Source: Acidobacteriota bacterium
GTDB lineage: Bacteria > Acidobacteriota > Terriglobia > Terriglobales > Acidobacteriaceae
Length of the DNA: 64,000 nt
NCBI GenBank assembly: GCA_021793405.1
Contig: JAJYSV010000013.1
Location: forward strand, 1 to 64,000
Direction of reading: 5' to 3'
Shown here: positions 1 through 64,000 of the stretch, piece after piece
How the letters are laid out: the number at the start of each line of letters is the position of its first letter
How positions within the stretch are numbered: the stretch's first letter is position 1
The notes under the pieces: generated by a model
Told to the model about the DNA's origin: nothing
Database searches by the model: none
The model's input: the letters and a program-made list of their open reading frames with translations, nothing else
Position numbers and translations under genes: made by a program

Positions 1-195
1 CAACTCGGATGGAAATCACAACCTATAATTTTCATTGAAGGCTTCTCCTGATCCAGCAGCTCATGGTCCTCAACCAAAAACTACTGCTTCATCGTAGAAG
101 CCTTCGTCCTTATCCCATCAACTCAAGCTTCCGTTGCTTGAGTGGGGGCGGAAACGCAAAAGCAACCGCAGATCCTTCGACTCCGTTTGGCGTTG
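1..195. other. gene-free left edge
   Basis: No credible coding frame is seen here. The only structure is a small inverted repeat at 121-143 with 8-base arms (ACTCAAGC and its complement) and no following T-run, so it is not a convincing terminator. The segment runs directly into the long palindromic element at 196-303. Confidence 0.5.
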
Positions 196-303
196 CCTAA
201 AGCATTTTCACTGTTACTGTGATGCGAATATCGCTCTATCCCACCCTAGCTACGCTAGGATGGGGCACCCATGACATTATGTTATCTGTGAAAATGCTTT
301 AGG
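196..303. repeat. 108-bp palindromic intergenic element, copy 1 (MITE-like)
   Basis: The ends are a perfect 16-base inverted repeat: CCTAAAGCATTTTCAC at 196-211 and its complement at 288-303. An inner stem is made by CCCACCCTAGC and GCTAGGATGGG around TAC, with one G-U type mismatch. A second, shorter copy lies at 12932-13010 with the same left end and the same internal words but without the inner stem. Long terminal inverted repeats, internal deletion and intergenic placement are what a non-autonomous mobile palindrome would show. No transposase or clear target-site duplication was found. Confidence 0.7.
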
Positions 304-328
304 CGACCGACCTTCGCTCAGGATGACA

Positions 329-344
329 GCCCGCCGCGGCGGGC
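329..344. repeat. 16-base GC palindrome downstream of the VWA gene
   Basis: GCCCGCCGCGGCGGGC is a perfect palindrome lying just beyond the stop codon of the minus-strand VWA gene. It could form a strong hairpin at the 3' end of that transcript. No T-run follows on the minus strand, so a factor-independent terminator is not well supported. Confidence 0.35.
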
Positions 345-382
345 GTTGGCGCGATCCTTTGAGGCCGGACCAATCGACCGGA

Positions 383-1447
383 TCAGGGATGCGCTGGGGC
401 GGCGTTGGGCGGAACGGATGGGGTGGTGGACGGATTGGCGAAATAGCCGGCTCGGGTGCGGACGGTGAGCTTGCCGAGGCCTTTGGCTTTGGCATCGAGG
501 CGGATGGCGCGATAGCCGCCCTGGCTGATGGGCTGGGTGGGATGATAGCCGATAATGTATTGATGGCGAATGTCGCGCGCCACTTCCCCGGCGATGGCGT
601 CGACATGATCGAGATTCTTCGGAAAAAACGCGATGCCACCAGTCTCGTCGCTGAGGGTTTGCAGGGCTTTGCGCGCCTGACGGCCGCCTTGCCCGTTGGG
701 CTCGTCATACAACAGGCCGATGGAGTAGACGATGGGGCCGTTGAGGTCCTGGACGCGGCGGACGGTCTGGGCCAGAGTGGTGCCGGAACTATTATCCTCT
801 CCGTCGGTGATAATCAGGATCACCTGCTTGGGGTGCTGCGCGTGTTTCGCGAGATGGTCCGCTGCGGCGATGACGGCATCGTAAAGCGCGGTTCCGCCCG
901 CGGAATCGATGTGGCTGAGCCCTTTTTCCAGAAGACCGACATTCGAGCTGAAGTCCTGATCGAGGTAGGCCTCGTCGGAGAAATTGACGATGAAGGCTTC
1001 GTCCTGCGGGTTCGAGGCTCGCACAAGGTCGATTGCGGCACGGTTGACGGCCGCCCGCTTTCCCGCCATGGAACCGGAATTGTCCACCAGTATGCCCATC
1101 GAGACGGGGACATCTTGTTGGCTCAACGAGGAGATCTTCTGGAGGACGTTGTTCTCATAGACGCTAAAGTCCTGGCTGGTCAGGCTGGTCACCAGTTTCT
1201 GGTGGCTATCGATGACGGTGGCATAGAGAACAACTTCGCTGACAGATGTTCGGAAGGTAAAGGTTCCATTGGATCCGGCCTGGACTGCGGAATGGCCGGT
1301 GGCTCGATTGGGAGGCGCAGTTTGGGCGGGCTGCGTTGCGGAACCGGAGGGCTGCTGGGCAAACGCAGGTATGGAGGGAAGCGAGATCGACGCGACGACC
1401 GCCAGCAGTAATGCAAGGACGAACGACTTCGAATTGCGAGCAGACAT
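383..1447 (-). CDS. secreted VWFA-related domain protein
   Basis: A 354-residue protein with a signal peptide: a hydrophobic stretch at about residues 9-28 ending in AFA-QQ. A von Willebrand factor A domain fills about residues 110-320. Its metal-ion adhesion site is visible as DNSGSM (D122, S124, S126), and the later acidic part as ITDGEDN. Before it, residues about 65-110 match the extended N-terminal part (VVLYATVID...DFSVYENN) typical of the VWFA-related family that is expanded in Acidobacteria. Such proteins are exported and bind ligands through Mg2+; the partner is unknown. The start is supported by an AAGGA box a few bases upstream. It is monocistronic and divergent from the DUF1015 gene. 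Confidence 0.88.
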   Translation of the reverse strand: MSARNSKSFVLALLLAVVASISLPSIPAFAQQPSGSATQPAQTAPPNRATGHSAVQAGSNGTFTFRTSVSEVVLYATVIDSHQKLVTSLTSQDFSVYENNVLQKISSLSQQDVPVSMGILVDNSGSMAGKRAAVNRAAIDLVRASNPQDEAFIVNFSDEAYLDQDFSSNVGLLEKGLSHIDSAGGTALYDAVIAAADHLAKHAQHPKQVILIITDGEDNSSGTTLAQTVRRVQDLNGPIVYSIGLLYDEPNGQGGRQARKALQTLSDETGGIAFFPKNLDHVDAIAGEVARDIRHQYIIGYHPTQPISQGGYRAIRLDAKAKGLGKLTVRTRAGYFANPSTTPSVPPNAAPAHP

Positions 1448-1863
1448 ACGGTCCTTATGCGAAGAAGCGGCCCCTCAGGGGTTGCAGAGTACCAGGAATG
1501 TGCCAGCGCGATTTCGTCCGTCGCAGCGGACGAGAACTGGAGAATCCCAGGTCTCAAAATCGAGATCTGGAGACCAACATCTCGCTGGGTACACACCTCT
1601 TGATGCAGGTCAGAATACTAGGATGCACTGAAAGCCGCGGCGTGTGTGTGTTTCCCCGCGCGAGGCTTCTTCCACCATAGTCCTACGCGCGCAGTCGAGT
1701 AGGCAAGCGCGCCCACCGTATCGCTTGTCCTTTCTTTTCATGCCTGAGGCGAGGGCCTGGCGAAAAAAGGAGCCAGCCGCTGCGATAGAATCGGGGATAA
1801 CAGAGTCGCACATTCTCCGCCTGATTGCAGGCTGCGCCTGAACTGACAGGAGTTCGCACCACC
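1448..1863. other. divergent intergenic region with one hairpin repeat
   Basis: This region separates the minus-strand VWA gene from the plus-strand DUF1015 gene. It must hold promoters for both, but no clear -35/-10 pair stands out. It contains one copy of the dispersed CCCAGGTCTC hairpin at 1546-1570. The open frames here have no recognisable protein features. Confidence 0.5.
1546..1570. repeat. dispersed CCCAGGTCTC hairpin, copy 1 (degenerate)
   Basis: CCCAGGTCTC, a six-base loop and GAGATCTGG form a hairpin with one arm mutated relative to the copies at 8782-8807 and 15142-15167. All three are preceded by GAAT or AGAAT. The shared flank ggcaccc that follows the other two copies is missing here. 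Confidence 0.7.
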
Positions 1864-3201
1864 ATGGCTCGCATTTATCCGTTTCGTGCCTTCCGTTATA
1901 ATCCCGGCCTGGTCCACGCCGAAGACGTTGTGACCCAGCCCTACGACAAAATTTCGCCGGCAATGCAGCAGTCGTATTACCATCGCAGCCCATACAACCT
2001 GGTGCGGGTGATCCTCGGGCTGCCTGAGTTGTTCGATTCCGAAGAAAACAATGTGTACACGCGGGCGGCGGAGAACCTGGCCGACTGGCGCAAAGAGGGA
2101 GTTCTGACGCAGGACAATGAGTCGTCCATTTATGCGTACTCTCAACGCTACGAAGTTCCGGGCGCGCCGGGCAAAACGCAGGAGCGGCGAGGATTTATTG
2201 CGCTGGGCGAGCTGGTCGACTACAGCCAGGGGATCGTCTTCCGGCACGAGCGGACGTTGGCCAAGCCGAAGTCGGACCGCTTGAATCTGCTGCGCGCCAC
2301 ACGCGCCCATTTTGGACAGATTTTCATGCTCTATTCCGATCCAGGACTGACGGCGGAGCAACTTCTCTTTGCCAACCCCCCGGCGCCGGACATTGACGTG
2401 ACGGATGAATATGGCGTGCTGCATCGTGTCTGGAAGATTTCCGAGCCGGGCAAGATCAACCTGTTGCTGAGCGCCATGCAGAACAAGAAACTGATCATCG
2501 CCGATGGCCATCACCGGTACGAAACCGCCTTGAACTATAGCCGCGAACGCGCGGGGAAGGCATCGGGCGCACCGGCTGAGCGTCCAGCGGGCAATCTGCC
2601 GCAGCCGCCATATCCAGAAGCGGCCGCCATGATGACGTTCGTGAACATGGATTCCAAGGGCCTGACGATCCTGCCCACGCACCGGGTGGTACACGGGTTA
2701 AAAGAGTTCGATGCGTCGGCGTTTCTGAGACGCGCGTCGGAGTACTTCGATGTGCAGGCCATGCCCGCCACCAGCGATATCGCGGAGGTGTTGCGCCAGC
2801 TTGCGGAAGCGGGAAAAACAGGCACCAGTTTTGTTGCGGTCACGCGGGCGGCGACTCATCTGCTGAAAGCGAAGAAGGCGGCCGTCGAAGCCCGCCTGAC
2901 CGATCAGCCGGAACGGCAGAGGAGACTGGATGTGGTGCAGTTACACTCGGTGGTGCTGGAGGACGTGCTGGGAATTTCAGCGCAGGCGGTGCTCGACCAG
3001 AGCCACTTGCGCTATGTGCGGGAGGCCGTCGATGCCAGGCAGCAGGTGCGTGCGGGAGATGCGGACATTGCGTTCCTGATGAATCCGGTGACGCTCGATC
3101 AGTTGCGGGAGGTCGCGTTCGCGGGGGATGTGATGCCGCAGAAGTCGACCGACTTTTACCCGAAGCTGTTGAGCGGCCTGACGATTTATGCGTTGGATTG
3201 A
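1864..3201 (+). CDS. DUF1015 family protein
   Basis: A 445-residue cytoplasmic protein of the DUF1015 family (COG4198). Diagnostic segments are the N-terminal IYPFRAFRYN, VVTQPYDKISP at about 20-30 and IADGHHRYETA at about 215. The ADGHHRYE motif is the family hallmark and resembles a nucleotide or phosphate-binding nuclease-like signature. The biochemical role is unestablished; in some phyla it is called an HTH- or SpoOJ-related protein without proof. An upstream in-frame start at 1825 exists, but ATG 1864 follows GACAGGAG at good spacing and begins at the conserved N-terminus. The next gene, a cell-wall amidase, follows within about 75 bases, so co-transcription is likely. Confidence 0.88.
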   Translation: MARIYPFRAFRYNPGLVHAEDVVTQPYDKISPAMQQSYYHRSPYNLVRVILGLPELFDSEENNVYTRAAENLADWRKEGVLTQDNESSIYAYSQRYEVPGAPGKTQERRGFIALGELVDYSQGIVFRHERTLAKPKSDRLNLLRATRAHFGQIFMLYSDPGLTAEQLLFANPPAPDIDVTDEYGVLHRVWKISEPGKINLLLSAMQNKKLIIADGHHRYETALNYSRERAGKASGAPAERPAGNLPQPPYPEAAAMMTFVNMDSKGLTILPTHRVVHGLKEFDASAFLRRASEYFDVQAMPATSDIAEVLRQLAEAGKTGTSFVAVTRAATHLLKAKKAAVEARLTDQPERQRRLDVVQLHSVVLEDVLGISAQAVLDQSHLRYVREAVDARQQVRAGDADIAFLMNPVTLDQLREVAFAGDVMPQKSTDFYPKLLSGLTIYALD

Positions 3202-3274
3202 GCGGGTGGAAGAAACAGCGGCGAGGCCGCGGACGAGAACAGCGAAGCTGCGATCCTGCGGACTGGAAGGGGGG

Positions 3275-4063
3275 ATGCGGTTCGCGCTGGCTGGGGTGTT
3301 GAGTCTCTGTTTCGTCTCGATGGCTGGCGCGCAACAGACTTCTGCGCGGCCCGTGGCAGTGCCGCCGTCTTCGACATCAGTACCGACGACGCCAGTGGGA
3401 TCGCAGTCATCTTCAGGGACAGCCCCGCAGACCGTGGCGCCGACGCCTGTGCAGCCACGCCCGCCCGAGGTGCGATTTCTCGTGCTGCTGGACCCAGCCC
3501 ATGGCGGCACGGAAAGCGGAGCGACGCTGGGTATAGCGGGACCGGAGAAAAGCTACACACTTGCGCTTGCGATGCGGCTGCGCGCGATGTTGAGCGCGCA
3601 CGGAATTCACTCCCTCCTCACGCGAGATGCCGACGTGACGCTGGAAAACGATGCACGGGCGGAGATCGCCAATCGCGCCCATGCATCCGCCTGCATTCTG
3701 CTGCATGCAACCTCGAGCGGAAATGGGGTTCATTTGTTTACTTCCTCCCTGGCGGCCGTTGCGCAGGCAGATCCTCGACGGGCATTTTTGCCCTGGCAGA
3801 CAGTACAGGCTGCCTACGGGACGCAAAGCCTGCGTTTGGAATCGGACTTCGACGCGGCACTGACCCGCCAGCAGATTCCGGTGCTGGCGACTCGAACGTC
3901 TCTGATGCCACTGGACAGCATGGCGTGCCCCGCAGTGGCCATCGAGGTAGCGCCGCTGGACGCAAATACGCCGCTGACCGATGCGAGCTATCAGCAGAAG
4001 ATACTCGAATCTCTGGACGAGGCATTGATCGCCTGGCGTGGCGAGTGGAGGCAGCAGCCGTGA
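3275..4063 (+). CDS. N-acetylmuramoyl-L-alanine amidase (Amidase_3)
   Basis: A 262-residue secreted amidase that would cleave the bond between N-acetylmuramic acid and L-alanine in peptidoglycan. A signal peptide (RFALAGVLSLCFVSMAGAQQ) is followed by a Pro/Thr/Ser-rich linker to about residue 65, then the zinc amidase domain. Expected metal and catalytic residues are visible: His in LLDPAHGG, Glu in GPEKSYTL, His in LLHATSSG and Glu in AIEVAPLD. ATG 3275 directly follows an AAGGGGGG box and begins the signal peptide; the longer frame from 3188 adds 29 non-signal residues and overlaps the DUF1015 gene. Its stop overlaps the GTG of the GerMN gene, which indicates translational coupling. Confidence 0.85.
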   Translation: MRFALAGVLSLCFVSMAGAQQTSARPVAVPPSSTSVPTTPVGSQSSSGTAPQTVAPTPVQPRPPEVRFLVLLDPAHGGTESGATLGIAGPEKSYTLALAMRLRAMLSAHGIHSLLTRDADVTLENDARAEIANRAHASACILLHATSSGNGVHLFTSSLAAVAQADPRRAFLPWQTVQAAYGTQSLRLESDFDAALTRQQIPVLATRTSLMPLDSMACPAVAIEVAPLDANTPLTDASYQQKILESLDEALIAWRGEWRQQP

Positions 4064-4734
4064 TTCCCCGCTATCAGAAAGTCATTTTATGGATGCTGCT
4101 GGTCAGCTCCGTGCTGATGGCTGCGTACCTGATCCGTATGCGGGCGCGGGCGCAGGACCAGCTTGCCGCAGTACCCGACGCCGCGCCCATGCCCGTTCCC
4201 GTGGAAGCACCGCCGGTCGAAGCGACGCTGATGATTGCGAATGACGAAGATGGAACGCTTGCGCCGGTACAACAGCAGCTCGCGCTGCCGCAGGAAACGA
4301 CTACGCGGGCGCGAACTCTGCTGAACGATCTGTTTGCGGAATACGCCCAGCCGGGATCGCCTCATCCGCTGGCTGCTGTCTCCGCGATCAGCGACGTGTT
4401 CCTGTTGCCGGTGCCGGAGTCGACGCCGCCGGGTTCGCAGGAACTGGCGGTGATCAATCTGAGCGCGGGTTTTGTCGACCATCATCCCTCGGGGATTCTG
4501 GTGGAGACGCTTACGCTGCTCTCCATGCTAGGTACGCTGCACGCGAATTTGCCGCAAATTGCGCAGGTGCGGTTTCTGGTCGATGGCCATCCAAGAGAAA
4601 CGCTGGCTGGACACGCGGATTTGACCCGGACCTACCTGACGGCCAATGATGTTCCGAGCGTGGCGGCCCCCGATGGCGCAAGTCCACACGGCGAAACCTC
4701 GGACCAGCAGAAGCCAGCGGGGAGCCAGCCTTGA
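4060..4734 (+). CDS. GerMN domain protein
   Basis: A 224-residue envelope protein. GTG 4060 overlaps the amidase stop as GTGA. Residues about 5-22 (KVILWMLLVSSVLMAAYLI) form one membrane anchor or uncleaved signal, followed by a Pro/Ala-rich linker. The GerMN (sporulation/spore germination type) domain covers about 85-205, with LAVINLSAGF, LLSMLGTLH, VRFLVDGHPRETLAGH and DLTRTYL. In non-spore formers this domain occurs in cell-wall and lipoprotein settings, often next to amidases. Its position between an amidase and glutamate racemase supports a peptidoglycan-linked role. No lipobox is present. Its stop overlaps the TTG start of murI. Confidence 0.8.
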   Translation: MIPRYQKVILWMLLVSSVLMAAYLIRMRARAQDQLAAVPDAAPMPVPVEAPPVEATLMIANDEDGTLAPVQQQLALPQETTTRARTLLNDLFAEYAQPGSPHPLAAVSAISDVFLLPVPESTPPGSQELAVINLSAGFVDHHPSGILVETLTLLSMLGTLHANLPQIAQVRFLVDGHPRETLAGHADLTRTYLTANDVPSVAAPDGASPHGETSDQQKPAGSQP

Positions 4735-5588
4735 ACGACCGGAAAACGAGGGATGAGGCGAAGACGGCCCCGATCCGTATTGGCGTCTTCGACTCCGGAT
4801 TTGGTGGCCTGACGGTGCTGCGGGCGCTGCTGCGGCAGATTCCCGGCGCGGAATTTTTTTATCTTGGCGATACCGCACGTCTGCCCTACGGCTCGAAGTC
4901 GCAGACGACGGTGGCTCGCTACGCGGTGGAAAGCGCGCTGCTGCTGGAAACCTATGGCGCGGAGTATCTCGTCATCGCGTGCAATACGGCCAGCGCGCTG
5001 GCTCTGGATGCGATCCGCTCGGCGGCGCATGTTCCCGTACTGGGCGTGATTGAAACGGGGGCCGACAGCGCGGCTGCCGCGAGCGTGAGCGGCGACGTGC
5101 TGGTGCTGGCCACGCAGGCGACGGTCGAGAGCCATGCGTACGCGCACGCATGCGCCGCGCATGGGCTGCGCAGCATGGAAAAAGCCTGTCCGCTGCTGGT
5201 GCCGCTGATTGAGGAAGGATGGATCGAGTCTCCCGTGACGCGGGAGGTGCTGCGTATCTATCTGGAAGAAGCTTTAGCGGTAGCAAGCGAGGCTGGCCTC
5301 TTGCCCGACACGGTGCTGCTGGGATGCACGCATTATCCCTTACTGCGCGCGCTGCTGGAGGAAGCTTTACCGAAGGGCATGACGATTCTGGATTCGGCGG
5401 AAACAACTGCCCATCGCGTGCGTCGAGAATTATCGGCTCTGCCGGCGGCACACGCCAAAGAATACGATGCGGACCTGGGGCGCTGTCATTTTTTCGCCAC
5501 GGACTCTGTCGACAAATTCCGCACTCTGGGGAGCCGCTTTCTGGGCCAGCCCATCGAGCGGGTGGAGCTGATCGATCTCGGCGGTTAG
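4731..5588 (+). CDS. murI: glutamate racemase
   Basis: A 285-residue cytoplasmic enzyme that interconverts L- and D-glutamate without cofactor, supplying D-Glu for peptidoglycan. Motifs in order are GVFDSGFGGLTV, FYLGDTARLPYG, VIACNTASA with the first catalytic Cys, and LLGCTHYPLL with the second. The start is TTG at 4731, overlapping the TGA of the GerMN gene as TTGA. This start leaves a short charged extension of about 15 residues before the conserved core, slightly longer than in many MurI proteins. Alternative internal starts are possible. The gene is coupled to the amidase and GerMN genes, and fabI follows after about 60 bases. Confidence 0.93.
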   Translation: MNDRKTRDEAKTAPIRIGVFDSGFGGLTVLRALLRQIPGAEFFYLGDTARLPYGSKSQTTVARYAVESALLLETYGAEYLVIACNTASALALDAIRSAAHVPVLGVIETGADSAAAASVSGDVLVLATQATVESHAYAHACAAHGLRSMEKACPLLVPLIEEGWIESPVTREVLRIYLEEALAVASEAGLLPDTVLLGCTHYPLLRALLEEALPKGMTILDSAETTAHRVRRELSALPAAHAKEYDADLGRCHFFATDSVDKFRTLGSRFLGQPIERVELIDLGG

Positions 5589-5647
5589 CGGTTGGCGCTG
5601 GTATTCTGCGTAAGGCACACTTGCGAACATAGGATCAGGGAGGAAGC

Positions 5648-6415
5648 ATGTTGCATCTGGAAGGTCGCATCGCGGTTGTTTTCGGTCTGGCGAACAAGCG
5701 CTCGATTGCATGGGCAATTGCGCAGAAGCTGCACGAGTCAGGCTGCAAGCTGATCATCAGCTATCAAAATGATCGGATGAAACAGGAAGCAGAAGGCCTG
5801 TTGACGGAGCTGCCCGGCGCCGAGGCCGTGCAATGCGACGTATCGAACGATGCCGAAATCGCGAGCGTCTTCGCAAACCTGAAGGCAAGGCATGGAAAGC
5901 TGCACGTTCTGGTGCATTCTGTCGCGTATGCGCCGGCAGAGGAGCTGAAGAACGATTTTGTCTACACGACTCGGGAAGGCTTTCGCATCGCGCATGAAGT
6001 GAGTGTCTATTCACTGATTGCGCTGTCGCGCGCGGCTGCGCCGCTGATGACGGAGGGCGGCAGCATCCTGACCCTGACCTATTACGGCGCGGAAAAAGTG
6101 GTGCCGCATTACAACGTGATGGGCGTGGCCAAGGCGGCGCTGGAAGCGACGGTGCGATATCTCGCATCGGACCTGGGAAGGCAGAACATTCGCGTGAATG
6201 CCATCTCCGCCGGGCCGATCAAGACGCTGGCGGCGCGCGGCATTGGCGGGTTGGGCGAATTGCTGAAGCTGCATGCGGATCGTTCCCCGCTGCATCGCAA
6301 TACGGAGCAGGCGGAGGTAGGCGGAGCCGCCGCGTTCCTCGCCTCCGATCTCGCGTCCGGCATCACCGGCGAGGTGATCCATGTGGACAGCGGCTATAAC
6401 ATTATGGGTTTTTGA
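5648..6415 (+). CDS. fabI: enoyl-[acyl-carrier-protein] reductase (NADH)
   Basis: A 255-residue short-chain dehydrogenase fold enzyme that reduces trans-2-enoyl-ACP in the last step of each fatty acid elongation cycle. The FabI-type glycine-rich motif GLANKRSIAWAIA is at about 13-25. The catalytic Tyr-x6-Lys is in the segment HYNVMGVAKAAL (Y156 and K163 region). The second active-site Tyr typical of FabI lies in TYYGAEK. The C-terminus VDSGYNIMGF is standard. Length fits the family (about 255-265). The start follows a strong GGGAGGAAGC box. Confidence 0.95.
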   Translation: MLHLEGRIAVVFGLANKRSIAWAIAQKLHESGCKLIISYQNDRMKQEAEGLLTELPGAEAVQCDVSNDAEIASVFANLKARHGKLHVLVHSVAYAPAEELKNDFVYTTREGFRIAHEVSVYSLIALSRAAAPLMTEGGSILTLTYYGAEKVVPHYNVMGVAKAALEATVRYLASDLGRQNIRVNAISAGPIKTLAARGIGGLGELLKLHADRSPLHRNTEQAEVGGAAAFLASDLASGITGEVIHVDSGYNIMGF

Positions 6416-6446
6416 CGCGGATTCACCGTTCGTTATTTACGGCGTG

Positions 6447-6574
6447 GAGTCATTCTGAACCCCTCGGCTTCGCCCAGGGCAGGCTCCGCAGCGCGAAGTG
6501 AAGATTCGCGACGATATGCACATCGTAAACGCTGCCATCACCCTCTGGATTCTTCGCTACGCTCAGAATGACTC
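6447..6574. repeat. 12-base inverted repeat between convergent genes
   Basis: GAGTCATTCTGA at 6447-6458 is matched by its exact complement TCAGAATGACTC at 6563-6574. The segment lies between the ends of fabI (+) and tsaE (-). The spacer contains GC-rich words (cttcgcccagggcag). A related word, cgctcaggatgaca, occurs near 315-328, so this may be a short dispersed intergenic repeat rather than a terminator. Confidence 0.45.
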
Positions 6575-6621
6575 GTCTCAGGTTTGCATTCCACCTGCGC
6601 TCGATCCGCTATCGAAGCGGT

Positions 6622-7110
6622 CTACTCAGGGCGTAGCGCGAGGGTGATTCTGCGCTCGTCGCCGCGCAGGGTTTCGATGACGATTTCTCCGTCGCTACGC
6701 GCGACGACAGAGGGAAATTTTTCGCCCCACTCGATCAGCAATACACTCTGTGGCGTGATCAGATCTTCCATGCCGAGTGTATCGAGTTGACGCTGATTTT
6801 CGATCCGATATAGATCCAGGTGATAGAGCAGGATGGTCGCGCCCAGGTTGGCGTGCTCGACACTGCGGCCCGCATATTCATGGATCAGGGTGAAGGTGGG
6901 GCTGGTGACTTCATCTGGCTCGGCGGCTCCCAGGGCGGCGGCAATCCCCTTGACCAGCGTGGTTTTGCCCGCGCCTAAATCTCCGCGGAGCAGCAGCACC
7001 TTGGGAGGATCGAGGAACCTGGCCAGCTCGCGGCCCACCTCGATGGTCTCCTCCGCCGAGTGCGTGGTGAAGACGCGGACATTTCCGTCCATGTGTTTTG
7101 CGTCGCTCAC
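6622..7110 (-). CDS. tsaE: tRNA threonylcarbamoyladenosine biosynthesis ATPase TsaE
   Basis: A 162-residue P-loop ATPase (YjeE family) that works with TsaB and TsaD to place threonylcarbamoyl on A37 of ANN-reading tRNAs. Visible motifs are Walker A RGDLGAGKTTLVKG, SPTFTLIHEY, YHLDLYR and LIEWGEKF. The chosen start is GTG (minus strand, base 7110), which overlaps the stop of nnr as GTGA and follows GGGAGGGA at ideal spacing. A second possible start is ATG with its first base at 7092. The nnr-tsaE pairing is common in bacteria. Confidence 0.92.
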   Translation of the reverse strand: MSDAKHMDGNVRVFTTHSAEETIEVGRELARFLDPPKVLLLRGDLGAGKTTLVKGIAAALGAAEPDEVTSPTFTLIHEYAGRSVEHANLGATILLYHLDLYRIENQRQLDTLGMEDLITPQSVLLIEWGEKFPSVVARSDGEIVIETLRGDERRITLALRPE

Positions 7111-8726
7111 CGCTGTCCCTCCCGCAACCAGGTGAAGTTGTCGCGATCGACAGGCGTCTGGATGGCCTGCGAAAGATGGTTGAGTATTTCCGTGGCCAGC
7201 ATCGTATGCTCGTCGTGATCGCGCACGAATAGGTCCGCGGCCGCGCCATGCAGCCACACCGCGCACTCCACCGCTTCCTGGATACGCTGCGGAAACTGCG
7301 CGATCAATGCCGCGACAATGCCGGTGAGAATATCGCCGCTGCCGCCCTTGGCCATGGCGGGATTGCCGCTGGTGTTGACCACGATGCTGCCGTCGGGGTG
7401 CGCGACCAGCGTGCGCCAACCCTTCAGCACCAGTGTGACATGATGTTCGGTGGCGAAGTTGCGGGCGGTGCGAAGGCGGTCGCGCTCGACATCGGCGATG
7501 GTGCAGCCGAGTAACCGCGCCATCTCTCCAGGATGCGGCGTGAGAACCAGCGCGCGTTTCGATCCGTCGAGCAACTCGGCGTGACCTTCGAAGGCATTCA
7601 ACCCATCGGCATCGAGCACGGTGGGTAGTTCCGAGCGGCGGACGAGTTCGCGGATGAATTCCGCTGTCTCCGGCGCGCGGCCGATGCCCGGCCCGATGGC
7701 GAGGGTAGAGATTCCGTGGAAAAGAGCGGTCCACTGCCTGGCATCGAATCCTTTCAGGGAAATGCCGCCAGACGGGGACTCTTCCAGCAACAGCGTCATC
7801 ATCTCGGGAGCGAATCCGGCGACAATGGCAGCGACGCTGCGAGGGATCGCAGCGGTGGTCAGGCCCGCGCCCGCACGCATCGCGGCCATCGATGCCATGG
7901 AAGCCGCGCCCGCCTTGCCGGGCGATCCGCCGACCACCAGCACGTGGCCGAAACGGCCCTTGTTGGCGTCGAGGGCGCGCGGGTGCTCGATGATTTTTTT
8001 GGATGCGCCGGTCCATCTAATGGAGCACGAATTTCCATTGGTTGCCGTCCGACTTCCGCCGGAGATAGCTAGCTCGGCGGGCGAGCCGATCTGCGCGACC
8101 GCGACGGGGCCGCGCGTCAACGCTCCAAAGACGTGGGCGAGTTTGGGAGCTGTGAATGTAACGACGGCGTCGGATCGAAAGGCATCGGGTGAGGACATCG
8201 CGGTGGAATCGGCGTCCCATCCGGTGGGAAGGTCGAGGGAAACTACCTGTGCGGGATAGCCGGCAATTTTGTTTTTGAGGGCCGCAGTCACTCCGCGCAA
8301 TGGCGGATGAAAGCCGGTTCCGAAAATCGCGTCGAGAAATAATTCGGTCTCATGGAAACAGTCTTCGAATGGAGTGCGGTGCAGATCTGCTTCGGTCGCC
8401 AGCAGCATGCTGGACTTTTTGAGTATCTGCGGCAGCTTCTCAAACATCGCTCGAGCATCCTCGCTCAGTTGTTCGAACGGGGACAGCAAGAGGAGGCGCA
8501 CCTGCTTACCGCCAGCCTCCAGATGGCGCGCGGCGACGAGGCCATCGCCGCCATTGTTGCCTTTTCCGCAGAGCACGAGGATGCGTTGCGCCGAAGGAAA
8601 TTCGTGCGCGACAAACTCGGCGACCCGGGAGCCGGCATTTTCCATCAAGGCTTGCCAGGAGACGCCCACTTGCTCGACGGTGCGTTCATCGCACTGACGC
8701 ATTTCGGCTGCGGTCAAAACATCCAT
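7107..8726 (-). CDS. nnr: bifunctional NAD(P)HX epimerase / ADP-dependent dehydratase
   Basis: A 539-residue metabolite repair enzyme that restores hydrated NADH and NADPH. The N-terminal epimerase domain (YjeF_N, about 1-210) has AAEMRQCDERT and GKGNNGGDGLVAARHL. The C-terminal ribokinase-like dehydratase domain (about 225-520) has GHVLVVGGSPGKAGAA, LAIGPGIGR, VLTPHPGEMARL and GNPAMAKGGSGDILTG, the nucleotide-binding signature. The start MDVLTAAEM was chosen because it begins the conserved region; a frame 12 residues longer exists. Its stop overlaps the tsaE start. Confidence 0.93.
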   Translation of the reverse strand: MDVLTAAEMRQCDERTVEQVGVSWQALMENAGSRVAEFVAHEFPSAQRILVLCGKGNNGGDGLVAARHLEAGGKQVRLLLLSPFEQLSEDARAMFEKLPQILKKSSMLLATEADLHRTPFEDCFHETELFLDAIFGTGFHPPLRGVTAALKNKIAGYPAQVVSLDLPTGWDADSTAMSSPDAFRSDAVVTFTAPKLAHVFGALTRGPVAVAQIGSPAELAISGGSRTATNGNSCSIRWTGASKKIIEHPRALDANKGRFGHVLVVGGSPGKAGAASMASMAAMRAGAGLTTAAIPRSVAAIVAGFAPEMMTLLLEESPSGGISLKGFDARQWTALFHGISTLAIGPGIGRAPETAEFIRELVRRSELPTVLDADGLNAFEGHAELLDGSKRALVLTPHPGEMARLLGCTIADVERDRLRTARNFATEHHVTLVLKGWRTLVAHPDGSIVVNTSGNPAMAKGGSGDILTGIVAALIAQFPQRIQEAVECAVWLHGAAADLFVRDHDEHTMLATEILNHLSQAIQTPVDRDNFTWLREGQR

Positions 8727-8781
8727 GTTGCCGTTGTACGCGAAGGGCCGTAAATTATGCAATCTTCCTGTGCGAAAGAAT

Positions 8782-8807
8782 CCCAGGTCTCAAAATCGAG
8801 ACCTGGG
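8782..8807. repeat. dispersed CCCAGGTCTC hairpin, copy 2
   Basis: A perfect 10-base stem (CCCAGGTCTC and GAGACCTGGG) with the loop AAAATC. It is preceded by AGAAT and followed by ggcacccg, as in the copy at 15142-15167. It lies upstream of nnr. Confidence 0.8.
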
Positions 8808-8818
8808 GCACCCGGCGT

Positions 8819-9278
8819 TCAGATCTGAAGATGACGTGTGGGCGAGTCGCCCAACTCTGTCATTGCATCAAGATCGATGCCGTCAAGTAAAAGAACGGCC
8901 TTATAGGCATCTAGCAGCGCAGCGTGGATGCCTTCGAGGTCTCGCAGCATGATGAGTCTGCCTTCTTCACTATTTCTTCGAAAATTGTGTGACGGGTAGA
9001 ACGAGTGAAAGAGGCGATTACGCTCCTTAAGAGCCGTCGATAGCAAATCATTCAGCCTATCAAGTGACTGGGTGTGGTTGTTGAGGCTCTTTAGTAGCTG
9101 GCCGAGTGTTTGGCGATTGACGGAATCCCGAACAAGTCGTGCTCTTTCAGGGTTGTCACTGCCTACTAGCTTCTATTATGTGATGAAATAAAAGCATGTT
9201 GCCAAGCTGCGTTTCTAGCAACTGCGCCGCTTCCGCTGCGAAGCCGAACTTGCCGTAAACGTCTTCCAATGCAGGCAT
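8819..9278 (-). pseudogene. frameshifted hypothetical gene
   Basis: The minus strand from ATG at 9278 reads MPALEDVYGKFGFAAEAAQ and onward to a stop after about 40 codons (…HHIIEASRQ). The neighbouring frame then continues smoothly with VGSDNPERARLVRDSVNRQ through NRLFHSFYPSHNF to RHLQI at 8819. The two parts read as one soluble, helix-rich protein of about 150 residues split by a one-base frameshift near 9160. The family is not recognised with certainty. The C-terminal frame alone has a possible start at 9046. Either the gene is inactivated or the sequence has an error here. Confidence 0.6.
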
Positions 9279-9472
9279 TGCCGGTCTATCCCCAATCGTG
9301 TTTTCTATAGCACGACTTTTACCCATCTCAGAAAGTGCTGTGCCCGGTCGTCTGCCGCGTTCAAACTGTTCGGGTCGTTTTTCAAGAACGACAGCCGCTC
9401 AACCCACTCTAACGCTCGCTTCACAAAGGACCCGTTTTGGGCTGGGAGATATGAGAGGGTCTATGCAGCCGG
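9279..9472. other. intergenic, nothing recognised
   Basis: No supported gene, hairpin or repeat is seen between the frameshifted gene and the PIN toxin gene. Confidence 0.4.
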
Positions 9473-9889
9473 CTAGGTGCCGTGGCGGTCCCAGAAGGTG
9501 GCGGGCGTGACAATGGGGTAGCGCTCGGCAAGCGAGAGCAGGTCTTTGTCCCCAGTGATGAGGTAGTCGGCCTGCGCCGCCCGCAGGGTTCCCAGAACCG
9601 GTCGATCGGCCCGGTCACGCAAGGTTGCATCGGATTCGGGGGCGGGTTCGACGATGTCTGCCAGGAACATGAAATTGTCGGCAAGATCGCGAATCTCCGC
9701 AGAGCTTAGCAAAATGCGGGAAAGCCGCGGCAGCACCCGAACCATCTCATCCAGAATGTACCGCGACAATACGACATCCAGCCCTCCCTGCCGCCAGACG
9801 CCGAGGATTCGCCCCGGAACACTCCCTGGATAGGCCAAGCCGGAGACCAGGACATTGGTGTCCGGAACCACTCGCATTCGCGCGGTCAA
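9473..9889 (-). CDS. PIN-domain toxin of a type II toxin-antitoxin pair
   Basis: A 138-residue PIN-fold protein of the COG1569 group of putative ribonuclease toxins. The first metal-binding Asp is in VVPDTNVLVSG, an acidic Glu is in ILDEMVRVL, and a further acidic site is in DYLITGDKDLL. The start ATG overlaps the antitoxin stop as ATGA. An internal Met at residue 5 is a possible alternative. Toxicity by RNA cleavage is inferred from the family. Confidence 0.85.
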   Translation of the reverse strand: MTARMRVVPDTNVLVSGLAYPGSVPGRILGVWRQGGLDVVLSRYILDEMVRVLPRLSRILLSSAEIRDLADNFMFLADIVEPAPESDATLRDRADRPVLGTLRAAQADYLITGDKDLLSLAERYPIVTPATFWDRHGT

Positions 9890-10185
9890 GATCGCCGTTT
9901 CCGTGGTTGCCGTTTTCGTGGTTGCCGTTCCCGCGCGACCGCCGCGTCGATTTCCGCCATGCCCTGCTCGACCGGCACATCCGCGTAGGCCTCGGCGATC
10001 CGACTGCTCAATGCATCGAACCGCTCGCGCATGCGGCGAATGCGGGCAAAAAGCTCGGCATCAACGAGAACGGCCACCGGCTTGCCATCCTTGTTGATCA
10101 CAATGCTGTCGCTCCGATACTGTACCTGGTTGAGCATTTCGCCCAGATTCTGGCGGAAGTTGACGGCAGAGACTTCTGTAATCAT
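9886..10185 (-). CDS. Phd/YefM family antitoxin
   Basis: A 99-residue antitoxin. The N-terminal Phd/YefM DNA-binding fold is visible in EVSAVNFRQNLGEMLNQV and VINKDGKPVAVLVDAELF. The C-terminal part, which would wrap the toxin, is helical and ends in an unusually basic tail, where the unit RQPRK occurs twice in a row, encoded by a 15-base tandem repeat at about 9902-9931. ATG 10185 follows a GGAGGT box; the longer frame to 10278 runs through the operator and is unlikely. It precedes and overlaps the PIN toxin. Confidence 0.85.
   Translation of the reverse strand: MITEVSAVNFRQNLGEMLNQVQYRSDSIVINKDGKPVAVLVDAELFARIRRMRERFDALSSRIAEAYADVPVEQGMAEIDAAVARERQPRKRQPRKRRS
9902..9931. repeat. 15-base tandem repeat at the antitoxin 3' end
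   Basis: Two adjacent 15-base units (cgtggttgccgtttt and cgtggttgccgttcc), with a partial third before them, encode the repeated basic tail of the antitoxin. An in-frame unit length allows copy-number change without a frameshift. Confidence 0.7.
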
Positions 10186-10200
10186 TTGAGACCTCCAGCC

Positions 10201-10223
10201 ATAATGACCGATACGATCATTAT
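10201..10223. promoter_or_regulatory. probable operator of the toxin-antitoxin operon
   Basis: ATAATGA at 10201-10207 and its exact complement TCATTAT at 10217-10223 flank a 9-base spacer, 16 bases upstream of the antitoxin start. CATAAT on the minus strand, which overlaps one arm, resembles a -10 box. Phd/YefM antitoxins commonly repress their own promoters through such palindromes; autorepression here is inferred. Confidence 0.55.
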
Positions 10224-10324
10224 GATCCATAGGAACTATATAGTCCAGATCTCTCGATTCACCCAAGAACCTCAGCACAGATCCACGAGCCTGTTGTCGC
10301 GCATCCTCCCAGGTGGGATCTTGC

Positions 10325-11242
10325 TTAGAACCGCGAGCGGAAGCGGTTGGCGCGGAGGAATTCTTCGCGGAGTTCGGGCTGCTTTAGATTTTCGCGGATG
10401 GAGGCGAGACGCTGTTCGAGCGCCAGCAGAGCGGCGGCGATGGGCTCGTCGTTGGTCTGGGCGATATCTCTCCACATCGAGTAGGGGCTGGCGCCGAGGC
10501 GCGTCATCTCATGCATGGCCCGGCCGCCGATGGCGCGGAGCTGGGCGGAACTGCTGGAGAGACTTCCCTTCTGATCGGCATCCTCCGGGAAGGTATCTTC
10601 GAGGAGCGCAGCCAGGGCTGTGCCCAGCATCTGCGGCAGATGACTGGCCCAGGCGCAGATTTCATCGTGGCGAGCGGGCTCGAGATCCAACATGCGGCAG
10701 CCGATGCGGGCGATCCATTTTCGCCAACTATCGGCGAGCAGCTGGCCTTGGGTCGGCGCAGCGGGCGGATCTTGCGTTGGATCGAGGGGCGTGAAGAGCC
10801 AGACCGCGCCGTGAAACAGGTCAGGGTCGGCGTGGGCCGCGCCGAAGACTTCCTTGCCCGCCATGGGGTGGCCGGGAAGGAAATACGCCGCGCCGGGAGA
10901 AGAGAATGACTCCGCAGCGAGGGCACAGATTTTTCGCTTGGTGCTGCCGACATCTGTAACCAGCTGGTGCGGGTGCAGAACGGGGGCGAGGCGCTCGATC
11001 CATTCGAGAATGCCAAAGACGGGCGTGGCGAGGAGAATGCAATCGCATTCGCGGGCGGCGGCGAGCGGGTCGGTGGCGACGGTGTCGATGGCGCCTTTTT
11101 CGCGGGCAATCTCGGCCTCTTCAGGGGCGCGATCCCACCCTGTGATGCTGCCGGGGAATCCGTGCGCGTGCAACGCCAGCCCCACGGACGTGCCGATGAG
11201 GCCGGTGCCGAGAATGGCGATGCTCTGGATGGATTCGGCCAC
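10325..11242 (-). CDS. tyrA: prephenate dehydrogenase
   Basis: A 305-residue cytoplasmic enzyme that oxidatively decarboxylates prephenate to 4-hydroxyphenylpyruvate in tyrosine synthesis. It has an N-terminal NAD-binding motif IAILGTGLIGTSVGLAL, then ILLATPVFG, VTDVGSTKR and the substrate-site motif LPGHPMAGKE. The helical C-terminal dimerisation domain follows. There is no ACT domain and no fused chorismate mutase, which is encoded separately at 12559. It is the last gene of the aromatic cluster, separated from DAHP synthase by a repeat-rich gap of about 240 bases. Confidence 0.93.
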   Translation of the reverse strand: MAESIQSIAILGTGLIGTSVGLALHAHGFPGSITGWDRAPEEAEIAREKGAIDTVATDPLAAARECDCILLATPVFGILEWIERLAPVLHPHQLVTDVGSTKRKICALAAESFSSPGAAYFLPGHPMAGKEVFGAAHADPDLFHGAVWLFTPLDPTQDPPAAPTQGQLLADSWRKWIARIGCRMLDLEPARHDEICAWASHLPQMLGTALAALLEDTFPEDADQKGSLSSSSAQLRAIGGRAMHEMTRLGASPYSMWRDIAQTNDEPIAAALLALEQRLASIRENLKQPELREEFLRANRFRSRF

Positions 11243-11270
11243 GGTTTGGGAACCTCTGAATAAGTCTCTC

Positions 11271-11325
11271 AGCGGCTAAAGCCGCTCAAAGTTTGACGCG
11301 GTGATGGCACGACTCAAGTCGTGCC
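11271..11325. repeat. pair of perfect short hairpins
   Basis: AGCGGCTAAAGCCGCT at 11271-11286 and GGCACGACTCAAGTCGTGCC at 11306-11325 are perfect inverted repeats with two-base loops. They sit between DAHP synthase and tyrA. They could be RNA processing or stability elements, or mobile REP-like units. No T-run follows. Confidence 0.6.
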
Positions 11326-11340
11326 CTGATACAAAACAAT

Positions 11341-11460
11341 ATTTTCCACGCAGCAACGTCGTGCGCGGATGCAAAGCTGCGTTCTCTACGCAGCAACGTC
11401 GTGCGCGGATGCAAAGCCGCGTTCTCTACGCAGCAACGTCGTGCGCGGATGCAATGCCGC
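11341..11460. repeat. three 40-base tandem repeats
   Basis: Three consecutive 40-base units share the core CAGCAACGTCGTGCGCGGAT (11351-11370, 11391-11410, 11431-11450). They are nearly identical, with differences at aagctgc/aagccgc/aatgccgc and in the first lead sequence. There are no unique spacers, so this is a minisatellite-like array and not CRISPR. It lies between the 3' end of DAHP synthase and tyrA. Confidence 0.85.
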
Positions 11461-11482
11461 GCCCAATCGGAGGTCCCTTTGT

Positions 11483-12541
11483 CTACACCCTACTGCTGTG
11501 CAATACGGCTTCGCGGGGACGCGGTCCGATGTTGCGTCCCACAGCAGTGGCGATGATACGCAATTCTTCCATCAACTGTTCAAATTGCTTGGGGAATAAT
11601 GACTGCGCGCCGTCGGAAACAGCCTTGTCGGGATTGGGATGTACTTCCAACAACAGGCCATCGCAACCGGCAGCCACGGACGCACGCGCCATGGCGGGAA
11701 CCATATCGCGCCGACCGGTGCCGTGAGAAGGATCGCCCAGGACCGGCAGATGGGAAAGATGTTTCAAGACAGGGACGGCGGAAATGTCCATGGTGTTGCG
11801 GGTGTAGGTTTCAAAGGTGCGAATGCCGCGTTCGCATAGCATGACATCGTAATTTTCGCCAGCCAGGATGTACTCGGCGGAAAGCAGGAGTTCTTCGATG
11901 GTGGCGGCGATGCCGCGCTTGAGCAGAACCGGCTTGCGAATGCGGCCCAGCTCGCGCAGAAGATTGAAATTCTGCATATTGCGCGCGCCGACCTGGAGAA
12001 CGTCGACGTAGGGCAGCATCAATTCAATTTGAGAGATCTCCATGACCTCGCTGACGATGAGCAGGCCGGTGGCATCACCGACTTCGCGCAGCAGGCGCAG
12101 ACCTTCGAGGCCCATGCCCTGGAAGGAGTACGGAGAACTGCGCGGCTTGAACGCGCCGCCGCGAAGAAATTTCGCACCTGCAGCGGCGACTTGCCCGGCG
12201 ATGGTAAACATCTGCTCCCGCGACTCGACGGAGCAGGGACCGGCCATGACCATGACTTCCTCGCCGCCCACCGACACTCCGTTGGGAAAGCGAATGACGG
12301 TGCCTGAGGGTCGAAAGCCTCGGCCCGCGAGTTTGTAGGGAGAGGTGATGCGGTGAGCTTCGGCGACGCCGGCCATCACCTGAAAATCCTGCACATCGAA
12401 GACAGCGGGCTGGCCGACGCCGGCGAGTACCGTTTGCTGCGTCCCGGTGGTGCGATGCACGTTGAAACCGATTTCGACCATCCGCGCCAGCACGTGCTGG
12501 ATCTGTTCCTCGGTGGCGTGTTCCTGCATGGCTACAATCAT
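11483..12541 (-). CDS. aroF: 3-deoxy-7-phosphoheptulonate synthase (DAHP synthase)
   Basis: A 352-residue enzyme condensing phosphoenolpyruvate and erythrose 4-phosphate, the first step of the shikimate pathway. An N-terminal ferredoxin-like regulatory domain (about 1-70, MIVAMQEHATEEQIQHVL) is followed by the TIM barrel of the I-beta class. Barrel motifs are VMAGPCSVES, KFLRGGAFKPRSSPYSFQG, DVLQVGARNMQN, PVLLKRG and DPSHGTGRRD. This form is regulated by aromatic products or chorismate mutase in other bacteria. It lies 17 bases downstream of the chorismate mutase gene, which suggests a functional and translational unit. Confidence 0.93.
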   Translation of the reverse strand: MIVAMQEHATEEQIQHVLARMVEIGFNVHRTTGTQQTVLAGVGQPAVFDVQDFQVMAGVAEAHRITSPYKLAGRGFRPSGTVIRFPNGVSVGGEEVMVMAGPCSVESREQMFTIAGQVAAAGAKFLRGGAFKPRSSPYSFQGMGLEGLRLLREVGDATGLLIVSEVMEISQIELMLPYVDVLQVGARNMQNFNLLRELGRIRKPVLLKRGIAATIEELLLSAEYILAGENYDVMLCERGIRTFETYTRNTMDISAVPVLKHLSHLPVLGDPSHGTGRRDMVPAMARASVAAGCDGLLLEVHPNPDKAVSDGAQSLFPKQFEQLMEELRIIATAVGRNIGPRPREAVLHSSRV

Positions 12542-12558
12542 TTCCGTTCTCGTTTCGT

Positions 12559-12873
12559 CTAATTTTTCGTTGGGTTGGTATCTGTCGCACGCCTGTCTGG
12601 CGATAGCGATGCCAGTTCATCTTTCTGCAGCGCGCGCATGACGTCGATGATGCGCTCGTAAATATGCACGAGTTCTATATCCGGCAACGGCCCTGGATTG
12701 GTCTTGCGAACGTTTTCAAAAATGATCTTTTCCCGGTTCGGCTCATACACCGGCAGATCGGTCAACCGTTTGAGGCGTCCGATGGCCTGCGCGGCCAGAG
12801 CGCGCTCGCTGATCAAGGCGACGATCTGGCGGTCGAGCTCATCAATTTTCCGACGCCATTCTGCAATATCCAT
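12559..12873 (-). CDS. chorismate mutase (AroQ type)
   Basis: A 104-residue all-helical protein rearranging chorismate to prephenate. It matches the AroQ pattern: IDELDRQIVALISERA, then AIGRLKR with the catalytic Arg/Lys, and NREKIIFENV, followed by a third helix. ATG at 12873 starts the conserved MDIAEWRRKI; the longer frame adds only four residues. There is no signal peptide, so it acts in the cytoplasm. It sits just upstream of DAHP synthase, a pairing known for inter-enzyme allostery in some bacteria; that interaction here is inferred. Confidence 0.88.
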   Translation of the reverse strand: MDIAEWRRKIDELDRQIVALISERALAAQAIGRLKRLTDLPVYEPNREKIIFENVRKTNPGPLPDIELVHIYERIIDVMRALQKDELASLSPDRRATDTNPTKN

Positions 12874-12931
12874 GTAGCACCTCAAGACAGGTTGACGGAG
12901 ATGCCTGGGAGCGCTCCGCGGGATTCGCCTG

Positions 12932-13010
12932 CTTAGAGCATTTTCACTGTTACTGTAATGCGGGCATCGTTCGATCCCATGACATTACACTTTCCGCGAA
13001 AATACTAAAA
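12932..13010. repeat. palindromic intergenic element, copy 2 (internally shortened)
   Basis: It begins CTTAGAGCATTTTCACTGTT and ends in CGCGAAAATACTAA, matching the ends of the element at 196-303. The words actgttactgt, atgcg and catgacatta are shared. The inner CCTAGC stem present in copy 1 is absent. It separates trpA from the chorismate mutase gene and may break the operon. Confidence 0.65.
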
Positions 13011-13051
13011 AAAGATAATGATGTTCATCCTAATCGACTGCGAAGAATTTT

Positions 13052-13840
13052 TCAGGAAACCGCGCTTTCGCTGGGAACCGGCGCGCGCAGTGCGGCGATA
13101 AATTCGCCGACCGCGGAGGGCGCCTGCTGCGGTGTGGATCGTTCGATGAGGGCAACGATGGCGCTGCCAATCACGGCGGCATCGGCAAACTCCGCCACCG
13201 CGGCGACGTGGGCGGCGTTGGAAATGCCAAAGCCGAGGGCAATCGGAAGTTGAGTATAGCGGCGCAGGCGGGCCACCAGGTCGCGGGCGTCGCCGGCGAC
13301 TTCCTGCTGCGTGCCGGTGATACCGACGCGGGAGATGGCGTAAATGAATCCTTCAGAAACTTCCGCGATGCGGGCCAGACGATTGTCGGGACTGGTGGGC
13401 GCGGCGAGGAAAATCGGCTGCAAATGATGGCGGTGCAGGACGGCGCGATATTGCTCCGACTCCTCGACAATGAGATCGGTTACGAGGACGGCGTCGACGC
13501 CCGCTTGTTCGGCAGCAGCCGCAAATTTTTCCAGACCCATGCGAAGAATGGGATTGAGATAGGAAAAGATGACCAGGCCGACGCGGGGACGCTCTGTGCG
13601 CAGAGCGCGGGCCAAGGCGAGGACATCGTCGAGGCGGGTACCGTTGCGCACCGCGCGTTCGCTGGCACGCTGGATGACGGGACCGTCGGCCAGCGGATCG
13701 CTAAAGGGCACGCCCAGTTCCAGCACGTCGGCGCCGGCATCGATGGCGGCGAGGGCGATTTGCTTGCTGGTGGCGAGATCGGGATCGCCGATGGTCAGAT
13801 ACACGACCAGGCCGGGCTTCTGATGAAATTCAATGGTCAT
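13052..13840 (-). CDS. trpA: tryptophan synthase alpha subunit
   Basis: A 262-residue TIM-barrel protein that cleaves indole-3-glycerol phosphate to indole and glyceraldehyde 3-phosphate. The catalytic Glu lies in DVLELGVPFSDPLADGP, and the Asp in the region of DAVLVTDLIVEE. Phosphate-binding parts are FIYAISRVGITG, ALGFGISNAAH and AVIGSAIV. ATG 13840 follows an AGGAGC box; a frame 24 residues longer overlaps trpB and lacks conservation. It lies 16 bases after trpB and would form the alpha2-beta2 channel complex with it. Confidence 0.95.
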   Translation of the reverse strand: MTIEFHQKPGLVVYLTIGDPDLATSKQIALAAIDAGADVLELGVPFSDPLADGPVIQRASERAVRNGTRLDDVLALARALRTERPRVGLVIFSYLNPILRMGLEKFAAAAEQAGVDAVLVTDLIVEESEQYRAVLHRHHLQPIFLAAPTSPDNRLARIAEVSEGFIYAISRVGITGTQQEVAGDARDLVARLRRYTQLPIALGFGISNAAHVAAVAEFADAAVIGSAIVALIERSTPQQAPSAVGEFIAALRAPVPSESAVS

Positions 13841-13856
13841 CGATGAGCTCCTGGGA

Positions 13857-15089
13857 TCAGGCTCCCTGCAACTTGAGTTCGCGCGCCAGGATTCCCATGT
13901 CCTTGTCGCCACGACCGGAAAGATTGATCAACAAAATGTCGGACCGATTCATTGTTGGGGCAATGCGAATCGCCTCGGCTACGGCGTGGGCGCTTTCGAG
14001 CGCGGGGAGAATTCCTTCCATGCGGGCGAGGCGAACGGTGGCTTGCAATGCGGCGGCATCGGAAGCGGATACATATTCGGCGCGGCCGGAATCGTGCAGC
14101 GCGGCGTGTTCCGGGCCGATGGAGGCATAGTCGAGACCGGCGGAAACGGAATGCGTATTCGCAATTTGTCCCGCGTCATCCTGGAGCACATAGGAATACG
14201 TGCCTTGCAGAACGCCGGGAGAACCGCCCTGAAATCTTGCCGCATGTTCGCCGAGCGCGGGACCGCGACCGCCGGCTTCAACGCCGATGAGCCGGACATT
14301 TTGATCGGGGATAAATTCATAGAACGCGCCGATGGCATTGGAGCCGCCGCCAACGCAAGCCAGCACGGCGTGGGGCAAGCGGCCTTCCGCTTCCAGAATC
14401 TGCCGACGCGCTTCGATGCCAATGACCCGGTGAAAATCGCGGACCATGGTGGGATATGGATGGGCGCCCAGCACGCTGCCAAGAAGATAATGCGTGGTTC
14501 GGACGTTGACGACCCAGTCGCGCATGGCTTCATTGATGGCGTCTTTAAGGGTCGCGGAGCCGGCAGTCACACTGCGCACCTCCGCGCCAAGCAGGCGCAT
14601 GCGATAGACGTTCAGCTCCTGGCGGCGCATGTCCTCCTGGCCCATGTAGACGATGCATTCCATCCCAAACAGCGCGCAGACGGTCGCGGTGGCCACGCCG
14701 TGCTGGCCCGCGCCGGTTTCCGCAATGATGCGGCGCTTGCCCATGCGGCGGGCGAGCAGGCCCTGGCCGAGGCAGTTGTTGATCTTGTGGGCTCCAGTGT
14801 GCAGCAAGTCTTCGCGCTTCAAATAAATTTTCGCGCCGCCCAGCGATTCGGTGAGCCTGGAAGCGAAGTAGAGCGGCGTGGGGCGGCCCGCATAGTGATG
14901 CAGCAGGTAGGAAAGCTCGCTCGCAAACGCGGGATCGCGCTGCGCTTCCGCGTAGGCAATCTCCAGTTCCTGCAAGGCGGCCATCAGGGTTTCCGGAACA
15001 TAGCGGCCACCATAGGCGTCGAAGCGTCCGGGAACGGTCGCAGCAACGGGCATCTCAACCTCGATCTGATTTTCTTCTAACATTTTCAT
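13857..15089 (-). CDS. trpB: tryptophan synthase beta subunit
   Basis: A 410-residue PLP enzyme joining indole and serine. The PLP-binding Lys is in [14 protein letters not shown]. Other motifs are [23 protein letters not shown] (phosphate of PLP), GVEAGGRG and NLSGRGDKD. Two starts are possible (MKM at 15089 or 15083). The 5' end is present twice: the sequence 15061-15097 recurs at 15185-15221, fused to the end of trpF. The copy next to the intact reading frame is annotated as the true start. Confidence 0.95.
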
Positions 15090-15111
15090 CTTTCTAAGGT
15101 CTATGACCGCA

Positions 15112-15213
15112 TCATGCCATTTGCGCGGAGGGCCGGAGAATCCCAGGTCTCAGAAGCGAGACCTGGGGCACCCGCATTTCAGGCTCGAATTGATTTTGTT
15201 CTAACATTTTCAT
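15112..15213 (-). other. duplicated trpB 5' end at the trpF stop
   Basis: A 33-codon frame starts with ATG overlapping the trpF stop as ATGA. It reads MKMLEQNQFEPEM, against [13 protein letters not shown] at the true trpB start, before running into the dispersed hairpin. It looks like the ancestral trpF-trpB junction, now separated from trpB by a tandem duplication carrying the hairpin element. A functional peptide is unlikely, although translation could continue through it. Confidence 0.65.
15142..15167. repeat. dispersed CCCAGGTCTC hairpin, copy 3
   Basis: A 10-base stem (CCCAGGTCTC and GAGACCTGGG) with the loop AGAAGC, preceded by GAGAAT and followed by ggcacccg. It sits between the two copies of the trpB 5' end. 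Confidence 0.8.
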
Positions 15214-15917
15214 CTTTCTAATGGTTGGCCGATTTCAGAAAATTCCATTGCGGCTGCTCGGGCCGCGCGGATGAATTCTGTGAGGCGTGCGTGATCTTTG
15301 CGACCGGGAGCTGCTTCCACACCGCTGGAAACGTCCACTCCCCAGGGCCGCAACATTTGGATGGCCTGGCGGACGTTCTTCGGGTGCAAGCCGCCGGCGG
15401 CAATTAACCGAAGCGGCGCGGAATGCTGAAGAAAGCTGTCTTGCGCCGACCGCCAGTCAAACGGAACGCCCGTACCGCCAAGTTTGCCGACTATTGCGGT
15501 ATCCACGAGAACAGCACTCCGGTCCGGGTCGGCTGCAGTCTGCGAGCAAAGAGCGCGCAGATGGCGGGCAAAGACGGTCGAATCTCCGGGGTAGTGGACC
15601 ACCTCGACCACGCGCATCCGGTGTTTTTTCAACCGCGCGCGGAGATTCGCAGCGTCGTCAGCAGAGGATTCGCCATGCAGTTGCACGCCGGTCAAGCCCG
15701 CCGTCTCGCAGACGACAAGGATTTCCTCGATCGGCGCGTCCACAAACACGCCAATTTTCTCGATCGAGGATGGAAGTTCCTTCGTAATCTTGCGGATGGC
15801 TTGCGGCGTAATGCGGCGCGGGCTCGGAGCAAGGATGAAACCGATAGCATCGGCTCCGGCCAGCACGGCGAGCTGGGCATCTTCCAGCGATGTGATCCCG
15901 CAAATTTTTATCCACAT
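15210..15917 (-). CDS. trpF: phosphoribosylanthranilate isomerase
   Basis: A 235-residue TIM-barrel enzyme converting N-(5-phosphoribosyl)anthranilate to the enol-ribulose form. The catalytic Cys is in MWIKICGITS and the Asp in VLVDTAIVGKLGGTG. Phosphate binding is by LIAAGGLHPKNV and VDVSSGVE. It is somewhat longer than the usual 200-210 residues because of extra loop residues near 125-150. It starts 9 bases after the trpC stop, and its own stop overlaps a duplicated trpB start. Confidence 0.94.
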   Translation of the reverse strand: MWIKICGITSLEDAQLAVLAGADAIGFILAPSPRRITPQAIRKITKELPSSIEKIGVFVDAPIEEILVVCETAGLTGVQLHGESSADDAANLRARLKKHRMRVVEVVHYPGDSTVFARHLRALCSQTAADPDRSAVLVDTAIVGKLGGTGVPFDWRSAQDSFLQHSAPLRLIAAGGLHPKNVRQAIQMLRPWGVDVSSGVEAAPGRKDHARLTEFIRAARAAAMEFSEIGQPLER

Positions 15918-15926
15918 GGCGGCTAC

Positions 15927-16739
15927 CTAAGCAGGAACCTCACGTTGGGCGGACGAAGCGGTCAGAAGACTCGCCAACGCCTGGGCTGGATCGGGCTGGC
16001 GCATCAGCGACTCACCAATCAAGAACGCGTCAAAGCCGGCCGCCCGCAGGCGCGCGATATCGACGGCGGTGTAGATGCCGCTCTCAGCGACGCGCACGAG
16101 TTGCTGCGGCAAGCGGTTGGCGAGTTCAAGCGAAGTTTCGAGACGAACTTCAAACGCATGCAGATTGCGATTGTTCACGCCGATGGCATCGCAGCCGAGA
16201 TCGAGGACGCGAGTCAATTCTTCGGTGTTGTGCACTTCGCACAACACGTCCAGGCCCTGGGCGTGAGCGGCGCGGGTGAGATGCCTCAAGGTGGATTGTT
16301 CCAGTGCGGCAACAATCAGAAGAATGGCGTCGGCACAGGCCGCGCGGGCTTCCAGGATTTGAAATTGATCCAGAATGAAATCTTTGCGCAGGCAAGGAAT
16401 GGTGACAGCTGCGGACGCCTGCTCCAGATTGGCGAGGCTTCCCTGAAAGAAATGCTCTTCGGTGAGGACAGAGAGAGCGGCGGCACCCGCTTTTGCAAGG
16501 CTGGCGGCAAGAGAAGAGACCGGAAAATCCGCGCGAATGAGGCCTCGGGAGGGTGAGGCTTTTTTCAGTTCCGCGATGATGGCGGGTTGGGCAAGAGCAT
16601 GACGACGCAGGGACTGGGCAAATCCGCGAGGCGTATGCGTGGCGGCACGACGCTCCAGCGCGGCAAGATTCGCGGTCTGCTTGCGCAGTTCCAAATCGCG
16701 CCGTACGGATGCCAGAATTTCATCTAAGTGCGTGGCCAT
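15927..16739 (-). CDS. trpC: indole-3-glycerol phosphate synthase
   Basis: A 270-residue TIM-barrel enzyme closing the indole ring. Motifs in order are IIAELKKASPSRGLIR with the catalytic Lys, AALSVLTEEHFFQGS, PCLRKDFILD, LDVLCEVHN, IGVNNRNLHAFEV and RVAESGI, ending with FLIGESLM. ATG at 16739 starts MATHLDEIL, the normal N-terminus; the longer frame to 16994 has no conservation. It is the first gene of trpCFBA. trpE, trpG and trpD are not in this window. Confidence 0.95.
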   Translation of the reverse strand: MATHLDEILASVRRDLELRKQTANLAALERRAATHTPRGFAQSLRRHALAQPAIIAELKKASPSRGLIRADFPVSSLAASLAKAGAAALSVLTEEHFFQGSLANLEQASAAVTIPCLRKDFILDQFQILEARAACADAILLIVAALEQSTLRHLTRAAHAQGLDVLCEVHNTEELTRVLDLGCDAIGVNNRNLHAFEVRLETSLELANRLPQQLVRVAESGIYTAVDIARLRAAGFDAFLIGESLMRQPDPAQALASLLTASSAQREVPA

Positions 16740-16766
16740 GGGCAATAACCTGCTTGAAGACTCTAG

Positions 16767-16794
16767 TGTATAGTGAGCCGCCCACGGCTTCCAA
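16767..16794 (-). promoter_or_regulatory. trpC: possible trpC promoter
   Basis: On the minus strand, TTGGAA (16789-16794) and TATACA (16767-16772) are separated by 16 bases, about 27 bases upstream of the trpC start. It is a plausible housekeeping promoter read by eye only. No attenuator with Trp codons was recognised between it and trpC. Confidence 0.35.
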
Positions 16795-17140
16795 AATACC
16801 TCAACTATCGGTGGAGGATTCCAGCCTATCCGATATAGGGTACTGCTCTTAACTTTTCCTTCTTCTCTCATTACCGATGATGAGCATGGGTGCGATACCA
16901 GACAGCAACTAAGTGTGAAGCTGCGATGGGAGGAGGCGTCTCGTGGCAAAAAGCCATTCCGCGGGCGAGGAAAACCTGGCGGTTGAGGAAGCATCCAATT
17001 TAATTAGGGAAATGAAAACGATGATTGCGCGTGGCCTGCGAGATCCGTCATATCGAGATCTGTCGAGCGGATATTTCAGATCGCCGCCCACGTCCAGTAG
17101 TTGGAAGAATTCCCCAACCCCCTTTGAAAGGAAATACGCC
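16795..17140. other. divergent intergenic region trpC / DUF892 gene
   Basis: No gene is assigned. An open frame from 16943 runs in phase into the DUF892 gene, but its first 66 codons lack conservation and precede a good AAAGGAAA box near 17127, so they are treated as leader. Promoters for the plus-strand gene must lie here but none was identified. Confidence 0.45.
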
Positions 17141-17644
17141 ATGAAATTGACCTCGGCCAACATTCAAGATCTACGCGCTCTTTACATCAACAATCTGAAG
17201 AAGGCGCTTGATATGGAACAGAAAATCACCAAGGCGCTGCCTGATCTGATCGAAAAATCGAGCGACTCGGAACTGAAAGACGCGTTCCGCACGCATCTGG
17301 AACAGACCAAGGGGCATGTTTCCAAGGTCGAGAAGCTGCTCGAGAAGAATGCGGGCCATGCCGAGACGGAAACCTGCAAGGTGATCCAGGGGCTTACCAC
17401 AGAGGCTTCCGATACGATCAAGGATGTCACCGATCCGTCGCTCCGCAATATTGCTTTGATTGGCGCCGCGCAGCAGGTCGAGCATCATGAAATTGCCGTT
17501 TATGGAACGCTGCGGCGCTGGGCGGAGATTCTCGGCTTGAGCGATGATGCCAGGCTGCTGCAGTCGATCGAAAAAGAAGAAGGCAACGCCGATCACATCC
17601 TGACTCAAATCTCCGAGCGCGTGAATATGCAGGCAGCCGCGTAA
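17141..17644 (+). CDS. DUF892 ferritin-like protein (YciE/YciF family)
   Basis: A 167-residue four-helix protein. It has the opening LRALYINNLKKALDMEQKI, the middle THLEQTKGHVSKVEKL with E..H, and QQVEHHEIAVYGTLRRWAE. The Glu and His residues spaced along the helices are those expected for a di-iron site. Family members are induced by osmotic or oxidative stress; the function is not established. Start 17141 follows GAAAGGAAA. It appears monocistronic with a hairpin after the stop. Confidence 0.85.
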   Translation: MKLTSANIQDLRALYINNLKKALDMEQKITKALPDLIEKSSDSELKDAFRTHLEQTKGHVSKVEKLLEKNAGHAETETCKVIQGLTTEASDTIKDVTDPSLRNIALIGAAQQVEHHEIAVYGTLRRWAEILGLSDDARLLQSIEKEEGNADHILTQISERVNMQAAA

Positions 17645-17663
17645 AGAAAGAGTGAAACAACCC

Positions 17664-17705
17664 CAAGAGCGGTGGTGCGCTGTGCGTTGTGCGCTGCCGC
17701 TCTTG
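17664..17705 (+). terminator. hairpin after the DUF892 gene
   Basis: CAAGAGCGG at 17664-17672 pairs exactly with CCGCTCTTG at 17697-17705, with a 24-base loop region holding further GC pairing (gtgcgc/gtgcgc). The sequence aacttttgtt follows. This is reasonable for a terminator, though the T-run is short. Confidence 0.5.
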
Positions 17706-18013
17706 AACTTTTGTTGGAGACTCCATCCTGCCGTATCGTCCGCTGCACAGACCGCCTATTTGCGGGGACTTTTCCTTTCTCATCCCCTAGAAACATCCGT
17801 CGACGTATCCTGATTGAAGGCAAGAATTTGCTGCCAGCCCAGTTCCTCGAATTCGGAAGGAGGGGAATGAGTCTTAATGGGCTCCAATTCCGTCTATTCA
17901 TGATTGTCACCGACGTTCTCCGTACATTTGAAACAACTGTGACGTGAAGCAACTGTGACACTATGCCATGGTCGCAGCAATAGGGAAAAATCTGCTGGAA
18001 GGCAAGATATCGA
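17706..18013. other. upstream region of the RND efflux operon
   Basis: No gene is supported. Shortly before the first efflux gene, the word caactgtgac occurs twice in direct orientation (17934-17943 and 17950-17959), 16 bases apart. It could be a regulator site or part of a promoter. No confident -10/-35 pair was found. Confidence 0.4.
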
Positions 18014-19267
18014 ATGCAAAATGAAGAAATAGCACAGCAAGCTCCGGCTTCGCATGTCGGGCTTGAGCATCAATTGCCCGCTCCGCCTCCTGAACCGCAC
18101 CGCTCGCATACCGTTCGCATTCTGGTATGGGTTTTCATTCTGCTGGTGTTTGGCGTGCTTTTCTGGCTGGTGCTGAATCACAAGGAAGTGGCGAAGGCGC
18201 CGACGGGAAGAGGCGCGCTGATGGGAGGACCGGTCACGATCACGACCGCGACCGCGACGAAGGGCGACATTGGCGTGTATCTGAATGCAATTGGGACCGT
18301 AACGCCGGTCTACACGGACACGATTACGAGCCAGGTGACGGGACTGGTGACGGCAGTGGAATACCGAGAAGGACAATTAGTGCATCGCGGCCAGCCGCTG
18401 ATCGAGATCGATCCGCGCCCGTACCAGGCACAACTGCTGGCCGCGCAGGGAGCGTTGGAGCGGGACACAAATCTGCTGGCGCAGGCAAAGATGGACCTGG
18501 CCCGATATCAGACGGCATGGACGCGCAATGCCATTGCAAGGCAGATACTGGAGGACCAGGAAAAGCTGGTACTGCAGTACGCAGGAACGGTGAAAGCCGA
18601 CCAGGGAACGGTCCAATACGACCAGGTGCAGGTATCCTTCTGCCACCTGACCGCGCCGATTACGGGACGCGTGGGATTACGGCTGGTGGATCCGGGCAAC
18701 GTAGTGCAAGCCAACAGCACAACGCCGTTGGTGGTCATCGCGCAGACGCAGCCCATCACGGTTGTTTTCACGATTTCCGAGGACTCGGTGGGCGATGTGA
18801 TCCCGCAGATGCGCCGCGGCAAGTCGCTGCCTGTGACCGCGTATGACCGGGGCAACCAGACAAAAATCGCCACGGGAACATTGCAGACCATGGACAACCA
18901 GATCGACACGACGACGGGAACGGTGAAGCTGCGGGCGCTGTTCCCGAATACGAATGGCGCACTGTTTCCCAACTTATTCGTAAACACCAAACTGCTGGTT
19001 CGGACGGTTCAAGGGGCGACTTTGATTCCAAGCTCCACGATCCAGCAGAATGGCGACATCTCGTTCGTGTACGTGATCCAGAACAAAACGGCTTATCTCC
19101 GGGATATCCAGACGGGAGTTTCGGACGCTGGCATGACGGCGGTTACGGGGATCAACCCGGGGGATATGGTGGCTGACAGCAGCTTCCAAAAACTGCAAAA
19201 CAACGCGAAGGTAGTGATCTCGAAAACGCCGGTTCCGGCCAGTACGAGCGGGCGTAACGTCCCATGA
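18014..19267 (+). CDS. RND efflux periplasmic adaptor (MdtA-like)
   Basis: A 417-residue membrane fusion protein linking the inner-membrane RND pump to the outer-membrane channel. A Pro-rich cytoplasmic start is followed by one transmembrane helix at about residues 35-55 (VRILVWVFILLVFGVLFWLVL). Then come the lipoyl/barrel-sandwich part (VEYREGQLVHRGQPLIEIDPRPY), an alpha-hairpin (about 135-200), the second lipoyl half (CHLTAPITGRVGLRLVDPGN) and the beta-barrel and membrane-proximal domains. Sequence order matches MdtA. The next gene's ATG overlaps this stop as ATGA. Confidence 0.9.
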   Translation: MQNEEIAQQAPASHVGLEHQLPAPPPEPHRSHTVRILVWVFILLVFGVLFWLVLNHKEVAKAPTGRGALMGGPVTITTATATKGDIGVYLNAIGTVTPVYTDTITSQVTGLVTAVEYREGQLVHRGQPLIEIDPRPYQAQLLAAQGALERDTNLLAQAKMDLARYQTAWTRNAIARQILEDQEKLVLQYAGTVKADQGTVQYDQVQVSFCHLTAPITGRVGLRLVDPGNVVQANSTTPLVVIAQTQPITVVFTISEDSVGDVIPQMRRGKSLPVTAYDRGNQTKIATGTLQTMDNQIDTTTGTVKLRALFPNTNGALFPNLFVNTKLLVRTVQGATLIPSSTIQQNGDISFVYVIQNKTAYLRDIQTGVSDAGMTAVTGINPGDMVADSSFQKLQNNAKVVISKTPVPASTSGRNVP

Positions 19268-22200
19268 ATCCGTCTCGCCCCTTTATTTTGCGACCGGTGG
19301 CGACTTCGCTGCTGATGGCCGCCATCATGCTGGTGGGTATTGTCGGATATACACAGTTGCCGGTCTCTGCCCTGCCCGAGGTCGACTACCCGACGATCCA
19401 GGTGGTGACGTTTTATCCGGGAGCGGGCCCGCGCGTGATGGCAACGACGGTGACGGCTCCATTGGAGCGGCAATTTGGCGAGATGCAAGGCTTGAGCCAG
19501 ATGACCTCCACCAGCTCCGGCGCCACGTCGGTGATTGTGCTGCAGTTCGATCTGAGCCTGGATATCGACATCGCCGAAGAAGAGGTGCAGGCGGCGATCA
19601 ACGCAGCGCAGGGCTACTTACCTTCCAATCTGCCGGTACCACCCATCTATAACAAAACGAACCCCGCGGATGCCCCTGTGCTGACGCTGGCGATCACGTC
19701 GAATACGATGCCGCTGTCGCAGGTGGAAGACCTGGTGGACACGCGGCTGGTGCCGAAGATTTCGCAATTGAGCGGGGTGGGTCTGGTAAGCATCAGCGGC
19801 GGCCAGAAGCCAGCCGTACGCATTCAGGCGAATCCGGCGCAGCTGGCGTCGTACGGCATCGATATGGAGGCGCTCCGCACTGCGCTTACGCAGGCAAGCG
19901 CGAACGCGGCAAAGGGCAACTTCGATGGCCCCAAAAAGGATTGGCAGATCGACGCCAACGACCAGTTGGTCACCAGCGGGGACTACCAGGATATCGTTGT
20001 GGCCTATCGGAATAACGCTCCCGTTCTGCTAAAGAATGTGGCCAAGGTGGTCAACGGAGTCGAGAACACGAAGCAAGCGGCCTGGATGGACCAGTCGCCG
20101 GCGGTAATTGTGAACATACAGCGCCAGCCTGGCGCGAATACGATCAACGTGGTCAAAAGCATTACCAGACTGATGCCGCAGCTCAAGGCGAACCTTCCCG
20201 CCGGGATCGATGTGACCACGCTGACAGATTTGACGACGGGCATCAAAGCTTCCGTCTCCGACGTGGAATTCGAACTGATGCTGACGATCGTCCTGGTCGT
20301 CATGGTGATCTTTCTATTCCTGCGCAATTTGTCGGCGACGATCATCCCCAGCGTTGCCGTGCCGCTGTCCATTGTGGGCACGTTTGCCGCCATGTACCTG
20401 CTCGGCTACAGCCTGGACAACCTGTCTCTGATGGCATTGACAATCTCTACCGGATTCGTGGTGGACGATGCGATCGTGATGATCGAGAACATTTCCCGTT
20501 TCCTCGAAGCAGGTGATCGTCCGATGCAGGCGGCCATGAAAGGCGCGGAGCAAATCGGCTTTACGATTATGTCGCTGACGGTTTCGCTGGTTGCGGTGCT
20601 CATCCCGCTGCTGTTCATGGGCGGGATTATCGGTCGTTTGTTTCGCGAATTTGCCGTCACTCTGGCGGTCACCATCATCATTTCCGCGGCGGTTTCACTT
20701 ACTCTGACTCCGATGATGTGCTCCCGCATCCTGCGACACCACGCGCCATCCAAACAGGGCCGCTTCTACCGGGCATCGGAGCGGGTTTTCGAGCGCATGA
20801 TCGCGTTTTATGGACGAACGCTGAAAGTGGTCCTGAGATTTCAGACGACCACGCTGTTGGTGGCGGTGGGAACGCTGGTCCTGACGGTATTTCTGTACAT
20901 CATGATTCCCAAGGGCTTTTTCCCGGTGCAGGATACCGGGGTCATCCAAGGCATATCGCAAGCGTCGCAAACAGTTTCCTTTCCCGCAATGGCGGAGAAG
21001 CAAAAGGAACTCGCCAAGATTGTGCTGCAAGACCCGGCGGTAGAGAGTCTGTCCTCATTTATCGGGGCCGACGGCACGAACACGACGCTGAATAGCGGAC
21101 GCATGTCGATCAATCTGAAACCGCTGTCGGAGCGCAGTCTGAGCGCCTCCGACGTGATCCGGCGGCTGACATCGAAGCTCGGAAAGGTGCAAGGGATCAA
21201 GCTGTACATGCAGCCGGTACAGGACATCACGGTGGACGACCGGGTGAGTCGCACGCAATATCAGTACACGCTGGAGGATCCGGACTCGAACGAGCTGAAT
21301 GTGTGGACGAACAGGTTCGTGGAAAAACTGCAGCAACTGCCGCAACTGGAAGATGTAGCCACCGATCAGCAGACGGGAGGGCTGGCAGTCACGCTGGCGA
21401 TCGACCGGGTTACTGCGTCGCGACTCGGAATCGCGCCGGCGACGATCGACAACGCGCTGTATGACAACTTCGGGCAGCGGCAAATCAACACGATGTACAC
21501 GCAGCTGAACCAGTATCACGTCATCCTGGAAGCGCAGCCGCAGTTCCAGCAAGATCCGGATAAACTGAGCAAAATCTACCTTCAGGCGGGAGCGTCCTCG
21601 GGCGCATCGGGGGCCGGAGCAGTGTCTACCTTCGCAGCTTCGGCGTCGGCATCAGCCGGCTCGAATGCGATCACGACGGGCGTGCGCTATACGCCGTCGT
21701 CCGGGATACTGAATCCGCCCACGAATGTCTTGAACGCCCCAAGCACCGGGGCCGCCGGGTCGAGTTCGGCGAACACGGTCACGAGCACGACTCTGAGCAA
21801 TGCAGTTCCACTGAGCGCATTCAGCCATTTCGTCAACGACACGGAAGCGCTCTCGATCAACCATCAGGGACAATTTCCGGCGGTGACCGTCTCGTTCAAT
21901 CTGGCGCCGAATGCGGCTCTGGGCGACGCCATCACCGCCATTGAGAAAGTGCAGAAAAATCTGCATATGCCGGTCACCGTGCAAGCGGCCTTTCAGGGAA
22001 CGGCGGCGGCATTCGAGGGTTCGCTTTCCAATGAAGCACTGCTGATTCTAGCGGCGCTGGTTGCGGTCTACATCGTGCTCGGGGTGCTGTATGAAAGCTT
22101 TATTCATCCGATCACGATTCTTTCGACGCTGCCTTCGGCGGGCGTGGGCGCCCTGCTGGCGCTGATTTTATTTCATCAGGACCTGAGCGTGGTGGCCATC

Positions 22201-22584
22201 ATCGGGATCATTCTGCTGATCGGCATTGTGAAGAAGAACGGCATCATGATGGTCGACTTTGCGCTGGAAGGAGAGCGGCAACACGGTAAAAATGCAACTG
22301 ACGCCATCTATGATGCTTGCCTGCTGCGTTTCCGCCCCATCATGATGACCACGATGGCGGCGCTGCTGGCTGGGATCCCACTGGCGTTCGGCAGCGGGTA
22401 CGGGTCGGAAATCCGGCGACCTTTGGGAATTGCGATGGTGGGCGGCCTGCTGTTGAGCCAGGTGCTGACGCTGTACACGACGCCAGTCATCTACATTTTC
22501 TTCGACAATCTCGCACAAAGATTTTCACGCTCTTCGCGCGAGCCAAAGATCGGCAACGAGCCGCAGACGGCGGAGCCGGCATGA
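19264..22584 (+). CDS. RND efflux permease (MdtB-like)
   Basis: A 1106-residue proton-driven RND pump subunit of the MdtB/MdtC (HAE-1 related) type with 12 predicted transmembrane segments. The start NPSRPFILRPVATSLLMAA is characteristic. Proton-relay acidic residues lie in TM4 (FVVDDAIVMIEN), and conserved LRFRPIMMTTMAALLAG is near the end. It is about 65 residues longer than its neighbour because of a Ser/Ala/Thr/Gly-rich insertion at about residues 775-845, just before AVPLSAFSHF in the docking domain. Coupled by ATGA overlaps to the adaptor before and the second permease after. Confidence 0.92.
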   Translation: MNPSRPFILRPVATSLLMAAIMLVGIVGYTQLPVSALPEVDYPTIQVVTFYPGAGPRVMATTVTAPLERQFGEMQGLSQMTSTSSGATSVIVLQFDLSLDIDIAEEEVQAAINAAQGYLPSNLPVPPIYNKTNPADAPVLTLAITSNTMPLSQVEDLVDTRLVPKISQLSGVGLVSISGGQKPAVRIQANPAQLASYGIDMEALRTALTQASANAAKGNFDGPKKDWQIDANDQLVTSGDYQDIVVAYRNNAPVLLKNVAKVVNGVENTKQAAWMDQSPAVIVNIQRQPGANTINVVKSITRLMPQLKANLPAGIDVTTLTDLTTGIKASVSDVEFELMLTIVLVVMVIFLFLRNLSATIIPSVAVPLSIVGTFAAMYLLGYSLDNLSLMALTISTGFVVDDAIVMIENISRFLEAGDRPMQAAMKGAEQIGFTIMSLTVSLVAVLIPLLFMGGIIGRLFREFAVTLAVTIIISAAVSLTLTPMMCSRILRHHAPSKQGRFYRASERVFERMIAFYGRTLKVVLRFQTTTLLVAVGTLVLTVFLYIMIPKGFFPVQDTGVIQGISQASQTVSFPAMAEKQKELAKIVLQDPAVESLSSFIGADGTNTTLNSGRMSINLKPLSERSLSASDVIRRLTSKLGKVQGIKLYMQPVQDITVDDRVSRTQYQYTLEDPDSNELNVWTNRFVEKLQQLPQLEDVATDQQTGGLAVTLAIDRVTASRLGIAPATIDNALYDNFGQRQINTMYTQLNQYHVILEAQPQFQQDPDKLSKIYLQAGASSGASGAGAVSTFAASASASAGSNAITTGVRYTPSSGILNPPTNVLNAPSTGAAGSSSANTVTSTTLSNAVPLSAFSHFVNDTEALSINHQGQFPAVTVSFNLAPNAALGDAITAIEKVQKNLHMPVTVQAAFQGTAAAFEGSLSNEALLILAALVAVYIVLGVLYESFIHPITILSTLPSAGVGALLALILFHQDLSVVAIIGIILLIGIVKKNGIMMVDFALEGERQHGKNATDAIYDACLLRFRPIMMTTMAALLAGIPLAFGSGYGSEIRRPLGIAMVGGLLLSQVLTLYTTPVIYIFFDNLAQRFSRSSREPKIGNEPQTAEPA

Positions 22585-25500
22585 ACTTCTCAGAACCATT
22601 CATCCGACGACCGGTAGCGACCACGCTATTGACGGTTGCCATTGCGATGGCCGGTGCCATCGCGTACACCGTGCTGCCGGTCTCACCGCTGCCGCAAATC
22701 GACTTCCCCACCGTCTCGGTTCAGGCGGGGCTTCCTGGGGCGAGCGCGCGTATCATGGCGTCATCCGTCGCAACTCCACTGGAGCGGCAGTTCGGCCACA
22801 TCGCGGGCATCACCGAAATGACCTCCTCAAGTTCGCTGGGGTCGACCCAAGTCACGTTGCAGTTCGACCTGAGCCGGGATATCGATGGGGCTGCGCGCGA
22901 TGTACAGGCGGGGATCAATGCGGCGCGCACGTATCTGCCGGCAAACCTGCCGTCGAATCCCACGTGGCGCAAGACGAATCCGGCGGACGCGCCGATCATG
23001 ATCATTGCCCTCACGTCGAACAAGTACGACAAGCAAAAGCTGTATGACGAAGCGTCCACGATCCTGGAGCAAAAACTCTCCCAGATTCCCGGGGTCGGAC
23101 AGGTGGTGGTGGGCGGAGCTTCGCTGCCGGCCGTGCGCGTGGACGTGAATCCCACGCAGCTCAACAGCTATGGATTGACTATAAGCAACGTGCAGGCGGC
23201 GTTGAGCCTGCAGAATTCCGACCTGGCGAAGGGGCAGCTTTCCGACGGCGCGGTGACAGCGGACATTCTGGACAACGACCAGATTTCCAGAGCGGACCAA
23301 TATAAGCCGCTCATCATCGGCTATCACAACGGCCTGGCGGTTCGGTTGTCCGACGTTGCCACAGTCGCAAACGCTGCGCAGGACATCCGCAATGCCGGAT
23401 ATCTGAATGGAATTCCTTCGGTCACGGTTATTATCTTCCGTCAGCCCGGCGCCAATATTATTACGACCAATGAGCTGATCCGCAGTCAGCTGCCATTTCT
23501 GCGGGCGGTGATGCCGCAAGGGATTGACACCACAGTGGTGCTGGACCGCACCACGACCATCAAAGCCTCCATCGAAAACGTGGAGCAAACGCTGGTCGTC
23601 TCGGTCGTCCTGGTAATCCTGGTGGTGTTTGTGTTTTTGCGCAACTGGCACTCTACGCTGATTCCCGCCGTCGCCGTTCCGGTATCGCTGATCGGCACCT
23701 TCGCGGTGATGTATCTGTTCGGGTACAGCCTGGACAATCTGTCGCTGATGGCGTTGACCATCTCCACCGGGTTTGTCGTGGATGACGCCATCGTGGTGAT
23801 GGAAAACATTTCGCGCCATCTGGAAGCAGGGATGGCGCCGCTGGCGGCGGCGCTGCAGGGGTCGCGGGAAATAGGACCGACGATTTTCACCATCAGCATG
23901 TCGCTGATCGCGGTCTTCATTCCGATCCTGTTGATGGGCGGAATCGTGGGTCGCCTTTTCCGCGAATTCGCCATCACTCTATCGACCGCCATTCTCATCT
24001 CGATGGTCATCTCGCTGACCACGACCCCCATGATGTGCGCCTATATTTTGAAAGAACCCGCAAAGCAGAAGCATGGGAACCTGTATCGGGCGAGTGAAAA
24101 GGTCTTCGACGGAATGTTGGCGCTTTATCGGCATTCGCTCACCTGGGTGCTGGACAATCCGTTTTTAACGCTGGTCGTGCTTTTGTTGGTCATCGCGCTG
24201 AATGTGGTGGTGGCGATCAAAATTCCCAAAGGATTTTTCCCGCAGCAGGACACAGGAGCGCTCATCGGCGGCATACAAGGTCCCCAGGATGCGTCGTTTG
24301 CCGTGATGGACAACTCTGTGAAGCAGTTGGTGAAGGTGATCAAAGCCGATCCCGCGGTGGCGAACGTGATGGCATTTGTGCGCTCTGGCAATGGAGGTTT
24401 TATTTACATCGCTCTAAAGCCACTGAATGTGCGCAAGGTGGGCGCGGAACAGATCATCAATCGTCTGCGGCCCAAGCTGAATCGGCTCCCCGTCGCCTCA
24501 GCATTTCTACAAGCTGCGCAGGATTTGCGCATCGGTGGCCGCATGAGCAATGCGTTGTATCAATACACGCTGCAATCGGACAGTGTGACGGACCTGTCCC
24601 ATTGGGCACCCATCCTGCTGACAAACATGAAGAAACTTCCGGGCTTTCAGGATGTGAACACGGACCAGCAAAATGGAGGGCTGGAGGAATTTGTCACCTA
24701 TGACCGCGCCACCGCCGCCAGACTCGGCCTCACTTCACAGTCCCTGGATTCCAGCCTGTACAGCGCATTTGGCCAGTCTGAAGTGTCGATCATCTACACG
24801 CAGTTGAATCAGTACTACGTAGTGTTGGAAGCAGCGCCGCAGTTCTGGCAGTCTCCAGAGGGGCTCAATTACATCTATCCCTCCGCCAACGTGGGCGGCG
24901 TCGTGCCGCTGAGCGCCGTCGCTATCGCCCGGGCGAACACGACTCCGCTGCAGGTGAACCATACCGGCCTGTTTCCTTCGGTCACCCTATCGTTCAATCT
25001 AGCCCCAGGCTTGTCGCTGAGCGATGCCACCCAAATGATTGCGCAAATGCAGCAGAAGCTAAACACACCTTCCACCCTGCATGGCTTCTTTGCGGGCACG
25101 CTGCAGGCATATCAGCAATCTTTGAAGACGGAGCCGATCCTGGTGCTTACGGCGCTGCTGGCTGTATATATCGTTCTCGGCATTCTGTATGAAAGCCTGG
25201 TGCACCCGTTGACGATCATCTCCACGCTACCGTCCGCGAGCGCAGGAGCGATGCTGGCACTGATGCTGTTCAAGATCGACCTGAATGTTATTTCGATTAT
25301 TGGAATTGTGCTGTTGATCGGCATCGTGAAGAAGAATGCCATTATGATGATCGACTTTGCCCTAGTGGCCGAGCGCGAGGGAGGCATGAGCACCTCCGAT
25401 GCGATCTTTGAAGCGTGCATGCTGCGCTTCCGCCCGATATTGATGACTACCATGGCGGCCATGTTCGGCGCATTGCCGCTGGCGTTCGGCACAGGCACAG

Positions 25501-25673
25501 GCTCGGAGTTGCGGAGGCCGTTGGGGATTACCATCGTCGGAGGATTGCTCGTCAGCCAGGCGCTGACGCTGTATACAACTCCGGTCATCTATCTTTATAT
25601 GGACCGTTTACGGCTGCGAATGATGGGGAAGCAGCGTGACACACTGCATGACGCGATGGGCGAAGCCACATAG
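22581..25673 (+). CDS. RND efflux permease (MdtC-like)
   Basis: A 1030-residue partner of the preceding permease. It has the same RND layout: NFSEPFIRRPVATTLLTVA, TM4 GFVVDDAIVVMENIS, GILYESLVHPLTIISTLPSA and LRFRPILMTTMAAMFGALPL. ATG 22581 overlaps the previous stop; the longer frame from 22317 is an overlap artefact. In the MdtBC system both permeases form a mixed trimer; the same is inferred here. The docking-domain region that is expanded in the upstream gene is of normal length here. Substrates cannot be read from sequence. Confidence 0.92.
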   Translation: MNFSEPFIRRPVATTLLTVAIAMAGAIAYTVLPVSPLPQIDFPTVSVQAGLPGASARIMASSVATPLERQFGHIAGITEMTSSSSLGSTQVTLQFDLSRDIDGAARDVQAGINAARTYLPANLPSNPTWRKTNPADAPIMIIALTSNKYDKQKLYDEASTILEQKLSQIPGVGQVVVGGASLPAVRVDVNPTQLNSYGLTISNVQAALSLQNSDLAKGQLSDGAVTADILDNDQISRADQYKPLIIGYHNGLAVRLSDVATVANAAQDIRNAGYLNGIPSVTVIIFRQPGANIITTNELIRSQLPFLRAVMPQGIDTTVVLDRTTTIKASIENVEQTLVVSVVLVILVVFVFLRNWHSTLIPAVAVPVSLIGTFAVMYLFGYSLDNLSLMALTISTGFVVDDAIVVMENISRHLEAGMAPLAAALQGSREIGPTIFTISMSLIAVFIPILLMGGIVGRLFREFAITLSTAILISMVISLTTTPMMCAYILKEPAKQKHGNLYRASEKVFDGMLALYRHSLTWVLDNPFLTLVVLLLVIALNVVVAIKIPKGFFPQQDTGALIGGIQGPQDASFAVMDNSVKQLVKVIKADPAVANVMAFVRSGNGGFIYIALKPLNVRKVGAEQIINRLRPKLNRLPVASAFLQAAQDLRIGGRMSNALYQYTLQSDSVTDLSHWAPILLTNMKKLPGFQDVNTDQQNGGLEEFVTYDRATAARLGLTSQSLDSSLYSAFGQSEVSIIYTQLNQYYVVLEAAPQFWQSPEGLNYIYPSANVGGVVPLSAVAIARANTTPLQVNHTGLFPSVTLSFNLAPGLSLSDATQMIAQMQQKLNTPSTLHGFFAGTLQAYQQSLKTEPILVLTALLAVYIVLGILYESLVHPLTIISTLPSASAGAMLALMLFKIDLNVISIIGIVLLIGIVKKNAIMMIDFALVAEREGGMSTSDAIFEACMLRFRPILMTTMAAMFGALPLAFGTGTGSELRRPLGITIVGGLLVSQALTLYTTPVIYLYMDRLRLRMMGKQRDTLHDAMGEAT

Positions 25674-25755
25674 AGCATAGAAGAGTTCAGAATGCGGTCG
25701 CCACGAATCGCGATTCGCCAGTGTCGAGAGAACCAAGCAAGGCAGGAAGCACCTT

Positions 25756-27312
25756 ATGAAGAGAACGTCGATTCCGAAGAAGAGGACGATCGGGCAGCCG
25801 AGGGCTGCGGATCGCCGATTCAGAAAACTGTCTGTTTGGGGAGCGGCGCTCCTCAGTTATGCACTGACGGGCTGCACGGTGGGACCGAAGTATCACCCGC
25901 CAAAAACACAGGCACCGACTGTTTATAAAGAGACTCCCGCTCCGCAGCCAGGCGCTGGCATCTGGACGCCTGCGCAGCCGCAGGATGCGATGCTGCGCGG
26001 CAACTGGTGGGAAGTATTCCACGAACCGGAATTGAATGCGCTTGAGGATCAGCTGAATATCAACAATCAAACGATCAAGCAATACTTCGAGAATTTCATG
26101 GAAGCGCGGGCGCTGGTCGGCGAAGCGCGCGCGCTATACTTTCCCACCGCGACGGCGACGCCGTCTTTTTCCCGCTCACTCTCCTCGGGCAACCTGACGA
26201 ACTCTACAACCGCCAACGTCGGGAAGCTATTCACGCTCTATCAGCTTCCCGCAAACGTCTCCTGGGCGCCGGATGTGTGGGGCAGAGTTCGAAATACCGT
26301 GCATATGGCTGAATACAACGCGCAGGTGAGCGCAGCCGATCTTGAGAATGAGCGGTTAAGCGAACAGGTCGCGCTGGCTGAGTACTTCTTTGAAATCCAC
26401 GGGCAGGACGCGCTGGTGCGTCTGTATGCGCAAACTGTGGAAGCGGACAAGAAAACACTCGCGTTGACGCAAACCCTGTACGAGACCGGCGTGAACGATA
26501 GAATCTCCGTGGTGGAGGCGCAAAGTACACTGCAGAGCGCCGAGTCCGCGGCCACGAACCTTGGCATCCTGCGGGCGCAATATGAACATGCGATCGCGGT
26601 CCTGGTGGGCAAACAGGCCTCAGGTTTCTCGATTCCCCTCCGGCCTCTCACCGTCGCTCCGCCGCCGATTCCGATTGGAGTGCCGTCGCAGTTGCTGGAG
26701 CGCCGCCCTGACGTCGCGGCAGCGGAACGTACCATGGCCGCGGCGAATGCTCAAATCGGCGTGGCCTATGCTGCTTTTTATCCCAACCTGATTCTCTCCG
26801 CCAATGGAGGCACGCAAAGCTCGGCGTTTTCCCACCTGCTCGACTGGCCCAGCCGCTTCTGGTCGGTCGGGCCCTCAATCTCCGTGCCCTTGTTCAATGC
26901 CGCTCTGAACCCAACGCTCCATGAGTACGTCGCGATCTACAATGCGGACCTTGCCAACTATCGCCAGACGGTGTTAACCGCATTCCAGCAGGTGGAAGAC
27001 TCTCTGGCTCAAGTCAGCATCCTGTCGCGGCAGATTCAGCAGCAGAGGCAGGCGGTAAGCTCCGCGCAGGACGCCTTGAATCTGGAAATAGGACGCTATG
27101 AAACCGGCGTCGATCCCTATATCGACGTGGTGACGTTGCAGACTACGTTACTGAGCGATCAGCAGATCCTGTCCAATCTGCAAGTGGAACAGATGATGGG
27201 CGCGGTGGAATTGGTAGGCTCTTTGGGCGGAGGCTGGGATACCTCGCAACTGCCGACGCCGAAGCAGGTGGCCAAGGGACCGGCCAAAGCGGAGACTAAG
27301 ATTCAGCAATAA
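25756..27312 (+). CDS. outer-membrane efflux lipoprotein (NodT/OprM type)
   Basis: A 518-residue TolC-like channel protein. After a basic N-terminus there is a hydrophobic segment ending in a lipobox, ALTGC (Cys at about residue 41), so it is lipid-anchored in the outer membrane. Family features are GCTVGPKYHPP, NWWEVFHEPELNALEDQ, two repeated helical halves and PSQLLERRPDVAAAERTM. It completes the tripartite pump encoded just upstream (about 80 bases after the MdtC-like gene, with an AGGAAG box). Confidence 0.9.
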   Translation: MKRTSIPKKRTIGQPRAADRRFRKLSVWGAALLSYALTGCTVGPKYHPPKTQAPTVYKETPAPQPGAGIWTPAQPQDAMLRGNWWEVFHEPELNALEDQLNINNQTIKQYFENFMEARALVGEARALYFPTATATPSFSRSLSSGNLTNSTTANVGKLFTLYQLPANVSWAPDVWGRVRNTVHMAEYNAQVSAADLENERLSEQVALAEYFFEIHGQDALVRLYAQTVEADKKTLALTQTLYETGVNDRISVVEAQSTLQSAESAATNLGILRAQYEHAIAVLVGKQASGFSIPLRPLTVAPPPIPIGVPSQLLERRPDVAAAERTMAAANAQIGVAYAAFYPNLILSANGGTQSSAFSHLLDWPSRFWSVGPSISVPLFNAALNPTLHEYVAIYNADLANYRQTVLTAFQQVEDSLAQVSILSRQIQQQRQAVSSAQDALNLEIGRYETGVDPYIDVVTLQTTLLSDQQILSNLQVEQMMGAVELVGSLGGGWDTSQLPTPKQVAKGPAKAETKIQQ

Positions 27313-27366
27313 ACTAGACAGAATTCAGCCGCAGGCGAACCGTTCAGAAAGGCGCGAGGGCAATCC

Positions 27367-28725
27367 ATGGAAAACGTCAGCGCCGTTGCGGCTGCCAGCG
27401 CTGGTCGCCTGCGGCGCACGCTCACATTGTCGGACTTGATTCTGTATGGCGTGATCGTGGTGCAGCCGGTCGCTCCCATGTCGGTGTTCGGCGTGCTCAG
27501 CGACCGCAGTCATGGACATGTGGTCACAACCATACTGATGGCGATGGTGGCGATGCTGTTTACGGCCATCAGCTATGGGCGCATGGCGCGAGTGTATCCG
27601 AGCGCGGGTTCGGCTTTCACTTATGTCGGCCAGGAGATCAACCCGGCGTTGGGATACATCACGGGCTGGGGCATGGTGATGGATTATCTACTGAATCCTC
27701 TGATCTGTACCATCTGGTGCAGTCAGCAGGCGCATGTATTTGCCCCGCATGTTCCGTATTGGGGCTGGGCGATTTTCTTCGTACTTTTGTTTACCGGGCT
27801 CAACGTGCGGGGAGTCAAGACTTCGGCTCGCGTGAATGCGGGCCTGGCAACAGGGATGGGAGTGGTGATTGCGATATTTTTCGTAGTCGCGGCCCGTTAT
27901 GTTTTTGGGCACCCGCATGATGGGGCTGCTTTCTTCCTGCAGCCTTTTTACGATCCAAAAACGTGGAGCTCGAAAGCGATTCTGGGCGGCACTTCAATCG
28001 CAGTGCTGACGTATATCGGTTTCGACGGCATTTCGACATTGTCGGAAGAGGTGGAAAATCCGCGGCGCAACATCTTGCTGGCGACGGTGCTGACGTGCCT
28101 GGTGATTGGCATTCTTTCCGCCATCGAGGTATATGCCGCGCAGCTGATCTGGCCGGCATGGATGCCATTTCCAAATGTCGATACGGCCTTCGTTCACGTG
28201 GCCGCGCGAGCCTGGCATCCGATGCTGGCAATTGTCGGAGTGACCCTGCTGGTGGCCAACTTCGGCTCCGCCATGGGGGCGCAACTGGGTGCTGCCCGCC
28301 TGTTGTACGGGATGGGCCGCAGCGAGGCGCTGCCGAAATCATTTTTCGGAAAAGTCGATCCGGAGCGGCATGTGCCCCGCAACAACGTGATTTTTGTCGG
28401 CCTGATTGCGCTGATCGGAGCATTCATCATGAGCTTCGGACTGGGCGCGCAAATGCTGAATTTCGGCGCCTTGATCGCGTTCATGGGCGTGAATGCAGCG
28501 GCGTTCATCCATTATTTTGTTCGAGCAGAGGAGAAGAAGCTGACTCACTTTATTCCTCCAGTCGCAGGATTCTGCATCTGCCTGCTGCTGTGGGTGAACC
28601 TGAGCCATACTGCCATCTTCGCAGGCGTTACCTGGATGGCGATCGGCATCAGCTTTGGCGCCTGGAAAACTCACGGATTCCGTAAGAACCTGATCAATTT
28701 CGAACTGCCGCCGGATGAGGCATAG
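27367..28725 (+). CDS. APC family amino acid/polyamine permease
   Basis: A 452-residue inner-membrane transporter with about 12 hydrophobic segments. TM1 has the broken-helix pattern LYGVIVVQPVAPMSVFG, and TM3 region YPSAGSAFTYVGQEINPALGY is typical of the amino acid-polyamine-organocation family. TM6-8 contain YIGFDGISTLSEEVENPRRNI, matching the putrescine or amino acid importer branch. The substrate is not determinable from sequence. It follows the efflux operon by about 55 bases but is probably functionally unrelated. Confidence 0.87.
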   Translation: MENVSAVAAASAGRLRRTLTLSDLILYGVIVVQPVAPMSVFGVLSDRSHGHVVTTILMAMVAMLFTAISYGRMARVYPSAGSAFTYVGQEINPALGYITGWGMVMDYLLNPLICTIWCSQQAHVFAPHVPYWGWAIFFVLLFTGLNVRGVKTSARVNAGLATGMGVVIAIFFVVAARYVFGHPHDGAAFFLQPFYDPKTWSSKAILGGTSIAVLTYIGFDGISTLSEEVENPRRNILLATVLTCLVIGILSAIEVYAAQLIWPAWMPFPNVDTAFVHVAARAWHPMLAIVGVTLLVANFGSAMGAQLGAARLLYGMGRSEALPKSFFGKVDPERHVPRNNVIFVGLIALIGAFIMSFGLGAQMLNFGALIAFMGVNAAAFIHYFVRAEEKKLTHFIPPVAGFCICLLLWVNLSHTAIFAGVTWMAIGISFGAWKTHGFRKNLINFELPPDEA

Positions 28726-28847
28726 CGGCAAGCCGCGGCGGCACGCGCTGACGATGGCGGCCTACGCAGTAAAAAGATACAAAAGACCGTTTCCGGGATT
28801 ACCATGCTCGATGGGTGTTTGCGAATGCCCATCACGGAGAATTCAAA

Positions 28848-30821
28848 ATGCGAACGACAATTGCCCGCCCTTGGGTGGCCGTATTTCTTCTGTTCACCAT
28901 TTGTATTGTCCCGAGGATGTTTGCGCAAAGGGCAGGCGACTCCGTACAGGTACAGATCGCCAAGAACAATGCGATCGAAAAAGAGCTGGAGTCGGTGGCG
29001 ATCATCGACCGCAAGGTCATGATCCCGATGCGCGATGGGAAACGCATGGCGGCCGACATCTATCGCCCAAAAGATGAGTCCAAGAAGTACGGTGCCATAT
29101 TTGTACGCACACCCTACAACTTCAATTATTGGAACATCGCGCTGGGCGCGCCGCGCGATATGAGCGCGGAACTGAATGCCGTGAAGCGCGGCTATGCCTA
29201 TGTGGAGATCAACGAGCGCGGCCAATTTTTCTCTGAAGGAAATTACGACATTCTGGGACCGCCTCTCAGCGATGGGTACGACGAATTCTCATGGATCGCG
29301 GCGCAGCCGTGGTCGAATGGCAAGGTGGGCACCATCGGATGCTCCTCGACAGCGGAATGGCAGTTGGCAGTGACTGCGATGGGAAACCCAGCGGACGCGG
29401 CGTTTATTCCCGAGGGATTCGGCGCGGGTGTGGGCCGCGTGGGTCCCTATTACGAGCAAGGCAACTGGTTCCGTGGCGGCGCGGTCCAAATGCTTTTTAT
29501 CGACTGGCTGTATGGAGTGCAGAACCAGGTGAGACCCATGTTCCCGCCGAATACATCCCAGGCGGAGCTGGTCCGCGCGTCCAGAGCATTTGATCTTGCG
29601 CCCCATTTCCCGCCTGTGGACTGGTCCAAGGCGCTCTGGCATCTGCCTGAAATGGACATCATCCAAGCCGTACAAGGGCCGAGAGGAATCTTTGCCGATC
29701 CGATGCCAGTGGCCACCGGCGGGGCCATGATCGAGCGTGCACCCAACGATCCTGCGTGGTATAAAGGCGGCCTGTGGAACGACAGCATGAAGATCAATGT
29801 GCCGGGGTTGTGGTTCATGTCCTGGTACGACGTGTCGATCGGGCCAAACCTGGCGGCTTACAATTTCGTGCGTAAAACAGCCCGACCGGAGATCGCCAAC
29901 GAGCAGTATGCAGTGATTGCGCCGACCGGCCATTGCGGCTATACCCGGGCCACCGAGCACACCGTAGTTGGAGAGCGGGACATGGGCGACGCGCGACTTG
30001 ATGTCGACGCGCTCACCTACGGCTGGTTCGACCATTTTCTGAAGGGCGAGAACAATCACATCCTCGAAACCCTGCCGAAGGTCCGCTATTACGTGATGGG
30101 GGAGAATCGATGGGAGACATCCAGCACCTGGCCGCCGGAAGGCGCACAGCCGATGAAATTCTATCTTTCCAGTACCGATGCAGCCAACAGCCTTTACGGA
30201 GACGGATCGTTGTCCGTGGCCCCGCCGACTCGCGACCATGGAGATCGTTTTACCTACGATCCCACGAATCCAGTGGTATCGCACGGCGGAAATGTTTGCT
30301 GCGAAGGGAACGCTGATGAGCCCGGGGCTGTCGACCAGCGCCAGATGGAAACTCGGCGCGATATTCTGGTCTACACGTCGGCCCCGTTCAAGCAAGGGAT
30401 TGAAATGAGCGGGCCAATCAATGTCACGCTGTATGTTTCTTCGGACGCGAAAGACACGGATTTTACGGTGAAGGTAGTCGACGTGGACCCGAATGGGCCT
30501 GCCTACAACCTGGACGAAAACATTCAGCGCATGCGCTATCGAAATGGGTATACCAAGCCACTGGCGTGGATGGAACCTGGCAAAATATACAAGGTGACAT
30601 TTCAGCCAATGCAGACCAGCGACTATATCGTCGCCGGTCATTCACTACGCATTGAGGTGTCGAGCAGCAACTTTCCGCGCTTTGATCGAAACCTGAACAC
30701 GGGGGGAAATAACTACGATGAGGTGAAAGGAGTGGTAGCCCACAATGAGGTGCATCACTCCACCGCGTATCCTTCGGAAATCACAATTACCGTGGTTCCC
30801 CACCCGCATCCGATGAACTGA
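28848..30821 (+). CDS. secreted CocE/NonD family serine hydrolase
   Basis: A 657-residue protein with a signal peptide ([22 protein letters not shown]). The alpha/beta hydrolase core (X-Pro dipeptidyl-peptidase S15/CocE type) begins at [15 protein letters not shown]. The nucleophile Ser is in [12 protein letters not shown], and the His in [13 protein letters not shown]-terminal jelly-roll (X-Pro_C) domain runs from about residue 430 with [20 protein letters not shown]. It cleaves esters or amides outside the cytoplasm; the substrate is unknown. ATG 28848 follows CGGAGAA; the frame 11 residues longer is less likely. Confidence 0.88.
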
Positions 30822-30835
30822 GCGACGGGCGTGGC

Positions 30836-31990
30836 CTATTCCTGGACAACTGCCTTCACCAGATTGCGGGGATGGTCGACGTTGCGGCCATGGAGGATCG
30901 CGATCTGATACGCGAAGAGCTGGAGCGGAATCACCTCGCAGATGGGCAGCAGATATTCACTGCATTGTGGAATGAAGACGCAGTGCTGGCTGAATTGCGG
31001 GACTTCGCTGTCGCCCTCATTCGCCAGCGCGAAGACGAGCGCGCCCTGCTGGCGCATATCTTTTAAGAGCTGCACCACCTTGGAGTAGCGCAGCAGCGAA
31101 TCGCGATCGTTGGGATCGTGCGTTGCCACCACGACCAGCGGAGTCTCCGGCCCGACCAGGGCATTCGGCCCATGTTTCAGTTCGCCGGCCGGATAGCCCT
31201 CGGCATGGGTGTAGGACGATTCCTTCAGCTTGAGCGCGCCTTCCCGCGCGATGGCGTAATGGATGCCACGACCGAGGAACAAGAAGGCCGTGGCCTCGCG
31301 ATAGCTCGCTGCAAGGTCGTGGACCTGCTGCTCCCACGCGGGCAATGCTTTGGCGATCAAGTCGGGAAGCGCCCACGCGTCGCCGCACATGGAATCAGCG
31401 ACGTTCCGCGTGATGCGACCGCGCTGATGAGCGAGCGAGAGCGAAAGCAAATAGAGGACGAGCAGTTGCCCGGTAAAACTCTTGGTGGCGGGAATCGCTT
31501 CTTCCGGTCCGGCACATAGCGGCAGACTGGCCTGCGCCTCCGTGGCCATGGAGGAGTCATCACGGTTGGTGATGGCCGCGGTTTGCAATCCGCGCGAGCG
31601 CGCCTCACGCAGAGCGGCCAGAGTGTCGGCGGTCTCACCAGATTGCGAAATGACGATGACCGCCGGATTGTGCAACGTGTGGGTCGAGCGATAGCAATAC
31701 TCGCTCGAATACTCGACATCGACGGCAAGGCCCGCGATATCTTCCAGCATGATTTCTCCGGCGAGACCGGCGTGGCGGCTGGAACCACTTGCGGCGACAA
31801 CAATTCGCTCATGACCGAGCAGCGCGCTGTGGGCAGCCAGCATGGGCTCTCGCGCCAGGCTGCCATCGCGCGTGTAATAGGCGAGCGTGTCGGCGAGGGC
31901 CTGCGGCTGTTCAAAAATCTCGCGCAACATGGCGTGGGGGAACTGCCGCGCTGCACCGAATGGAGGAACGTCCTTAGAGTGGATAGTCAT
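30836..31990 (-). CDS. GlmS-like sugar-phosphate isomerase/deaminase (double SIS domain)
   Basis: A 384-residue cytoplasmic protein made only of the two SIS domains of glucosamine-6-phosphate synthase; the N-terminal glutaminase domain is missing. SIS1 shows VVAASGSSRHAG, ISQSGETADT and AIPATKSFTGQ. SIS2 has FLGRGIHYAIAREGALKLKE and AEGYPAGELKHGP with the Lys and Glu used in isomerisation. Such proteins act as ketose-6-phosphate aldose isomerases or amino-sugar deaminases (AgaS, FrlB or NagB-II types). An MFS transporter and an amidohydrolase lie upstream in the same direction. The exact reaction is uncertain. Confidence 0.85.
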   Translation of the reverse strand: MTIHSKDVPPFGAARQFPHAMLREIFEQPQALADTLAYYTRDGSLAREPMLAAHSALLGHERIVVAASGSSRHAGLAGEIMLEDIAGLAVDVEYSSEYCYRSTHTLHNPAVIVISQSGETADTLAALREARSRGLQTAAITNRDDSSMATEAQASLPLCAGPEEAIPATKSFTGQLLVLYLLSLSLAHQRGRITRNVADSMCGDAWALPDLIAKALPAWEQQVHDLAASYREATAFLFLGRGIHYAIAREGALKLKESSYTHAEGYPAGELKHGPNALVGPETPLVVVATHDPNDRDSLLRYSKVVQLLKDMRQQGALVFALANEGDSEVPQFSQHCVFIPQCSEYLLPICEVIPLQLFAYQIAILHGRNVDHPRNLVKAVVQE

Positions 31991-32113
31991 AAGAAAAATG
32001 GAGGCGTCATGCAGACACAGAGAAACAGAAATTCTGATTTCGGATTGGCTGCGTCACTCCGAGCCCGCCTTTGCCTATTCTAGCGATGGATTGACGATTG
32101 CGACGGGAGTACC

Positions 32114-33421
32114 TTACTCCAACGCGGCTTCGACCTGCGCCGGGGGGCGAATCAATAGAAATAAAAATATAGTCGCAAGCACGGGCAGAAGCCCGGCGGC
32201 AACGAAGGCCGGCCGATAGGAAAAGCGATCGACCAGAATGCCGACCAGAAGCGTGAAGCCGGCACTTACCATGCCGGCCGCCAATCCGCTGAGGCCGGTG
32301 ACGGAACCCACCACCTCCTGCGGAAAGAGGTCGGAGGGCAAGGTGAGTCCCATGGTGGACCAGCTGGCGTAGCCCCACAGCGCCACGCAGATGAGGGCGA
32401 GCGCGAAATATACATTGTGCACGCGGGCAGCGGGGATTCCGGCAAGGATGGGCAGACAACTCACGAGGCAGATCCACGTGCGCGCGCGGACGACGGACAC
32501 TCCACGCCGAATGCAGTAGCCGGAAAGCCAGCCGCCGGTGAAGTTGCCGAGGTCGGCGGCGACAAAAGGAATCCAGGCGAACAGGGCGATGCGTTTCAGG
32601 CTGAAACCGCGGGCATCGCTGAGATATTGCGGCAGCCAGAAAACGTAGAACCACCAAATAGGATCGGTGAGAGCGCGACCGAGAACAATGCCCCAGAGAT
32701 TGCGATTCTTTGCCAGGCGTCGCCATCGCGCCAGGCCGTGATTGCTTGTGACAGGCTCCGCATCGCGGCCGGCTTTGATGAGAGCGACTTCTTCCGCGCC
32801 AACGCGAGGATGACTGTCCAGCGGATGATAGACGCGCAGCCACACGGCCAGCCAGACAAACCCGAGCAGCCCAGATGCCGCAAATGCCCACCGCCAGCCG
32901 AACGCCAACGCGATGAGAGGAATGGTCAAGGCCGCGAGCGCTCCGCCGACGCTGGAGCCGCTGTCGAAGATCGCGACGGCGAGACTTCGTTCCTCGCGCG
33001 GGAACCATTCAGCGACAACTTTGCTGGCGCCCGGCCAATTGAAGCCCTCTCCGATTCCCAGCATGAATCGAAAAAAGGCAAAGCCAAAGACGGAGCTGGC
33101 CAGGCCCGTAAGGATATTCATCACCGACCACCAGATCGCCGCCGCAGCCAGACCGACACGGCTGCCCACCGCATCGAGAACAATGCCGCCAATCAGCCAT
33201 GTGATGGCATAGGAGATTTGAAACGACCCGATAATTTTCGCGAGGTCGGTGTGGGTCAAATGGTATTGCGCCGTAATCATCGGCGACAACACGGAGAAAC
33301 TTTGACGACTGATGTAGTTGGTGACGGTGGAAAAGAAGAGGGTCCAGACAATCCACCAACGCGTTTTGCCCGCACGTCCAGATGGCTTGGGCAGCAAAGC
33401 ACCGGACCGCGAGTTATCCAA
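32114..33421 (-). CDS. MFS transporter, anion:cation symporter (hexuronate/galactonate) type
   Basis: A 435-residue inner-membrane protein with about 12 transmembrane segments. Features of the ACS family (ExuT, GudP, DgoT) include TVTNYISRQSFSVLSPMI in TM1 and FRFMLGIGEGFNWPGASK with EWFPREERSLAVAIFDSG between TM4 and TM5. Such carriers bring sugar acids in with protons. The gap to the GlmS-like gene is about 120 bases, so they may share a transcript. A uronate substrate would fit the glucuronidase further along, but that is inference. Confidence 0.88.
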   Translation of the reverse strand: MDNSRSGALLPKPSGRAGKTRWWIVWTLFFSTVTNYISRQSFSVLSPMITAQYHLTHTDLAKIIGSFQISYAITWLIGGIVLDAVGSRVGLAAAAIWWSVMNILTGLASSVFGFAFFRFMLGIGEGFNWPGASKVVAEWFPREERSLAVAIFDSGSSVGGALAALTIPLIALAFGWRWAFAASGLLGFVWLAVWLRVYHPLDSHPRVGAEEVALIKAGRDAEPVTSNHGLARWRRLAKNRNLWGIVLGRALTDPIWWFYVFWLPQYLSDARGFSLKRIALFAWIPFVAADLGNFTGGWLSGYCIRRGVSVVRARTWICLVSCLPILAGIPAARVHNVYFALALICVALWGYASWSTMGLTLPSDLFPQEVVGSVTGLSGLAAGMVSAGFTLLVGILVDRFSYRPAFVAAGLLPVLATIFLFLLIRPPAQVEAALE

Positions 33422-33560
33422 GGTTCACCTCGTCCAGAGCAATCACACCGTTCCCATAATGTGGTGAGATCAATTTACATGCAGCCGTTCCTTGATGGAA
33501 CGGTTGCGCGAAGATCAATTTCCCGGCTTACACCAACTGTGTGATTGGTCCGGCGGCGTC

Positions 33561-34700
33561 TCAACGGGAACTGCCCAGAACACCTGGAAACCACTTCACG
33601 GCATTGTCGTGATAGAGCTTGCGGAGAATCGATTGCGGGAGAGCAAGTCCCTGCACTCGTTTATCCCTGTAGAGGATGGTGTCGTTCGTGGCAAGATACC
33701 GCCAGTCGTCGGCGTATCGATTCTCCCACTCTTTCATTGTTTCCGGAGCATTGCTCTTCGGAAAGAGTTCGTTATCGGTTCCATAAATCAATCGGTCCTG
33801 ATATTTGGTGATGAAGGCAATAATGTCCGCGCGGGGTTGCAGTTCGACGTAAGGCATACGGGCTGCCATGTCCACGGCAAAGTTGGGATATTTGTCCAAA
33901 TGCTGCGCCAACTGGGCGAAATCCGCTTCCATGCTGCCTAAGTGCGCGCCTACCACGCGAAGGTTCGGATTCGCTTCCAGCAAATGATCGCGCGCCACGA
34001 GAATCGCCGCTTTGGACGGCGCGCCCTTGATGGCATACATGTAGAGCTCAGGATGCCGCGTGTAGTAATCGTAGTCGGGTGATTCGGGATTGGGAGCTTC
34101 CCAAATGGTATTCGGGTCGGCGAGATGGGCGATCAGCGTTTTGTTGTGGGCTGCGATATCTTTGAAGATAGGCTCAAAGACAGGATTATCCGGCATGACG
34201 TAGTTCCCTTTCGCGTCCTTGATTTCCATGCCGACGTTTTTCCAGATCTTTACAGCGATAGCTCCTTGCGCGAAATCCCGATTGAGGCCGCGGATTGCCT
34301 TCTGAGCAAAATTGGGTTGGTTGAATTTAAACGGATCGAAGGTCGTACACAGAACCATGTATCCATCGCTGCCACGAACAACTTTCCAAGCGTCCGCGCG
34401 CTCCTTGGATAGGTCTTTCTGCTCGGGATCGTAATCGTCCACCACAAGAATATCCACGGTGTGCAGGTTGAGTCTTTTGAGCAAAGCATAGAGCGCCGGA
34501 GCGTTCTGGAACGCGTGGGAATGGGTATCAATCGCTTCGAGGGCGGTAAACTGCCGCAGTTCCTGGGCGGTAAACGGACCGCTGACAGGCACAATTGAAG
34601 CGGTTGCGGCGGGCGCGGAGGTAGGTGCTTTCGACGCCGGTTGCTTGCTGCATCCTATTGCCGCCAATACCAGCGCCAACGAAAAAGCGATTCTTCTCAC
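33561..34700 (-). CDS. amidohydrolase-2 family lipoprotein
   Basis: A 379-residue metal-dependent hydrolase (COG2159 type TIM barrel) with a lipoprotein signal: SLALVLAAIGC, Cys at residue 17. After an Ala/Ser/Pro linker comes AIDTHSHAF with the HxH metal pair, then LIAHLADPN, VVGAHLGSM and the metal-binding Asp in LIYGTDNELFP. Family members hydrolyse or decarboxylate cyclic compounds; the substrate is unknown. Membrane anchoring is less common for this family. It is the first gene of a possible minus-strand unit with the MFS and SIS genes. Confidence 0.83.
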   Translation of the reverse strand: MRRIAFSLALVLAAIGCSKQPASKAPTSAPAATASIVPVSGPFTAQELRQFTALEAIDTHSHAFQNAPALYALLKRLNLHTVDILVVDDYDPEQKDLSKERADAWKVVRGSDGYMVLCTTFDPFKFNQPNFAQKAIRGLNRDFAQGAIAVKIWKNVGMEIKDAKGNYVMPDNPVFEPIFKDIAAHNKTLIAHLADPNTIWEAPNPESPDYDYYTRHPELYMYAIKGAPSKAAILVARDHLLEANPNLRVVGAHLGSMEADFAQLAQHLDKYPNFAVDMAARMPYVELQPRADIIAFITKYQDRLIYGTDNELFPKSNAPETMKEWENRYADDWRYLATNDTILYRDKRVQGLALPQSILRKLYHDNAVKWFPGVLGSSR

Positions 34701-34926
34701 GCTTTGCCTCCTTATGCCACGTCGGACACGTACGCATGTAGTTCACGCCGAAGAGGTGTTTCAAGGACACCACGGTACGATCCTTATCGTCAATAGCGGC
34801 TCGACGAGCGATTCTTAAACTGGGTGCTCTCATGAACACGGATAGCGATCTGTCAGGTGTTGTGGGTATCTTCACTCGATGGAGCGCGCAAGATTTGCGC
34901 GATCCAGTGTGATGCCTGATATTATT
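34701..34926. other. divergent intergenic region, amidohydrolase / tetR
   Basis: No gene is supported. TATTAT at 34920-34925 is a possible -10 for the TetR gene, about 20 bases before its start codon, but the -35 region is weak. The 5' region of the minus-strand amidohydrolase has GGAGGCAAAGC a few bases upstream of its start. Confidence 0.4.
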
Positions 34927-34946
34927 TTGACTAACCAGTTAATCAA
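34927..34946. promoter_or_regulatory. probable TetR operator overlapping the tetR start
   Basis: TTGACTAACCAGTTAATCAA is a near-perfect 20-base palindrome (8 of 10 positions pair). Its last base is the A of the ATG start codon of the regulator. Placement just downstream of TATTAT suggests direct autorepression of the export operon. There is no recognisable ribosome binding site, so the 5' untranslated region may be very short. Confidence 0.6.
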
Positions 34947-35704
34947 TGGCATCGACACCCACAAACCGAACGCGGCACGACCGCGCCGACCAGACACGGA
35001 AGAGAATCCTGCACGCCGCAGTGCGGGAGTTCAGCACGCACGGCCTTTCCGGGGCGCGTACTGATCGCATTGCGGATTCGGCAAAGGTGAACAAGGCATT
35101 GCTCTACTACTACTTCAAGAGCAAACAGGGCTTGTATGCGGCGGCGATTGAAGAAGTTGCAGGGAGGGTGATGGAGAATGCGCTGGCGGAATTTGATCAA
35201 CAATATACCGCCGGAGAACGCCTGCTTCGATCGGCCCTGCATCATTTTGACCGCATTCTGACGCAGCGGGAATTTCAAAGTCTGATGCAGCAGGAGATGG
35301 TTCGTTTTCAAAGCGGTAAGCGAGGATCGATGCCCGTCCTCTTCAAGACGGCCTTCATGCCCCTGATGGAAAAAATACGCGAGGCCACGGAGGACGGGAT
35401 GCGGACGGGTGAACTTTGCAAGCTGGAATGGCTTCAAGTGATCTATTCGATGTTCGGCGCCAATGTTTTTTATTTTCTGAGCGCGCCGATGATGGAGTTT
35501 GTACTGCCCATGGAGCCGCTCTCTCCGAAAGCATTGAAGGTGCGGCGAAAGGCCGCCGTGCGGTTTCTTGGCACGGCATTATTCACGGACCGCGCAGCCG
35601 GCATAAAGTTGGCAGATCGAATTCTTCGAGACATGCCCATGCCCAGGGCGAGGAATCTACAGGAGCGGATGGAAAACTTTCATGTTCGGAGAAAAGCCTT
35701 ATGA
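34946..35704 (+). CDS. TetR/AcrR family transcriptional regulator
   Basis: A 252-residue repressor. The N-terminal helix-turn-helix domain covers about 15-62: TRKRILHAAVREFSTHGLSG, then RTDRIADSAKVNKALLYYYF with the recognition helix and the typical KSKQGLY. The C-terminal ligand domain resembles the YbiH/TetR_C_15 group. It is the first gene of a TetR-HlyD-ABC-ABC operon and its TGA overlaps the next ATG. It probably controls its own operon through the palindrome at its start codon. Confidence 0.9.
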   Translation: MASTPTNRTRHDRADQTRKRILHAAVREFSTHGLSGARTDRIADSAKVNKALLYYYFKSKQGLYAAAIEEVAGRVMENALAEFDQQYTAGERLLRSALHHFDRILTQREFQSLMQQEMVRFQSGKRGSMPVLFKTAFMPLMEKIREATEDGMRTGELCKLEWLQVIYSMFGANVFYFLSAPMMEFVLPMEPLSPKALKVRRKAAVRFLGTALFTDRAAGIKLADRILRDMPMPRARNLQERMENFHVRRKAL

Positions 35705-36765
35705 ACGCTCGCAACCGGATTTTTATCTTATTGGGAGTGCTGTTCATCTTTTCGCTGTTCTGGTATTTCTTTACGACGAATCGGTCCGGCGATTTGCAGT
35801 TGATCGGCATAGTGGATGCCAATGAAGTGATTGTCAGTTCTCGGATCCCGGGGCGGATTGAGACGCTCACGGTCGATGAAGGCGACGACGTACATGCCGG
35901 CGAACTGATCGCCACGATCCAAAGCGATGACCTCGCGGCGGCGACCAAGGCAGCCGAGGCAACGGCCGCCAGCCAGAAATATCTGTTGCAACAGGCCCGA
36001 GACACCGAGCGCCAGGTCGGAGGCAGCACCTCCAGCCAGGTAGCGAATGCGGAGGCGCAGCTGCGTGCCATGCGAGCCACTCTGATGCAGGCCCAGGCGC
36101 AGGAACAACACCAGGAAGCCGATACTTCGCGCTCCGTTGCGCTGGCGGCGCAGGGAGTCGTCAGCCAGCAAACGCGAGATGAAGATGTCGCTTCCCTGCG
36201 CGCAGATCGGGCCGCTGTCGACGCGGCGAAACAGAACGTAGCAGCCGCGGCGGCATCGCTGAAGACGGCAAAAGCGAACACGATTCAGGCGGCGGCGCAG
36301 GCAAAGACAGTTGCGGCGACGCACAGTCAAATGAAAAACGCGCAGGCGCTGCTGGACCAGGCGCAGGTGGAGCTGGGATATGCGAACGTGGTTTCGCCGA
36401 TTGCAGGCAAGGTGAATGTGAGAGCGGCACGGCAGGGCGAAGTGGTTGCGGCGGGAACTCCCATCGTGACCATTACGGATCTGACGCAAACCTGGGTCTA
36501 TGCGCCTCTGCCGGAGACGGAGGCGGATTCCGTGCAGTTGGGCGACATGCTGCGCGTGGTGATGCCAAGCGGCGCGACTCTCCAGGGCAAGGTGATCGCT
36601 AAATCGGCGGAAGGGGCCTTTGCGACGCAACGCGACGTGAGCCGGCGCAAGCGGGACATTGAAACGATTCGCCTGAAGCTGCTGATCGACAACCCAGGCA
36701 TGCGCTATGTGCCTGGAATGCTGGCTGAAGTCTATATCCCGAAGAGCAAGCTGGTCGCGCGATGA
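35701..36765 (+). CDS. HlyD family membrane fusion protein
   Basis: A 354-residue adaptor with one N-terminal membrane helix (IFILLGVLFIFSLFWYFF). The lipoyl half VIVSSRIPGRIETLTVDEGDDVHAGELI is followed by a long Ala/Gln-rich coiled coil (about 85-215), the second half YANVVSPIAGKVNVRAARQGEVV, and a beta-barrel. It resembles YbhG/YhiI adaptors that partner ABC-2 exporters. ATG 35701 overlaps the tetR stop as ATGA. Its own stop overlaps the ATPase gene. Confidence 0.9.
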   Translation: MNARNRIFILLGVLFIFSLFWYFFTTNRSGDLQLIGIVDANEVIVSSRIPGRIETLTVDEGDDVHAGELIATIQSDDLAAATKAAEATAASQKYLLQQARDTERQVGGSTSSQVANAEAQLRAMRATLMQAQAQEQHQEADTSRSVALAAQGVVSQQTRDEDVASLRADRAAVDAAKQNVAAAAASLKTAKANTIQAAAQAKTVAATHSQMKNAQALLDQAQVELGYANVVSPIAGKVNVRAARQGEVVAAGTPIVTITDLTQTWVYAPLPETEADSVQLGDMLRVVMPSGATLQGKVIAKSAEGAFATQRDVSRRKRDIETIRLKLLIDNPGMRYVPGMLAEVYIPKSKLVAR

Positions 36766-37775
36766 ATACCGGCAAGCCAGCGATGGCGATTTCTGTCGAA
36801 AACATTGTGAAGCGCTACGGAGATTTTACGGCCGTCGATGGCATCACGTTTCATGTGGACGATGGAGAAATCTTTGGGCTGCTGGGTCCGAACGGCGCCG
36901 GCAAGAGCACGCTGATCCGCATGATGACGACCTTGACTCCAGCGACCAGCGGACGGGCTGTGGTTGGCGGTCATGATGTCGCACGGGAGCCCGACGCGGT
37001 ACGGCGAACGATCGGAGTGATTCCGCAGGCACTGACCAGTGACATCGATCTGACATTGGAAGAAAATCTTTCGATCTACGCCAAGCTCTATGAGGTGCCG
37101 AAGGCAGAGCGCGAGCGCAACATCAACGATCTGCTGGAAGCAGTGGATCTGACAAAGTGGCGCGGGGCGCAGACCAAGACGCTTTCCGGCGGAATGCGGC
37201 GGCGGCTGGAGATTGCGCGGGGCCTGGTGCACAATCCTCGAATCTTCTTCCTGGACGAACCCACGACCGGACTGGATCCGGTTTCTCGCGTAGCCGTTTG
37301 GGAGATGCTGAACCATCTGAAAAATACGCGCAACCTGACGATCCTTCTAACCACGCATTACATGGACGAAGCCGATCGCCTGTGCGACCGCATCGCGATT
37401 GTCGATCACGGCAAGCTGGTTGCACTCGACAGTCCCATGGCGCTGAAGGCCAGCGTTCCTGGAACCAATGTTGTGGAAGCGCAATTCGCTCAGGAATCGG
37501 CCGAGTGGCCGGCGCGACTGAAACAATTGTCCGGTGTGACGTCCGTCGAATCGCAGAGCGCTGGGATGTACCGACTGCTAACTTCGAATGGCTCTCTGAC
37601 TACGACGCAGCTGGTAGAGATGGCCGTCAGCAGCGGCAATACTCTGAAGTCACTGAGCGTTCAGAACACCACGCTCGACGACGTTTTTGTTCACTTCACG
37701 GGGCGACAACTTCGTGACGAGCAGGTGAAGGCGCTGGGGTTTGTGATGCCGCCACGCCCGGGGATGCAGCCATGA
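36762..37775 (+). CDS. ABC transporter ATP-binding protein (DrrA/YbhF type)
   Basis: A 337-residue ATPase. Walker A is [11 protein letters not shown], the Q-loop is [13 protein letters not shown], the signature [13 protein letters not shown], and Walker B with the D-loop [13 protein letters not shown]. The switch His is in [16 protein letters not shown]-terminal extension of about 80 residues (DUF4162-like) matches drug and lipid exporter ATPases. The ATG at 36762 overlaps the previous stop. An internal Met at residue 8 is an alternative. It powers the ABC-2 permease next to it. Confidence 0.93.
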
Positions 37776-38884
37776 CACGAATGATGGCAATTGTTGAGCG
37801 GGAGATGCGGAAGTTCTTTCGCTCGCCGACGTTGATGATGGTTTCGATGGCGTTGCCGCTGGTGCAACTGGTCATTCTGGGCAACGCATTCGGGGGCAAG
37901 ATTGTAGGCGCACAGGTGGGCGTCGTCGACTACGATCACGGCTCTCAGGCGCTCAAAGTTCACGAGGCGTTCAACGCTGTTGCGGCAAACATCCGGACCT
38001 TTACCACTACCGAATACGAAGATGAGCAGAAGGCGCGCGAGGATGTGCGCACCGGAAAGCTGGACGCCGCGGTGATTATCCCACGGCAATACTCACGACG
38101 GGTGCTGGCTGGGGATTCGCCGCAAATTGGCCTGGTAGTGGACAATACCGACCTGACGACGAGCGGCGGTATTGAAGCAGAGATGCAGTCTCTGGTGGAC
38201 GCATTGAATGCTCCGGCGATTCAACCGAAGGTGGTGCAGCAGATCGCACTGGAGATCGTCGAACTGTACCCGTACGTTGAATACATGAAATATCTGTTGT
38301 CCGGTTCCATCGCGCTGGCCATGTATGTGGCCGTCATGATCGGCGGGGGGATGCTGTACATCGACGATAAAGCGCGGGGCGTGCATGAAGGCTATCTGGT
38401 CACGCCGATCACGAAGCTCGAGTTGGTACTGGGGTTGAACCTTGCTGGAACCGTTAAGGCGGTCATGTCCGGCATCTCGCTGACCATGATTGGCTCGCTG
38501 CTGGCCGGGCTGGGTTCCATTTTTCATCCGGCGACGGATCTGCTGCTATTGCTGCTGATCGTTTCCACCTCCATCGCATTCAACGGCATGATGTTTTTGA
38601 TGATGGTGCGGGTGGAAGACCCGCTGGTGCCGCGGGCCATCTTTGGAGTTTTGAATACGCTTCTGTTCTTTCCCAGCGGCGCCATCTCTCCGGTGAAGGG
38701 GTTTCCATCCTGGCTGCGCGCTATTGCCGTCGTGGATCCCTTTACCTATGCGGTCCATGGCTTCAAAGCCATTCTGCTGAAAGATGGCGGATTCGACGCG
38801 ATCTGGATGGACCTGCTTTTCCTGTTTGGATTTGGAATCGCGACACTGCTGATCGCGACACCGCTGTTCAAGCGGTCGCTCTAG
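37772..38884 (+). CDS. ABC-2 type permease
   Basis: A 370-residue inner-membrane subunit. One transmembrane helix near residues 22-42 is followed by a large extracytoplasmic loop (about 45-170). Five further helices follow from about 180, including YVAVMIGGGMLYIDDKARGVHEGYL and FFPSGAISPVKGFPSWLRA, the conserved ABC-2 region. The start overlaps the ATPase stop as ATGA. With the ATPase and HlyD protein it forms a YbhFSR-like exporter; the substrate is unknown. Confidence 0.9.
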   Translation: MTRMMAIVEREMRKFFRSPTLMMVSMALPLVQLVILGNAFGGKIVGAQVGVVDYDHGSQALKVHEAFNAVAANIRTFTTTEYEDEQKAREDVRTGKLDAAVIIPRQYSRRVLAGDSPQIGLVVDNTDLTTSGGIEAEMQSLVDALNAPAIQPKVVQQIALEIVELYPYVEYMKYLLSGSIALAMYVAVMIGGGMLYIDDKARGVHEGYLVTPITKLELVLGLNLAGTVKAVMSGISLTMIGSLLAGLGSIFHPATDLLLLLLIVSTSIAFNGMMFLMMVRVEDPLVPRAIFGVLNTLLFFPSGAISPVKGFPSWLRAIAVVDPFTYAVHGFKAILLKDGGFDAIWMDLLFLFGFGIATLLIATPLFKRSL

Positions 38885-39007
38885 CTGCGGGCAGACTGCC
38901 AACACCAACATCGAACTTCTGTAAAAATTTCGCCACAACCACCTGGCGCCGCCAAGGGACGCGGAAGTGCGCGTGCGTCAGATGTCCGTCCTCCGCAATC
39001 TGGACAT

Positions 39008-41251
39008 TTAGTATGGGGGTGGTGTTACGCCCCAAGCTCGATTCGGGGAGGGTCCGACCTGAATATCGAGAATTCCGCCGGCCCTGATCTCGGTCTCGCG
39101 AAGCCAGGCGCGAGACAGCGTTCTACCATTTAAGGTAACGGACTGAATATAACTATCGCGGACTGGATCTCCCTGTACGTCAATTCTGAAATTTTTTCCA
39201 TTGCTCAGATGAAGCACAACATGCTGGAAGATCGGTGTCGCGAGAAAGTAGAACGGCTGTCCCACTGTCACGGGATAGATTCCCACGGAACTCAACACGA
39301 ACCACGCGCTCATTGTCCCGCCATCGTCATCCATCTCTGGCAATAGACCATCTGGCGTGGCACGGAATGCCTTCTGGATCACAGGCGTCGGGTAAAAATT
39401 GTGCGATCCATAGATGTTCTTCATCGGCTCCAGCAGGATGCGGTGCACATACTCCTGCGTCCTCCACGGTTGGCCGAGATAGTCGAAGAGATAGGGATAA
39501 TTGATGTCTGGCTCATTGGCAATCGTGAAGAGGTTATCGTTGAAAAACTTATGCAGCGATTCTACGGACGCCTGCTGTCCACCTTGCAACTTTGTCAGCC
39601 CAGCCAGGTCATACGGGACCGTCCAGCGGTACTGCCACATTGTGCCCTCGTAGAGATACTTATCATCGACGACTCTGGGGTCTTTGGCCGGCAACCAGTT
39701 CCCGTCTTGATCCTTGGCGCCAAAAAAGCCGGTCGCGGGGTTCCAAAGCGTGCGATAGTCGGCGGCTATCTGGTGATATTTGCGAGCGTCGTCCGGTCGA
39801 TGTAACATCGCTGCCCATTCGCCGACTGCCCAGGCTGCATAATCGTCGTCCAGCGTTCGGGCGGTGTGTCGCGGCTCATAGGGAAGTCCGTGCCTTCTCT
39901 GGTTGAGCCGGACTGCCAGCGCATCCCGTACCTGCAGGAACGTCTGGCTTGTCGGCTGGCAATCGCCTTTTCTGATCGAATCGACAAGATATTGCTCCGC
40001 CCCTTCCATGCGGGTGTTGGGACCGGGCCAATAGCCGACGGCCTGTTCGGAATATCGCTGGGCAAAGATTGCGGCAAGCGAATCACACATGTCGTGGGCT
40101 CTGGATTGATCGAGCAAGGACACCAGAGGCATCTGCGTACGATATGTATCCCATAGCGTCCAGCTACTGTAGTAGCGGAAGTTGTCGGATCGATGAATCT
40201 TCTGATCCGTCCCTCGATACTCGCCATCGAGGTTCGATACAGCGGCCGGCAGCAGCATGGCGTGATAGAAGCTGCTATAAAAGACCTTTTTCAGTTCCGT
40301 AGGACCATCGACAGATATCTGGCCGAGCGCCTTGTTCCAGGCATGACGTGCGGTATGCCTCGCGGCATCAAAATCCCAACCTTGTACTTCCTTATTGAGT
40401 TGTGTTCTTGCGTGTTCGGTATCGATCTCAGAAAAACCTATTTTCACTACGACGGGAGTCGGCGCGTTTTTTGCCAGATGGAGCTCGGCAACTACATTTT
40501 TTCCTTGTGCGGATGTGCCGGATTGCAGAGCGCCGTCGCGATACAACTTCATCGATTGCACGGGAACGCTGAGGGCCATGTAGAAATAGAGCTTGTACCA
40601 TCCCAGGTTCCACTTTTCTCCGTTGCACATTTGCCGGGTCTGGATGCTTCCCTCAAAGGCCTGCCCGGTAACGCGCGAAATTTCGGCGGCGTCAACGATC
40701 TGAGAGCCTCGGCGGAGGTCAAGCAGGAGTATCTCTGGAGAGCCGGGCGGAAAGGTGTACCGGTGGAGGCTCGCATGCTGGGTTACGGTGAGCTCCGCAC
40801 GAATGGAAGACGGGACGAGCGTGACCGCATAGTAGCCGGGCGTGGCGGTTTCCGATGCCTTGTCATATGGCTGCGCATATTTTGCAGGGTCCAGAGAGGC
40901 CGGATCCTCCGTGAATGGCAGGATGGATAGTATTCCGCCGAGCCCCTCGCAACCAACGCCGCTCATTCTGAAATGCGAGAAGCCGATGATTTTCTTATCT
41001 TGATAGTTGTAGCCTGCGTGGGCATCGTGGTTCAGGGAGCTGGGATAGGTATCCGGGCTTGCCGTCACCATGCCAAAAGGCAAAATCGGTCCGGGAAACG
41101 TTTGTCCATGGTCGCCGCTGGTACCGACAAAAGGGTTTGCCAGCTCAGCGGGCTGCTGCGCCACCAGCTGTCCGGCCAAGACTGCAAGGATCGCGAGCCA
41201 AATAGTATTCCTCAGGTGGCGTGTTCCATTCGTACCAATTCCCAATCGCAC
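39008..41251 (-). CDS. secreted GH92-like alpha-mannosidase
   Basis: A 747-residue exported protein (hydrophobic TIWLAILAVLAGQLVAQQ). It matches glycoside hydrolase family 92, which are Ca2+-dependent exo-alpha-mannosidases: NPFVGTSGDHGQTFPGPI with PFGMV at the N-terminus, GFSHFRMSGVGCEG, IANEPDINYPYLFDYLGQPW, and EMDDDGGTMSAWFVLSSVGIYPV near the C-terminus. The start codon is GTG, preceded by GGAGG. The family normally runs 700-800 residues. It is the first member of the carbohydrate island and is divergent from the Gfo/Idh/MocA gene. Confidence 0.88.
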   Translation of the reverse strand: MRLGIGTNGTRHLRNTIWLAILAVLAGQLVAQQPAELANPFVGTSGDHGQTFPGPILPFGMVTASPDTYPSSLNHDAHAGYNYQDKKIIGFSHFRMSGVGCEGLGGILSILPFTEDPASLDPAKYAQPYDKASETATPGYYAVTLVPSSIRAELTVTQHASLHRYTFPPGSPEILLLDLRRGSQIVDAAEISRVTGQAFEGSIQTRQMCNGEKWNLGWYKLYFYMALSVPVQSMKLYRDGALQSGTSAQGKNVVAELHLAKNAPTPVVVKIGFSEIDTEHARTQLNKEVQGWDFDAARHTARHAWNKALGQISVDGPTELKKVFYSSFYHAMLLPAAVSNLDGEYRGTDQKIHRSDNFRYYSSWTLWDTYRTQMPLVSLLDQSRAHDMCDSLAAIFAQRYSEQAVGYWPGPNTRMEGAEQYLVDSIRKGDCQPTSQTFLQVRDALAVRLNQRRHGLPYEPRHTARTLDDDYAAWAVGEWAAMLHRPDDARKYHQIAADYRTLWNPATGFFGAKDQDGNWLPAKDPRVVDDKYLYEGTMWQYRWTVPYDLAGLTKLQGGQQASVESLHKFFNDNLFTIANEPDINYPYLFDYLGQPWRTQEYVHRILLEPMKNIYGSHNFYPTPVIQKAFRATPDGLLPEMDDDGGTMSAWFVLSSVGIYPVTVGQPFYFLATPIFQHVVLHLSNGKNFRIDVQGDPVRDSYIQSVTLNGRTLSRAWLRETEIRAGGILDIQVGPSPNRAWGVTPPPY

Positions 41252-41412
41252 TGAATCCTCCGTTCCAGTTGATCGTAACCCACGCGGACCCAGGTTACTG
41301 GCTATCGTTATTCGTATGCAGCGAATCGACGCCTGGGTGGTTCAGGGTGCGGAACGTTGGGGGCTCATCGCAGAATGGTACAAGAAACGTGTCCGGCCAT
41401 TATCATTGCACC

Positions 41413-42423
41413 ATGCAAAACAAACTTCGCTGGGGAGTTCTCAGCACCGCTTCCATCGGCCTCAAGAAAGTCCTCCCCGCCATGCAACAGGGCCAGTACA
41501 CGACTGTCGCGGCCATCGCATCCCGCGACCTTGCGAAGGCTCGGAAGGCAGCGGCCGCGCTCGGTATTCCCACGGCCTACGGCTCGTACGAAGAACTCCT
41601 CGCCGACCCTACGATCGACGTCGTCTACAATCCCCTTCCCAATCAGCTGCACGTCCCCTGGACCATCCGGGCCGCGGAAGCAGGTAAACACGTTCTCTGC
41701 GAGAAGCCTCTCAGCCTGACCGTCGCTGAAGCCGAGTCGCTGCTCGCGGTTCGCTCTCGTACGGGGGTTAAGATTGGCGAAGCCTTCATGATCCGCAGCT
41801 ACCCGCAATGGCTCCGCCTGCGTGAGTTGCTCGACGAACGACGCATCGGAGAACTTCGCTCCATCGTCGGCTTCTTCAGCTACTTCAACGTCGATCCGTC
41901 GAACATCCGCAATCACATTGAATTCGGCGGAGGCGCTCTGATGGACATAGGCTGCTACCTTGTCCACGCATCGCGATTTGGATTCGCAGCACAGCCCACG
42001 CGAGTCGTCGGCTGTATCGACCGGGATCCGAAGACGCGAATCGATCGCTTGACGTCGGCGATTCTCGATTTCCCCGGCGGTCAATCTATCTTTACGTGCA
42101 GCACGCAGCTGGTTCCCTACCAGCGGATGCAATTTCTGGGGACTCGGGGACGCATCGAAATCGAAATCCCATTCAACGCTCCTCCCGACCGGCCAACTCG
42201 CATTTTCATCGACGACGGCGGCGACCTTTCCGGAAGCGGCATCACCACGGAAACGTTTCCCGTCTGCAACCAATACACGCTCCAAGGCGATGCTTTCTCC
42301 AAGGCCGTTCTGGACGGCGGCGAAGTTCCCGTGGCTGTCGAAGACGCGATCAAGAACATGGCCGTCATCGAAGCAATCTTCCATTCCGCCAACTCAGGAC
42401 AATGGGAATCGCCATTGCGATGA
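41413..42423 (+). CDS. Gfo/Idh/MocA family oxidoreductase
   Basis: A 336-residue NAD(P)-dependent sugar dehydrogenase. The Rossmann part has RWGVLSTASIGLKKVLPAM and IDVVYNPLPNQLHVPW, then the signature GKHVLCEKPLSL with the catalytic Lys. GGGALMDIGCYLVHASR supplies the second active-site residues. No signal peptide is present, so it is cytoplasmic. It probably oxidises or epimerises a sugar released by the island. ATG 41413 was chosen because it starts the Rossmann strand; a longer frame exists. The following glycosidase starts 17 bases after its stop. Confidence 0.88.
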   Translation: MQNKLRWGVLSTASIGLKKVLPAMQQGQYTTVAAIASRDLAKARKAAAALGIPTAYGSYEELLADPTIDVVYNPLPNQLHVPWTIRAAEAGKHVLCEKPLSLTVAEAESLLAVRSRTGVKIGEAFMIRSYPQWLRLRELLDERRIGELRSIVGFFSYFNVDPSNIRNHIEFGGGALMDIGCYLVHASRFGFAAQPTRVVGCIDRDPKTRIDRLTSAILDFPGGQSIFTCSTQLVPYQRMQFLGTRGRIEIEIPFNAPPDRPTRIFIDDGGDLSGSGITTETFPVCNQYTLQGDAFSKAVLDGGEVPVAVEDAIKNMAVIEAIFHSANSGQWESPLR

Positions 42424-42440
42424 AGGATCAAGAGTGCTGA

Positions 42441-44444
42441 ATGAAAAAACTGATTGTATTGTTCATGCTCCTTGGGACGGCAGCTGCTTCAGAAGCGCAG
42501 ATCACGGCGCCAGCAAGAGGCTTACAGGGCCACGCACAAATGCGTGGCATTCTTCAGTCCATTGAAAATGGAGACATCCAATCTGCCGGAGGTCATTATC
42601 TGGTAACAAGAAAAGACAGTCGCTTGCCGGTGGAAATGATCTTCAAGTCCTGTCAGGGTGTTGGCATCCATCGCGAACTCAATCAATGGTGGGTTTTGCC
42701 GATCAGTGCGGCCGGCAGTCAGATTGAGGTCAACACCAACCTTTGGGTGCTGCCTGAAAATCCACTCTCCCCGGAAAATTCCTGGTACATCAAACTGCAA
42801 CGCGGGGAATCGATTGTCGCCCGGCTTGACGATGTCTTGACCGTCCGCGTAAGTGGCGACAAGTTTGAACTGTATAAATCAGAAGCACGCCCTCACAGCG
42901 ATGCATTTAACAATCGTTATTCTTTCCACATCAACGACGGGGAGGCGCTTGAAAACGCCTTGGCCGGTTTTTACTGGGGAACCATGTTGCCGTCGGTCGT
43001 CGAAAAGACGAAGGCGAAGAACTATCCCTATCACGACGGGTATGTGGTCAGCACGCTGAATCCCAAATCCTATGCCGGCACGTATCCGGATGTCGATCAT
43101 GAATTTCAGATCAAAGGCCGTCTCGCGATGGGGTCTGCGCTCGATCTGGATATTGTCAGGCGCATGATTGCACTTCAGTTCAAGGTCATGAACGACGATC
43201 CCGAAAAGCTATTTCGCATTCCCTGCTCGGTTCAGCCTTCGGGCCTGCGCGAATACCACGTTCGCCGAAACAGTCAGGACAGGAGAACAAATGCTGAAAT
43301 GTTTCTGTTGACGGGCAATATTGAAGTATTGGAAGAGTCCTGGCGCTATTATCAGGCCACGAAAGACACTGCCTGGCTTCGCAGCAATATCGTCAATCTG
43401 GAAAACGCCGCTTCTTTGACCATCGCAAATACGGACCAGTACGGACGTGTATGGTCCGATGTCTATTACGAAGACCAGGTGATCAAAGATGGGCGCGTAA
43501 CTCAGGCAGGAGCATTCGCGGCCTATACATTTGGCCTGCTGGCCGGCATGGAAAATATTTTAAGCCGGAAAGAAAAGTCCATCTACTACTCCGGCTATTC
43601 AAAGAAGATAGCCGCCATGCTGGTCAAGCCTCTTCCGATGGGATTTTGGGATGAAAAAAATCAGCGATTTATCGATTGGGTCGATCGGAATGGCCAGGTT
43701 CACGACCATATTCATCTATTGTCCAATGAACTTCCTTTTCTTTTTGGGTATGCATCGGATGCTCAGGCCAATGCAGTGCGGCGTCTGATCGATGCAAATT
43801 TCGCATCCTTCGAAAGATTTCCCAGTTTCGTGGCGGCGGACGTTGCCGACTATACCAGATCGGAAATTGGAACCGGCGGCCCGTACGATCTGAGCGCTGC
43901 CGGCAGATATTGGTATTGGGACGCGGCTTTCTGGGCATCGCGCAATCGGGGCGACATACTCTTCAATCAACTCAAGACGGTGGCCAATGAAGCGGCGCAA
44001 ACCGATTACTTCATGGGTGAACGATACGACATGGACCATGTGTATTATGTCGATGGAAAGAACTGGCATGGAGCCGAAATGTATTACGAATATCCATGTG
44101 TGTACGCTTCGGTACTCATTAGAGACTTATTAGGGTTTACGTCTGCCGTCGATGCCGATGTATCCATCCAGCCGCACATCAACGGCTATGGCAGCGTGGA
44201 GTTCAGGATTCCCAGGTACGACGTGAAATATACATATGGCGCCAAAGGGTTTGTGCTGAAGAACTTTTCCGGTAAAACGAGACGCTTCAGGATCGATCTG
44301 TCCGGTCTCTACTCCGGCACAACGCGATATAAACTCGTGCGGAAGTCAAGCCATGAAATTGTGGGAGTAAGATCGACGGTTGAACTGTCTTCACAGGAAG
44401 AAGCCAGTTGGATTCCGATCCACGTGAGGCAAACGCTCCAATGA
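42441..44444 (+). CDS. secreted putative six-hairpin glycosidase
   Basis: A 667-residue protein with a signal peptide (KKLIVLFMLLGTAAASEA). I do not recognise a named family with certainty. An N-terminal beta-rich domain spans about 20-230. It is followed by a helical region (about 240-560) with regularly spaced Trp/Tyr-rich hairpins such as WRYYQATKDTAWLRSN and GRYWYWDAAFWASRNRGD, as in (alpha/alpha)6-barrel glycosidases. A short beta-sandwich then ends the protein. Acidic candidates lie in YDMDHVYYVDGKNWHGAEMYYE. The gene is A/T-richer than the first 38 kb. It follows the Gfo/Idh/MocA gene closely. Confidence 0.6.
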   Translation: MKKLIVLFMLLGTAAASEAQITAPARGLQGHAQMRGILQSIENGDIQSAGGHYLVTRKDSRLPVEMIFKSCQGVGIHRELNQWWVLPISAAGSQIEVNTNLWVLPENPLSPENSWYIKLQRGESIVARLDDVLTVRVSGDKFELYKSEARPHSDAFNNRYSFHINDGEALENALAGFYWGTMLPSVVEKTKAKNYPYHDGYVVSTLNPKSYAGTYPDVDHEFQIKGRLAMGSALDLDIVRRMIALQFKVMNDDPEKLFRIPCSVQPSGLREYHVRRNSQDRRTNAEMFLLTGNIEVLEESWRYYQATKDTAWLRSNIVNLENAASLTIANTDQYGRVWSDVYYEDQVIKDGRVTQAGAFAAYTFGLLAGMENILSRKEKSIYYSGYSKKIAAMLVKPLPMGFWDEKNQRFIDWVDRNGQVHDHIHLLSNELPFLFGYASDAQANAVRRLIDANFASFERFPSFVAADVADYTRSEIGTGGPYDLSAAGRYWYWDAAFWASRNRGDILFNQLKTVANEAAQTDYFMGERYDMDHVYYVDGKNWHGAEMYYEYPCVYASVLIRDLLGFTSAVDADVSIQPHINGYGSVEFRIPRYDVKYTYGAKGFVLKNFSGKTRRFRIDLSGLYSGTTRYKLVRKSSHEIVGVRSTVELSSQEEASWIPIHVRQTLQ

Positions 44445-44782
44445 GGAGCGGTCAATTGGGCGCCGGAATTCCTGGAGAGATTTTCTTATGGTGTTCGACC
44501 ACATCGCCTCCGGCCCTGGAATCACTGCGACATCGAGGATGGCAGGACGACATCCACGATGCTGACGATATTTTCAATTGCGCCGCGATCGTTCAGGTTT
44601 TAGCCTTGCATCTGTTATTTTCGCGCGAATTCGTCGAAAAAAGTCATCGCGGACAGAGCGTTGCCGTTGTCATCAAACAGACCCTCTGTCTCTGCCGTGG
44701 TGAACTCGTCGATAGCGTCTCTGTTGCTCCGTCAAAAGGTCATAGCGAATAAAGCCACGATGCACGGGGTCGGAGAGCATAT
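44445..44782. other. intergenic with possible decayed coding sequence
   Basis: No intact gene is found. On the minus strand, 44615-44731 reads as a plausible protein end (AIDEFTTAETEGLFDDNGNA followed by LSAMTFFDEFARK and a stop), but nothing upstream joins it in frame. Confidence 0.4.
44615..44731 (-). pseudogene. possible C-terminal gene remnant
   Basis: A 38-codon open stretch ending in a stop has a composition unlike a random frame: acidic, with LFDDNGNALSAMTFFDEF, which resembles the last residues of some secreted glycosidases (a loose resemblance to GH53-type ends). Upstream it is cut by a stop at 44732-44734. It may be debris of a lost gene. Confidence 0.3.
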
Positions 44783-46216
44783 ATGTTGAATCGCAGATCA
44801 TTTTTGTTGACGGGGAATAAAGTACTCGGCGCTCTTGCCATTTCAAACGTGGCCCCATCATTTGCGAGGAGCCAGGTGACTTCCGGAGTTGTCTCGATCC
44901 GTCTGAAGAGCGCTCCTCCGCTGGCGAATATTCCAGATAACTTTGTCGGACTTGGATATGAAATGTCCTCCGCCGCGCGTCTGGGCCTGCTTTCGGTACA
45001 GAATGCACGCTACGTGCGGCTGATTAAGAATCTCGGTCGAAAGGGAGTGCTGCGATTAGGAGGCATCGTCTCAGACTTCTCAAGGTACGCGCCGCAAGGC
45101 CAGATCGTCGCCGAGCCGAAGCACACTGTTGTCACACGGGCCAGCCTGGAACAACTCAGCGCCTTTCTGAAGGAGATTGGATGGACGGCAATCTGGAGCG
45201 TGAATTTTGGCAATGGAACGTTGGAAGAGGCCGTTACCGAGGCGCGCGCCGTTGCTTCGATACTAGGAAAAGGTCTCTATGCGCTCGAGATTGGCAATGA
45301 GGTGGACAGGTACGGGCACGGTGAGCACTCGCAGCGCAAGCCTCCCTACAACTATGACATGTACCGTGCAGAATATACGGTCTGGCACAATGCCATCTCC
45401 AATGCCGTCCCGGGGGTACGCTTCGCGGCGCCGGATGCCACCTTCTCCGCCGTTGAGTGGGTAGAGGAAATGTCAAAAGACGCCCACGGCGACGTACAGT
45501 TGCTCACGATCCACTATTATCGCAACGGTCAGCGGAGGGGTAGCGTCGAACAGTTGGCGGTGCCGGACCCCATGCTGCAAAGCAAGCTAAAGCGACTGAA
45601 AGCGACTGCCCGGCAAAGCGGCATTCCATGGCGGATGTGCGAGACGAACTCGTTCTCCGGTGGGGGAAGGCCAGGAGTAAGCGACACGATGCTTGCTGCG
45701 CTTTGGACCTTGGATTACATGCTGCTGCTGGCACAGTACGGCTGTGCCGGTGTAAACATTGAGACTGGCGTGAATCAGCTCGGCTTTGTGAGTTTCTATT
45801 CTCCGATCCAGGACGACGGCAAGGGTAACAACACCGCAGGCGTGCCCTACTACGGAATGCTGGCCTGCGTTACGGCAATGGATGGCTCACCTGAAGTGTT
45901 ACCCATCGACATGGATCTCCATGGCATGAACATAACTGCGTACGCACTCGGAACAGCGGGGAAACCGCGCTCTCTGGTGGTAGTGAACCGCGATCCTTCG
46001 CAGGATGCGGAGGTCGTGTTCGCCGATCTGAAGATGGGCAGCGTGCATGCCATGCGCCTGTCCGCCCCGTCTGAGTTCTCCCGCGCGGACGTCACCTTCG
46101 CGGGCGCCGCTGTGGACGCTGGCGGGCATTGGAGACCTAGGAAGGTTGAGTCGATCCGCAACGGAAAGGTCACCGTGCCGCGTATGAGTGCAGTGGTTTT
46201 GCTGCATGCGATTTGA
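44783..46216 (+). CDS. secreted GH79-like beta-glucuronidase
   Basis: A 477-residue protein with a Tat-like signal (NRRSFLLTG, then a hydrophobic run to about residue 28). The (beta/alpha)8 barrel shows LRLGGIVSDFSRY, the acid/base Glu in ALEIGNEVDRYG (E173) and the nucleophile Glu in MCETNSFSGGG (E287). A C-terminal beta domain follows. These fit family GH79, which removes glucuronic acid or 4-O-methyl-glucuronic acid. It is preceded by GGAGAGC. A truncated sulfatase follows directly. Confidence 0.75.
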   Translation: MLNRRSFLLTGNKVLGALAISNVAPSFARSQVTSGVVSIRLKSAPPLANIPDNFVGLGYEMSSAARLGLLSVQNARYVRLIKNLGRKGVLRLGGIVSDFSRYAPQGQIVAEPKHTVVTRASLEQLSAFLKEIGWTAIWSVNFGNGTLEEAVTEARAVASILGKGLYALEIGNEVDRYGHGEHSQRKPPYNYDMYRAEYTVWHNAISNAVPGVRFAAPDATFSAVEWVEEMSKDAHGDVQLLTIHYYRNGQRRGSVEQLAVPDPMLQSKLKRLKATARQSGIPWRMCETNSFSGGGRPGVSDTMLAALWTLDYMLLLAQYGCAGVNIETGVNQLGFVSFYSPIQDDGKGNNTAGVPYYGMLACVTAMDGSPEVLPIDMDLHGMNITAYALGTAGKPRSLVVVNRDPSQDAEVVFADLKMGSVHAMRLSAPSEFSRADVTFAGAAVDAGGHWRPRKVESIRNGKVTVPRMSAVVLLHAI

Positions 46217-46221
46217 GCAAA

Positions 46222-46784
46222 GACGAACGAGGTGTACCAGCCCTACCCTGGACAAACTGGCGGACCGCGGCATCGGTTTTGACCGGGCCTACGCGACGAC
46301 TCCACTCTGCGTCCCGAGCCGTACAACCATGTTGACCGGTAGATGGCCGGAGGCGCATCACGTCCGCATGAACCTGGATGCCAACGATGCGTACTACGAA
46401 AAGAACGTGTACCAGGTAGCCAAGGGAATGGGCTATCAGACCGGGCTGGCAGGCAAGAACCACACTTTTTTGCGCAAGGGGGACCTGGATTACTGGAGGC
46501 CCTACATGCATTGGGAAGGATATAAAGGCCCCGATGCACCCAAGGCCTACTACGAATATGACCAGTGGATGCGCGGGTTGGATGCCGAAGCAGCGTCGAC
46601 TCCGACTCCTTTTCCAGTTGAGGTGGGATATCCGTACAGGATTGTCTCGGACGCAATCGAATTTATGGACCAGGCTGGAAGCCAGCCCTTCATCCTCCAG
46701 GTCGGCTTTCCTCTGCTCCAGTTCTTGCTTCGTTTGCAGTCCATTGGGAGGTGCACCGTCGGCAATATCAGATTTAACCTATAA
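46222..46784 (+). pseudogene. truncated sulfatase
   Basis: The reading frame contains a sulfatase core without its start and end. SPTLDKLADRGIGFDRAY is followed by the formylglycine motif C-V-P-S-R (LCVPSRTTMLTGR) and VAKGMGYQTGLAGKNH. About 35 expected N-terminal residues with the first metal-binding Asp pair are missing. After PFILQVGFP at about 46710 the homology stops and the frame ends in unrelated residues. It lies directly behind the GH79-like gene and faces the GH127-like gene. Confidence 0.8.
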
Positions 46785-46812
46785 ACACCCTATCCCCCGA
46801 CACACTTTCAGA

Positions 46813-49356
46813 CTACGCATTCGATTCTCTGCCGCCCGCATCGATCACCGGAAAACATGTGAACTCTTCTTGATCCACCTGCCAATACGGCATATAGACC
46901 GTGCCTGGATTTCCCTTCACTGTGAAATGAAGAGGAGAGCCCGGCTTCGGTGTGAGTTGATGGATGAGTTCGTCGGGATGCGAACCACTCGGTATGTGCA
47001 AGACTGCATCTTTCGATCCGACTGCCGCATAGAGTAGTGGTCCGTATGTCAGCGAATAGCGCTTGTGTCCCGGTATCTGGTCCGCTCCTGTGTACTCCGC
47101 GATCGAAAATCCTGCGGGCAACGTAAAAGTCACCACGTCTCCACTGGACCAGACGCGGTCGAGCGTCAGAAAGGATCCTGGTTGCCCCGCCACGGGGGCT
47201 GACTTGTTCACGACGACTTCCATTTGTTTCGTGGCCCATGATGGCACTCGCACACGCAGCTTCATGGATGTAGGTCGTGCTACAGTGACGGTCAACTTGA
47301 CATGATGCTCAAATGGAAACTTCGTTTCCATTTGGATGTTGAGCGACTCACCATTGAGCTTCCATGAAAGAGTTGAAGGCTCAAACAAATTTACATAAAC
47401 TCCATCAGGCGCGATCGAATAAATATGTTCCGGCAGCGAGCCGATTAACCTCGTTCCCTGTCCTTCGCAGCAGGTATTGATCCGCGTGCCTTTCTCTTTG
47501 TTGCCGACGAGGATTGTGTGATAGCGAAGGCCATCAGTTCCGTCCTGATTTGCCATCGCGACGTTATAGATAGATTTTTCGATCTCGGTCGCGTAACGCT
47601 CCTGATCGGGAGCCATCAACTGAAATCGCTGGCTGAGGAATGTCCAGAATGAACTGCCACAAAATTCTCCGAGCTTTTGTGTCAACGAGTTTGAATTCGG
47701 TGGATCATAATTGTACTCAATGATGGAAATGGAGCCGCCCGGCTGCTCCCAGTGCTGGTTGTACATGTCCCAGGCGGCTTTTACTCCGTCATACCATCGC
47801 GTATCACCGGTGGCCCGGTACATGTCTAGATAGGCTTCCAGGTTTGTGAGCAGATAGCAGTGCGGACGGTCATAGGGATACTGCCAGATTTGATCTTTAT
47901 CCTTGCCAGCCAATGACTTAAGCCAATCGGCTTCAAGAAAATAGCGTTGAATTACCTGAACATCGGCGGCCTTGCCGACAGGCGTAAAATGCATCCGCGT
48001 ATTTGCGATCATTCCTTGCCCACCCTGGACTGCCCCTCGCATCAGGTTCGGCAAATACTCGCATTGATTGAACCAATCGTAATTTCCCCGCAGCAATTGA
48101 AAAGCCTGCGGATTTCCAGCATATCCAGCTTCGATCAGACCATGGGTAAGCCAGGCACGTGTATAAGCGCCGCGCTCAGAATAAAAAATCGTATCTTCTG
48201 GATATGCCATAACATATCCGTTGGGCTGCTGACATTCCGCAATTCCTTCAACAACAGCATTAAATCGGCTACGCAACTCTGGATCGTCTATCCAGCGCAG
48301 GGTGTTACCCGATCCCATCAGAAAACGCCCAGCGTTGGACCCAGCCAGATCGCTTTCCCAGAACTTATTCGGCACATGGGAACTTGGAGGAACAGGCTTG
48401 CCCGCCCTCTCACGAAACTGCAACAACAGGTCGTTCACTGTGAAGGAATCCAGCAGGTACGCAATATTGTTCCGCATGGTGGTTTCGAAAAGGCCGCCAT
48501 GCAGCGTCACCCCGGACAGTGGGGCCTGCGCGGCATACTCAACCTTCCTCCATGTCGCGGCATCGGTCACAAAGTCTGCCCGGTCTCGATGAACATATTC
48601 CGTCTCAATCCGCTCCGGCCGGGTAAGTTGCTGCAAATCTTCCGGATAGCTGAACGTCGCATCCCCAGAAACATGCCGCCCCACCGCATTGTCTTTACCG
48701 TTCGTGAGAACGGAAATTCTGGATAAAGCAAACCAATAACTTCCCGGTGCGGAGCGAGGAGGTATCAACTCTGGCGAGTCGACATTGCTCCGCGTCCACT
48801 CTGGTGCAGGGAACTTCGTTACTGTTAATCGAACATAGCGTGCCTTCCCCTTTGAACTGGAAATACTGACAATCCTGTCTTGTGGATTGGAGAAATCCTT
48901 CTGAGTATGATCGACGATAACTTGAGGGCTGCGAAAATCAGCATCGTTCGCCGACTCAAGCTTGAAGCGCACTGGGAAGCCTTCGCCGGCGTAGTACGCA
49001 TCTTGGCCCGGTATCATCCGTTCGTTTGCAGGAAACAGTCTTACCTCTTCAATGAACTGCGGCTCCGCCAAGTCAATCTGTACCCAGGACACTGTATCCG
49101 CGGCTTTGGCTGGTCTGGAGCGGTACGGGCGATAGCGAAACGTCGGGGTCGCAGCAATTCTGTCCTCCGTCAGGCAGACGACCGCGCCAGCCGCAATGGG
49201 CAAGGCGTACAGCGCGTCGGACAGCAGGACATCTTTCAGCGCGAGTCCTCCTCCAGCAGCAAATGCGGCAGATTGGATAAATTTGCGCCGACTCACACCT
49301 GAGTTCTTATCGCCCGATATAGCTCTTGACGAGGGTGCTTCTCTTTTTTGGCGCAT
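46813..49356 (-). CDS. secreted GH127-like (DUF1680) beta-L-arabinofuranosidase with N-terminal discoidin-like domain
   Basis: An 847-residue exported protein with a Tat signal (SRRKFIQSAAFAAGGGLAL). Residues about 55-225 form a beta-rich segment (WVQIDLAEPQFIEEVRLFPA, ARYVRLTVTKF) like F5/8-type carbohydrate-binding domains. The (alpha/alpha)6 catalytic domain follows. It carries the zinc-cysteine set of GH127: Glu-x-Cys in LGEFCGSSF and the double Cys in NTCCEGQGTR. Start ATG at 49356 follows GAAGGATTAC; a start 16 residues upstream (49404) is weaker. It would release L-arabinofuranose, by family. Confidence 0.83.
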   Translation of the reverse strand: MRQKREAPSSRAISGDKNSGVSRRKFIQSAAFAAGGGLALKDVLLSDALYALPIAAGAVVCLTEDRIAATPTFRYRPYRSRPAKAADTVSWVQIDLAEPQFIEEVRLFPANERMIPGQDAYYAGEGFPVRFKLESANDADFRSPQVIVDHTQKDFSNPQDRIVSISSSKGKARYVRLTVTKFPAPEWTRSNVDSPELIPPRSAPGSYWFALSRISVLTNGKDNAVGRHVSGDATFSYPEDLQQLTRPERIETEYVHRDRADFVTDAATWRKVEYAAQAPLSGVTLHGGLFETTMRNNIAYLLDSFTVNDLLLQFRERAGKPVPPSSHVPNKFWESDLAGSNAGRFLMGSGNTLRWIDDPELRSRFNAVVEGIAECQQPNGYVMAYPEDTIFYSERGAYTRAWLTHGLIEAGYAGNPQAFQLLRGNYDWFNQCEYLPNLMRGAVQGGQGMIANTRMHFTPVGKAADVQVIQRYFLEADWLKSLAGKDKDQIWQYPYDRPHCYLLTNLEAYLDMYRATGDTRWYDGVKAAWDMYNQHWEQPGGSISIIEYNYDPPNSNSLTQKLGEFCGSSFWTFLSQRFQLMAPDQERYATEIEKSIYNVAMANQDGTDGLRYHTILVGNKEKGTRINTCCEGQGTRLIGSLPEHIYSIAPDGVYVNLFEPSTLSWKLNGESLNIQMETKFPFEHHVKLTVTVARPTSMKLRVRVPSWATKQMEVVVNKSAPVAGQPGSFLTLDRVWSSGDVVTFTLPAGFSIAEYTGADQIPGHKRYSLTYGPLLYAAVGSKDAVLHIPSGSHPDELIHQLTPKPGSPLHFTVKGNPGTVYMPYWQVDQEEFTCFPVIDAGGRESNA

Positions 49357-49404
49357 ATGTAATCCTTCAAAGACAATATGTTCTTTCTGGAAATAGTTTT
49401 TCAT

Positions 49405-49691
49405 CCAAACTCTAGTGAAGGACGAGAACTTTTGTCAATCGGCGCCCACCATCACTCGTGGAGCGCGTATTCAAAGTGCCCAATTGCAGGATCTCGCAGG
49501 ATGCGATCCTGTCGTTCTCTCCACCCCCTGACAATTACATTTTCCATGCTCTTTTAGCGCGATCCTGATCTCCTACTAGATGTTGTATTGAAGGAGTTTT
49601 TCTATTGACACACATGCAATCCCTCTGATTTACTTGCTTCCGTTATCAAGGCACCTGCTTTAAGCAAGGCCTATGCGATGCATTTAATCGG
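49405..49691. other. divergent intergenic region before the TonB receptor
   Basis: No gene is supported. A small inverted repeat (AGGATC 49488-49493 / GATCCT 49505-49510) is present. TTGACA at 49605-49610 with TTTACT 18 bases later is a possible promoter for the plus-strand receptor. Confidence 0.4.
49605..49634 (+). promoter_or_regulatory. possible promoter of the Oar-like receptor gene
   Basis: A consensus -35 TTGACA (49605-49610) is followed after 18 bases by TTTACT (4 of 6 match to TATAAT). The leader to the start codon would be about 150 bases and includes the sulfatase remnant. Confidence 0.35.
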
Positions 49692-49799
49692 TTCGACGAA
49701 TCGCACGAAATAACTAACTTCAAAGCCAAGCCGGAAGACGTTTTGAAGCCGTTGGCGCTCCAGGCATTGGGGAATGGGAGCAAATATGCAAAAGCGTAA
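49692..49799 (+). pseudogene. C-terminal sulfatase remnant before the TonB receptor
   Basis: This frame reads FDESHEITNFKAKPEDVLK and stops inside the receptor gene. It matches the last residues of the sulfatase at 54885-56513 (FDRSRGITSFPNKPEDVLK). The DNA is identical over 18 bases (49731-49748 and 56481-56498). It is the tail of a second copy of that sulfatase, whose main part is gone. Confidence 0.7.
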
Positions 49800-52700
49800 A
49801 CTTAGCAGTTCCCCCGCAATTGTCGTTTGGCTGATGTTTGTCGTGACGACGGCCTTAGCTCCGTTGCCCCTCACGGCTCAAACCTCTTTGGGAACCTCGA
49901 GTGTTGGGGGAATGGTGTTCGATCCCTCTGCCCTTGGCGTTCCTGGCGCAGCCGTCCAACTGTTCGACACGCAACGCGGCACAACGCGTAATACAGTGAC
50001 TAACCAACAGGGCGCATACCTGTTTACCGCTGTACTGCCCGGAATTTACACATTAAGGGTTCAACAAAAAGGATTTCGAGAGGCGAGTATTCAAAATGTG
50101 AGAGTAATCATCGACCAGCTCGCCACAGTAAACGTGACACTGCAGGTCGGTACGATCTCGCAGTCCGTGACCGTAAACTCGGCAGGCTCTACGCCCCTGC
50201 TTGATACGACCACAAATTCCTTGGGGACAGTTATGAGTAATGTCCACGTGGAGCAACTTCCCTTAAACGGCCGGGATTTTTTACAGCTTGCTACCCTTGT
50301 GAGCGGCAGTCAGGAGCCGACGGGGGGATCGGATATGGTTACGGCCCAGACCGGACACAGCAACATGACCATCAGCGTCACTGGTGCCAATCAATTTGAG
50401 ACAAGCTATTTCATCGACGGCATAGCGACACGAGGATCGCGTATTGGAAACTCCTCGATCAATGAGTCGGTAGCCGCCATCGATCAATTCAAGATCGAAT
50501 TGGGTTTCTTCATGCCCGATCTGGGCCCGAATGCAGGGATCGTCGATGTCCTGACGAAATCGGGAACAAATGCTTTCCACGGGGAAGCTTATGAGTTCCT
50601 ACGTAACACTGTTATGAATGGAACAAACTACTTTGCTACAAAACCACAAATATTACAGCGCAATCAATTCGGCGTTTCAGTGGGCGGCCCGATCATTATC
50701 CCGAAACTGATAAATGGACGTAACAAGCTCTGGTTTTTCACCAACTATGAGGGTACCCGTCAGGTAACGCAAACCGTGGCGAGCGCATACGCGCCGACAC
50801 AAGCAATGATGAATGGCGACTTCAGCGGCGAAGCGTCAAGCATCACCATATACAACCCGTTTAGTTACGATGCAGCGACAGGCACTCGGGCCCCATTTGC
50901 AGGCAATATTATTCCGCCAAATCTAATCAATCCAATTTCCACAAAGCTCCTGTCTTACTATCTGCCAGGCACAAACTATAACGAACGGCCAAACAACCTC
51001 GTCGGCTATCCGAGAGACACATTTAACGACAATCAGTTCACCATTCGCACAGATGCGACCATCAACCCGCAGCAGTCGCTGTTTGCCACCGTGATCCATG
51101 AAAATTCTCCTGTAATCAATCTCGGCCTGATGCCCTTGACCGGTGCCAGCTTTCCGCTCGTTTCCGACTTGGCGGTCTTGCAGCATACACTGGTCATCGG
51201 ATCGAACATAGTCAACATTGCGCGTCTTGGCTGGAATCGGATATTAACGCAGGATAATGGCCAAGGGGAGTCCGGACCTGCTCTCGAAAAGGAATTGGGA
51301 ATTCCCGGAACGGTCGATCCTCATGGTATTCCGGGTATCGGAATTGCTGGTTTCGGCGGATTCGGACGATCGTCTGGATTGTTAGGAAATACGGACAACA
51401 ACTATCAGCTAAATGATGCGCTGAATTACTCGAGAGGAAAACATAACATCTCGTTTGGCATAGGCATTTATTACGTTCGTTCGATACAGAACAATGCAAA
51501 TGCGAACTCGGTGGGATCCCTAACGTTTAACCCTGTATTTTCAGCACAACTTGCGCCTGGCCCACACGGGCCTACGCCCGTGCCTGGGACGGGTAACGCG
51601 TTGGCGGATTTCCTCTTGGGCATGCCTGTCTCCGGGGCAGTCGTCGGCTTCCAGCCCATGCACTACAGCTATGCTGAATACTTTCCTCACTTTCAGGATT
51701 CCTGGCGCTTGACACCAAATCTGACGATCAATTACGGGATGTCCTGGGATTACGCGAGTGTCCCAAAGCCGCTCGGGCCAGATGCCAAGATACCCCATGA
51801 CTTCAACTTTTCCACTGGACTGCTGCAGTATGCTGGATTGGGTCAAGTAAGTCCGCAGATCGTAAAGCCGGATTACACCAGCTTCACGCCTCGATTGGGC
51901 TTCGCTTGGCAACCAGGTTTTGTGACAAATACAGTCATTCGCGCAGGTGCAGGGATGTATTACTCGCAAAAAGGCCTGATTGAAACGCAATTCACCTATC
52001 TCGCACCGCCATTTGAAACTGCTCACTCGTTCACCAACAATCAGTTTTCTCCACTGCCCACCTACTACTTCGGAAATCCAGTAGCCGCGGATAATGTCTT
52101 TCCTGTTGTTCCACTTCAGCCGCTGACCGACACATTCGCGAAAACTCTTCCCTCCGGATTCACTCCATTTGCCGTGAATCCAAACAGTAGAGTTCCCTAC
52201 GTTACACAATGGACCGCTTCCGTGCAGCACACTTTTGGACGAAATGATATGGTCGAAGCGGACTATATAGGGAACAGTGCGCATGAACAGCAGAATCGGT
52301 ACGACGCAAATCAATGCGCGACTGGTGTGGGAGATTCCCGCGCGGCCGCAGCTATACCCGCAAATCTATTCTGTAATAATGCAGACAAGCCATATCCCAA
52401 CTACGGCTTTATATTGTATTCAAATACGAATGGCAATATGAGCTACGAAGCCCTCAGCCTGAAATATCAGCACCAGCTTTCGCAAGGGTTGACGATCCTC
52501 GGTAACTATACGTACTCAAAAACGCTCAGTGATTCCTGGGAAACTGCAACGAGCACGGTGAACCAGATTGCTACCTGCCGTCGCTGCGATAAAGGTCCAG
52601 TATCGTACGACATACCGCAGCAGTTTATAGTCTCCGCGATCTATGAACTGCCATTTGGGCGCGGGCGCATGCTCGGCAACAATATGCCGCGTGCCGTCGA

Positions 52701-53160
52701 TTTGTTTCTGGGTGGTTGGCGAATAGGGGATATCACAACTTTCTCTACAGGATCGGCATTCACAGTGACGTCTCCAAATAATACCGGCGCACCCTTTACA
52801 CAGGTCCGCGCAAATCGGTTGTGCAATGGAAAAGACAGTCACTTCAGCGGCAATCTCAGGTCCAATGGGTTCATCGATTTCAATACCGCCTGCTTCGCCA
52901 CACCGGCACCGGGCTATTTCGGCACTTCTCCACGGGGCGTTCTCTTCGGACCAGGAACGGACAACTCGGACATGAGTATCGCCAAGCAAGTACCACTTGT
53001 CAATCGGTTGACCTTTGAATTGAGGGGCGAGTTTTTCAACGCTTTTAATCACACGAATTTTGGAAACCCAGACAGCAATACAGGAGACAGGACTTTTGGC
53101 CGTGTGTCTAATGCGGCGGATCCTCGCTTGATCCAGGTGGCTGGCAGATTAATCTGGTAG
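49786..53160 (+). CDS. Oar-like TonB-dependent receptor with carboxypeptidase regulatory-like domain
   Basis: A 1124-residue outer-membrane beta-barrel. The signal peptide ends near TAQ (about residue 32). A carboxypeptidase-regulatory-like fold (SVGGMVFDPSALGVPGAAVQ to GTISQSVTV) occupies about 38-125. A plug with LPLNGRDFLQLATL and then a long barrel follow, ending in the aromatic AGRLIW. Length and order match the acidobacterial Oar-like family. No SusD-like lipoprotein is adjacent. ATG 49786 follows GGGAG; the ATG 12 bases upstream is less well placed. It likely imports oligosaccharides released by the neighbouring enzymes. Confidence 0.9.
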   Translation: MQKRKLSSSPAIVVWLMFVVTTALAPLPLTAQTSLGTSSVGGMVFDPSALGVPGAAVQLFDTQRGTTRNTVTNQQGAYLFTAVLPGIYTLRVQQKGFREASIQNVRVIIDQLATVNVTLQVGTISQSVTVNSAGSTPLLDTTTNSLGTVMSNVHVEQLPLNGRDFLQLATLVSGSQEPTGGSDMVTAQTGHSNMTISVTGANQFETSYFIDGIATRGSRIGNSSINESVAAIDQFKIELGFFMPDLGPNAGIVDVLTKSGTNAFHGEAYEFLRNTVMNGTNYFATKPQILQRNQFGVSVGGPIIIPKLINGRNKLWFFTNYEGTRQVTQTVASAYAPTQAMMNGDFSGEASSITIYNPFSYDAATGTRAPFAGNIIPPNLINPISTKLLSYYLPGTNYNERPNNLVGYPRDTFNDNQFTIRTDATINPQQSLFATVIHENSPVINLGLMPLTGASFPLVSDLAVLQHTLVIGSNIVNIARLGWNRILTQDNGQGESGPALEKELGIPGTVDPHGIPGIGIAGFGGFGRSSGLLGNTDNNYQLNDALNYSRGKHNISFGIGIYYVRSIQNNANANSVGSLTFNPVFSAQLAPGPHGPTPVPGTGNALADFLLGMPVSGAVVGFQPMHYSYAEYFPHFQDSWRLTPNLTINYGMSWDYASVPKPLGPDAKIPHDFNFSTGLLQYAGLGQVSPQIVKPDYTSFTPRLGFAWQPGFVTNTVIRAGAGMYYSQKGLIETQFTYLAPPFETAHSFTNNQFSPLPTYYFGNPVAADNVFPVVPLQPLTDTFAKTLPSGFTPFAVNPNSRVPYVTQWTASVQHTFGRNDMVEADYIGNSAHEQQNRYDANQCATGVGDSRAAAAIPANLFCNNADKPYPNYGFILYSNTNGNMSYEALSLKYQHQLSQGLTILGNYTYSKTLSDSWETATSTVNQIATCRRCDKGPVSYDIPQQFIVSAIYELPFGRGRMLGNNMPRAVDLFLGGWRIGDITTFSTGSAFTVTSPNNTGAPFTQVRANRLCNGKDSHFSGNLRSNGFIDFNTACFATPAPGYFGTSPRGVLFGPGTDNSDMSIAKQVPLVNRLTFELRGEFFNAFNHTNFGNPDSNTGDRTFGRVSNAADPRLIQVAGRLIW

Positions 53161-53282
53161 CTGTTAATCGATAATTCTTCGATGGTGGCAAAGCTCCCTT
53201 TAGCAAGGATCCGACCTGGGAACAGGTACCCATATCGAACTCAGCACTCATGTCATTACTGGTAACATAAGGCGATGAATAT

Positions 53283-54731
53283 ATGGATTACTCAAGAAGA
53301 AGTTTTTTAGAGCTAGCATCCATTGCTGCAGCTTCTAAGATGATGCCTATTGTGAAGTCGGCACAAGAGCGAAAACCACCTAATATTCTACTGATGTTGG
53401 GAGATGATCACCGCTGGGATGCGCTGGGATGCATGGGGAATTCCGTAATCCACACCCCTCATCTAGACAATCTCGCCCGCGACGGTGTGATTTTTGACAA
53501 CCATTTCACGACAACGCCTATCTGTTGTGCAAGTCGTGCAAGTATCATGCTGAGTCAGTATGCGGGCACGACTGGAATTTACGACTTCGCTACACCGCTG
53601 AACCCAGATCAGGTCCAGCAGACTTATTGGATGCAATTGAAGCAGGCCGGATACCAGATTGGCTTCATCGGAAAGTTCGGTGTCGGAAATACGATGCCGA
53701 GTGAGGCGTTCGATTATTGGAAAGGATTTCCCGGACAAGGGAATTATTTTCCAGACGGTCCAGATGGACCTCATTTGACAAATATCATGCGCGATCAAGC
53801 GAGCGAATTCATCCAGAACGCGCCAAAAGATAAACCATTCTGTTTGTCAATCAGCTTCAAAGCACCTCATGTACAAGATCAAGATCCCAAGCAATACTTG
53901 CCCTCCAGAAATACCCTTTCCTTGTATAAAGACGTGAGTATTCCGCCTCATGGACGTGCCGGAACAAACGACATCGATCGGTTTCCACTAGCCATTCAAC
54001 ACTCCGAAAATAGGCACAGATGGGGCGTTAGATTTGCAACGCCAGATATATATCAAGCCTCGATGAAGGGTTATTATCGCCTGATTAGCGGAATTGATGC
54101 TGCTGTCGCGTCCATACGTGAAACTCTAGCGCAACAAGGATTAGCTGAGAATACGATCATCGTATATTCAGCGGATCACGGAATATTCAATGGCGAGCAT
54201 GGCATGGCGGGTAAATGGTATGCGCATGAAGAATCGATACGAATGCCACTTATCATATACGATCCACGCTTACCGGAAAGTGCTCGCGGCCAGCGTAGAA
54301 AAGCGATGACACTGAACATCGACCTGCATCCGACACTTCTAGAAATGGCAGGCCTGAAGCCACCGGAGTCAGCGCAGGGACAAAGCCTGATCAATCTTCT
54401 TCATGAGGATCATCCCGATTTTAGACCGGCATTCTTCATCGAACATCATTTTCCGTATCGAGGATGGATTCCGTCGAGCGAAGGTATTCGAACAAAAAGA
54501 TGGAAATATATAGTCTACACAGACGACGCAGCCCCCTACGAAGAGCTTTACGATCTCATGAATGATCCGTTCGAGACCCGGAACCTCATCGGCCAGGCTC
54601 AATACTCCCGTCAACAGAGTGCGTTGACCAGTTACAGGAAGATATGGAGAGATAGTTTGCACAAAGCAAACGGACACTGGATGGAGCCGATTAACGAAAA
54701 AGATCTTCAACAAATTGACCTAACGGCATAA
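53283..54731 (+). CDS. sulfatase (arylsulfatase A fold), Tat-exported
   Basis: A 482-residue sulfatase. A twin-arginine start (YSRRSFLELASIAAASKM) suggests folded export. Metal ligands begin with LGDDHRWDALG (D41, D42). The formylglycine motif is C81-C82-A83-S84-R85 (C-x-A-x-R variant), converted by a maturase not present in this window. GKFGVGN and IVYSADHGIFNGEHG follow, with IRTKRWKYIVY near the end. It hydrolyses sulfate esters on a carbohydrate. It lies 122 bases after the TonB receptor. The gene is clearly A/T-richer than the first 38 kb. Confidence 0.9.
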   Translation: MDYSRRSFLELASIAAASKMMPIVKSAQERKPPNILLMLGDDHRWDALGCMGNSVIHTPHLDNLARDGVIFDNHFTTTPICCASRASIMLSQYAGTTGIYDFATPLNPDQVQQTYWMQLKQAGYQIGFIGKFGVGNTMPSEAFDYWKGFPGQGNYFPDGPDGPHLTNIMRDQASEFIQNAPKDKPFCLSISFKAPHVQDQDPKQYLPSRNTLSLYKDVSIPPHGRAGTNDIDRFPLAIQHSENRHRWGVRFATPDIYQASMKGYYRLISGIDAAVASIRETLAQQGLAENTIIVYSADHGIFNGEHGMAGKWYAHEESIRMPLIIYDPRLPESARGQRRKAMTLNIDLHPTLLEMAGLKPPESAQGQSLINLLHEDHPDFRPAFFIEHHFPYRGWIPSSEGIRTKRWKYIVYTDDAAPYEELYDLMNDPFETRNLIGQAQYSRQQSALTSYRKIWRDSLHKANGHWMEPINEKDLQQIDLTA

Positions 54732-54884
54732 TCATTAACGTAAGCGGGGATTGGGCATGCTGGGATTCAACAGTTTCATTACGGATTTCAAAGAAGTGAG
54801 TTTCAGAGCAGGGCGTTGGCAACAGTATGCCTGCCAAGTTAGTTCGACTGCAATCGATAAGTCAGCAAATTTCGGAAGGACTGG

Positions 54885-56513
54885 ATGTACAAAATGAAGG
54901 ACATTGACAGACGATCCGCCTTAAAATTGATGGCCGGCGCCTCTGCCTTGCTCTCGCCTTCTAACTTTAGTTTGCAAGCGCAGTCGGTCAGGAAATCACC
55001 GAATAAACCGAATGTTCTGTTTTTGATGGTCGATCAGCAGCGGTTCGACACCATCGCTGCGCTCGGCAACCGAACCATCTACACACCCCATCTGGATCGT
55101 CTGGTGGATCGCGGATTGGCATTCACCAACACGTATTCCCCCTGTCCGGTGTGCGTGCCCGCGCGGTATTGCATCCGAACCGGTTGTAAACCGCCGACAA
55201 CCAGTATTTTCTGCAACGAGCGAGCACACCCTGCCCCTAACCAGGCGCCGACGATGACAGGTCGATGTGGGCCATATTTGGCCCAAACCATGAAGAATTT
55301 GGGCTACCGTACGTTTGGGATCGGGAAATTCCACACCATTCCGTGGGATGAAGAGTTGGGCTACGATGTGCACCTGCACAGTGAAGAGCTATATAGCACT
55401 CCCGACCAGCGCAAGCGAGACTCTTATGCTTCTTGGATTGCGACCCAGCATTCCGAATTCAACTTTATTGAGGGCTTGATGGGAGAGCGCACAGAGATGT
55501 ACTACATGCCTCAAATGAGTCCGATGCCCGCGGCCGTGACTGTTGAGGGATGGGTTGCGACTCAAGCTGTCGATCAGATCGGTCGGCAGGATAATCGACC
55601 ATACTTCGGCTTCGTGTCGTTCATAGGTCCACATCCTCCATTCGCACCGCCGATCCCATTCAACCGTCTGTATGATCCAGATCGCATGCCCAACCCAGTT
55701 GTAGGAGACCTGGAAAACGACTTCATGGATGAACAAATCCCTTTCATGAACTATGAGGTTTGGGCAAACGATATCGGAGAGTCCCATGCACGCGTTTTAA
55801 AGGCCCGTTATTACGGCGAGATCACCTATATCGATTCCTGCATAGGGCGCATTCTGGATGCGGTCGAACGGCGCGGAGATGCGGAAAACACTGTGATATG
55901 TTTCTTCGCTGACCATGGGGACCACCTAGGCGATCATCATGGCTGGCAAAAGGAGAGCTTTTTTGAAGCATCCTGCCATGTACCGCTACTTGTCAGTTGG
56001 CCCGCGCGACTTCCCGCCGCTCACCGCCGAAACGATTTGGCCTGTCTTACTGACCTCTTTGGAATCGCTACCGGCGCCGCCGGCCACCAGGAGATACGGC
56101 AAGGCAACGATATCCTCGGCGTTACCGCTGGAACTCCTCAAGAACGGCAGGATTTGGTGTGCTTCTATGGAGATCCAGGAAGCAGGCAGTTCAAGGTGAT
56201 GGTCCGCTTCGAGCAGTGGAAGTATATTTTCATGGCCAATGGCGGACGCGAACAGTTATTCCACCTCCAGGACGATCCAAACGAGTTGACTAACGAAGCC
56301 AAGATTCGCAGCGAAATCAAACAGCAACTTTACGGCAAGGCACTGGCGGCATGCCAAACGCCAGAATTGAGAGCCGTGCTGGACGGCGACGGCCTCCGAA
56401 AGCTCCCGTTTCAAGCGAGGCCGCTGCGGCGCATTTATCAGTTCGACAGGTCGCGCGGCATCACGAGTTTTCCGAACAAACCGGAAGACGTTTTGAAGCA
56501 CTGGCATTCCTAA
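54885..56513 (+). CDS. sulfatase, Tat-like signal
   Basis: A 542-residue sulfatase. DRRSALKLMAGASALLSPS is a twin-arginine type signal. The metal site starts at FLMVDQQRFD; the formylglycine motif is C90-V-P-A-R94 (C-x-P-x-R). GIGKFHTIPWD and VICFFADHGDHLGDHHGWQKESFFE with further metal ligands are present. It is longer than the other two intact sulfatases, mainly between residues 100 and 260. The end FPNKPEDVLKHW is duplicated at 49692. The start follows GGAAGGA with about 5 bases spacing. Confidence 0.9.
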   Translation: MYKMKDIDRRSALKLMAGASALLSPSNFSLQAQSVRKSPNKPNVLFLMVDQQRFDTIAALGNRTIYTPHLDRLVDRGLAFTNTYSPCPVCVPARYCIRTGCKPPTTSIFCNERAHPAPNQAPTMTGRCGPYLAQTMKNLGYRTFGIGKFHTIPWDEELGYDVHLHSEELYSTPDQRKRDSYASWIATQHSEFNFIEGLMGERTEMYYMPQMSPMPAAVTVEGWVATQAVDQIGRQDNRPYFGFVSFIGPHPPFAPPIPFNRLYDPDRMPNPVVGDLENDFMDEQIPFMNYEVWANDIGESHARVLKARYYGEITYIDSCIGRILDAVERRGDAENTVICFFADHGDHLGDHHGWQKESFFEASCHVPLLVSWPARLPAAHRRNDLACLTDLFGIATGAAGHQEIRQGNDILGVTAGTPQERQDLVCFYGDPGSRQFKVMVRFEQWKYIFMANGGREQLFHLQDDPNELTNEAKIRSEIKQQLYGKALAACQTPELRAVLDGDGLRKLPFQARPLRRIYQFDRSRGITSFPNKPEDVLKHWHS

Positions 56514-56709
56514 TTCGGCTTACCTATCAACCTGAATCCGGCGTGAAGTATACGATTTCAGACCTTGATCGGCTTCAGTCGGTGAATCTCGCAAAGAATG
56601 TCATTGGCCAGATTTTGCAGCATTTGTACAGCGGCAGTTCCCGGAGGTGCAGAACCGGACGACTCTGCGGACGAGTCAGTTCCCCCCTCGGCAACAGGAA
56701 CAGATTTCC
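56514..56709. other. convergent intergenic region
   Basis: It separates the plus-strand sulfatase from the minus-strand rhamnosidase. No terminator-like hairpin with a T-run and no gene were recognised. A minus-strand frame here has no homology that I can identify. Confidence 0.4.
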
Positions 56710-59700
56710 TTACGCTGGAGACAGGCGCAATGTCACCTTGCGGCGTGGAATGATCCTGACGGGTCCCATCAAACCCGAGAGAGGCAACGGATGAAAGTCT
56801 TTCTCCCGCTCCTTCCACTCTTTTGCACCTTCACTATAAATGTAGGTAGTCTCGCCATAATGCGGAATTAAGTCATCCGGCACCTCTGGAAGAGAATCTA
56901 AACCGGAAACATAATTGATCAGTGTGTTTGTAACTAAGATCTCAATACGATTCATTCCATTCTTCAGCATCCCGGTTATATCCAGTCTGTAGGGTTGCAT
57001 CCAAGCCACTCCAACAGCCCTGTCATTCAGAACCACCTCCGCTATCTCACAAACTTTTCCAAGATCCAGTATTACCTCTAAATCTTGGCCGATGTACGCA
57101 CTCGGAATCTCGAAATCTAGCGTATAGCGTCCCGTTCCCGAAAAATGCTTTGTCAATGGGCTGTCCGTCCACGAGTTCAACCGCGTAAGCTGTTGCACCA
57201 CCTTCTCAAATCGATACCCTTCGAGGATCACATTCCAAGTGCCACCTATCACGTACGGTTCAGGTATCCCCGACACCGTAGTGCTTGCTGTCTTGCTATG
57301 GCCGTTTTCAACAACCGTTATCCGAACCTCGCCATTACGGCTTGCAATACCTTCAACCTGCTGGTCCGACAGGCCCCTTACCTCCTCCAGACTTGCCTCA
57401 CTCAGGTGAGCCTGCGGAGGCCTCGATCTAAATAAAAAGAACGTTGAGGCATAAGGAGGCAAATCGATTGGAATCTCTACGCCCTTCGCGCTAGTTGTAT
57501 AAATAACAACAGGGTCAATCTTGCCTGTCATCGGATCCCAACGCTCGGGGATTTTTCCGGGAACTCGGAACGTGATGATCGCACGGCTCGCGTCCGACTG
57601 TAAGTTAGTAACAAAGTAGATGTCATCGAGTCCCAGCCGACGATGTAGGAATGTAAGCCCATTGCTCGGTTGATTCCCCGAAAATGCAAAATCTGGATCT
57701 AGATGATCTTTTAGTGCAATTATCAGCGCCTGCTGCGATGAGGTTGATGGAGGTGATGACTGCTGTTTTTGACTGGTTGGATCGAAAAGACGCTCGGTAG
57801 TTTCGTAATCCGGAATCTTATAGTTAGCAATATAGTATGTCTGGCCACCCCGCGGATGAACTTTTCCACTACCGTCCGGCCCGAACAGTTCACTCACGAT
57901 CAGTTTGACCCTGGCGTCGTGTTCAATGCAGTTGGTCAGCCCGACGGATGTGGACGGTAACTCGTCTAGCGCAATCACAAAGCCGCCCTCGAGCGCAAAC
58001 TGCCGTATAATTTCCATAGTTGCCACCGGCACGGATGTTGTGCGTGGCAAAACAAGAAAACGATAGCTGAGGTCTCGGATCTTGATTTGCGAGTCAGCAA
58101 TCACAGCGTGGTTCTGCAGAACATCGTCATTTACAGGATCAAAGTCGTATCCGTTTGTAACTAGGATCTGTCCTACATCCCCGTAGGGCATCACTCTGCG
58201 CTCATTATTAAACAGTACCTTTTCGGTCCACACGGTTGACTGCGGAGAATAGACAAGAACGTCTGCTGCAAACTCGCCTTGGCGTAATAGAAAACAGCAC
58301 CGAGCTATATACTCGGACAAGCAATGATAATACTTCCACCACGTGTTCCAATGACTGATCCGGTTGGCCCATGGAACGTCTCTGGATGGCGCCACATGCA
58401 TCTCTGGAGAGTAAAGGTATCCATGATTGTAGAACTGGGTTACTCCATCACGGAGAAACGCGTCAGTTGCAATCTTCATCTCCTCTAAGGTAGTGCGGTA
58501 ACGTTGCGGGTGGAGGAACGTATAAGCTTCTGCAGAGATAATTCTGCGACCATAGAGATGACCTCCAGCGGCAACCGCCTTGCGGGGATCTGTTACTACC
58601 GCAAAGCGAGACGTCGTTACTTCCATTTCAGGGCGTGGAGTCATCCCCGCCCCCTGGATAAGCTCTTCCGTAAATCGATAATATGGCTGAATCCTAGCCT
58701 GGATGCTATGCGAGTTACACCAATCAATAAAAGTCCTGAAAGTTGCTTGTAGTCCAAGCCATCCCAAAAAGTCATTTACATCGTAGCGTACCTTTGGAGT
58801 GAGTTCTCCAATGTCCCACCAAATTCCTGGTAAATACCGCTTCAGGTCGTAGCTCTTGTATACTAAGAAGTCATTGAGTGCAGCATTGCTCCAGTGTATG
58901 GTCCCCGGGATCACCATAATTTCAAAGCTGTCGCAAAATAAAGTATCTACAGTTCTGCCGAACTCAAAGCCTGAAGAGTGATAAAGTGCCCCTCCCAGAT
59001 AGTCGCAGTAGTCTCTCATCGCATCTACGCTGAAATGATCTACAACCCATTGTTGCCTGGAAAAATTCTGGGTTGTAGCACACTGCTCGCCGGTATACTT
59101 CAAGCGAAATGCCATGATTCTCCAGTTTCCTTCAGGGATCTTCCATTGCAGCTTGTTGTCGTACGCTTCGCTTGTCAGATCCGTCAAAGAATCGGGATCG
59201 AGTTGCTCATCTATGATCCTCGCCGCAACCACTGCAACAATTTGATTTTCATCTGGAGCATCTGAGTGAAAAGTTGGATCTATATCGAAGTGACCTTTCA
59301 AAGGAGGCTTATATGCGGGCAGTTCCTTATGGTAGCTATATGGACCGCGTACATCTTCCCATGCGTGCGTCAATACCTTGCTGCGTTGTGTTGAAGGCAC
59401 CCAGAAACCACCGAATTTCCATCCGGGGCAGAAGGTAATCGCCACGTCCATGTCTCTTTTCCCGGCTTCCCGGATTGCATGATTCACCATATCGAGGAAC
59501 TCTCGGGAGAGATAGTCGATATTGCCTTGGGCGTACATCCCCCAAGGGGTCATGATCTCAACTCCACCCATTCCCTGCTGGTGCATCTGCTCTAATTGCC
59601 AGGTGATTCCATCCTCCGTAACCGCATTTCCAGGCCACCACCAGCGAGTATGGGGCCGATAACTGCGGGTGGGATTAAGCCAACCGTATGTAAGAGACTG

Positions 59701-59850
59701 TAAAGTTTCGGCTCCAGGTTCTGCCAAACTGTCTGATGAGGCTGATCCAGTTGCCGCCAGCAGCCAATCGCCTGATATATGAAGCATTTTTCCAAAAGCG
59801 GCAGCTTTCGCAAGACCTTGGAGAAATATACGGCGTGTGTATTTGGACAT
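56710..59850 (-). CDS. secreted GH106-like alpha-L-rhamnosidase
   Basis: A 1046-residue exported enzyme with a twin-arginine-like signal (YTRRIFLQGLAKAAAFG). It matches glycoside hydrolase family 106: RPHTRWWWPGNAVTEDGI, QGMGGVEIMTPWG and DVAITFCPGW in the barrel, then a middle region with DTLFCDSFEI. A C-terminal beta-sandwich has GRYTLDFEIPSAYIGQD and LNDRAVGVAWMQPYRLD, as in the family's galactose-binding-like domain. Start ATG at 59850 follows GGGAGGT; a frame 12 residues longer exists. It would remove terminal L-rhamnose. Flanked by sulfatases on both sides. Confidence 0.85.
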   Translation of the reverse strand: MSKYTRRIFLQGLAKAAAFGKMLHISGDWLLAATGSASSDSLAEPGAETLQSLTYGWLNPTRSYRPHTRWWWPGNAVTEDGITWQLEQMHQQGMGGVEIMTPWGMYAQGNIDYLSREFLDMVNHAIREAGKRDMDVAITFCPGWKFGGFWVPSTQRSKVLTHAWEDVRGPYSYHKELPAYKPPLKGHFDIDPTFHSDAPDENQIVAVVAARIIDEQLDPDSLTDLTSEAYDNKLQWKIPEGNWRIMAFRLKYTGEQCATTQNFSRQQWVVDHFSVDAMRDYCDYLGGALYHSSGFEFGRTVDTLFCDSFEIMVIPGTIHWSNAALNDFLVYKSYDLKRYLPGIWWDIGELTPKVRYDVNDFLGWLGLQATFRTFIDWCNSHSIQARIQPYYRFTEELIQGAGMTPRPEMEVTTSRFAVVTDPRKAVAAGGHLYGRRIISAEAYTFLHPQRYRTTLEEMKIATDAFLRDGVTQFYNHGYLYSPEMHVAPSRDVPWANRISHWNTWWKYYHCLSEYIARCCFLLRQGEFAADVLVYSPQSTVWTEKVLFNNERRVMPYGDVGQILVTNGYDFDPVNDDVLQNHAVIADSQIKIRDLSYRFLVLPRTTSVPVATMEIIRQFALEGGFVIALDELPSTSVGLTNCIEHDARVKLIVSELFGPDGSGKVHPRGGQTYYIANYKIPDYETTERLFDPTSQKQQSSPPSTSSQQALIIALKDHLDPDFAFSGNQPSNGLTFLHRRLGLDDIYFVTNLQSDASRAIITFRVPGKIPERWDPMTGKIDPVVIYTTSAKGVEIPIDLPPYASTFFLFRSRPPQAHLSEASLEEVRGLSDQQVEGIASRNGEVRITVVENGHSKTASTTVSGIPEPYVIGGTWNVILEGYRFEKVVQQLTRLNSWTDSPLTKHFSGTGRYTLDFEIPSAYIGQDLEVILDLGKVCEIAEVVLNDRAVGVAWMQPYRLDITGMLKNGMNRIEILVTNTLINYVSGLDSLPEVPDDLIPHYGETTYIYSEGAKEWKEREKDFHPLPLSGLMGPVRIIPRRKVTLRLSPA

Positions 59851-60164
59851 GTCAAACCTCCCACGAAGTGTTGGGCAGTTATGCATTGCTATCTTGGCGG
59901 TCGAGGGTTCGGGTCCAGGTTGAGCGGGGCGATGGGCTCCCGCCGAGGTTATGCGGAGCGGAAAGGTGCAGCGATTCCTGATCCAAGCATGCTACGAGGA
60001 AATCCTTGTCGGTCCCGATCATATCCTTCGCCATCGCCCTGTCTGGATTGTGCGAACAAGCCAGCTCCTCTTGCAAGAAGTCAAGCCCACGCATTGGTCC
60101 TTACATCGCGAGATGCTAAACGCTCCTCAAGTGACGCTCAAAAGAGAGGCGGACACATCATCGA
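59851..60164. other. intergenic with an unassigned open frame
   Basis: About 310 bases separate the rhamnosidase start from the next sulfatase's stop. A minus-strand open frame at 59879-60094 (starting MRGLDFLQEELACSHNPD) shows no family that I recognise and lacks a good ribosome site. No clear promoter or hairpin was found. Confidence 0.4.
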
Positions 60165-61640
60165 TCAGTTCCTACCCACCGGAGGGGCGAGATTCGGATG
60201 CTTTGATGCCCACGTCAGATATTCCGGCACCGTGCGGAACGTCCTGTAGTCGAAGAGCCTGCCGCCGTCCTCCACCGGAGCCGTCCAATCCAGGCTCCAC
60301 GAATCCCCCTCGCGCGCCATCCACGTCAGTAACCTCTGGTCTAACTCGTCCCGAACCGTCTTTGCCGATGCATCCTCCACAAGATTGTTCATCTCGTAAG
60401 GGTCCTTTTCAAGGTCGTAGAGGAGCCAAGGGCCTGATTCCCATCTCGCATACATGTACCGCTCCGTCCGGATGCCGCGCCACGCATGCTCCACGCCTCC
60501 GGCATGGTAAGGGCCGAATATCTGGAAAAACGCCGCATCGGAGCCCTTCTCTCTCTTTCCAGTAACGATTTCGGATTGATCCGTTCCCTGCATGTCCGTT
60601 GGAACAGGAAGCCCGCACAGTGATAGCAAGGTGGGAGCGAAATCGACATGCGAAATAAGGGCGTCGGTCTTGCGCCCAGACGGGATCAGGCCCGGGCAAC
60701 GCATAATCCCAGGCACACGGATCGATTCCTCCCATGGCTTTCGCTTTAAGATTTTCCCCTGTGATCCAAGCATGTTGCCGTGGTCGGAAGAGAACAGCAC
60801 GATCGTGTTCTCTTCCAGTCCAAGCTCGTGTAAAGTGCGCTGCACCAGACCCACCTGGTCGTCGATCGCTGTGATCGCCGCATAATAGGCGGCAATCTCC
60901 TTGCGACCTGCGCCTCGCACACCCTCAACCCAGTTCGGCTCCATGGTCAGATTCTTAGGATCGTAGAGGTCGAGGTACTTCTGCGGCGCGATGTACGGGT
61001 CATGCGGAGCGCCTATGGCGAGCATCAGGAAAAACGGTCGGTCCTGCGACTCGTAGAGAAACTCAATCGCCAGCTGCGTCCAGAACTCCGGCTCGTATTG
61101 CTCGGTCACAATCGGCACATTCTCATCGCGGAAGTACCAGTTGTAAAAGTAGTTGTGATTACATTCGTTCGCCGCCCAGTGCTGGAACCCGTGACGCCTG
61201 CGCCCTGGCGGAACATATCCGGGAAAACGTGGGCCTCCGTCCAGATGCCATTTCCCCACGTATCCGGTTCGGTACCCGGCCTGAGAAAACAAGTCGCCCA
61301 TTGTAATCTTGGATTCATCCAGGCGTAGATCGTTGGCAACCATCCCCGTCCGGCTGGTGTACGTGCCGGTCAGCATCACAGACCGTGCCGGGCAGCATAC
61401 CGGGGTGTTGGCAAGCGTGTTCCGCATCAGAATACCTTCCGAGGCCAGTCGATCCAGATGGGGAGTCTGAACATCGGGATTGCCCATGCACCCGAGCGCT
61501 TGCCCCCTCCATTCGTCGGGAAGAATAAATATGACATTGGGCGGACGCTTCGCGTCCGTTCGTGTCTCAGCAATGCTATGCGGCAATCCCACGCTCGCGA
61601 ATGCCCCGGCTGCCCCCTTCATGAATTTGCGCCGATCCAT
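60165..61640 (-). CDS. sulfatase, Tat-exported
   Basis: A 491-residue sulfatase. DRRKFMKGAAGAFASVG is a twin-arginine signal. The metal site is IFILPDEWRGQALG, with Glu at the position usually held by the second Asp (PDE). The formylglycine motif is C82-C83-P84-A85-R86. GYVGKWHLDGG and VLFSSDHGNMLGSQG follow, with the C-terminal RGIRTERYMYARWESGP. It resembles iduronate-2-sulfatase-like members, but substrate choice is not readable. It lies 17 bases after the TonB receptor gene on the same strand, so the two are probably co-transcribed. Confidence 0.9.
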   Translation of the reverse strand: MDRRKFMKGAAGAFASVGLPHSIAETRTDAKRPPNVIFILPDEWRGQALGCMGNPDVQTPHLDRLASEGILMRNTLANTPVCCPARSVMLTGTYTSRTGMVANDLRLDESKITMGDLFSQAGYRTGYVGKWHLDGGPRFPGYVPPGRRRHGFQHWAANECNHNYFYNWYFRDENVPIVTEQYEPEFWTQLAIEFLYESQDRPFFLMLAIGAPHDPYIAPQKYLDLYDPKNLTMEPNWVEGVRGAGRKEIAAYYAAITAIDDQVGLVQRTLHELGLEENTIVLFSSDHGNMLGSQGKILKRKPWEESIRVPGIMRCPGLIPSGRKTDALISHVDFAPTLLSLCGLPVPTDMQGTDQSEIVTGKREKGSDAAFFQIFGPYHAGGVEHAWRGIRTERYMYARWESGPWLLYDLEKDPYEMNNLVEDASAKTVRDELDQRLLTWMAREGDSWSLDWTAPVEDGGRLFDYRTFRTVPEYLTWASKHPNLAPPVGRN

Positions 61641-61657
61641 AAGTGCTTGCTCCTGTC

Positions 61658-64000
61658 CTAGAATTGATATTGCAAGGAAAATTCAGCAATCCGCGGATCA
61701 GCAGCGCTGATTACCTGACCGTAGGTGCCTGAGCCGAAGTTAGTCGACACAGTCGCGAAATTTGTATGGTTAAATATATTGAATAGCTCTCCTCTAAATT
61801 GAATGCTGTGTTGCTGTGTGATATGAAATGTTTTATACAGCGCCATATCGAAGTCGATAGTGCCGGGACCAAGGATGGAGCCGACGGATGCATTGCCAAA
61901 ATAGCCAGCCGCAGGTGCGGAAAACGCCGCCGTATTGAACCATTCAGCTACCTTCTTCGGCCCTTTGATTGGCAAACCTGTCACATTCGGTCGAGTTGCC
62001 AGTCCTTGGTCAGCTACGCTCAGTCCTGGATCCAGCGATGATCCACTTTGTACGGTAGTGATATCCGAATACTGCCAACCTCCCAAGATAAGTTGCTCAA
62101 TTGTGGAAGCGCTATGGAGTCCTGGCAAAGTCCATATCGCACTCAATGAGAATACTTGTGGAGTGTTGAGCAGTGAGTTCCCGTAGTTGCGTGACATGTT
62201 ATAGGAGTTTTGTACCACAGCACTCCCTCCAAAAATGCCGGTCCCATCCACGTCGGCGAGATCGTGCTGCCAGGTATACGCTGCGCTCAAGTACAGATTA
62301 TTACCCGCCCTGTGGGTCAGACTGGCCTCAAGAGCATCCCAATAGCCAACTCCTTCCGAGGTTCTAGTTGTAATCGCGCCATAGCCCTGGTATGGCCCAT
62401 AAACGTATGGAAACACAGTACCGCTGTTAATGATTGGGTTATAGTCGTAGGAGCCATCAGGGAGTGGCTGATTGTAATTCAGGTTCGCAGAAAGGTGACG
62501 GGCAATATTTCCAGCTCCCGCTACTGACAAGACCCAGTTATTTGCTAACTGACGCTGCACGCTCAGGCTGTAACTCTGGATTTGCGCGGGCTGTAGGGCG
62601 AGAGCTTGACTTACCAATGGCGAGGCTCCAGCAGGCTTTACTTGAGCACCAACTGCATTCGGGAAGGATGGATTGATTAAGGTAAGGCTTTGCACGAACG
62701 GTGGATTATTCGAGCAGGTATAGCTGCAGTCATACCCAGTCGGGACTCGAGTGTATGCGATTCCGTATCCGCCTCGTATCGAGGTCGTGCCATCGCCGAA
62801 AACATCGTATGCAAAGCCGATCGTGGGGGCCCAAAAGTTTGCATGGACGCTGGAAAAATTCAACGGGACTCCATTGACCCCGTTAAAGATCAGACCGTTG
62901 GTTGGGCTGTAATTCGCTGTCGGTGTAATCGTACCATTCGGGTTTACGATTGGAGCCTGGTCCAAGGAGTAAGTCGCTGGATCAAAGATGGTCTCAGTGT
63001 TTCGGAGCGTATGCGGAAGCGGCTCCCAAAGGAATCGGAAACCGCCCGATAGGGTCAGTCGCGGGGTCAACTTCCAGGTATCCTGTACCCATGGAGAAAC
63101 AATAGGATAATACATGTATGGTCTGGTTTCCGTATTCGCTTGTGTGAGCGTCGCCGCATATCCCAGAAGATAGTCGGCAATTGGATTGCCGGTAGTGGCT
63201 CCGGTGAAAGTCCACAGACCATTGCTGGCTGATGCATCCGTCTGCCGCTTCAGGCCGTAGTAGTAGCTGAAACCAAGCTGCAAGTAATGTTTCCCGTGCA
63301 GCCAACTCCAGTCATCGGAAATCGTTAAATCCAGATTGCTATTACCGATGAGTGGCAGGCCGGTGGCGGCGCCAAAGGGGGCCCAGCCACCGGAAAAATT
63401 TATTTCTGGAAGGCGATCGGTCCCGAGCCCGGTCGTATAAGGGACAGTTTGAGAATAGCCTGGCAATTGACTCAATAATGAAATGCCCTCTTGTGTGAGG
63501 CTGACTACACGATGGTTCATTGCGACGCTAGTGTTATTGATCATGTTGGGTGAGAGGGTAGCCGTGAACGCAACCTGAGTAAGATAATCGGGCCATTTTA
63601 CGTTCTCTCTGCTCGTGCTGAATGGAGGACCGAGATAGGCGTTATCTGAGTAGAGGGTATTCGCGTGTTCTCCAATATATTCCGCTGTTAGTCGATACTT
63701 CTGGGTAAAATATTGGTCTACTTTTATCTGATCGTTGCGCTGGGCATTGATTTGCGGAACGGTATTCAGATAATTGTCGAATCCACCTGCGAGGTTGTTT
63801 GGAAGTGGAGCCATGGCATTCATGAGCGTAACAGCCTGCGGGACCAACCTGCTTGAAGGGATGATATTGCCAGGGAAGGGAAGATGAGTGGCTGGATCGA
63901 TGATGGGCGTTGAGGTTGAGCTGAAGTTCCCGTCACGCTCCTGAGTAGTCGGAGATGCGCCACGGATAACGGAACCGATGTGAACCGGACTCCACTGTTG
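61658..64000 (-). CDS. Oar-like TonB-dependent receptor, N-terminus beyond window
   Basis: The last 780 residues of a large outer-membrane receptor; the frame stays open to the window edge at 64000. It begins in the visible part with QQWSPVHIGSVIRGASPT and runs through beta-barrel sequence, ending in ADPRIAEFSLQYQF, the aromatic C-terminus for barrel insertion. RGELFNIFNHTNFA near the end is shared with the receptor at 49786-53160 (RGEFFNAFNHTNFG). The signal peptide, regulatory-like domain and plug must lie outside the window. It pairs with the downstream sulfatase. Confidence 0.88.
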   Translation of the reverse strand, partial: QQWSPVHIGSVIRGASPTTQERDGNFSSTSTPIIDPATHLPFPGNIIPSSRLVPQAVTLMNAMAPLPNNLAGGFDNYLNTVPQINAQRNDQIKVDQYFTQKYRLTAEYIGEHANTLYSDNAYLGPPFSTSRENVKWPDYLTQVAFTATLSPNMINNTSVAMNHRVVSLTQEGISLLSQLPGYSQTVPYTTGLGTDRLPEINFSGGWAPFGAATGLPLIGNSNLDLTISDDWSWLHGKHYLQLGFSYYYGLKRQTDASASNGLWTFTGATTGNPIADYLLGYAATLTQANTETRPYMYYPIVSPWVQDTWKLTPRLTLSGGFRFLWEPLPHTLRNTETIFDPATYSLDQAPIVNPNGTITPTANYSPTNGLIFNGVNGVPLNFSSVHANFWAPTIGFAYDVFGDGTTSIRGGYGIAYTRVPTGYDCSYTCSNNPPFVQSLTLINPSFPNAVGAQVKPAGASPLVSQALALQPAQIQSYSLSVQRQLANNWVLSVAGAGNIARHLSANLNYNQPLPDGSYDYNPIINSGTVFPYVYGPYQGYGAITTRTSEGVGYWDALEASLTHRAGNNLYLSAAYTWQHDLADVDGTGIFGGSAVVQNSYNMSRNYGNSLLNTPQVFSLSAIWTLPGLHSASTIEQLILGGWQYSDITTVQSGSSLDPGLSVADQGLATRPNVTGLPIKGPKKVAEWFNTAAFSAPAAGYFGNASVGSILGPGTIDFDMALYKTFHITQQHSIQFRGELFNIFNHTNFATVSTNFGSGTYGQVISAADPRIAEFSLQYQF

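Follow-up and report, generated by a model that had tools for sequence, protein, structure and literature searches.

Does a run of glycosidase, sulfatase and receptor genes packed into 25 kb of a soil-type acidobacterial genome form one system for one polysaccharide, or a collection of parts with separate histories? The window analyzed here, i.e., the first 64,000 nucleotides of contig JAJYSV010000013.1 (Acidobacteriaceae), carries such a run from position 39008 to its right end, and an earlier note on this DNA had read it as a single SusD-less island suited to a sulfated rhamnose/uronic-acid/arabinose polymer, either ulvan-like or a plant or microbial exopolysaccharide. Its inventory stands: the GH92, GH79, GH127 and GH106 enzymes, three intact sulfatases, two sulfatase remnants, an unclassified putative glycosidase and two Oar-type receptors are all in place, and each named enzyme scores above the curated cut-off of its Pfam model among the region's ORFs. 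The genes are as follows:

39008..41251, minus strand: GH92 glycosidase (Pfam N-terminal and catalytic domains, E 2.1e-109)
about 41413..42423, plus strand: Gfo/Idh/MocA-type sugar oxidoreductase (Pfam E 1.6e-22; start codon inferred, ORF opening at 41221)
42441..44444, plus strand: unclassified putative glycosidase of 667 aa (predicted (alpha/alpha)-barrel fold, rhamnosidase-like)
44783..46216, plus strand: GH79 beta-glucuronidase-like enzyme (Pfam GH79 C-terminal domain; twin-arginine-like N-terminus)
46220..46707 (within 46188-46784), plus strand: sulfatase remnant 1 (PF00884 E 6.6e-16, profile positions 23-170 of 301)
46813..49404, minus strand: GH127-type enzyme (Pfam E 5.3e-25; twin-arginine-like N-terminus)
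49684..49749, plus strand: sulfatase remnant 2 (71% identity over 66 nt to 56434-56499)
49774..53160, plus strand: Oar1, Oar-type outer-membrane receptor (PF25183 E 8.8e-209, and PF13620)
53283..54731, plus strand: S1, sulfatase of the S1_25 clade (motifs CCASR and GKFG; Pfam sulfatase)
54885..56513, plus strand: S2, sulfatase (motif CVPAR; Pfam sulfatase)
56710..59886, minus strand: GH106 alpha-L-rhamnosidase (Pfam E 9.6e-73; twin-arginine-like N-terminus)
60165..61640, minus strand: S3, sulfatase (motif CCPAR; Pfam sulfatase)
61658..64000, with the rest lying outside the window up to contig base 65083, minus strand: Oar2, Oar-type receptor (Oar-type barrel)

Oar2 is intact (1141 aa) once the part outside the window is counted. 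The Gfo/Idh oxidoreductase gene was absent from the earlier gene list.

Comparison with relatives bears directly on the unity of the region. In a genome of the same genus (G156), several modules of the 25 kb lie at other sites, with 88-93% DNA identity, and the whole stretch as one conserved unit was rejected after this comparison. Synteny with G156 continues through the GH92 gene to position 41296, bar a 3.1-kb insertion or deletion, so that position 39008 is not an island edge. Since the GH92 gene accompanies the same flank in this relative (32118-38887 here), it is a member of the conserved left flank and is set apart from the sulfatase cluster. The gene of the 667-aa protein occupies a different site in the relative, while the corresponding site is empty in the genome studied here (C17), making it a relocated single gene. 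Farther right, the Oar1-S1-S2 block of G156 adjoins a gene for pyruvate dehydrogenase, and the 14 kb seen of that contig contain no GH106 match; in G166 S1 is found amid FeoB, a thiamine-diphosphate enzyme and an Alginate_lyase-domain protein. A close S1 occurs in four genomes, and the GH106 orthologue lies nearby in just two of them, G000 and G151. In G151, which belongs to another genus, a stretch of about 21 kb contains orthologues of S1 (69%) and GH106 (56%), an Oar and, of the sulfatases read, the one nearest to S3 (39%); G133 has its GH106 orthologue (61%) beside an Oar and a sulfatase. Overall, the 25 kb look like a mosaic of separately moving parts that was not inherited as one unit.

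Several possible traces of this movement were considered. Junction repeats were rejected as a mechanism, with only isolated single 12-mers common to the non-homologous junctions; the sole direct repeat of note between 38.8 and 64 kb is remnant 2, and the genes scanned at the junctions include no transposase gene. No empty site for the whole island was found in other genomes, four of which (G062, G012, G085, and G138) show only GH106b, without the neighbouring rhamnonate gene. A shift in GC content, from 0.586 in the left flank to 0.505-0.522 in four modules, was likewise rejected as proof of transfer and is only suggestive because GH79 (0.574) and Gfo/Idh (0.588) are unshifted and the genome's other contigs range from 0.533 to 0.575.

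The 667-aa protein has no sequence match in Pfam, NCBIfam or the PDB. Its predicted fold (mean pLDDT 71) places alpha-L-rhamnosidases first, the top nine VIA rows all being rhamnosidases (Z 20.8-22.8), in a ranking made only among the families on the VIA list. The Bac_rhamnosid6H profile gives weak matches in five of 17 members of its family (best E 0.00099) and none in the window protein itself. Its 20 relatives, 50-88% identical, are spread across Acidobacteriota, Bacteroidota and Actinomycetota, and the protein is a candidate for a new glycosidase family. Its invariant acidic residues include D340, E344, D350 and E475. Deducing its substrate from its neighbours was tried and rejected: at E 1e-20, none of the 20 loci carries another gene of the window, apart from weak matches to an Oar in L014 and to a sulfatase in L022. 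Ten neighbours scanned from three of these loci are of mixed functions: Granulicella sp. L46 has a GH31 gene, two that are GH35-like and two more of other kinds, L025 has genes for phosphorylase, decarboxylase and tRNA synthetase, and L017 has efflux and pectate-lyase-like genes. The GH79 enzyme matches the beta-glucuronidase of Acidobacterium capsulatum over residues 29-457 of 477 (E 1.1e-56), and its alignment to 5g0m brings into register the GNE.D and ETNS motifs, which we take to be the sites of the GH79 catalytic Glu residues. At E <= 1e-80, 12 of 200 family genomes, its own counted, carry a relative of the GH127-type enzyme; an Oar lies near five of 11 such loci and an S1/S2/S3-like sulfatase near none. 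The nearest of these relatives (78%) has an Oar beside it, as well as a distant match to GH106.

On the right, S1 makes a substrate partly identifiable. Its best solved relative is 6HR5, the sulfatase of the P36 GH78/sulfatase enzyme (312 bits vs. 215 for the next), and in a maximum-likelihood tree of 30 rows (29 sulfatase ORFs and P36) S1 and three orthologues cluster with P36_S1_25 with a support of 100/99, although P36 forms a long branch whose placement the program flags as unsure. The active-site His column of the same alignment holds Gly in S1 and its three orthologues, His in 24 of the 29 ORFs and neither in one; the Gly motif reads GKFG in S1 and its orthologues and GKYG in P36. The formylglycine core CxxxR is present in S1 as CCASR, with Ser where the longer CxxxRxxxxxG pattern quoted in PMC6315715 has its G. 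That paper proposes that replacement of His by Gly (KFG) may set S1_25 apart, and describes SWF4, an S1_25 enzyme of Wenyingzhuangia fucanilytica, as a fucoidan exo-3O-sulfatase, while P36_S1_25 is an exo-3-sulfo-L-rhamnose sulfatase. From these subfamily facts (PMC6315715; PMC9096561), S1 is predicted to be an exo-3-O-sulfatase on terminal L-rhamnose or L-fucose; because S1_25 includes the fucose-3-O-sulfatase SWF4, the choice between the two sugars is left to the neighbouring genes.

These neighbours point to rhamnose. The GH106 protein scores 246 bits against PF17132 (cut-off 29) and has 6q2f and 5mqm, presumably both GH106 enzymes, among its PDB relatives; it falls below the NCBIfam BT4145 equivalog cut-off (277.5 vs. 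1300 bits). Just beyond the window lie a second GH106 gene and an L-rhamnonate-dehydratase-like gene of the MR_MLE type, whose seven best solved matches include five under the name L-rhamnonate dehydratase (top score 279 bits) and two under other names, the eighth falling to 203 bits. L-rhamnonate dehydratase is also its best NCBIfam model; the equivalog cut-off is missed (314.7 vs. 393 bits), and the gene is called no more than "like". The earlier proposal of a sulfated, rhamnose-containing target is supported by the S1_25-clade sulfatase, GH106 and this adjoining gene, and sulfated L-rhamnosides from some algal or microbial polymer are the likely target. As for the other sulfatases, the nearest solved chain to S2 is annotated as a choline-sulfatase. 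Both remnants reported earlier are present: remnant 1 is truncated at its N and C ends and retains CVPSR; remnant 2, the weaker of the two because it is short, is a copy of the S2 3′ end located 24 bp upstream of Oar1, with its reading frame preserved in G156. Together, they show gene turnover. Genes of the formylglycine-generating enzyme (FGE) family are found in this genome, and 26 of the 29 sulfatase ORFs carry a twin-arginine-like motif.

Oar1 and Oar2 both combine a carboxypeptidase-regulatory N-domain with an OMP_b-brl_4 barrel, which we take as the mark of Oar. The absence of SusD was borne out: PF07980 (SusD_RagB) has no match in the 4.6-Mb genome, the Bacteroides control being positive, and no SusD is encoded right after the window among the eight ORFs scanned from L009, the final 12.3 kb of the contig, of which 8.3 kb follow the window. 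An Oar match lies within 5 kb of 11 of 19 sulfatases in this genome, vs. about 7% by chance, one of the 11 (C64) being paired only with an Oar fragment. SusD-less pairing with Oar is therefore a habit of this genome and suggests that it organizes much of the sulfatase set; the same figure supports the receptors as likely importers.

Taken together, the right part (49.6-72.3 kb, reaching beyond the window as far as the contig end) is rather probably a SusD-less cluster for using sulfated L-rhamnosides, and the left a set of other glycosidase genes, acquired or retained independently. In such a cluster, the two Oar-type receptors would take oligosaccharides across the outer membrane; the sulfatases would be matured by the genome's formylglycine-generating enzymes and, judging by their motifs, exported folded by the twin-arginine route. 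S1 would remove the 3-O-sulfate from terminal L-rhamnose, as its subfamily predicts, whereupon GH106 could cut the freed rhamnose, following the two-step logic of the fused GH78-S1_25 enzyme P36 with separate genes, while S2 and S3 would take off other sulfates. The rhamnose may then be oxidized and enter the rhamnonate-dehydratase route encoded next door. The modules would have been assembled after the split from the same-genus relative, or dispersed in that relative.

A rather unlikely alternative is that no common substrate exists, unrelated glycosidases and sulfatases having piled up beside generic receptors, each for a different plant or microbial glycan; GH79, GH127 and GH106, for example, might act on the ends of arabinogalactan or rhamnogalacturonan. 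The mosaic structure, the turnover shown by the remnants and the GH127 relatives, which adjoin Oar genes (and, in the nearest case, a distant GH106 match) and no S1/S2/S3-like sulfatase, all fit such an accumulation. It is countered by the association of S1, GH106, an S3-type sulfatase and Oar, repeated in another genus, and by the adjoining rhamnonate-type catabolism.

A dedicated ulvan-type system across all 25 kb, the original idea, is highly improbable, even though S1 groups with the ulvan enzyme P36_S1_25 and a Rha/GlcA polymer is a conceivable target of GH79 and GH106. One system with one substrate is not supported, with GH92 staying with the left flank, the 667-aa gene and other modules lying elsewhere in the same-genus genome, and the GH127 loci devoid of S1/S2/S3-like sulfatases. 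Ulvan itself is unsupported: the scanned genes of the window include no lyase family and those of the cluster no GH88 or GH105, and the genome's single GH88/GH105-family match lies on another contig (C118). What stood of the earlier reading is the sulfated rhamnose-containing target and the Oar importers. A fucose-3-sulfate, fucoidan-like target in place of rhamnose is quite improbable as well: SWF4, the other characterized S1_25 enzyme (PMC6315715), speaks for it, but the Pfam-scanned genes between 35.4 and 72.3 kb include no fucosidase, and two GH106 genes and the rhamnonate-dehydratase-like gene instead.

The sulfated-rhamnoside reading of the right part would equip a soil-type acidobacterium with a specific chemistry, predicted from sequence, in which a terminal L-methylpentose loses its 3-O-sulfate and the rhamnoside is then cleaved. 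Such chemistry was previously worked out in marine bacteria, and its presence here would imply a terrestrial source of sulfated rhamnose. The earlier note's surprise at such a system in a soil-type acidobacterium is half justified: 102 of 120 family genomes have a sulfatase above the Pfam cut-off, although first-look candidates are most numerous in this genome (33, the next having 31). In the Acidobacteria/Acidobacteriota literature, surveyed by titles and abstract openings with subscription papers mostly outside, none of the papers listed described such a cluster in soil Acidobacteria. The region also suggests that gene clusters like this one can be of mosaic origin, which makes it unsafe to infer a substrate by adjacency over 25 kb. 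More tentatively, and as a possibility we would not bet on, Oar-sulfatase blocks and single glycosidase genes in Acidobacteriaceae may be relocating cassettes added to resident sugar-catabolism loci, a rhamnose/rhamnonate locus having here gained a sulfated rhamnose polymer, and the 667-aa protein may found a rhamnosidase-like family outside Pfam and NCBIfam. If the cassette reading is true, sulfated rhamnose polymer would be a real nutrient on land.

Among known systems, the Formosa agariphila ulvan locus (P36 GH78|S1_25) likewise pairs an S1_25-clade sulfatase with an alpha-L-rhamnosidase, terminal rhamnose being desulfated and then cleaved (PMC8511951); here, in contrast, the genes are separate, the rhamnosidase is a GH106 and not a GH78, the scanned genes of the cluster include no lyase or GH105, SusD is lacking and the host is a soil-type acidobacterium. 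SWF4 shares the S1_25 signature of S1 (His to Gly, KFG) and acts on fucose (PMC6315715). Bacteroidota SusC/SusD loci also place an outer-membrane receptor beside glycoside hydrolases and sulfatases, whereas the receptors here are of the Oar type in a genome without a SusD_RagB match. The closest solved relative of the GH79 enzyme is the Acidobacterium capsulatum beta-glucuronidase. Finally, the methyl-pentose clusters (GH78/GH106) of Verrucomicrobiota resemble the present one in setting rhamnosidases amid sulfatases, S1_25 included, and differ in their marine host and in the GH36 and GH2 enzymes found by their rhamnosidases (PMC8857213).

The contig that carries the window (C90) measures 72,310 bp within a 4.60-Mb genome of 137 contigs and runs 8.3 kb further. 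Pfam matches place the GH92, GH79, GH127 and GH106 enzymes, three sulfatases (S1 to S3) and two Oar-type receptors where the earlier note had located them, and both sulfatase remnants that it reported are present. A Gfo/Idh oxidoreductase and a 667-aa protein are also part of the gene set:

39008-41251 (-), GH92
about 41413-42423, Gfo/Idh oxidoreductase
42441-44444 (+), unclassified 667-aa protein, no hit in sequence searches, Pfam and NCBIfam included
44783-46216 (+), GH79
46220-46707, sulfatase remnant 1, CVPSR core retained, both ends missing
46813-49404 (-), GH127
49684-49749, sulfatase remnant 2, a 71% copy of the S2 3′ end, 24 bp upstream of Oar1
49774-53160 (+), Oar1
53283-54731 (+), S1
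54885-56513 (+), S2
56710-59886 (-), GH106
60165-61640 (-), S3
61658-64000 (-) and onward, Oar2
Beyond the window: remainder of Oar2
Beyond the window: AP_endonuc_2-type TIM-barrel gene
Beyond the window: ORF with a solute-binding-protein match
Beyond the window: Gfo/Idh gene
Beyond the window: MR_MLE gene
Beyond the window: IclR-type HTH ORF, 133 aa
Beyond the window: second GH106 (GH106b), running off the contig

The reading frame of remnant 2 is preserved in G156, a genome of the same genus. SusD_RagB matches number zero in the whole genome. Left of the cluster, a row of HlyD-type fusion protein, ABC ATPase and ABC-2 permease genes (35416-38884) likely forms an export system. Past the window, the extracellular solute-binding-protein-like ORF (L009:6202-7425) overlaps the start of the TIM-barrel ORF, and no permease match was found in the scanned neighbours.

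S1 groups with the S1_25 sulfatases. Its top PDB match is 6HR5, the GH78/sulfatase enzyme P36 of Formosa agariphila (312 bits; runner-up, 215), the sulfatase part of which is catalogued as an exo-3-sulfo-L-rhamnose sulfatase in PMC9096561, where SWF4, likewise S1_25, is listed as an exo-3-sulfo-L-fucose sulfatase. According to PMC6315715, a Gly (KFG) replaces in S1_25 enzymes a His conserved in other S1 sulfatases. In an alignment of P36 with 29 distinct sulfatase ORFs (380 aa or longer, from the loci read; a subset of each genome's sulfatases, 13 near-duplicates removed), this column holds Gly in S1 and in the G156, G151 and G166 orthologues, as in P36, His in 24 of the 29 ORFs and neither residue in one divergent ORF. 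S1, the three orthologues and P36 form one clade in the 30-row tree (support 100/99), P36 being among several long branches flagged by the program. The close orthologues among 200 family genomes are those of G156 (94%), G151 (68%) and G166 (58%), the remaining matches listed at E ≤ 1e-60 reaching 33-37%. S2 best matches 7OZ8, annotated as choline-sulfatase, and S3 best matches 2QZU and 6J66.

The MR_MLE gene adjoining the cluster would suit rhamnose as the sugar. Five of the seven best solved relatives of its product (252-279 bits; the eighth, 203) are L-rhamnonate dehydratases by name, the other two being a generic superfamily enzyme and a putative galactonate dehydratase. L-rhamnonate dehydratase is also its best NCBIfam model, with a score of 314.7 bits that falls short of the model's cut-off (393), so the gene is termed only rhamnonate-dehydratase-like.

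The grouping of S1, GH106, an S3-type sulfatase and Oar recurs in a second genus. Among matches listed from the 200 family genomes, close GH106 relatives occur only in G133 (61%) and G151 (55%), both of other genera; the own genome holds a 43% paralogue at another site, and other matches reach at most 35%, save short C-terminal stretches up to 46%. In G151, the orthologue is accompanied by two GH43, an Oar and four sulfatases. These four include the S1 orthologue and, among the sulfatases read, the nearest relative of S3 (39%; tree support 100/100). The G133 orthologue has GH3, GH35, an Oar and a sulfatase for neighbours, together with a short fragment resembling S3. This fragment (L064:11615-11761, 58% identity to S3 residues 43-94) may be a sulfatase remnant, outside the genus of the window. 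The paralogue (L068:2346-6707, contig C136, 41-43% identical) adjoins a DDE_3 transposase-like gene. The stretches read around S1 in G156 and G166 showed no GH106 relative, which makes an obligatory S1-GH106 pairing less likely.

Across the own genome, 19 sulfatase matches exceed 800 bases (out of 25 places, left of 27 once fragments were merged or dropped). Of these 19, 11 have an Oar barrel match (24 places, from 29) at a distance of 5 kb or less, against a chance fraction of about 7%; for one of the 11, on C64, the Oar partner is no more than a fragment. The linkage amounts to 8/16 without C90 and 6/12 counted by contig, and the binomial values overstate significance because the genes are clustered. 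A pattern for a twin-arginine-like motif matches 26 of the 29 sulfatase ORFs. Formylglycine-generating-enzyme (FGE) family matches occur in three genes, two spanning nearly the whole profile, and one of these two has a sulfatase and an Oar as neighbours on C81, the three matches lying within about 6 kb (74482-80569); this Oar match, close to the contig end, contains one in-frame TAG. Sulfatases are common in the family (over the cut-off in 102 of 120 genomes, only 17 candidates per genome being scored), and the own genome leads in first-look candidates, with 33 ahead of 31 in the next. The four same-genus genomes in this sample have 3 to 6; G156 and G199, same-genus genomes outside it, gave 15 and 20 for S1, so that richness varies within the genus.

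The cluster looks like a mosaic rather than one unit. The reading of the 25 kb as a single island fails against G156, in which several modules occur at 88-93% DNA identity in separate places. GH92 adjoins the same left flank (32118-38887) there, with an intervening 3.1-kb stretch missing from the own genome. This stretch (L090:6912-10000), between the ABC transporter and GH92, holds regulator-like ORFs (PAS/GAF-like, STAS-like and Crp/Fnr-like, by eye from translations). Oar1-S1-S2 (49598-56749) adjoins a pyruvate dehydrogenase E1 gene and a PRiA4_ORF3-like gene; the counterpart of the former lies on C40 of the own genome, where the 20 kb read contain no homologue of a window gene at E 1e-5. 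Yet another contig of G156 carries the TIM/Gfo/MR_MLE/IclR/GH106b block. GH79, GH127, GH106 and the first Gfo/Idh gene have no close match in G156, and S3 and Oar2 are absent from the stretches bearing S2 and the TIM block. Mis-joins are possible because G156 is a draft MAG (85% complete, 310 contigs), and the Oar1-S1-S2 case depends on one junction. The 667-aa gene offers the stronger case, as both flanks lie inside contigs in both genomes: its surroundings in G156 are contiguous on C17 of the own genome, where 73 bp replace about 2.3 kb, an empty site at which no mobile element was recognised. The site (L091:7101-9435 against L095:6333-6407) is a clean single-gene one, and the species with the 73 bp has the gene elsewhere. 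At E ≤ 1e-80, 12 of 200 family genomes, the own one among them, have GH127 relatives; of 11 neighbourhoods (nine plus L093 and L094), five contain an Oar match and none matches any of S1 to S3 or remnant 1 at 1e-10. The flanks are of uneven length, and distant sulfatases would escape.

Relatives of the 667-aa protein occur in 20 loci (L014-L033; seven acidobacterial, nine Bacteroidota, four Actinomycetota), and a 17-row alignment at 50-88% identity to it contains many invariant residues, some acidic. The AlphaFold2 model (mean pLDDT 71, pTM 0.76) comprises a beta domain, a part resembling a helical barrel and, at the C-terminus, another beta domain. Among Foldseek-ranked chains, its top nine VIA rows are all titled or named as rhamnosidases (Z 20.8-22.8), followed by a cellobiose phosphorylase (Z 19.7). 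The Bac_rhamnosid6H profile is matched weakly by five of the 17 members (best E 0.00099), and the window protein has no match to it at E up to 1. Structure ranking and weak profile matches therefore suggest a rhamnosidase-like activity, as a lead rather than a result, and the family is a candidate new glycosidase family.

The observation of the earlier note is thus confirmed and its interpretation partly so: the rhamnose-and-sulfate theme gains better evidence from the kinship of S1 with the P36 sulfatase, the recurrent grouping and the rhamnonate-dehydratase-like gene; neither ulvan as such nor the single unit is supported. Uptake would proceed through the Oar receptors and the enzymes would act in the periplasm following twin-arginine export; 3-O-desulfation would precede rhamnoside cleavage, the order described for P36 in PMC8511951, and the sugar may be catabolized via rhamnonate. 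Compared with the rhamnose-sulfatase and rhamnosidase logic of P36, the version found here is Oar-based, SusD-less and split.
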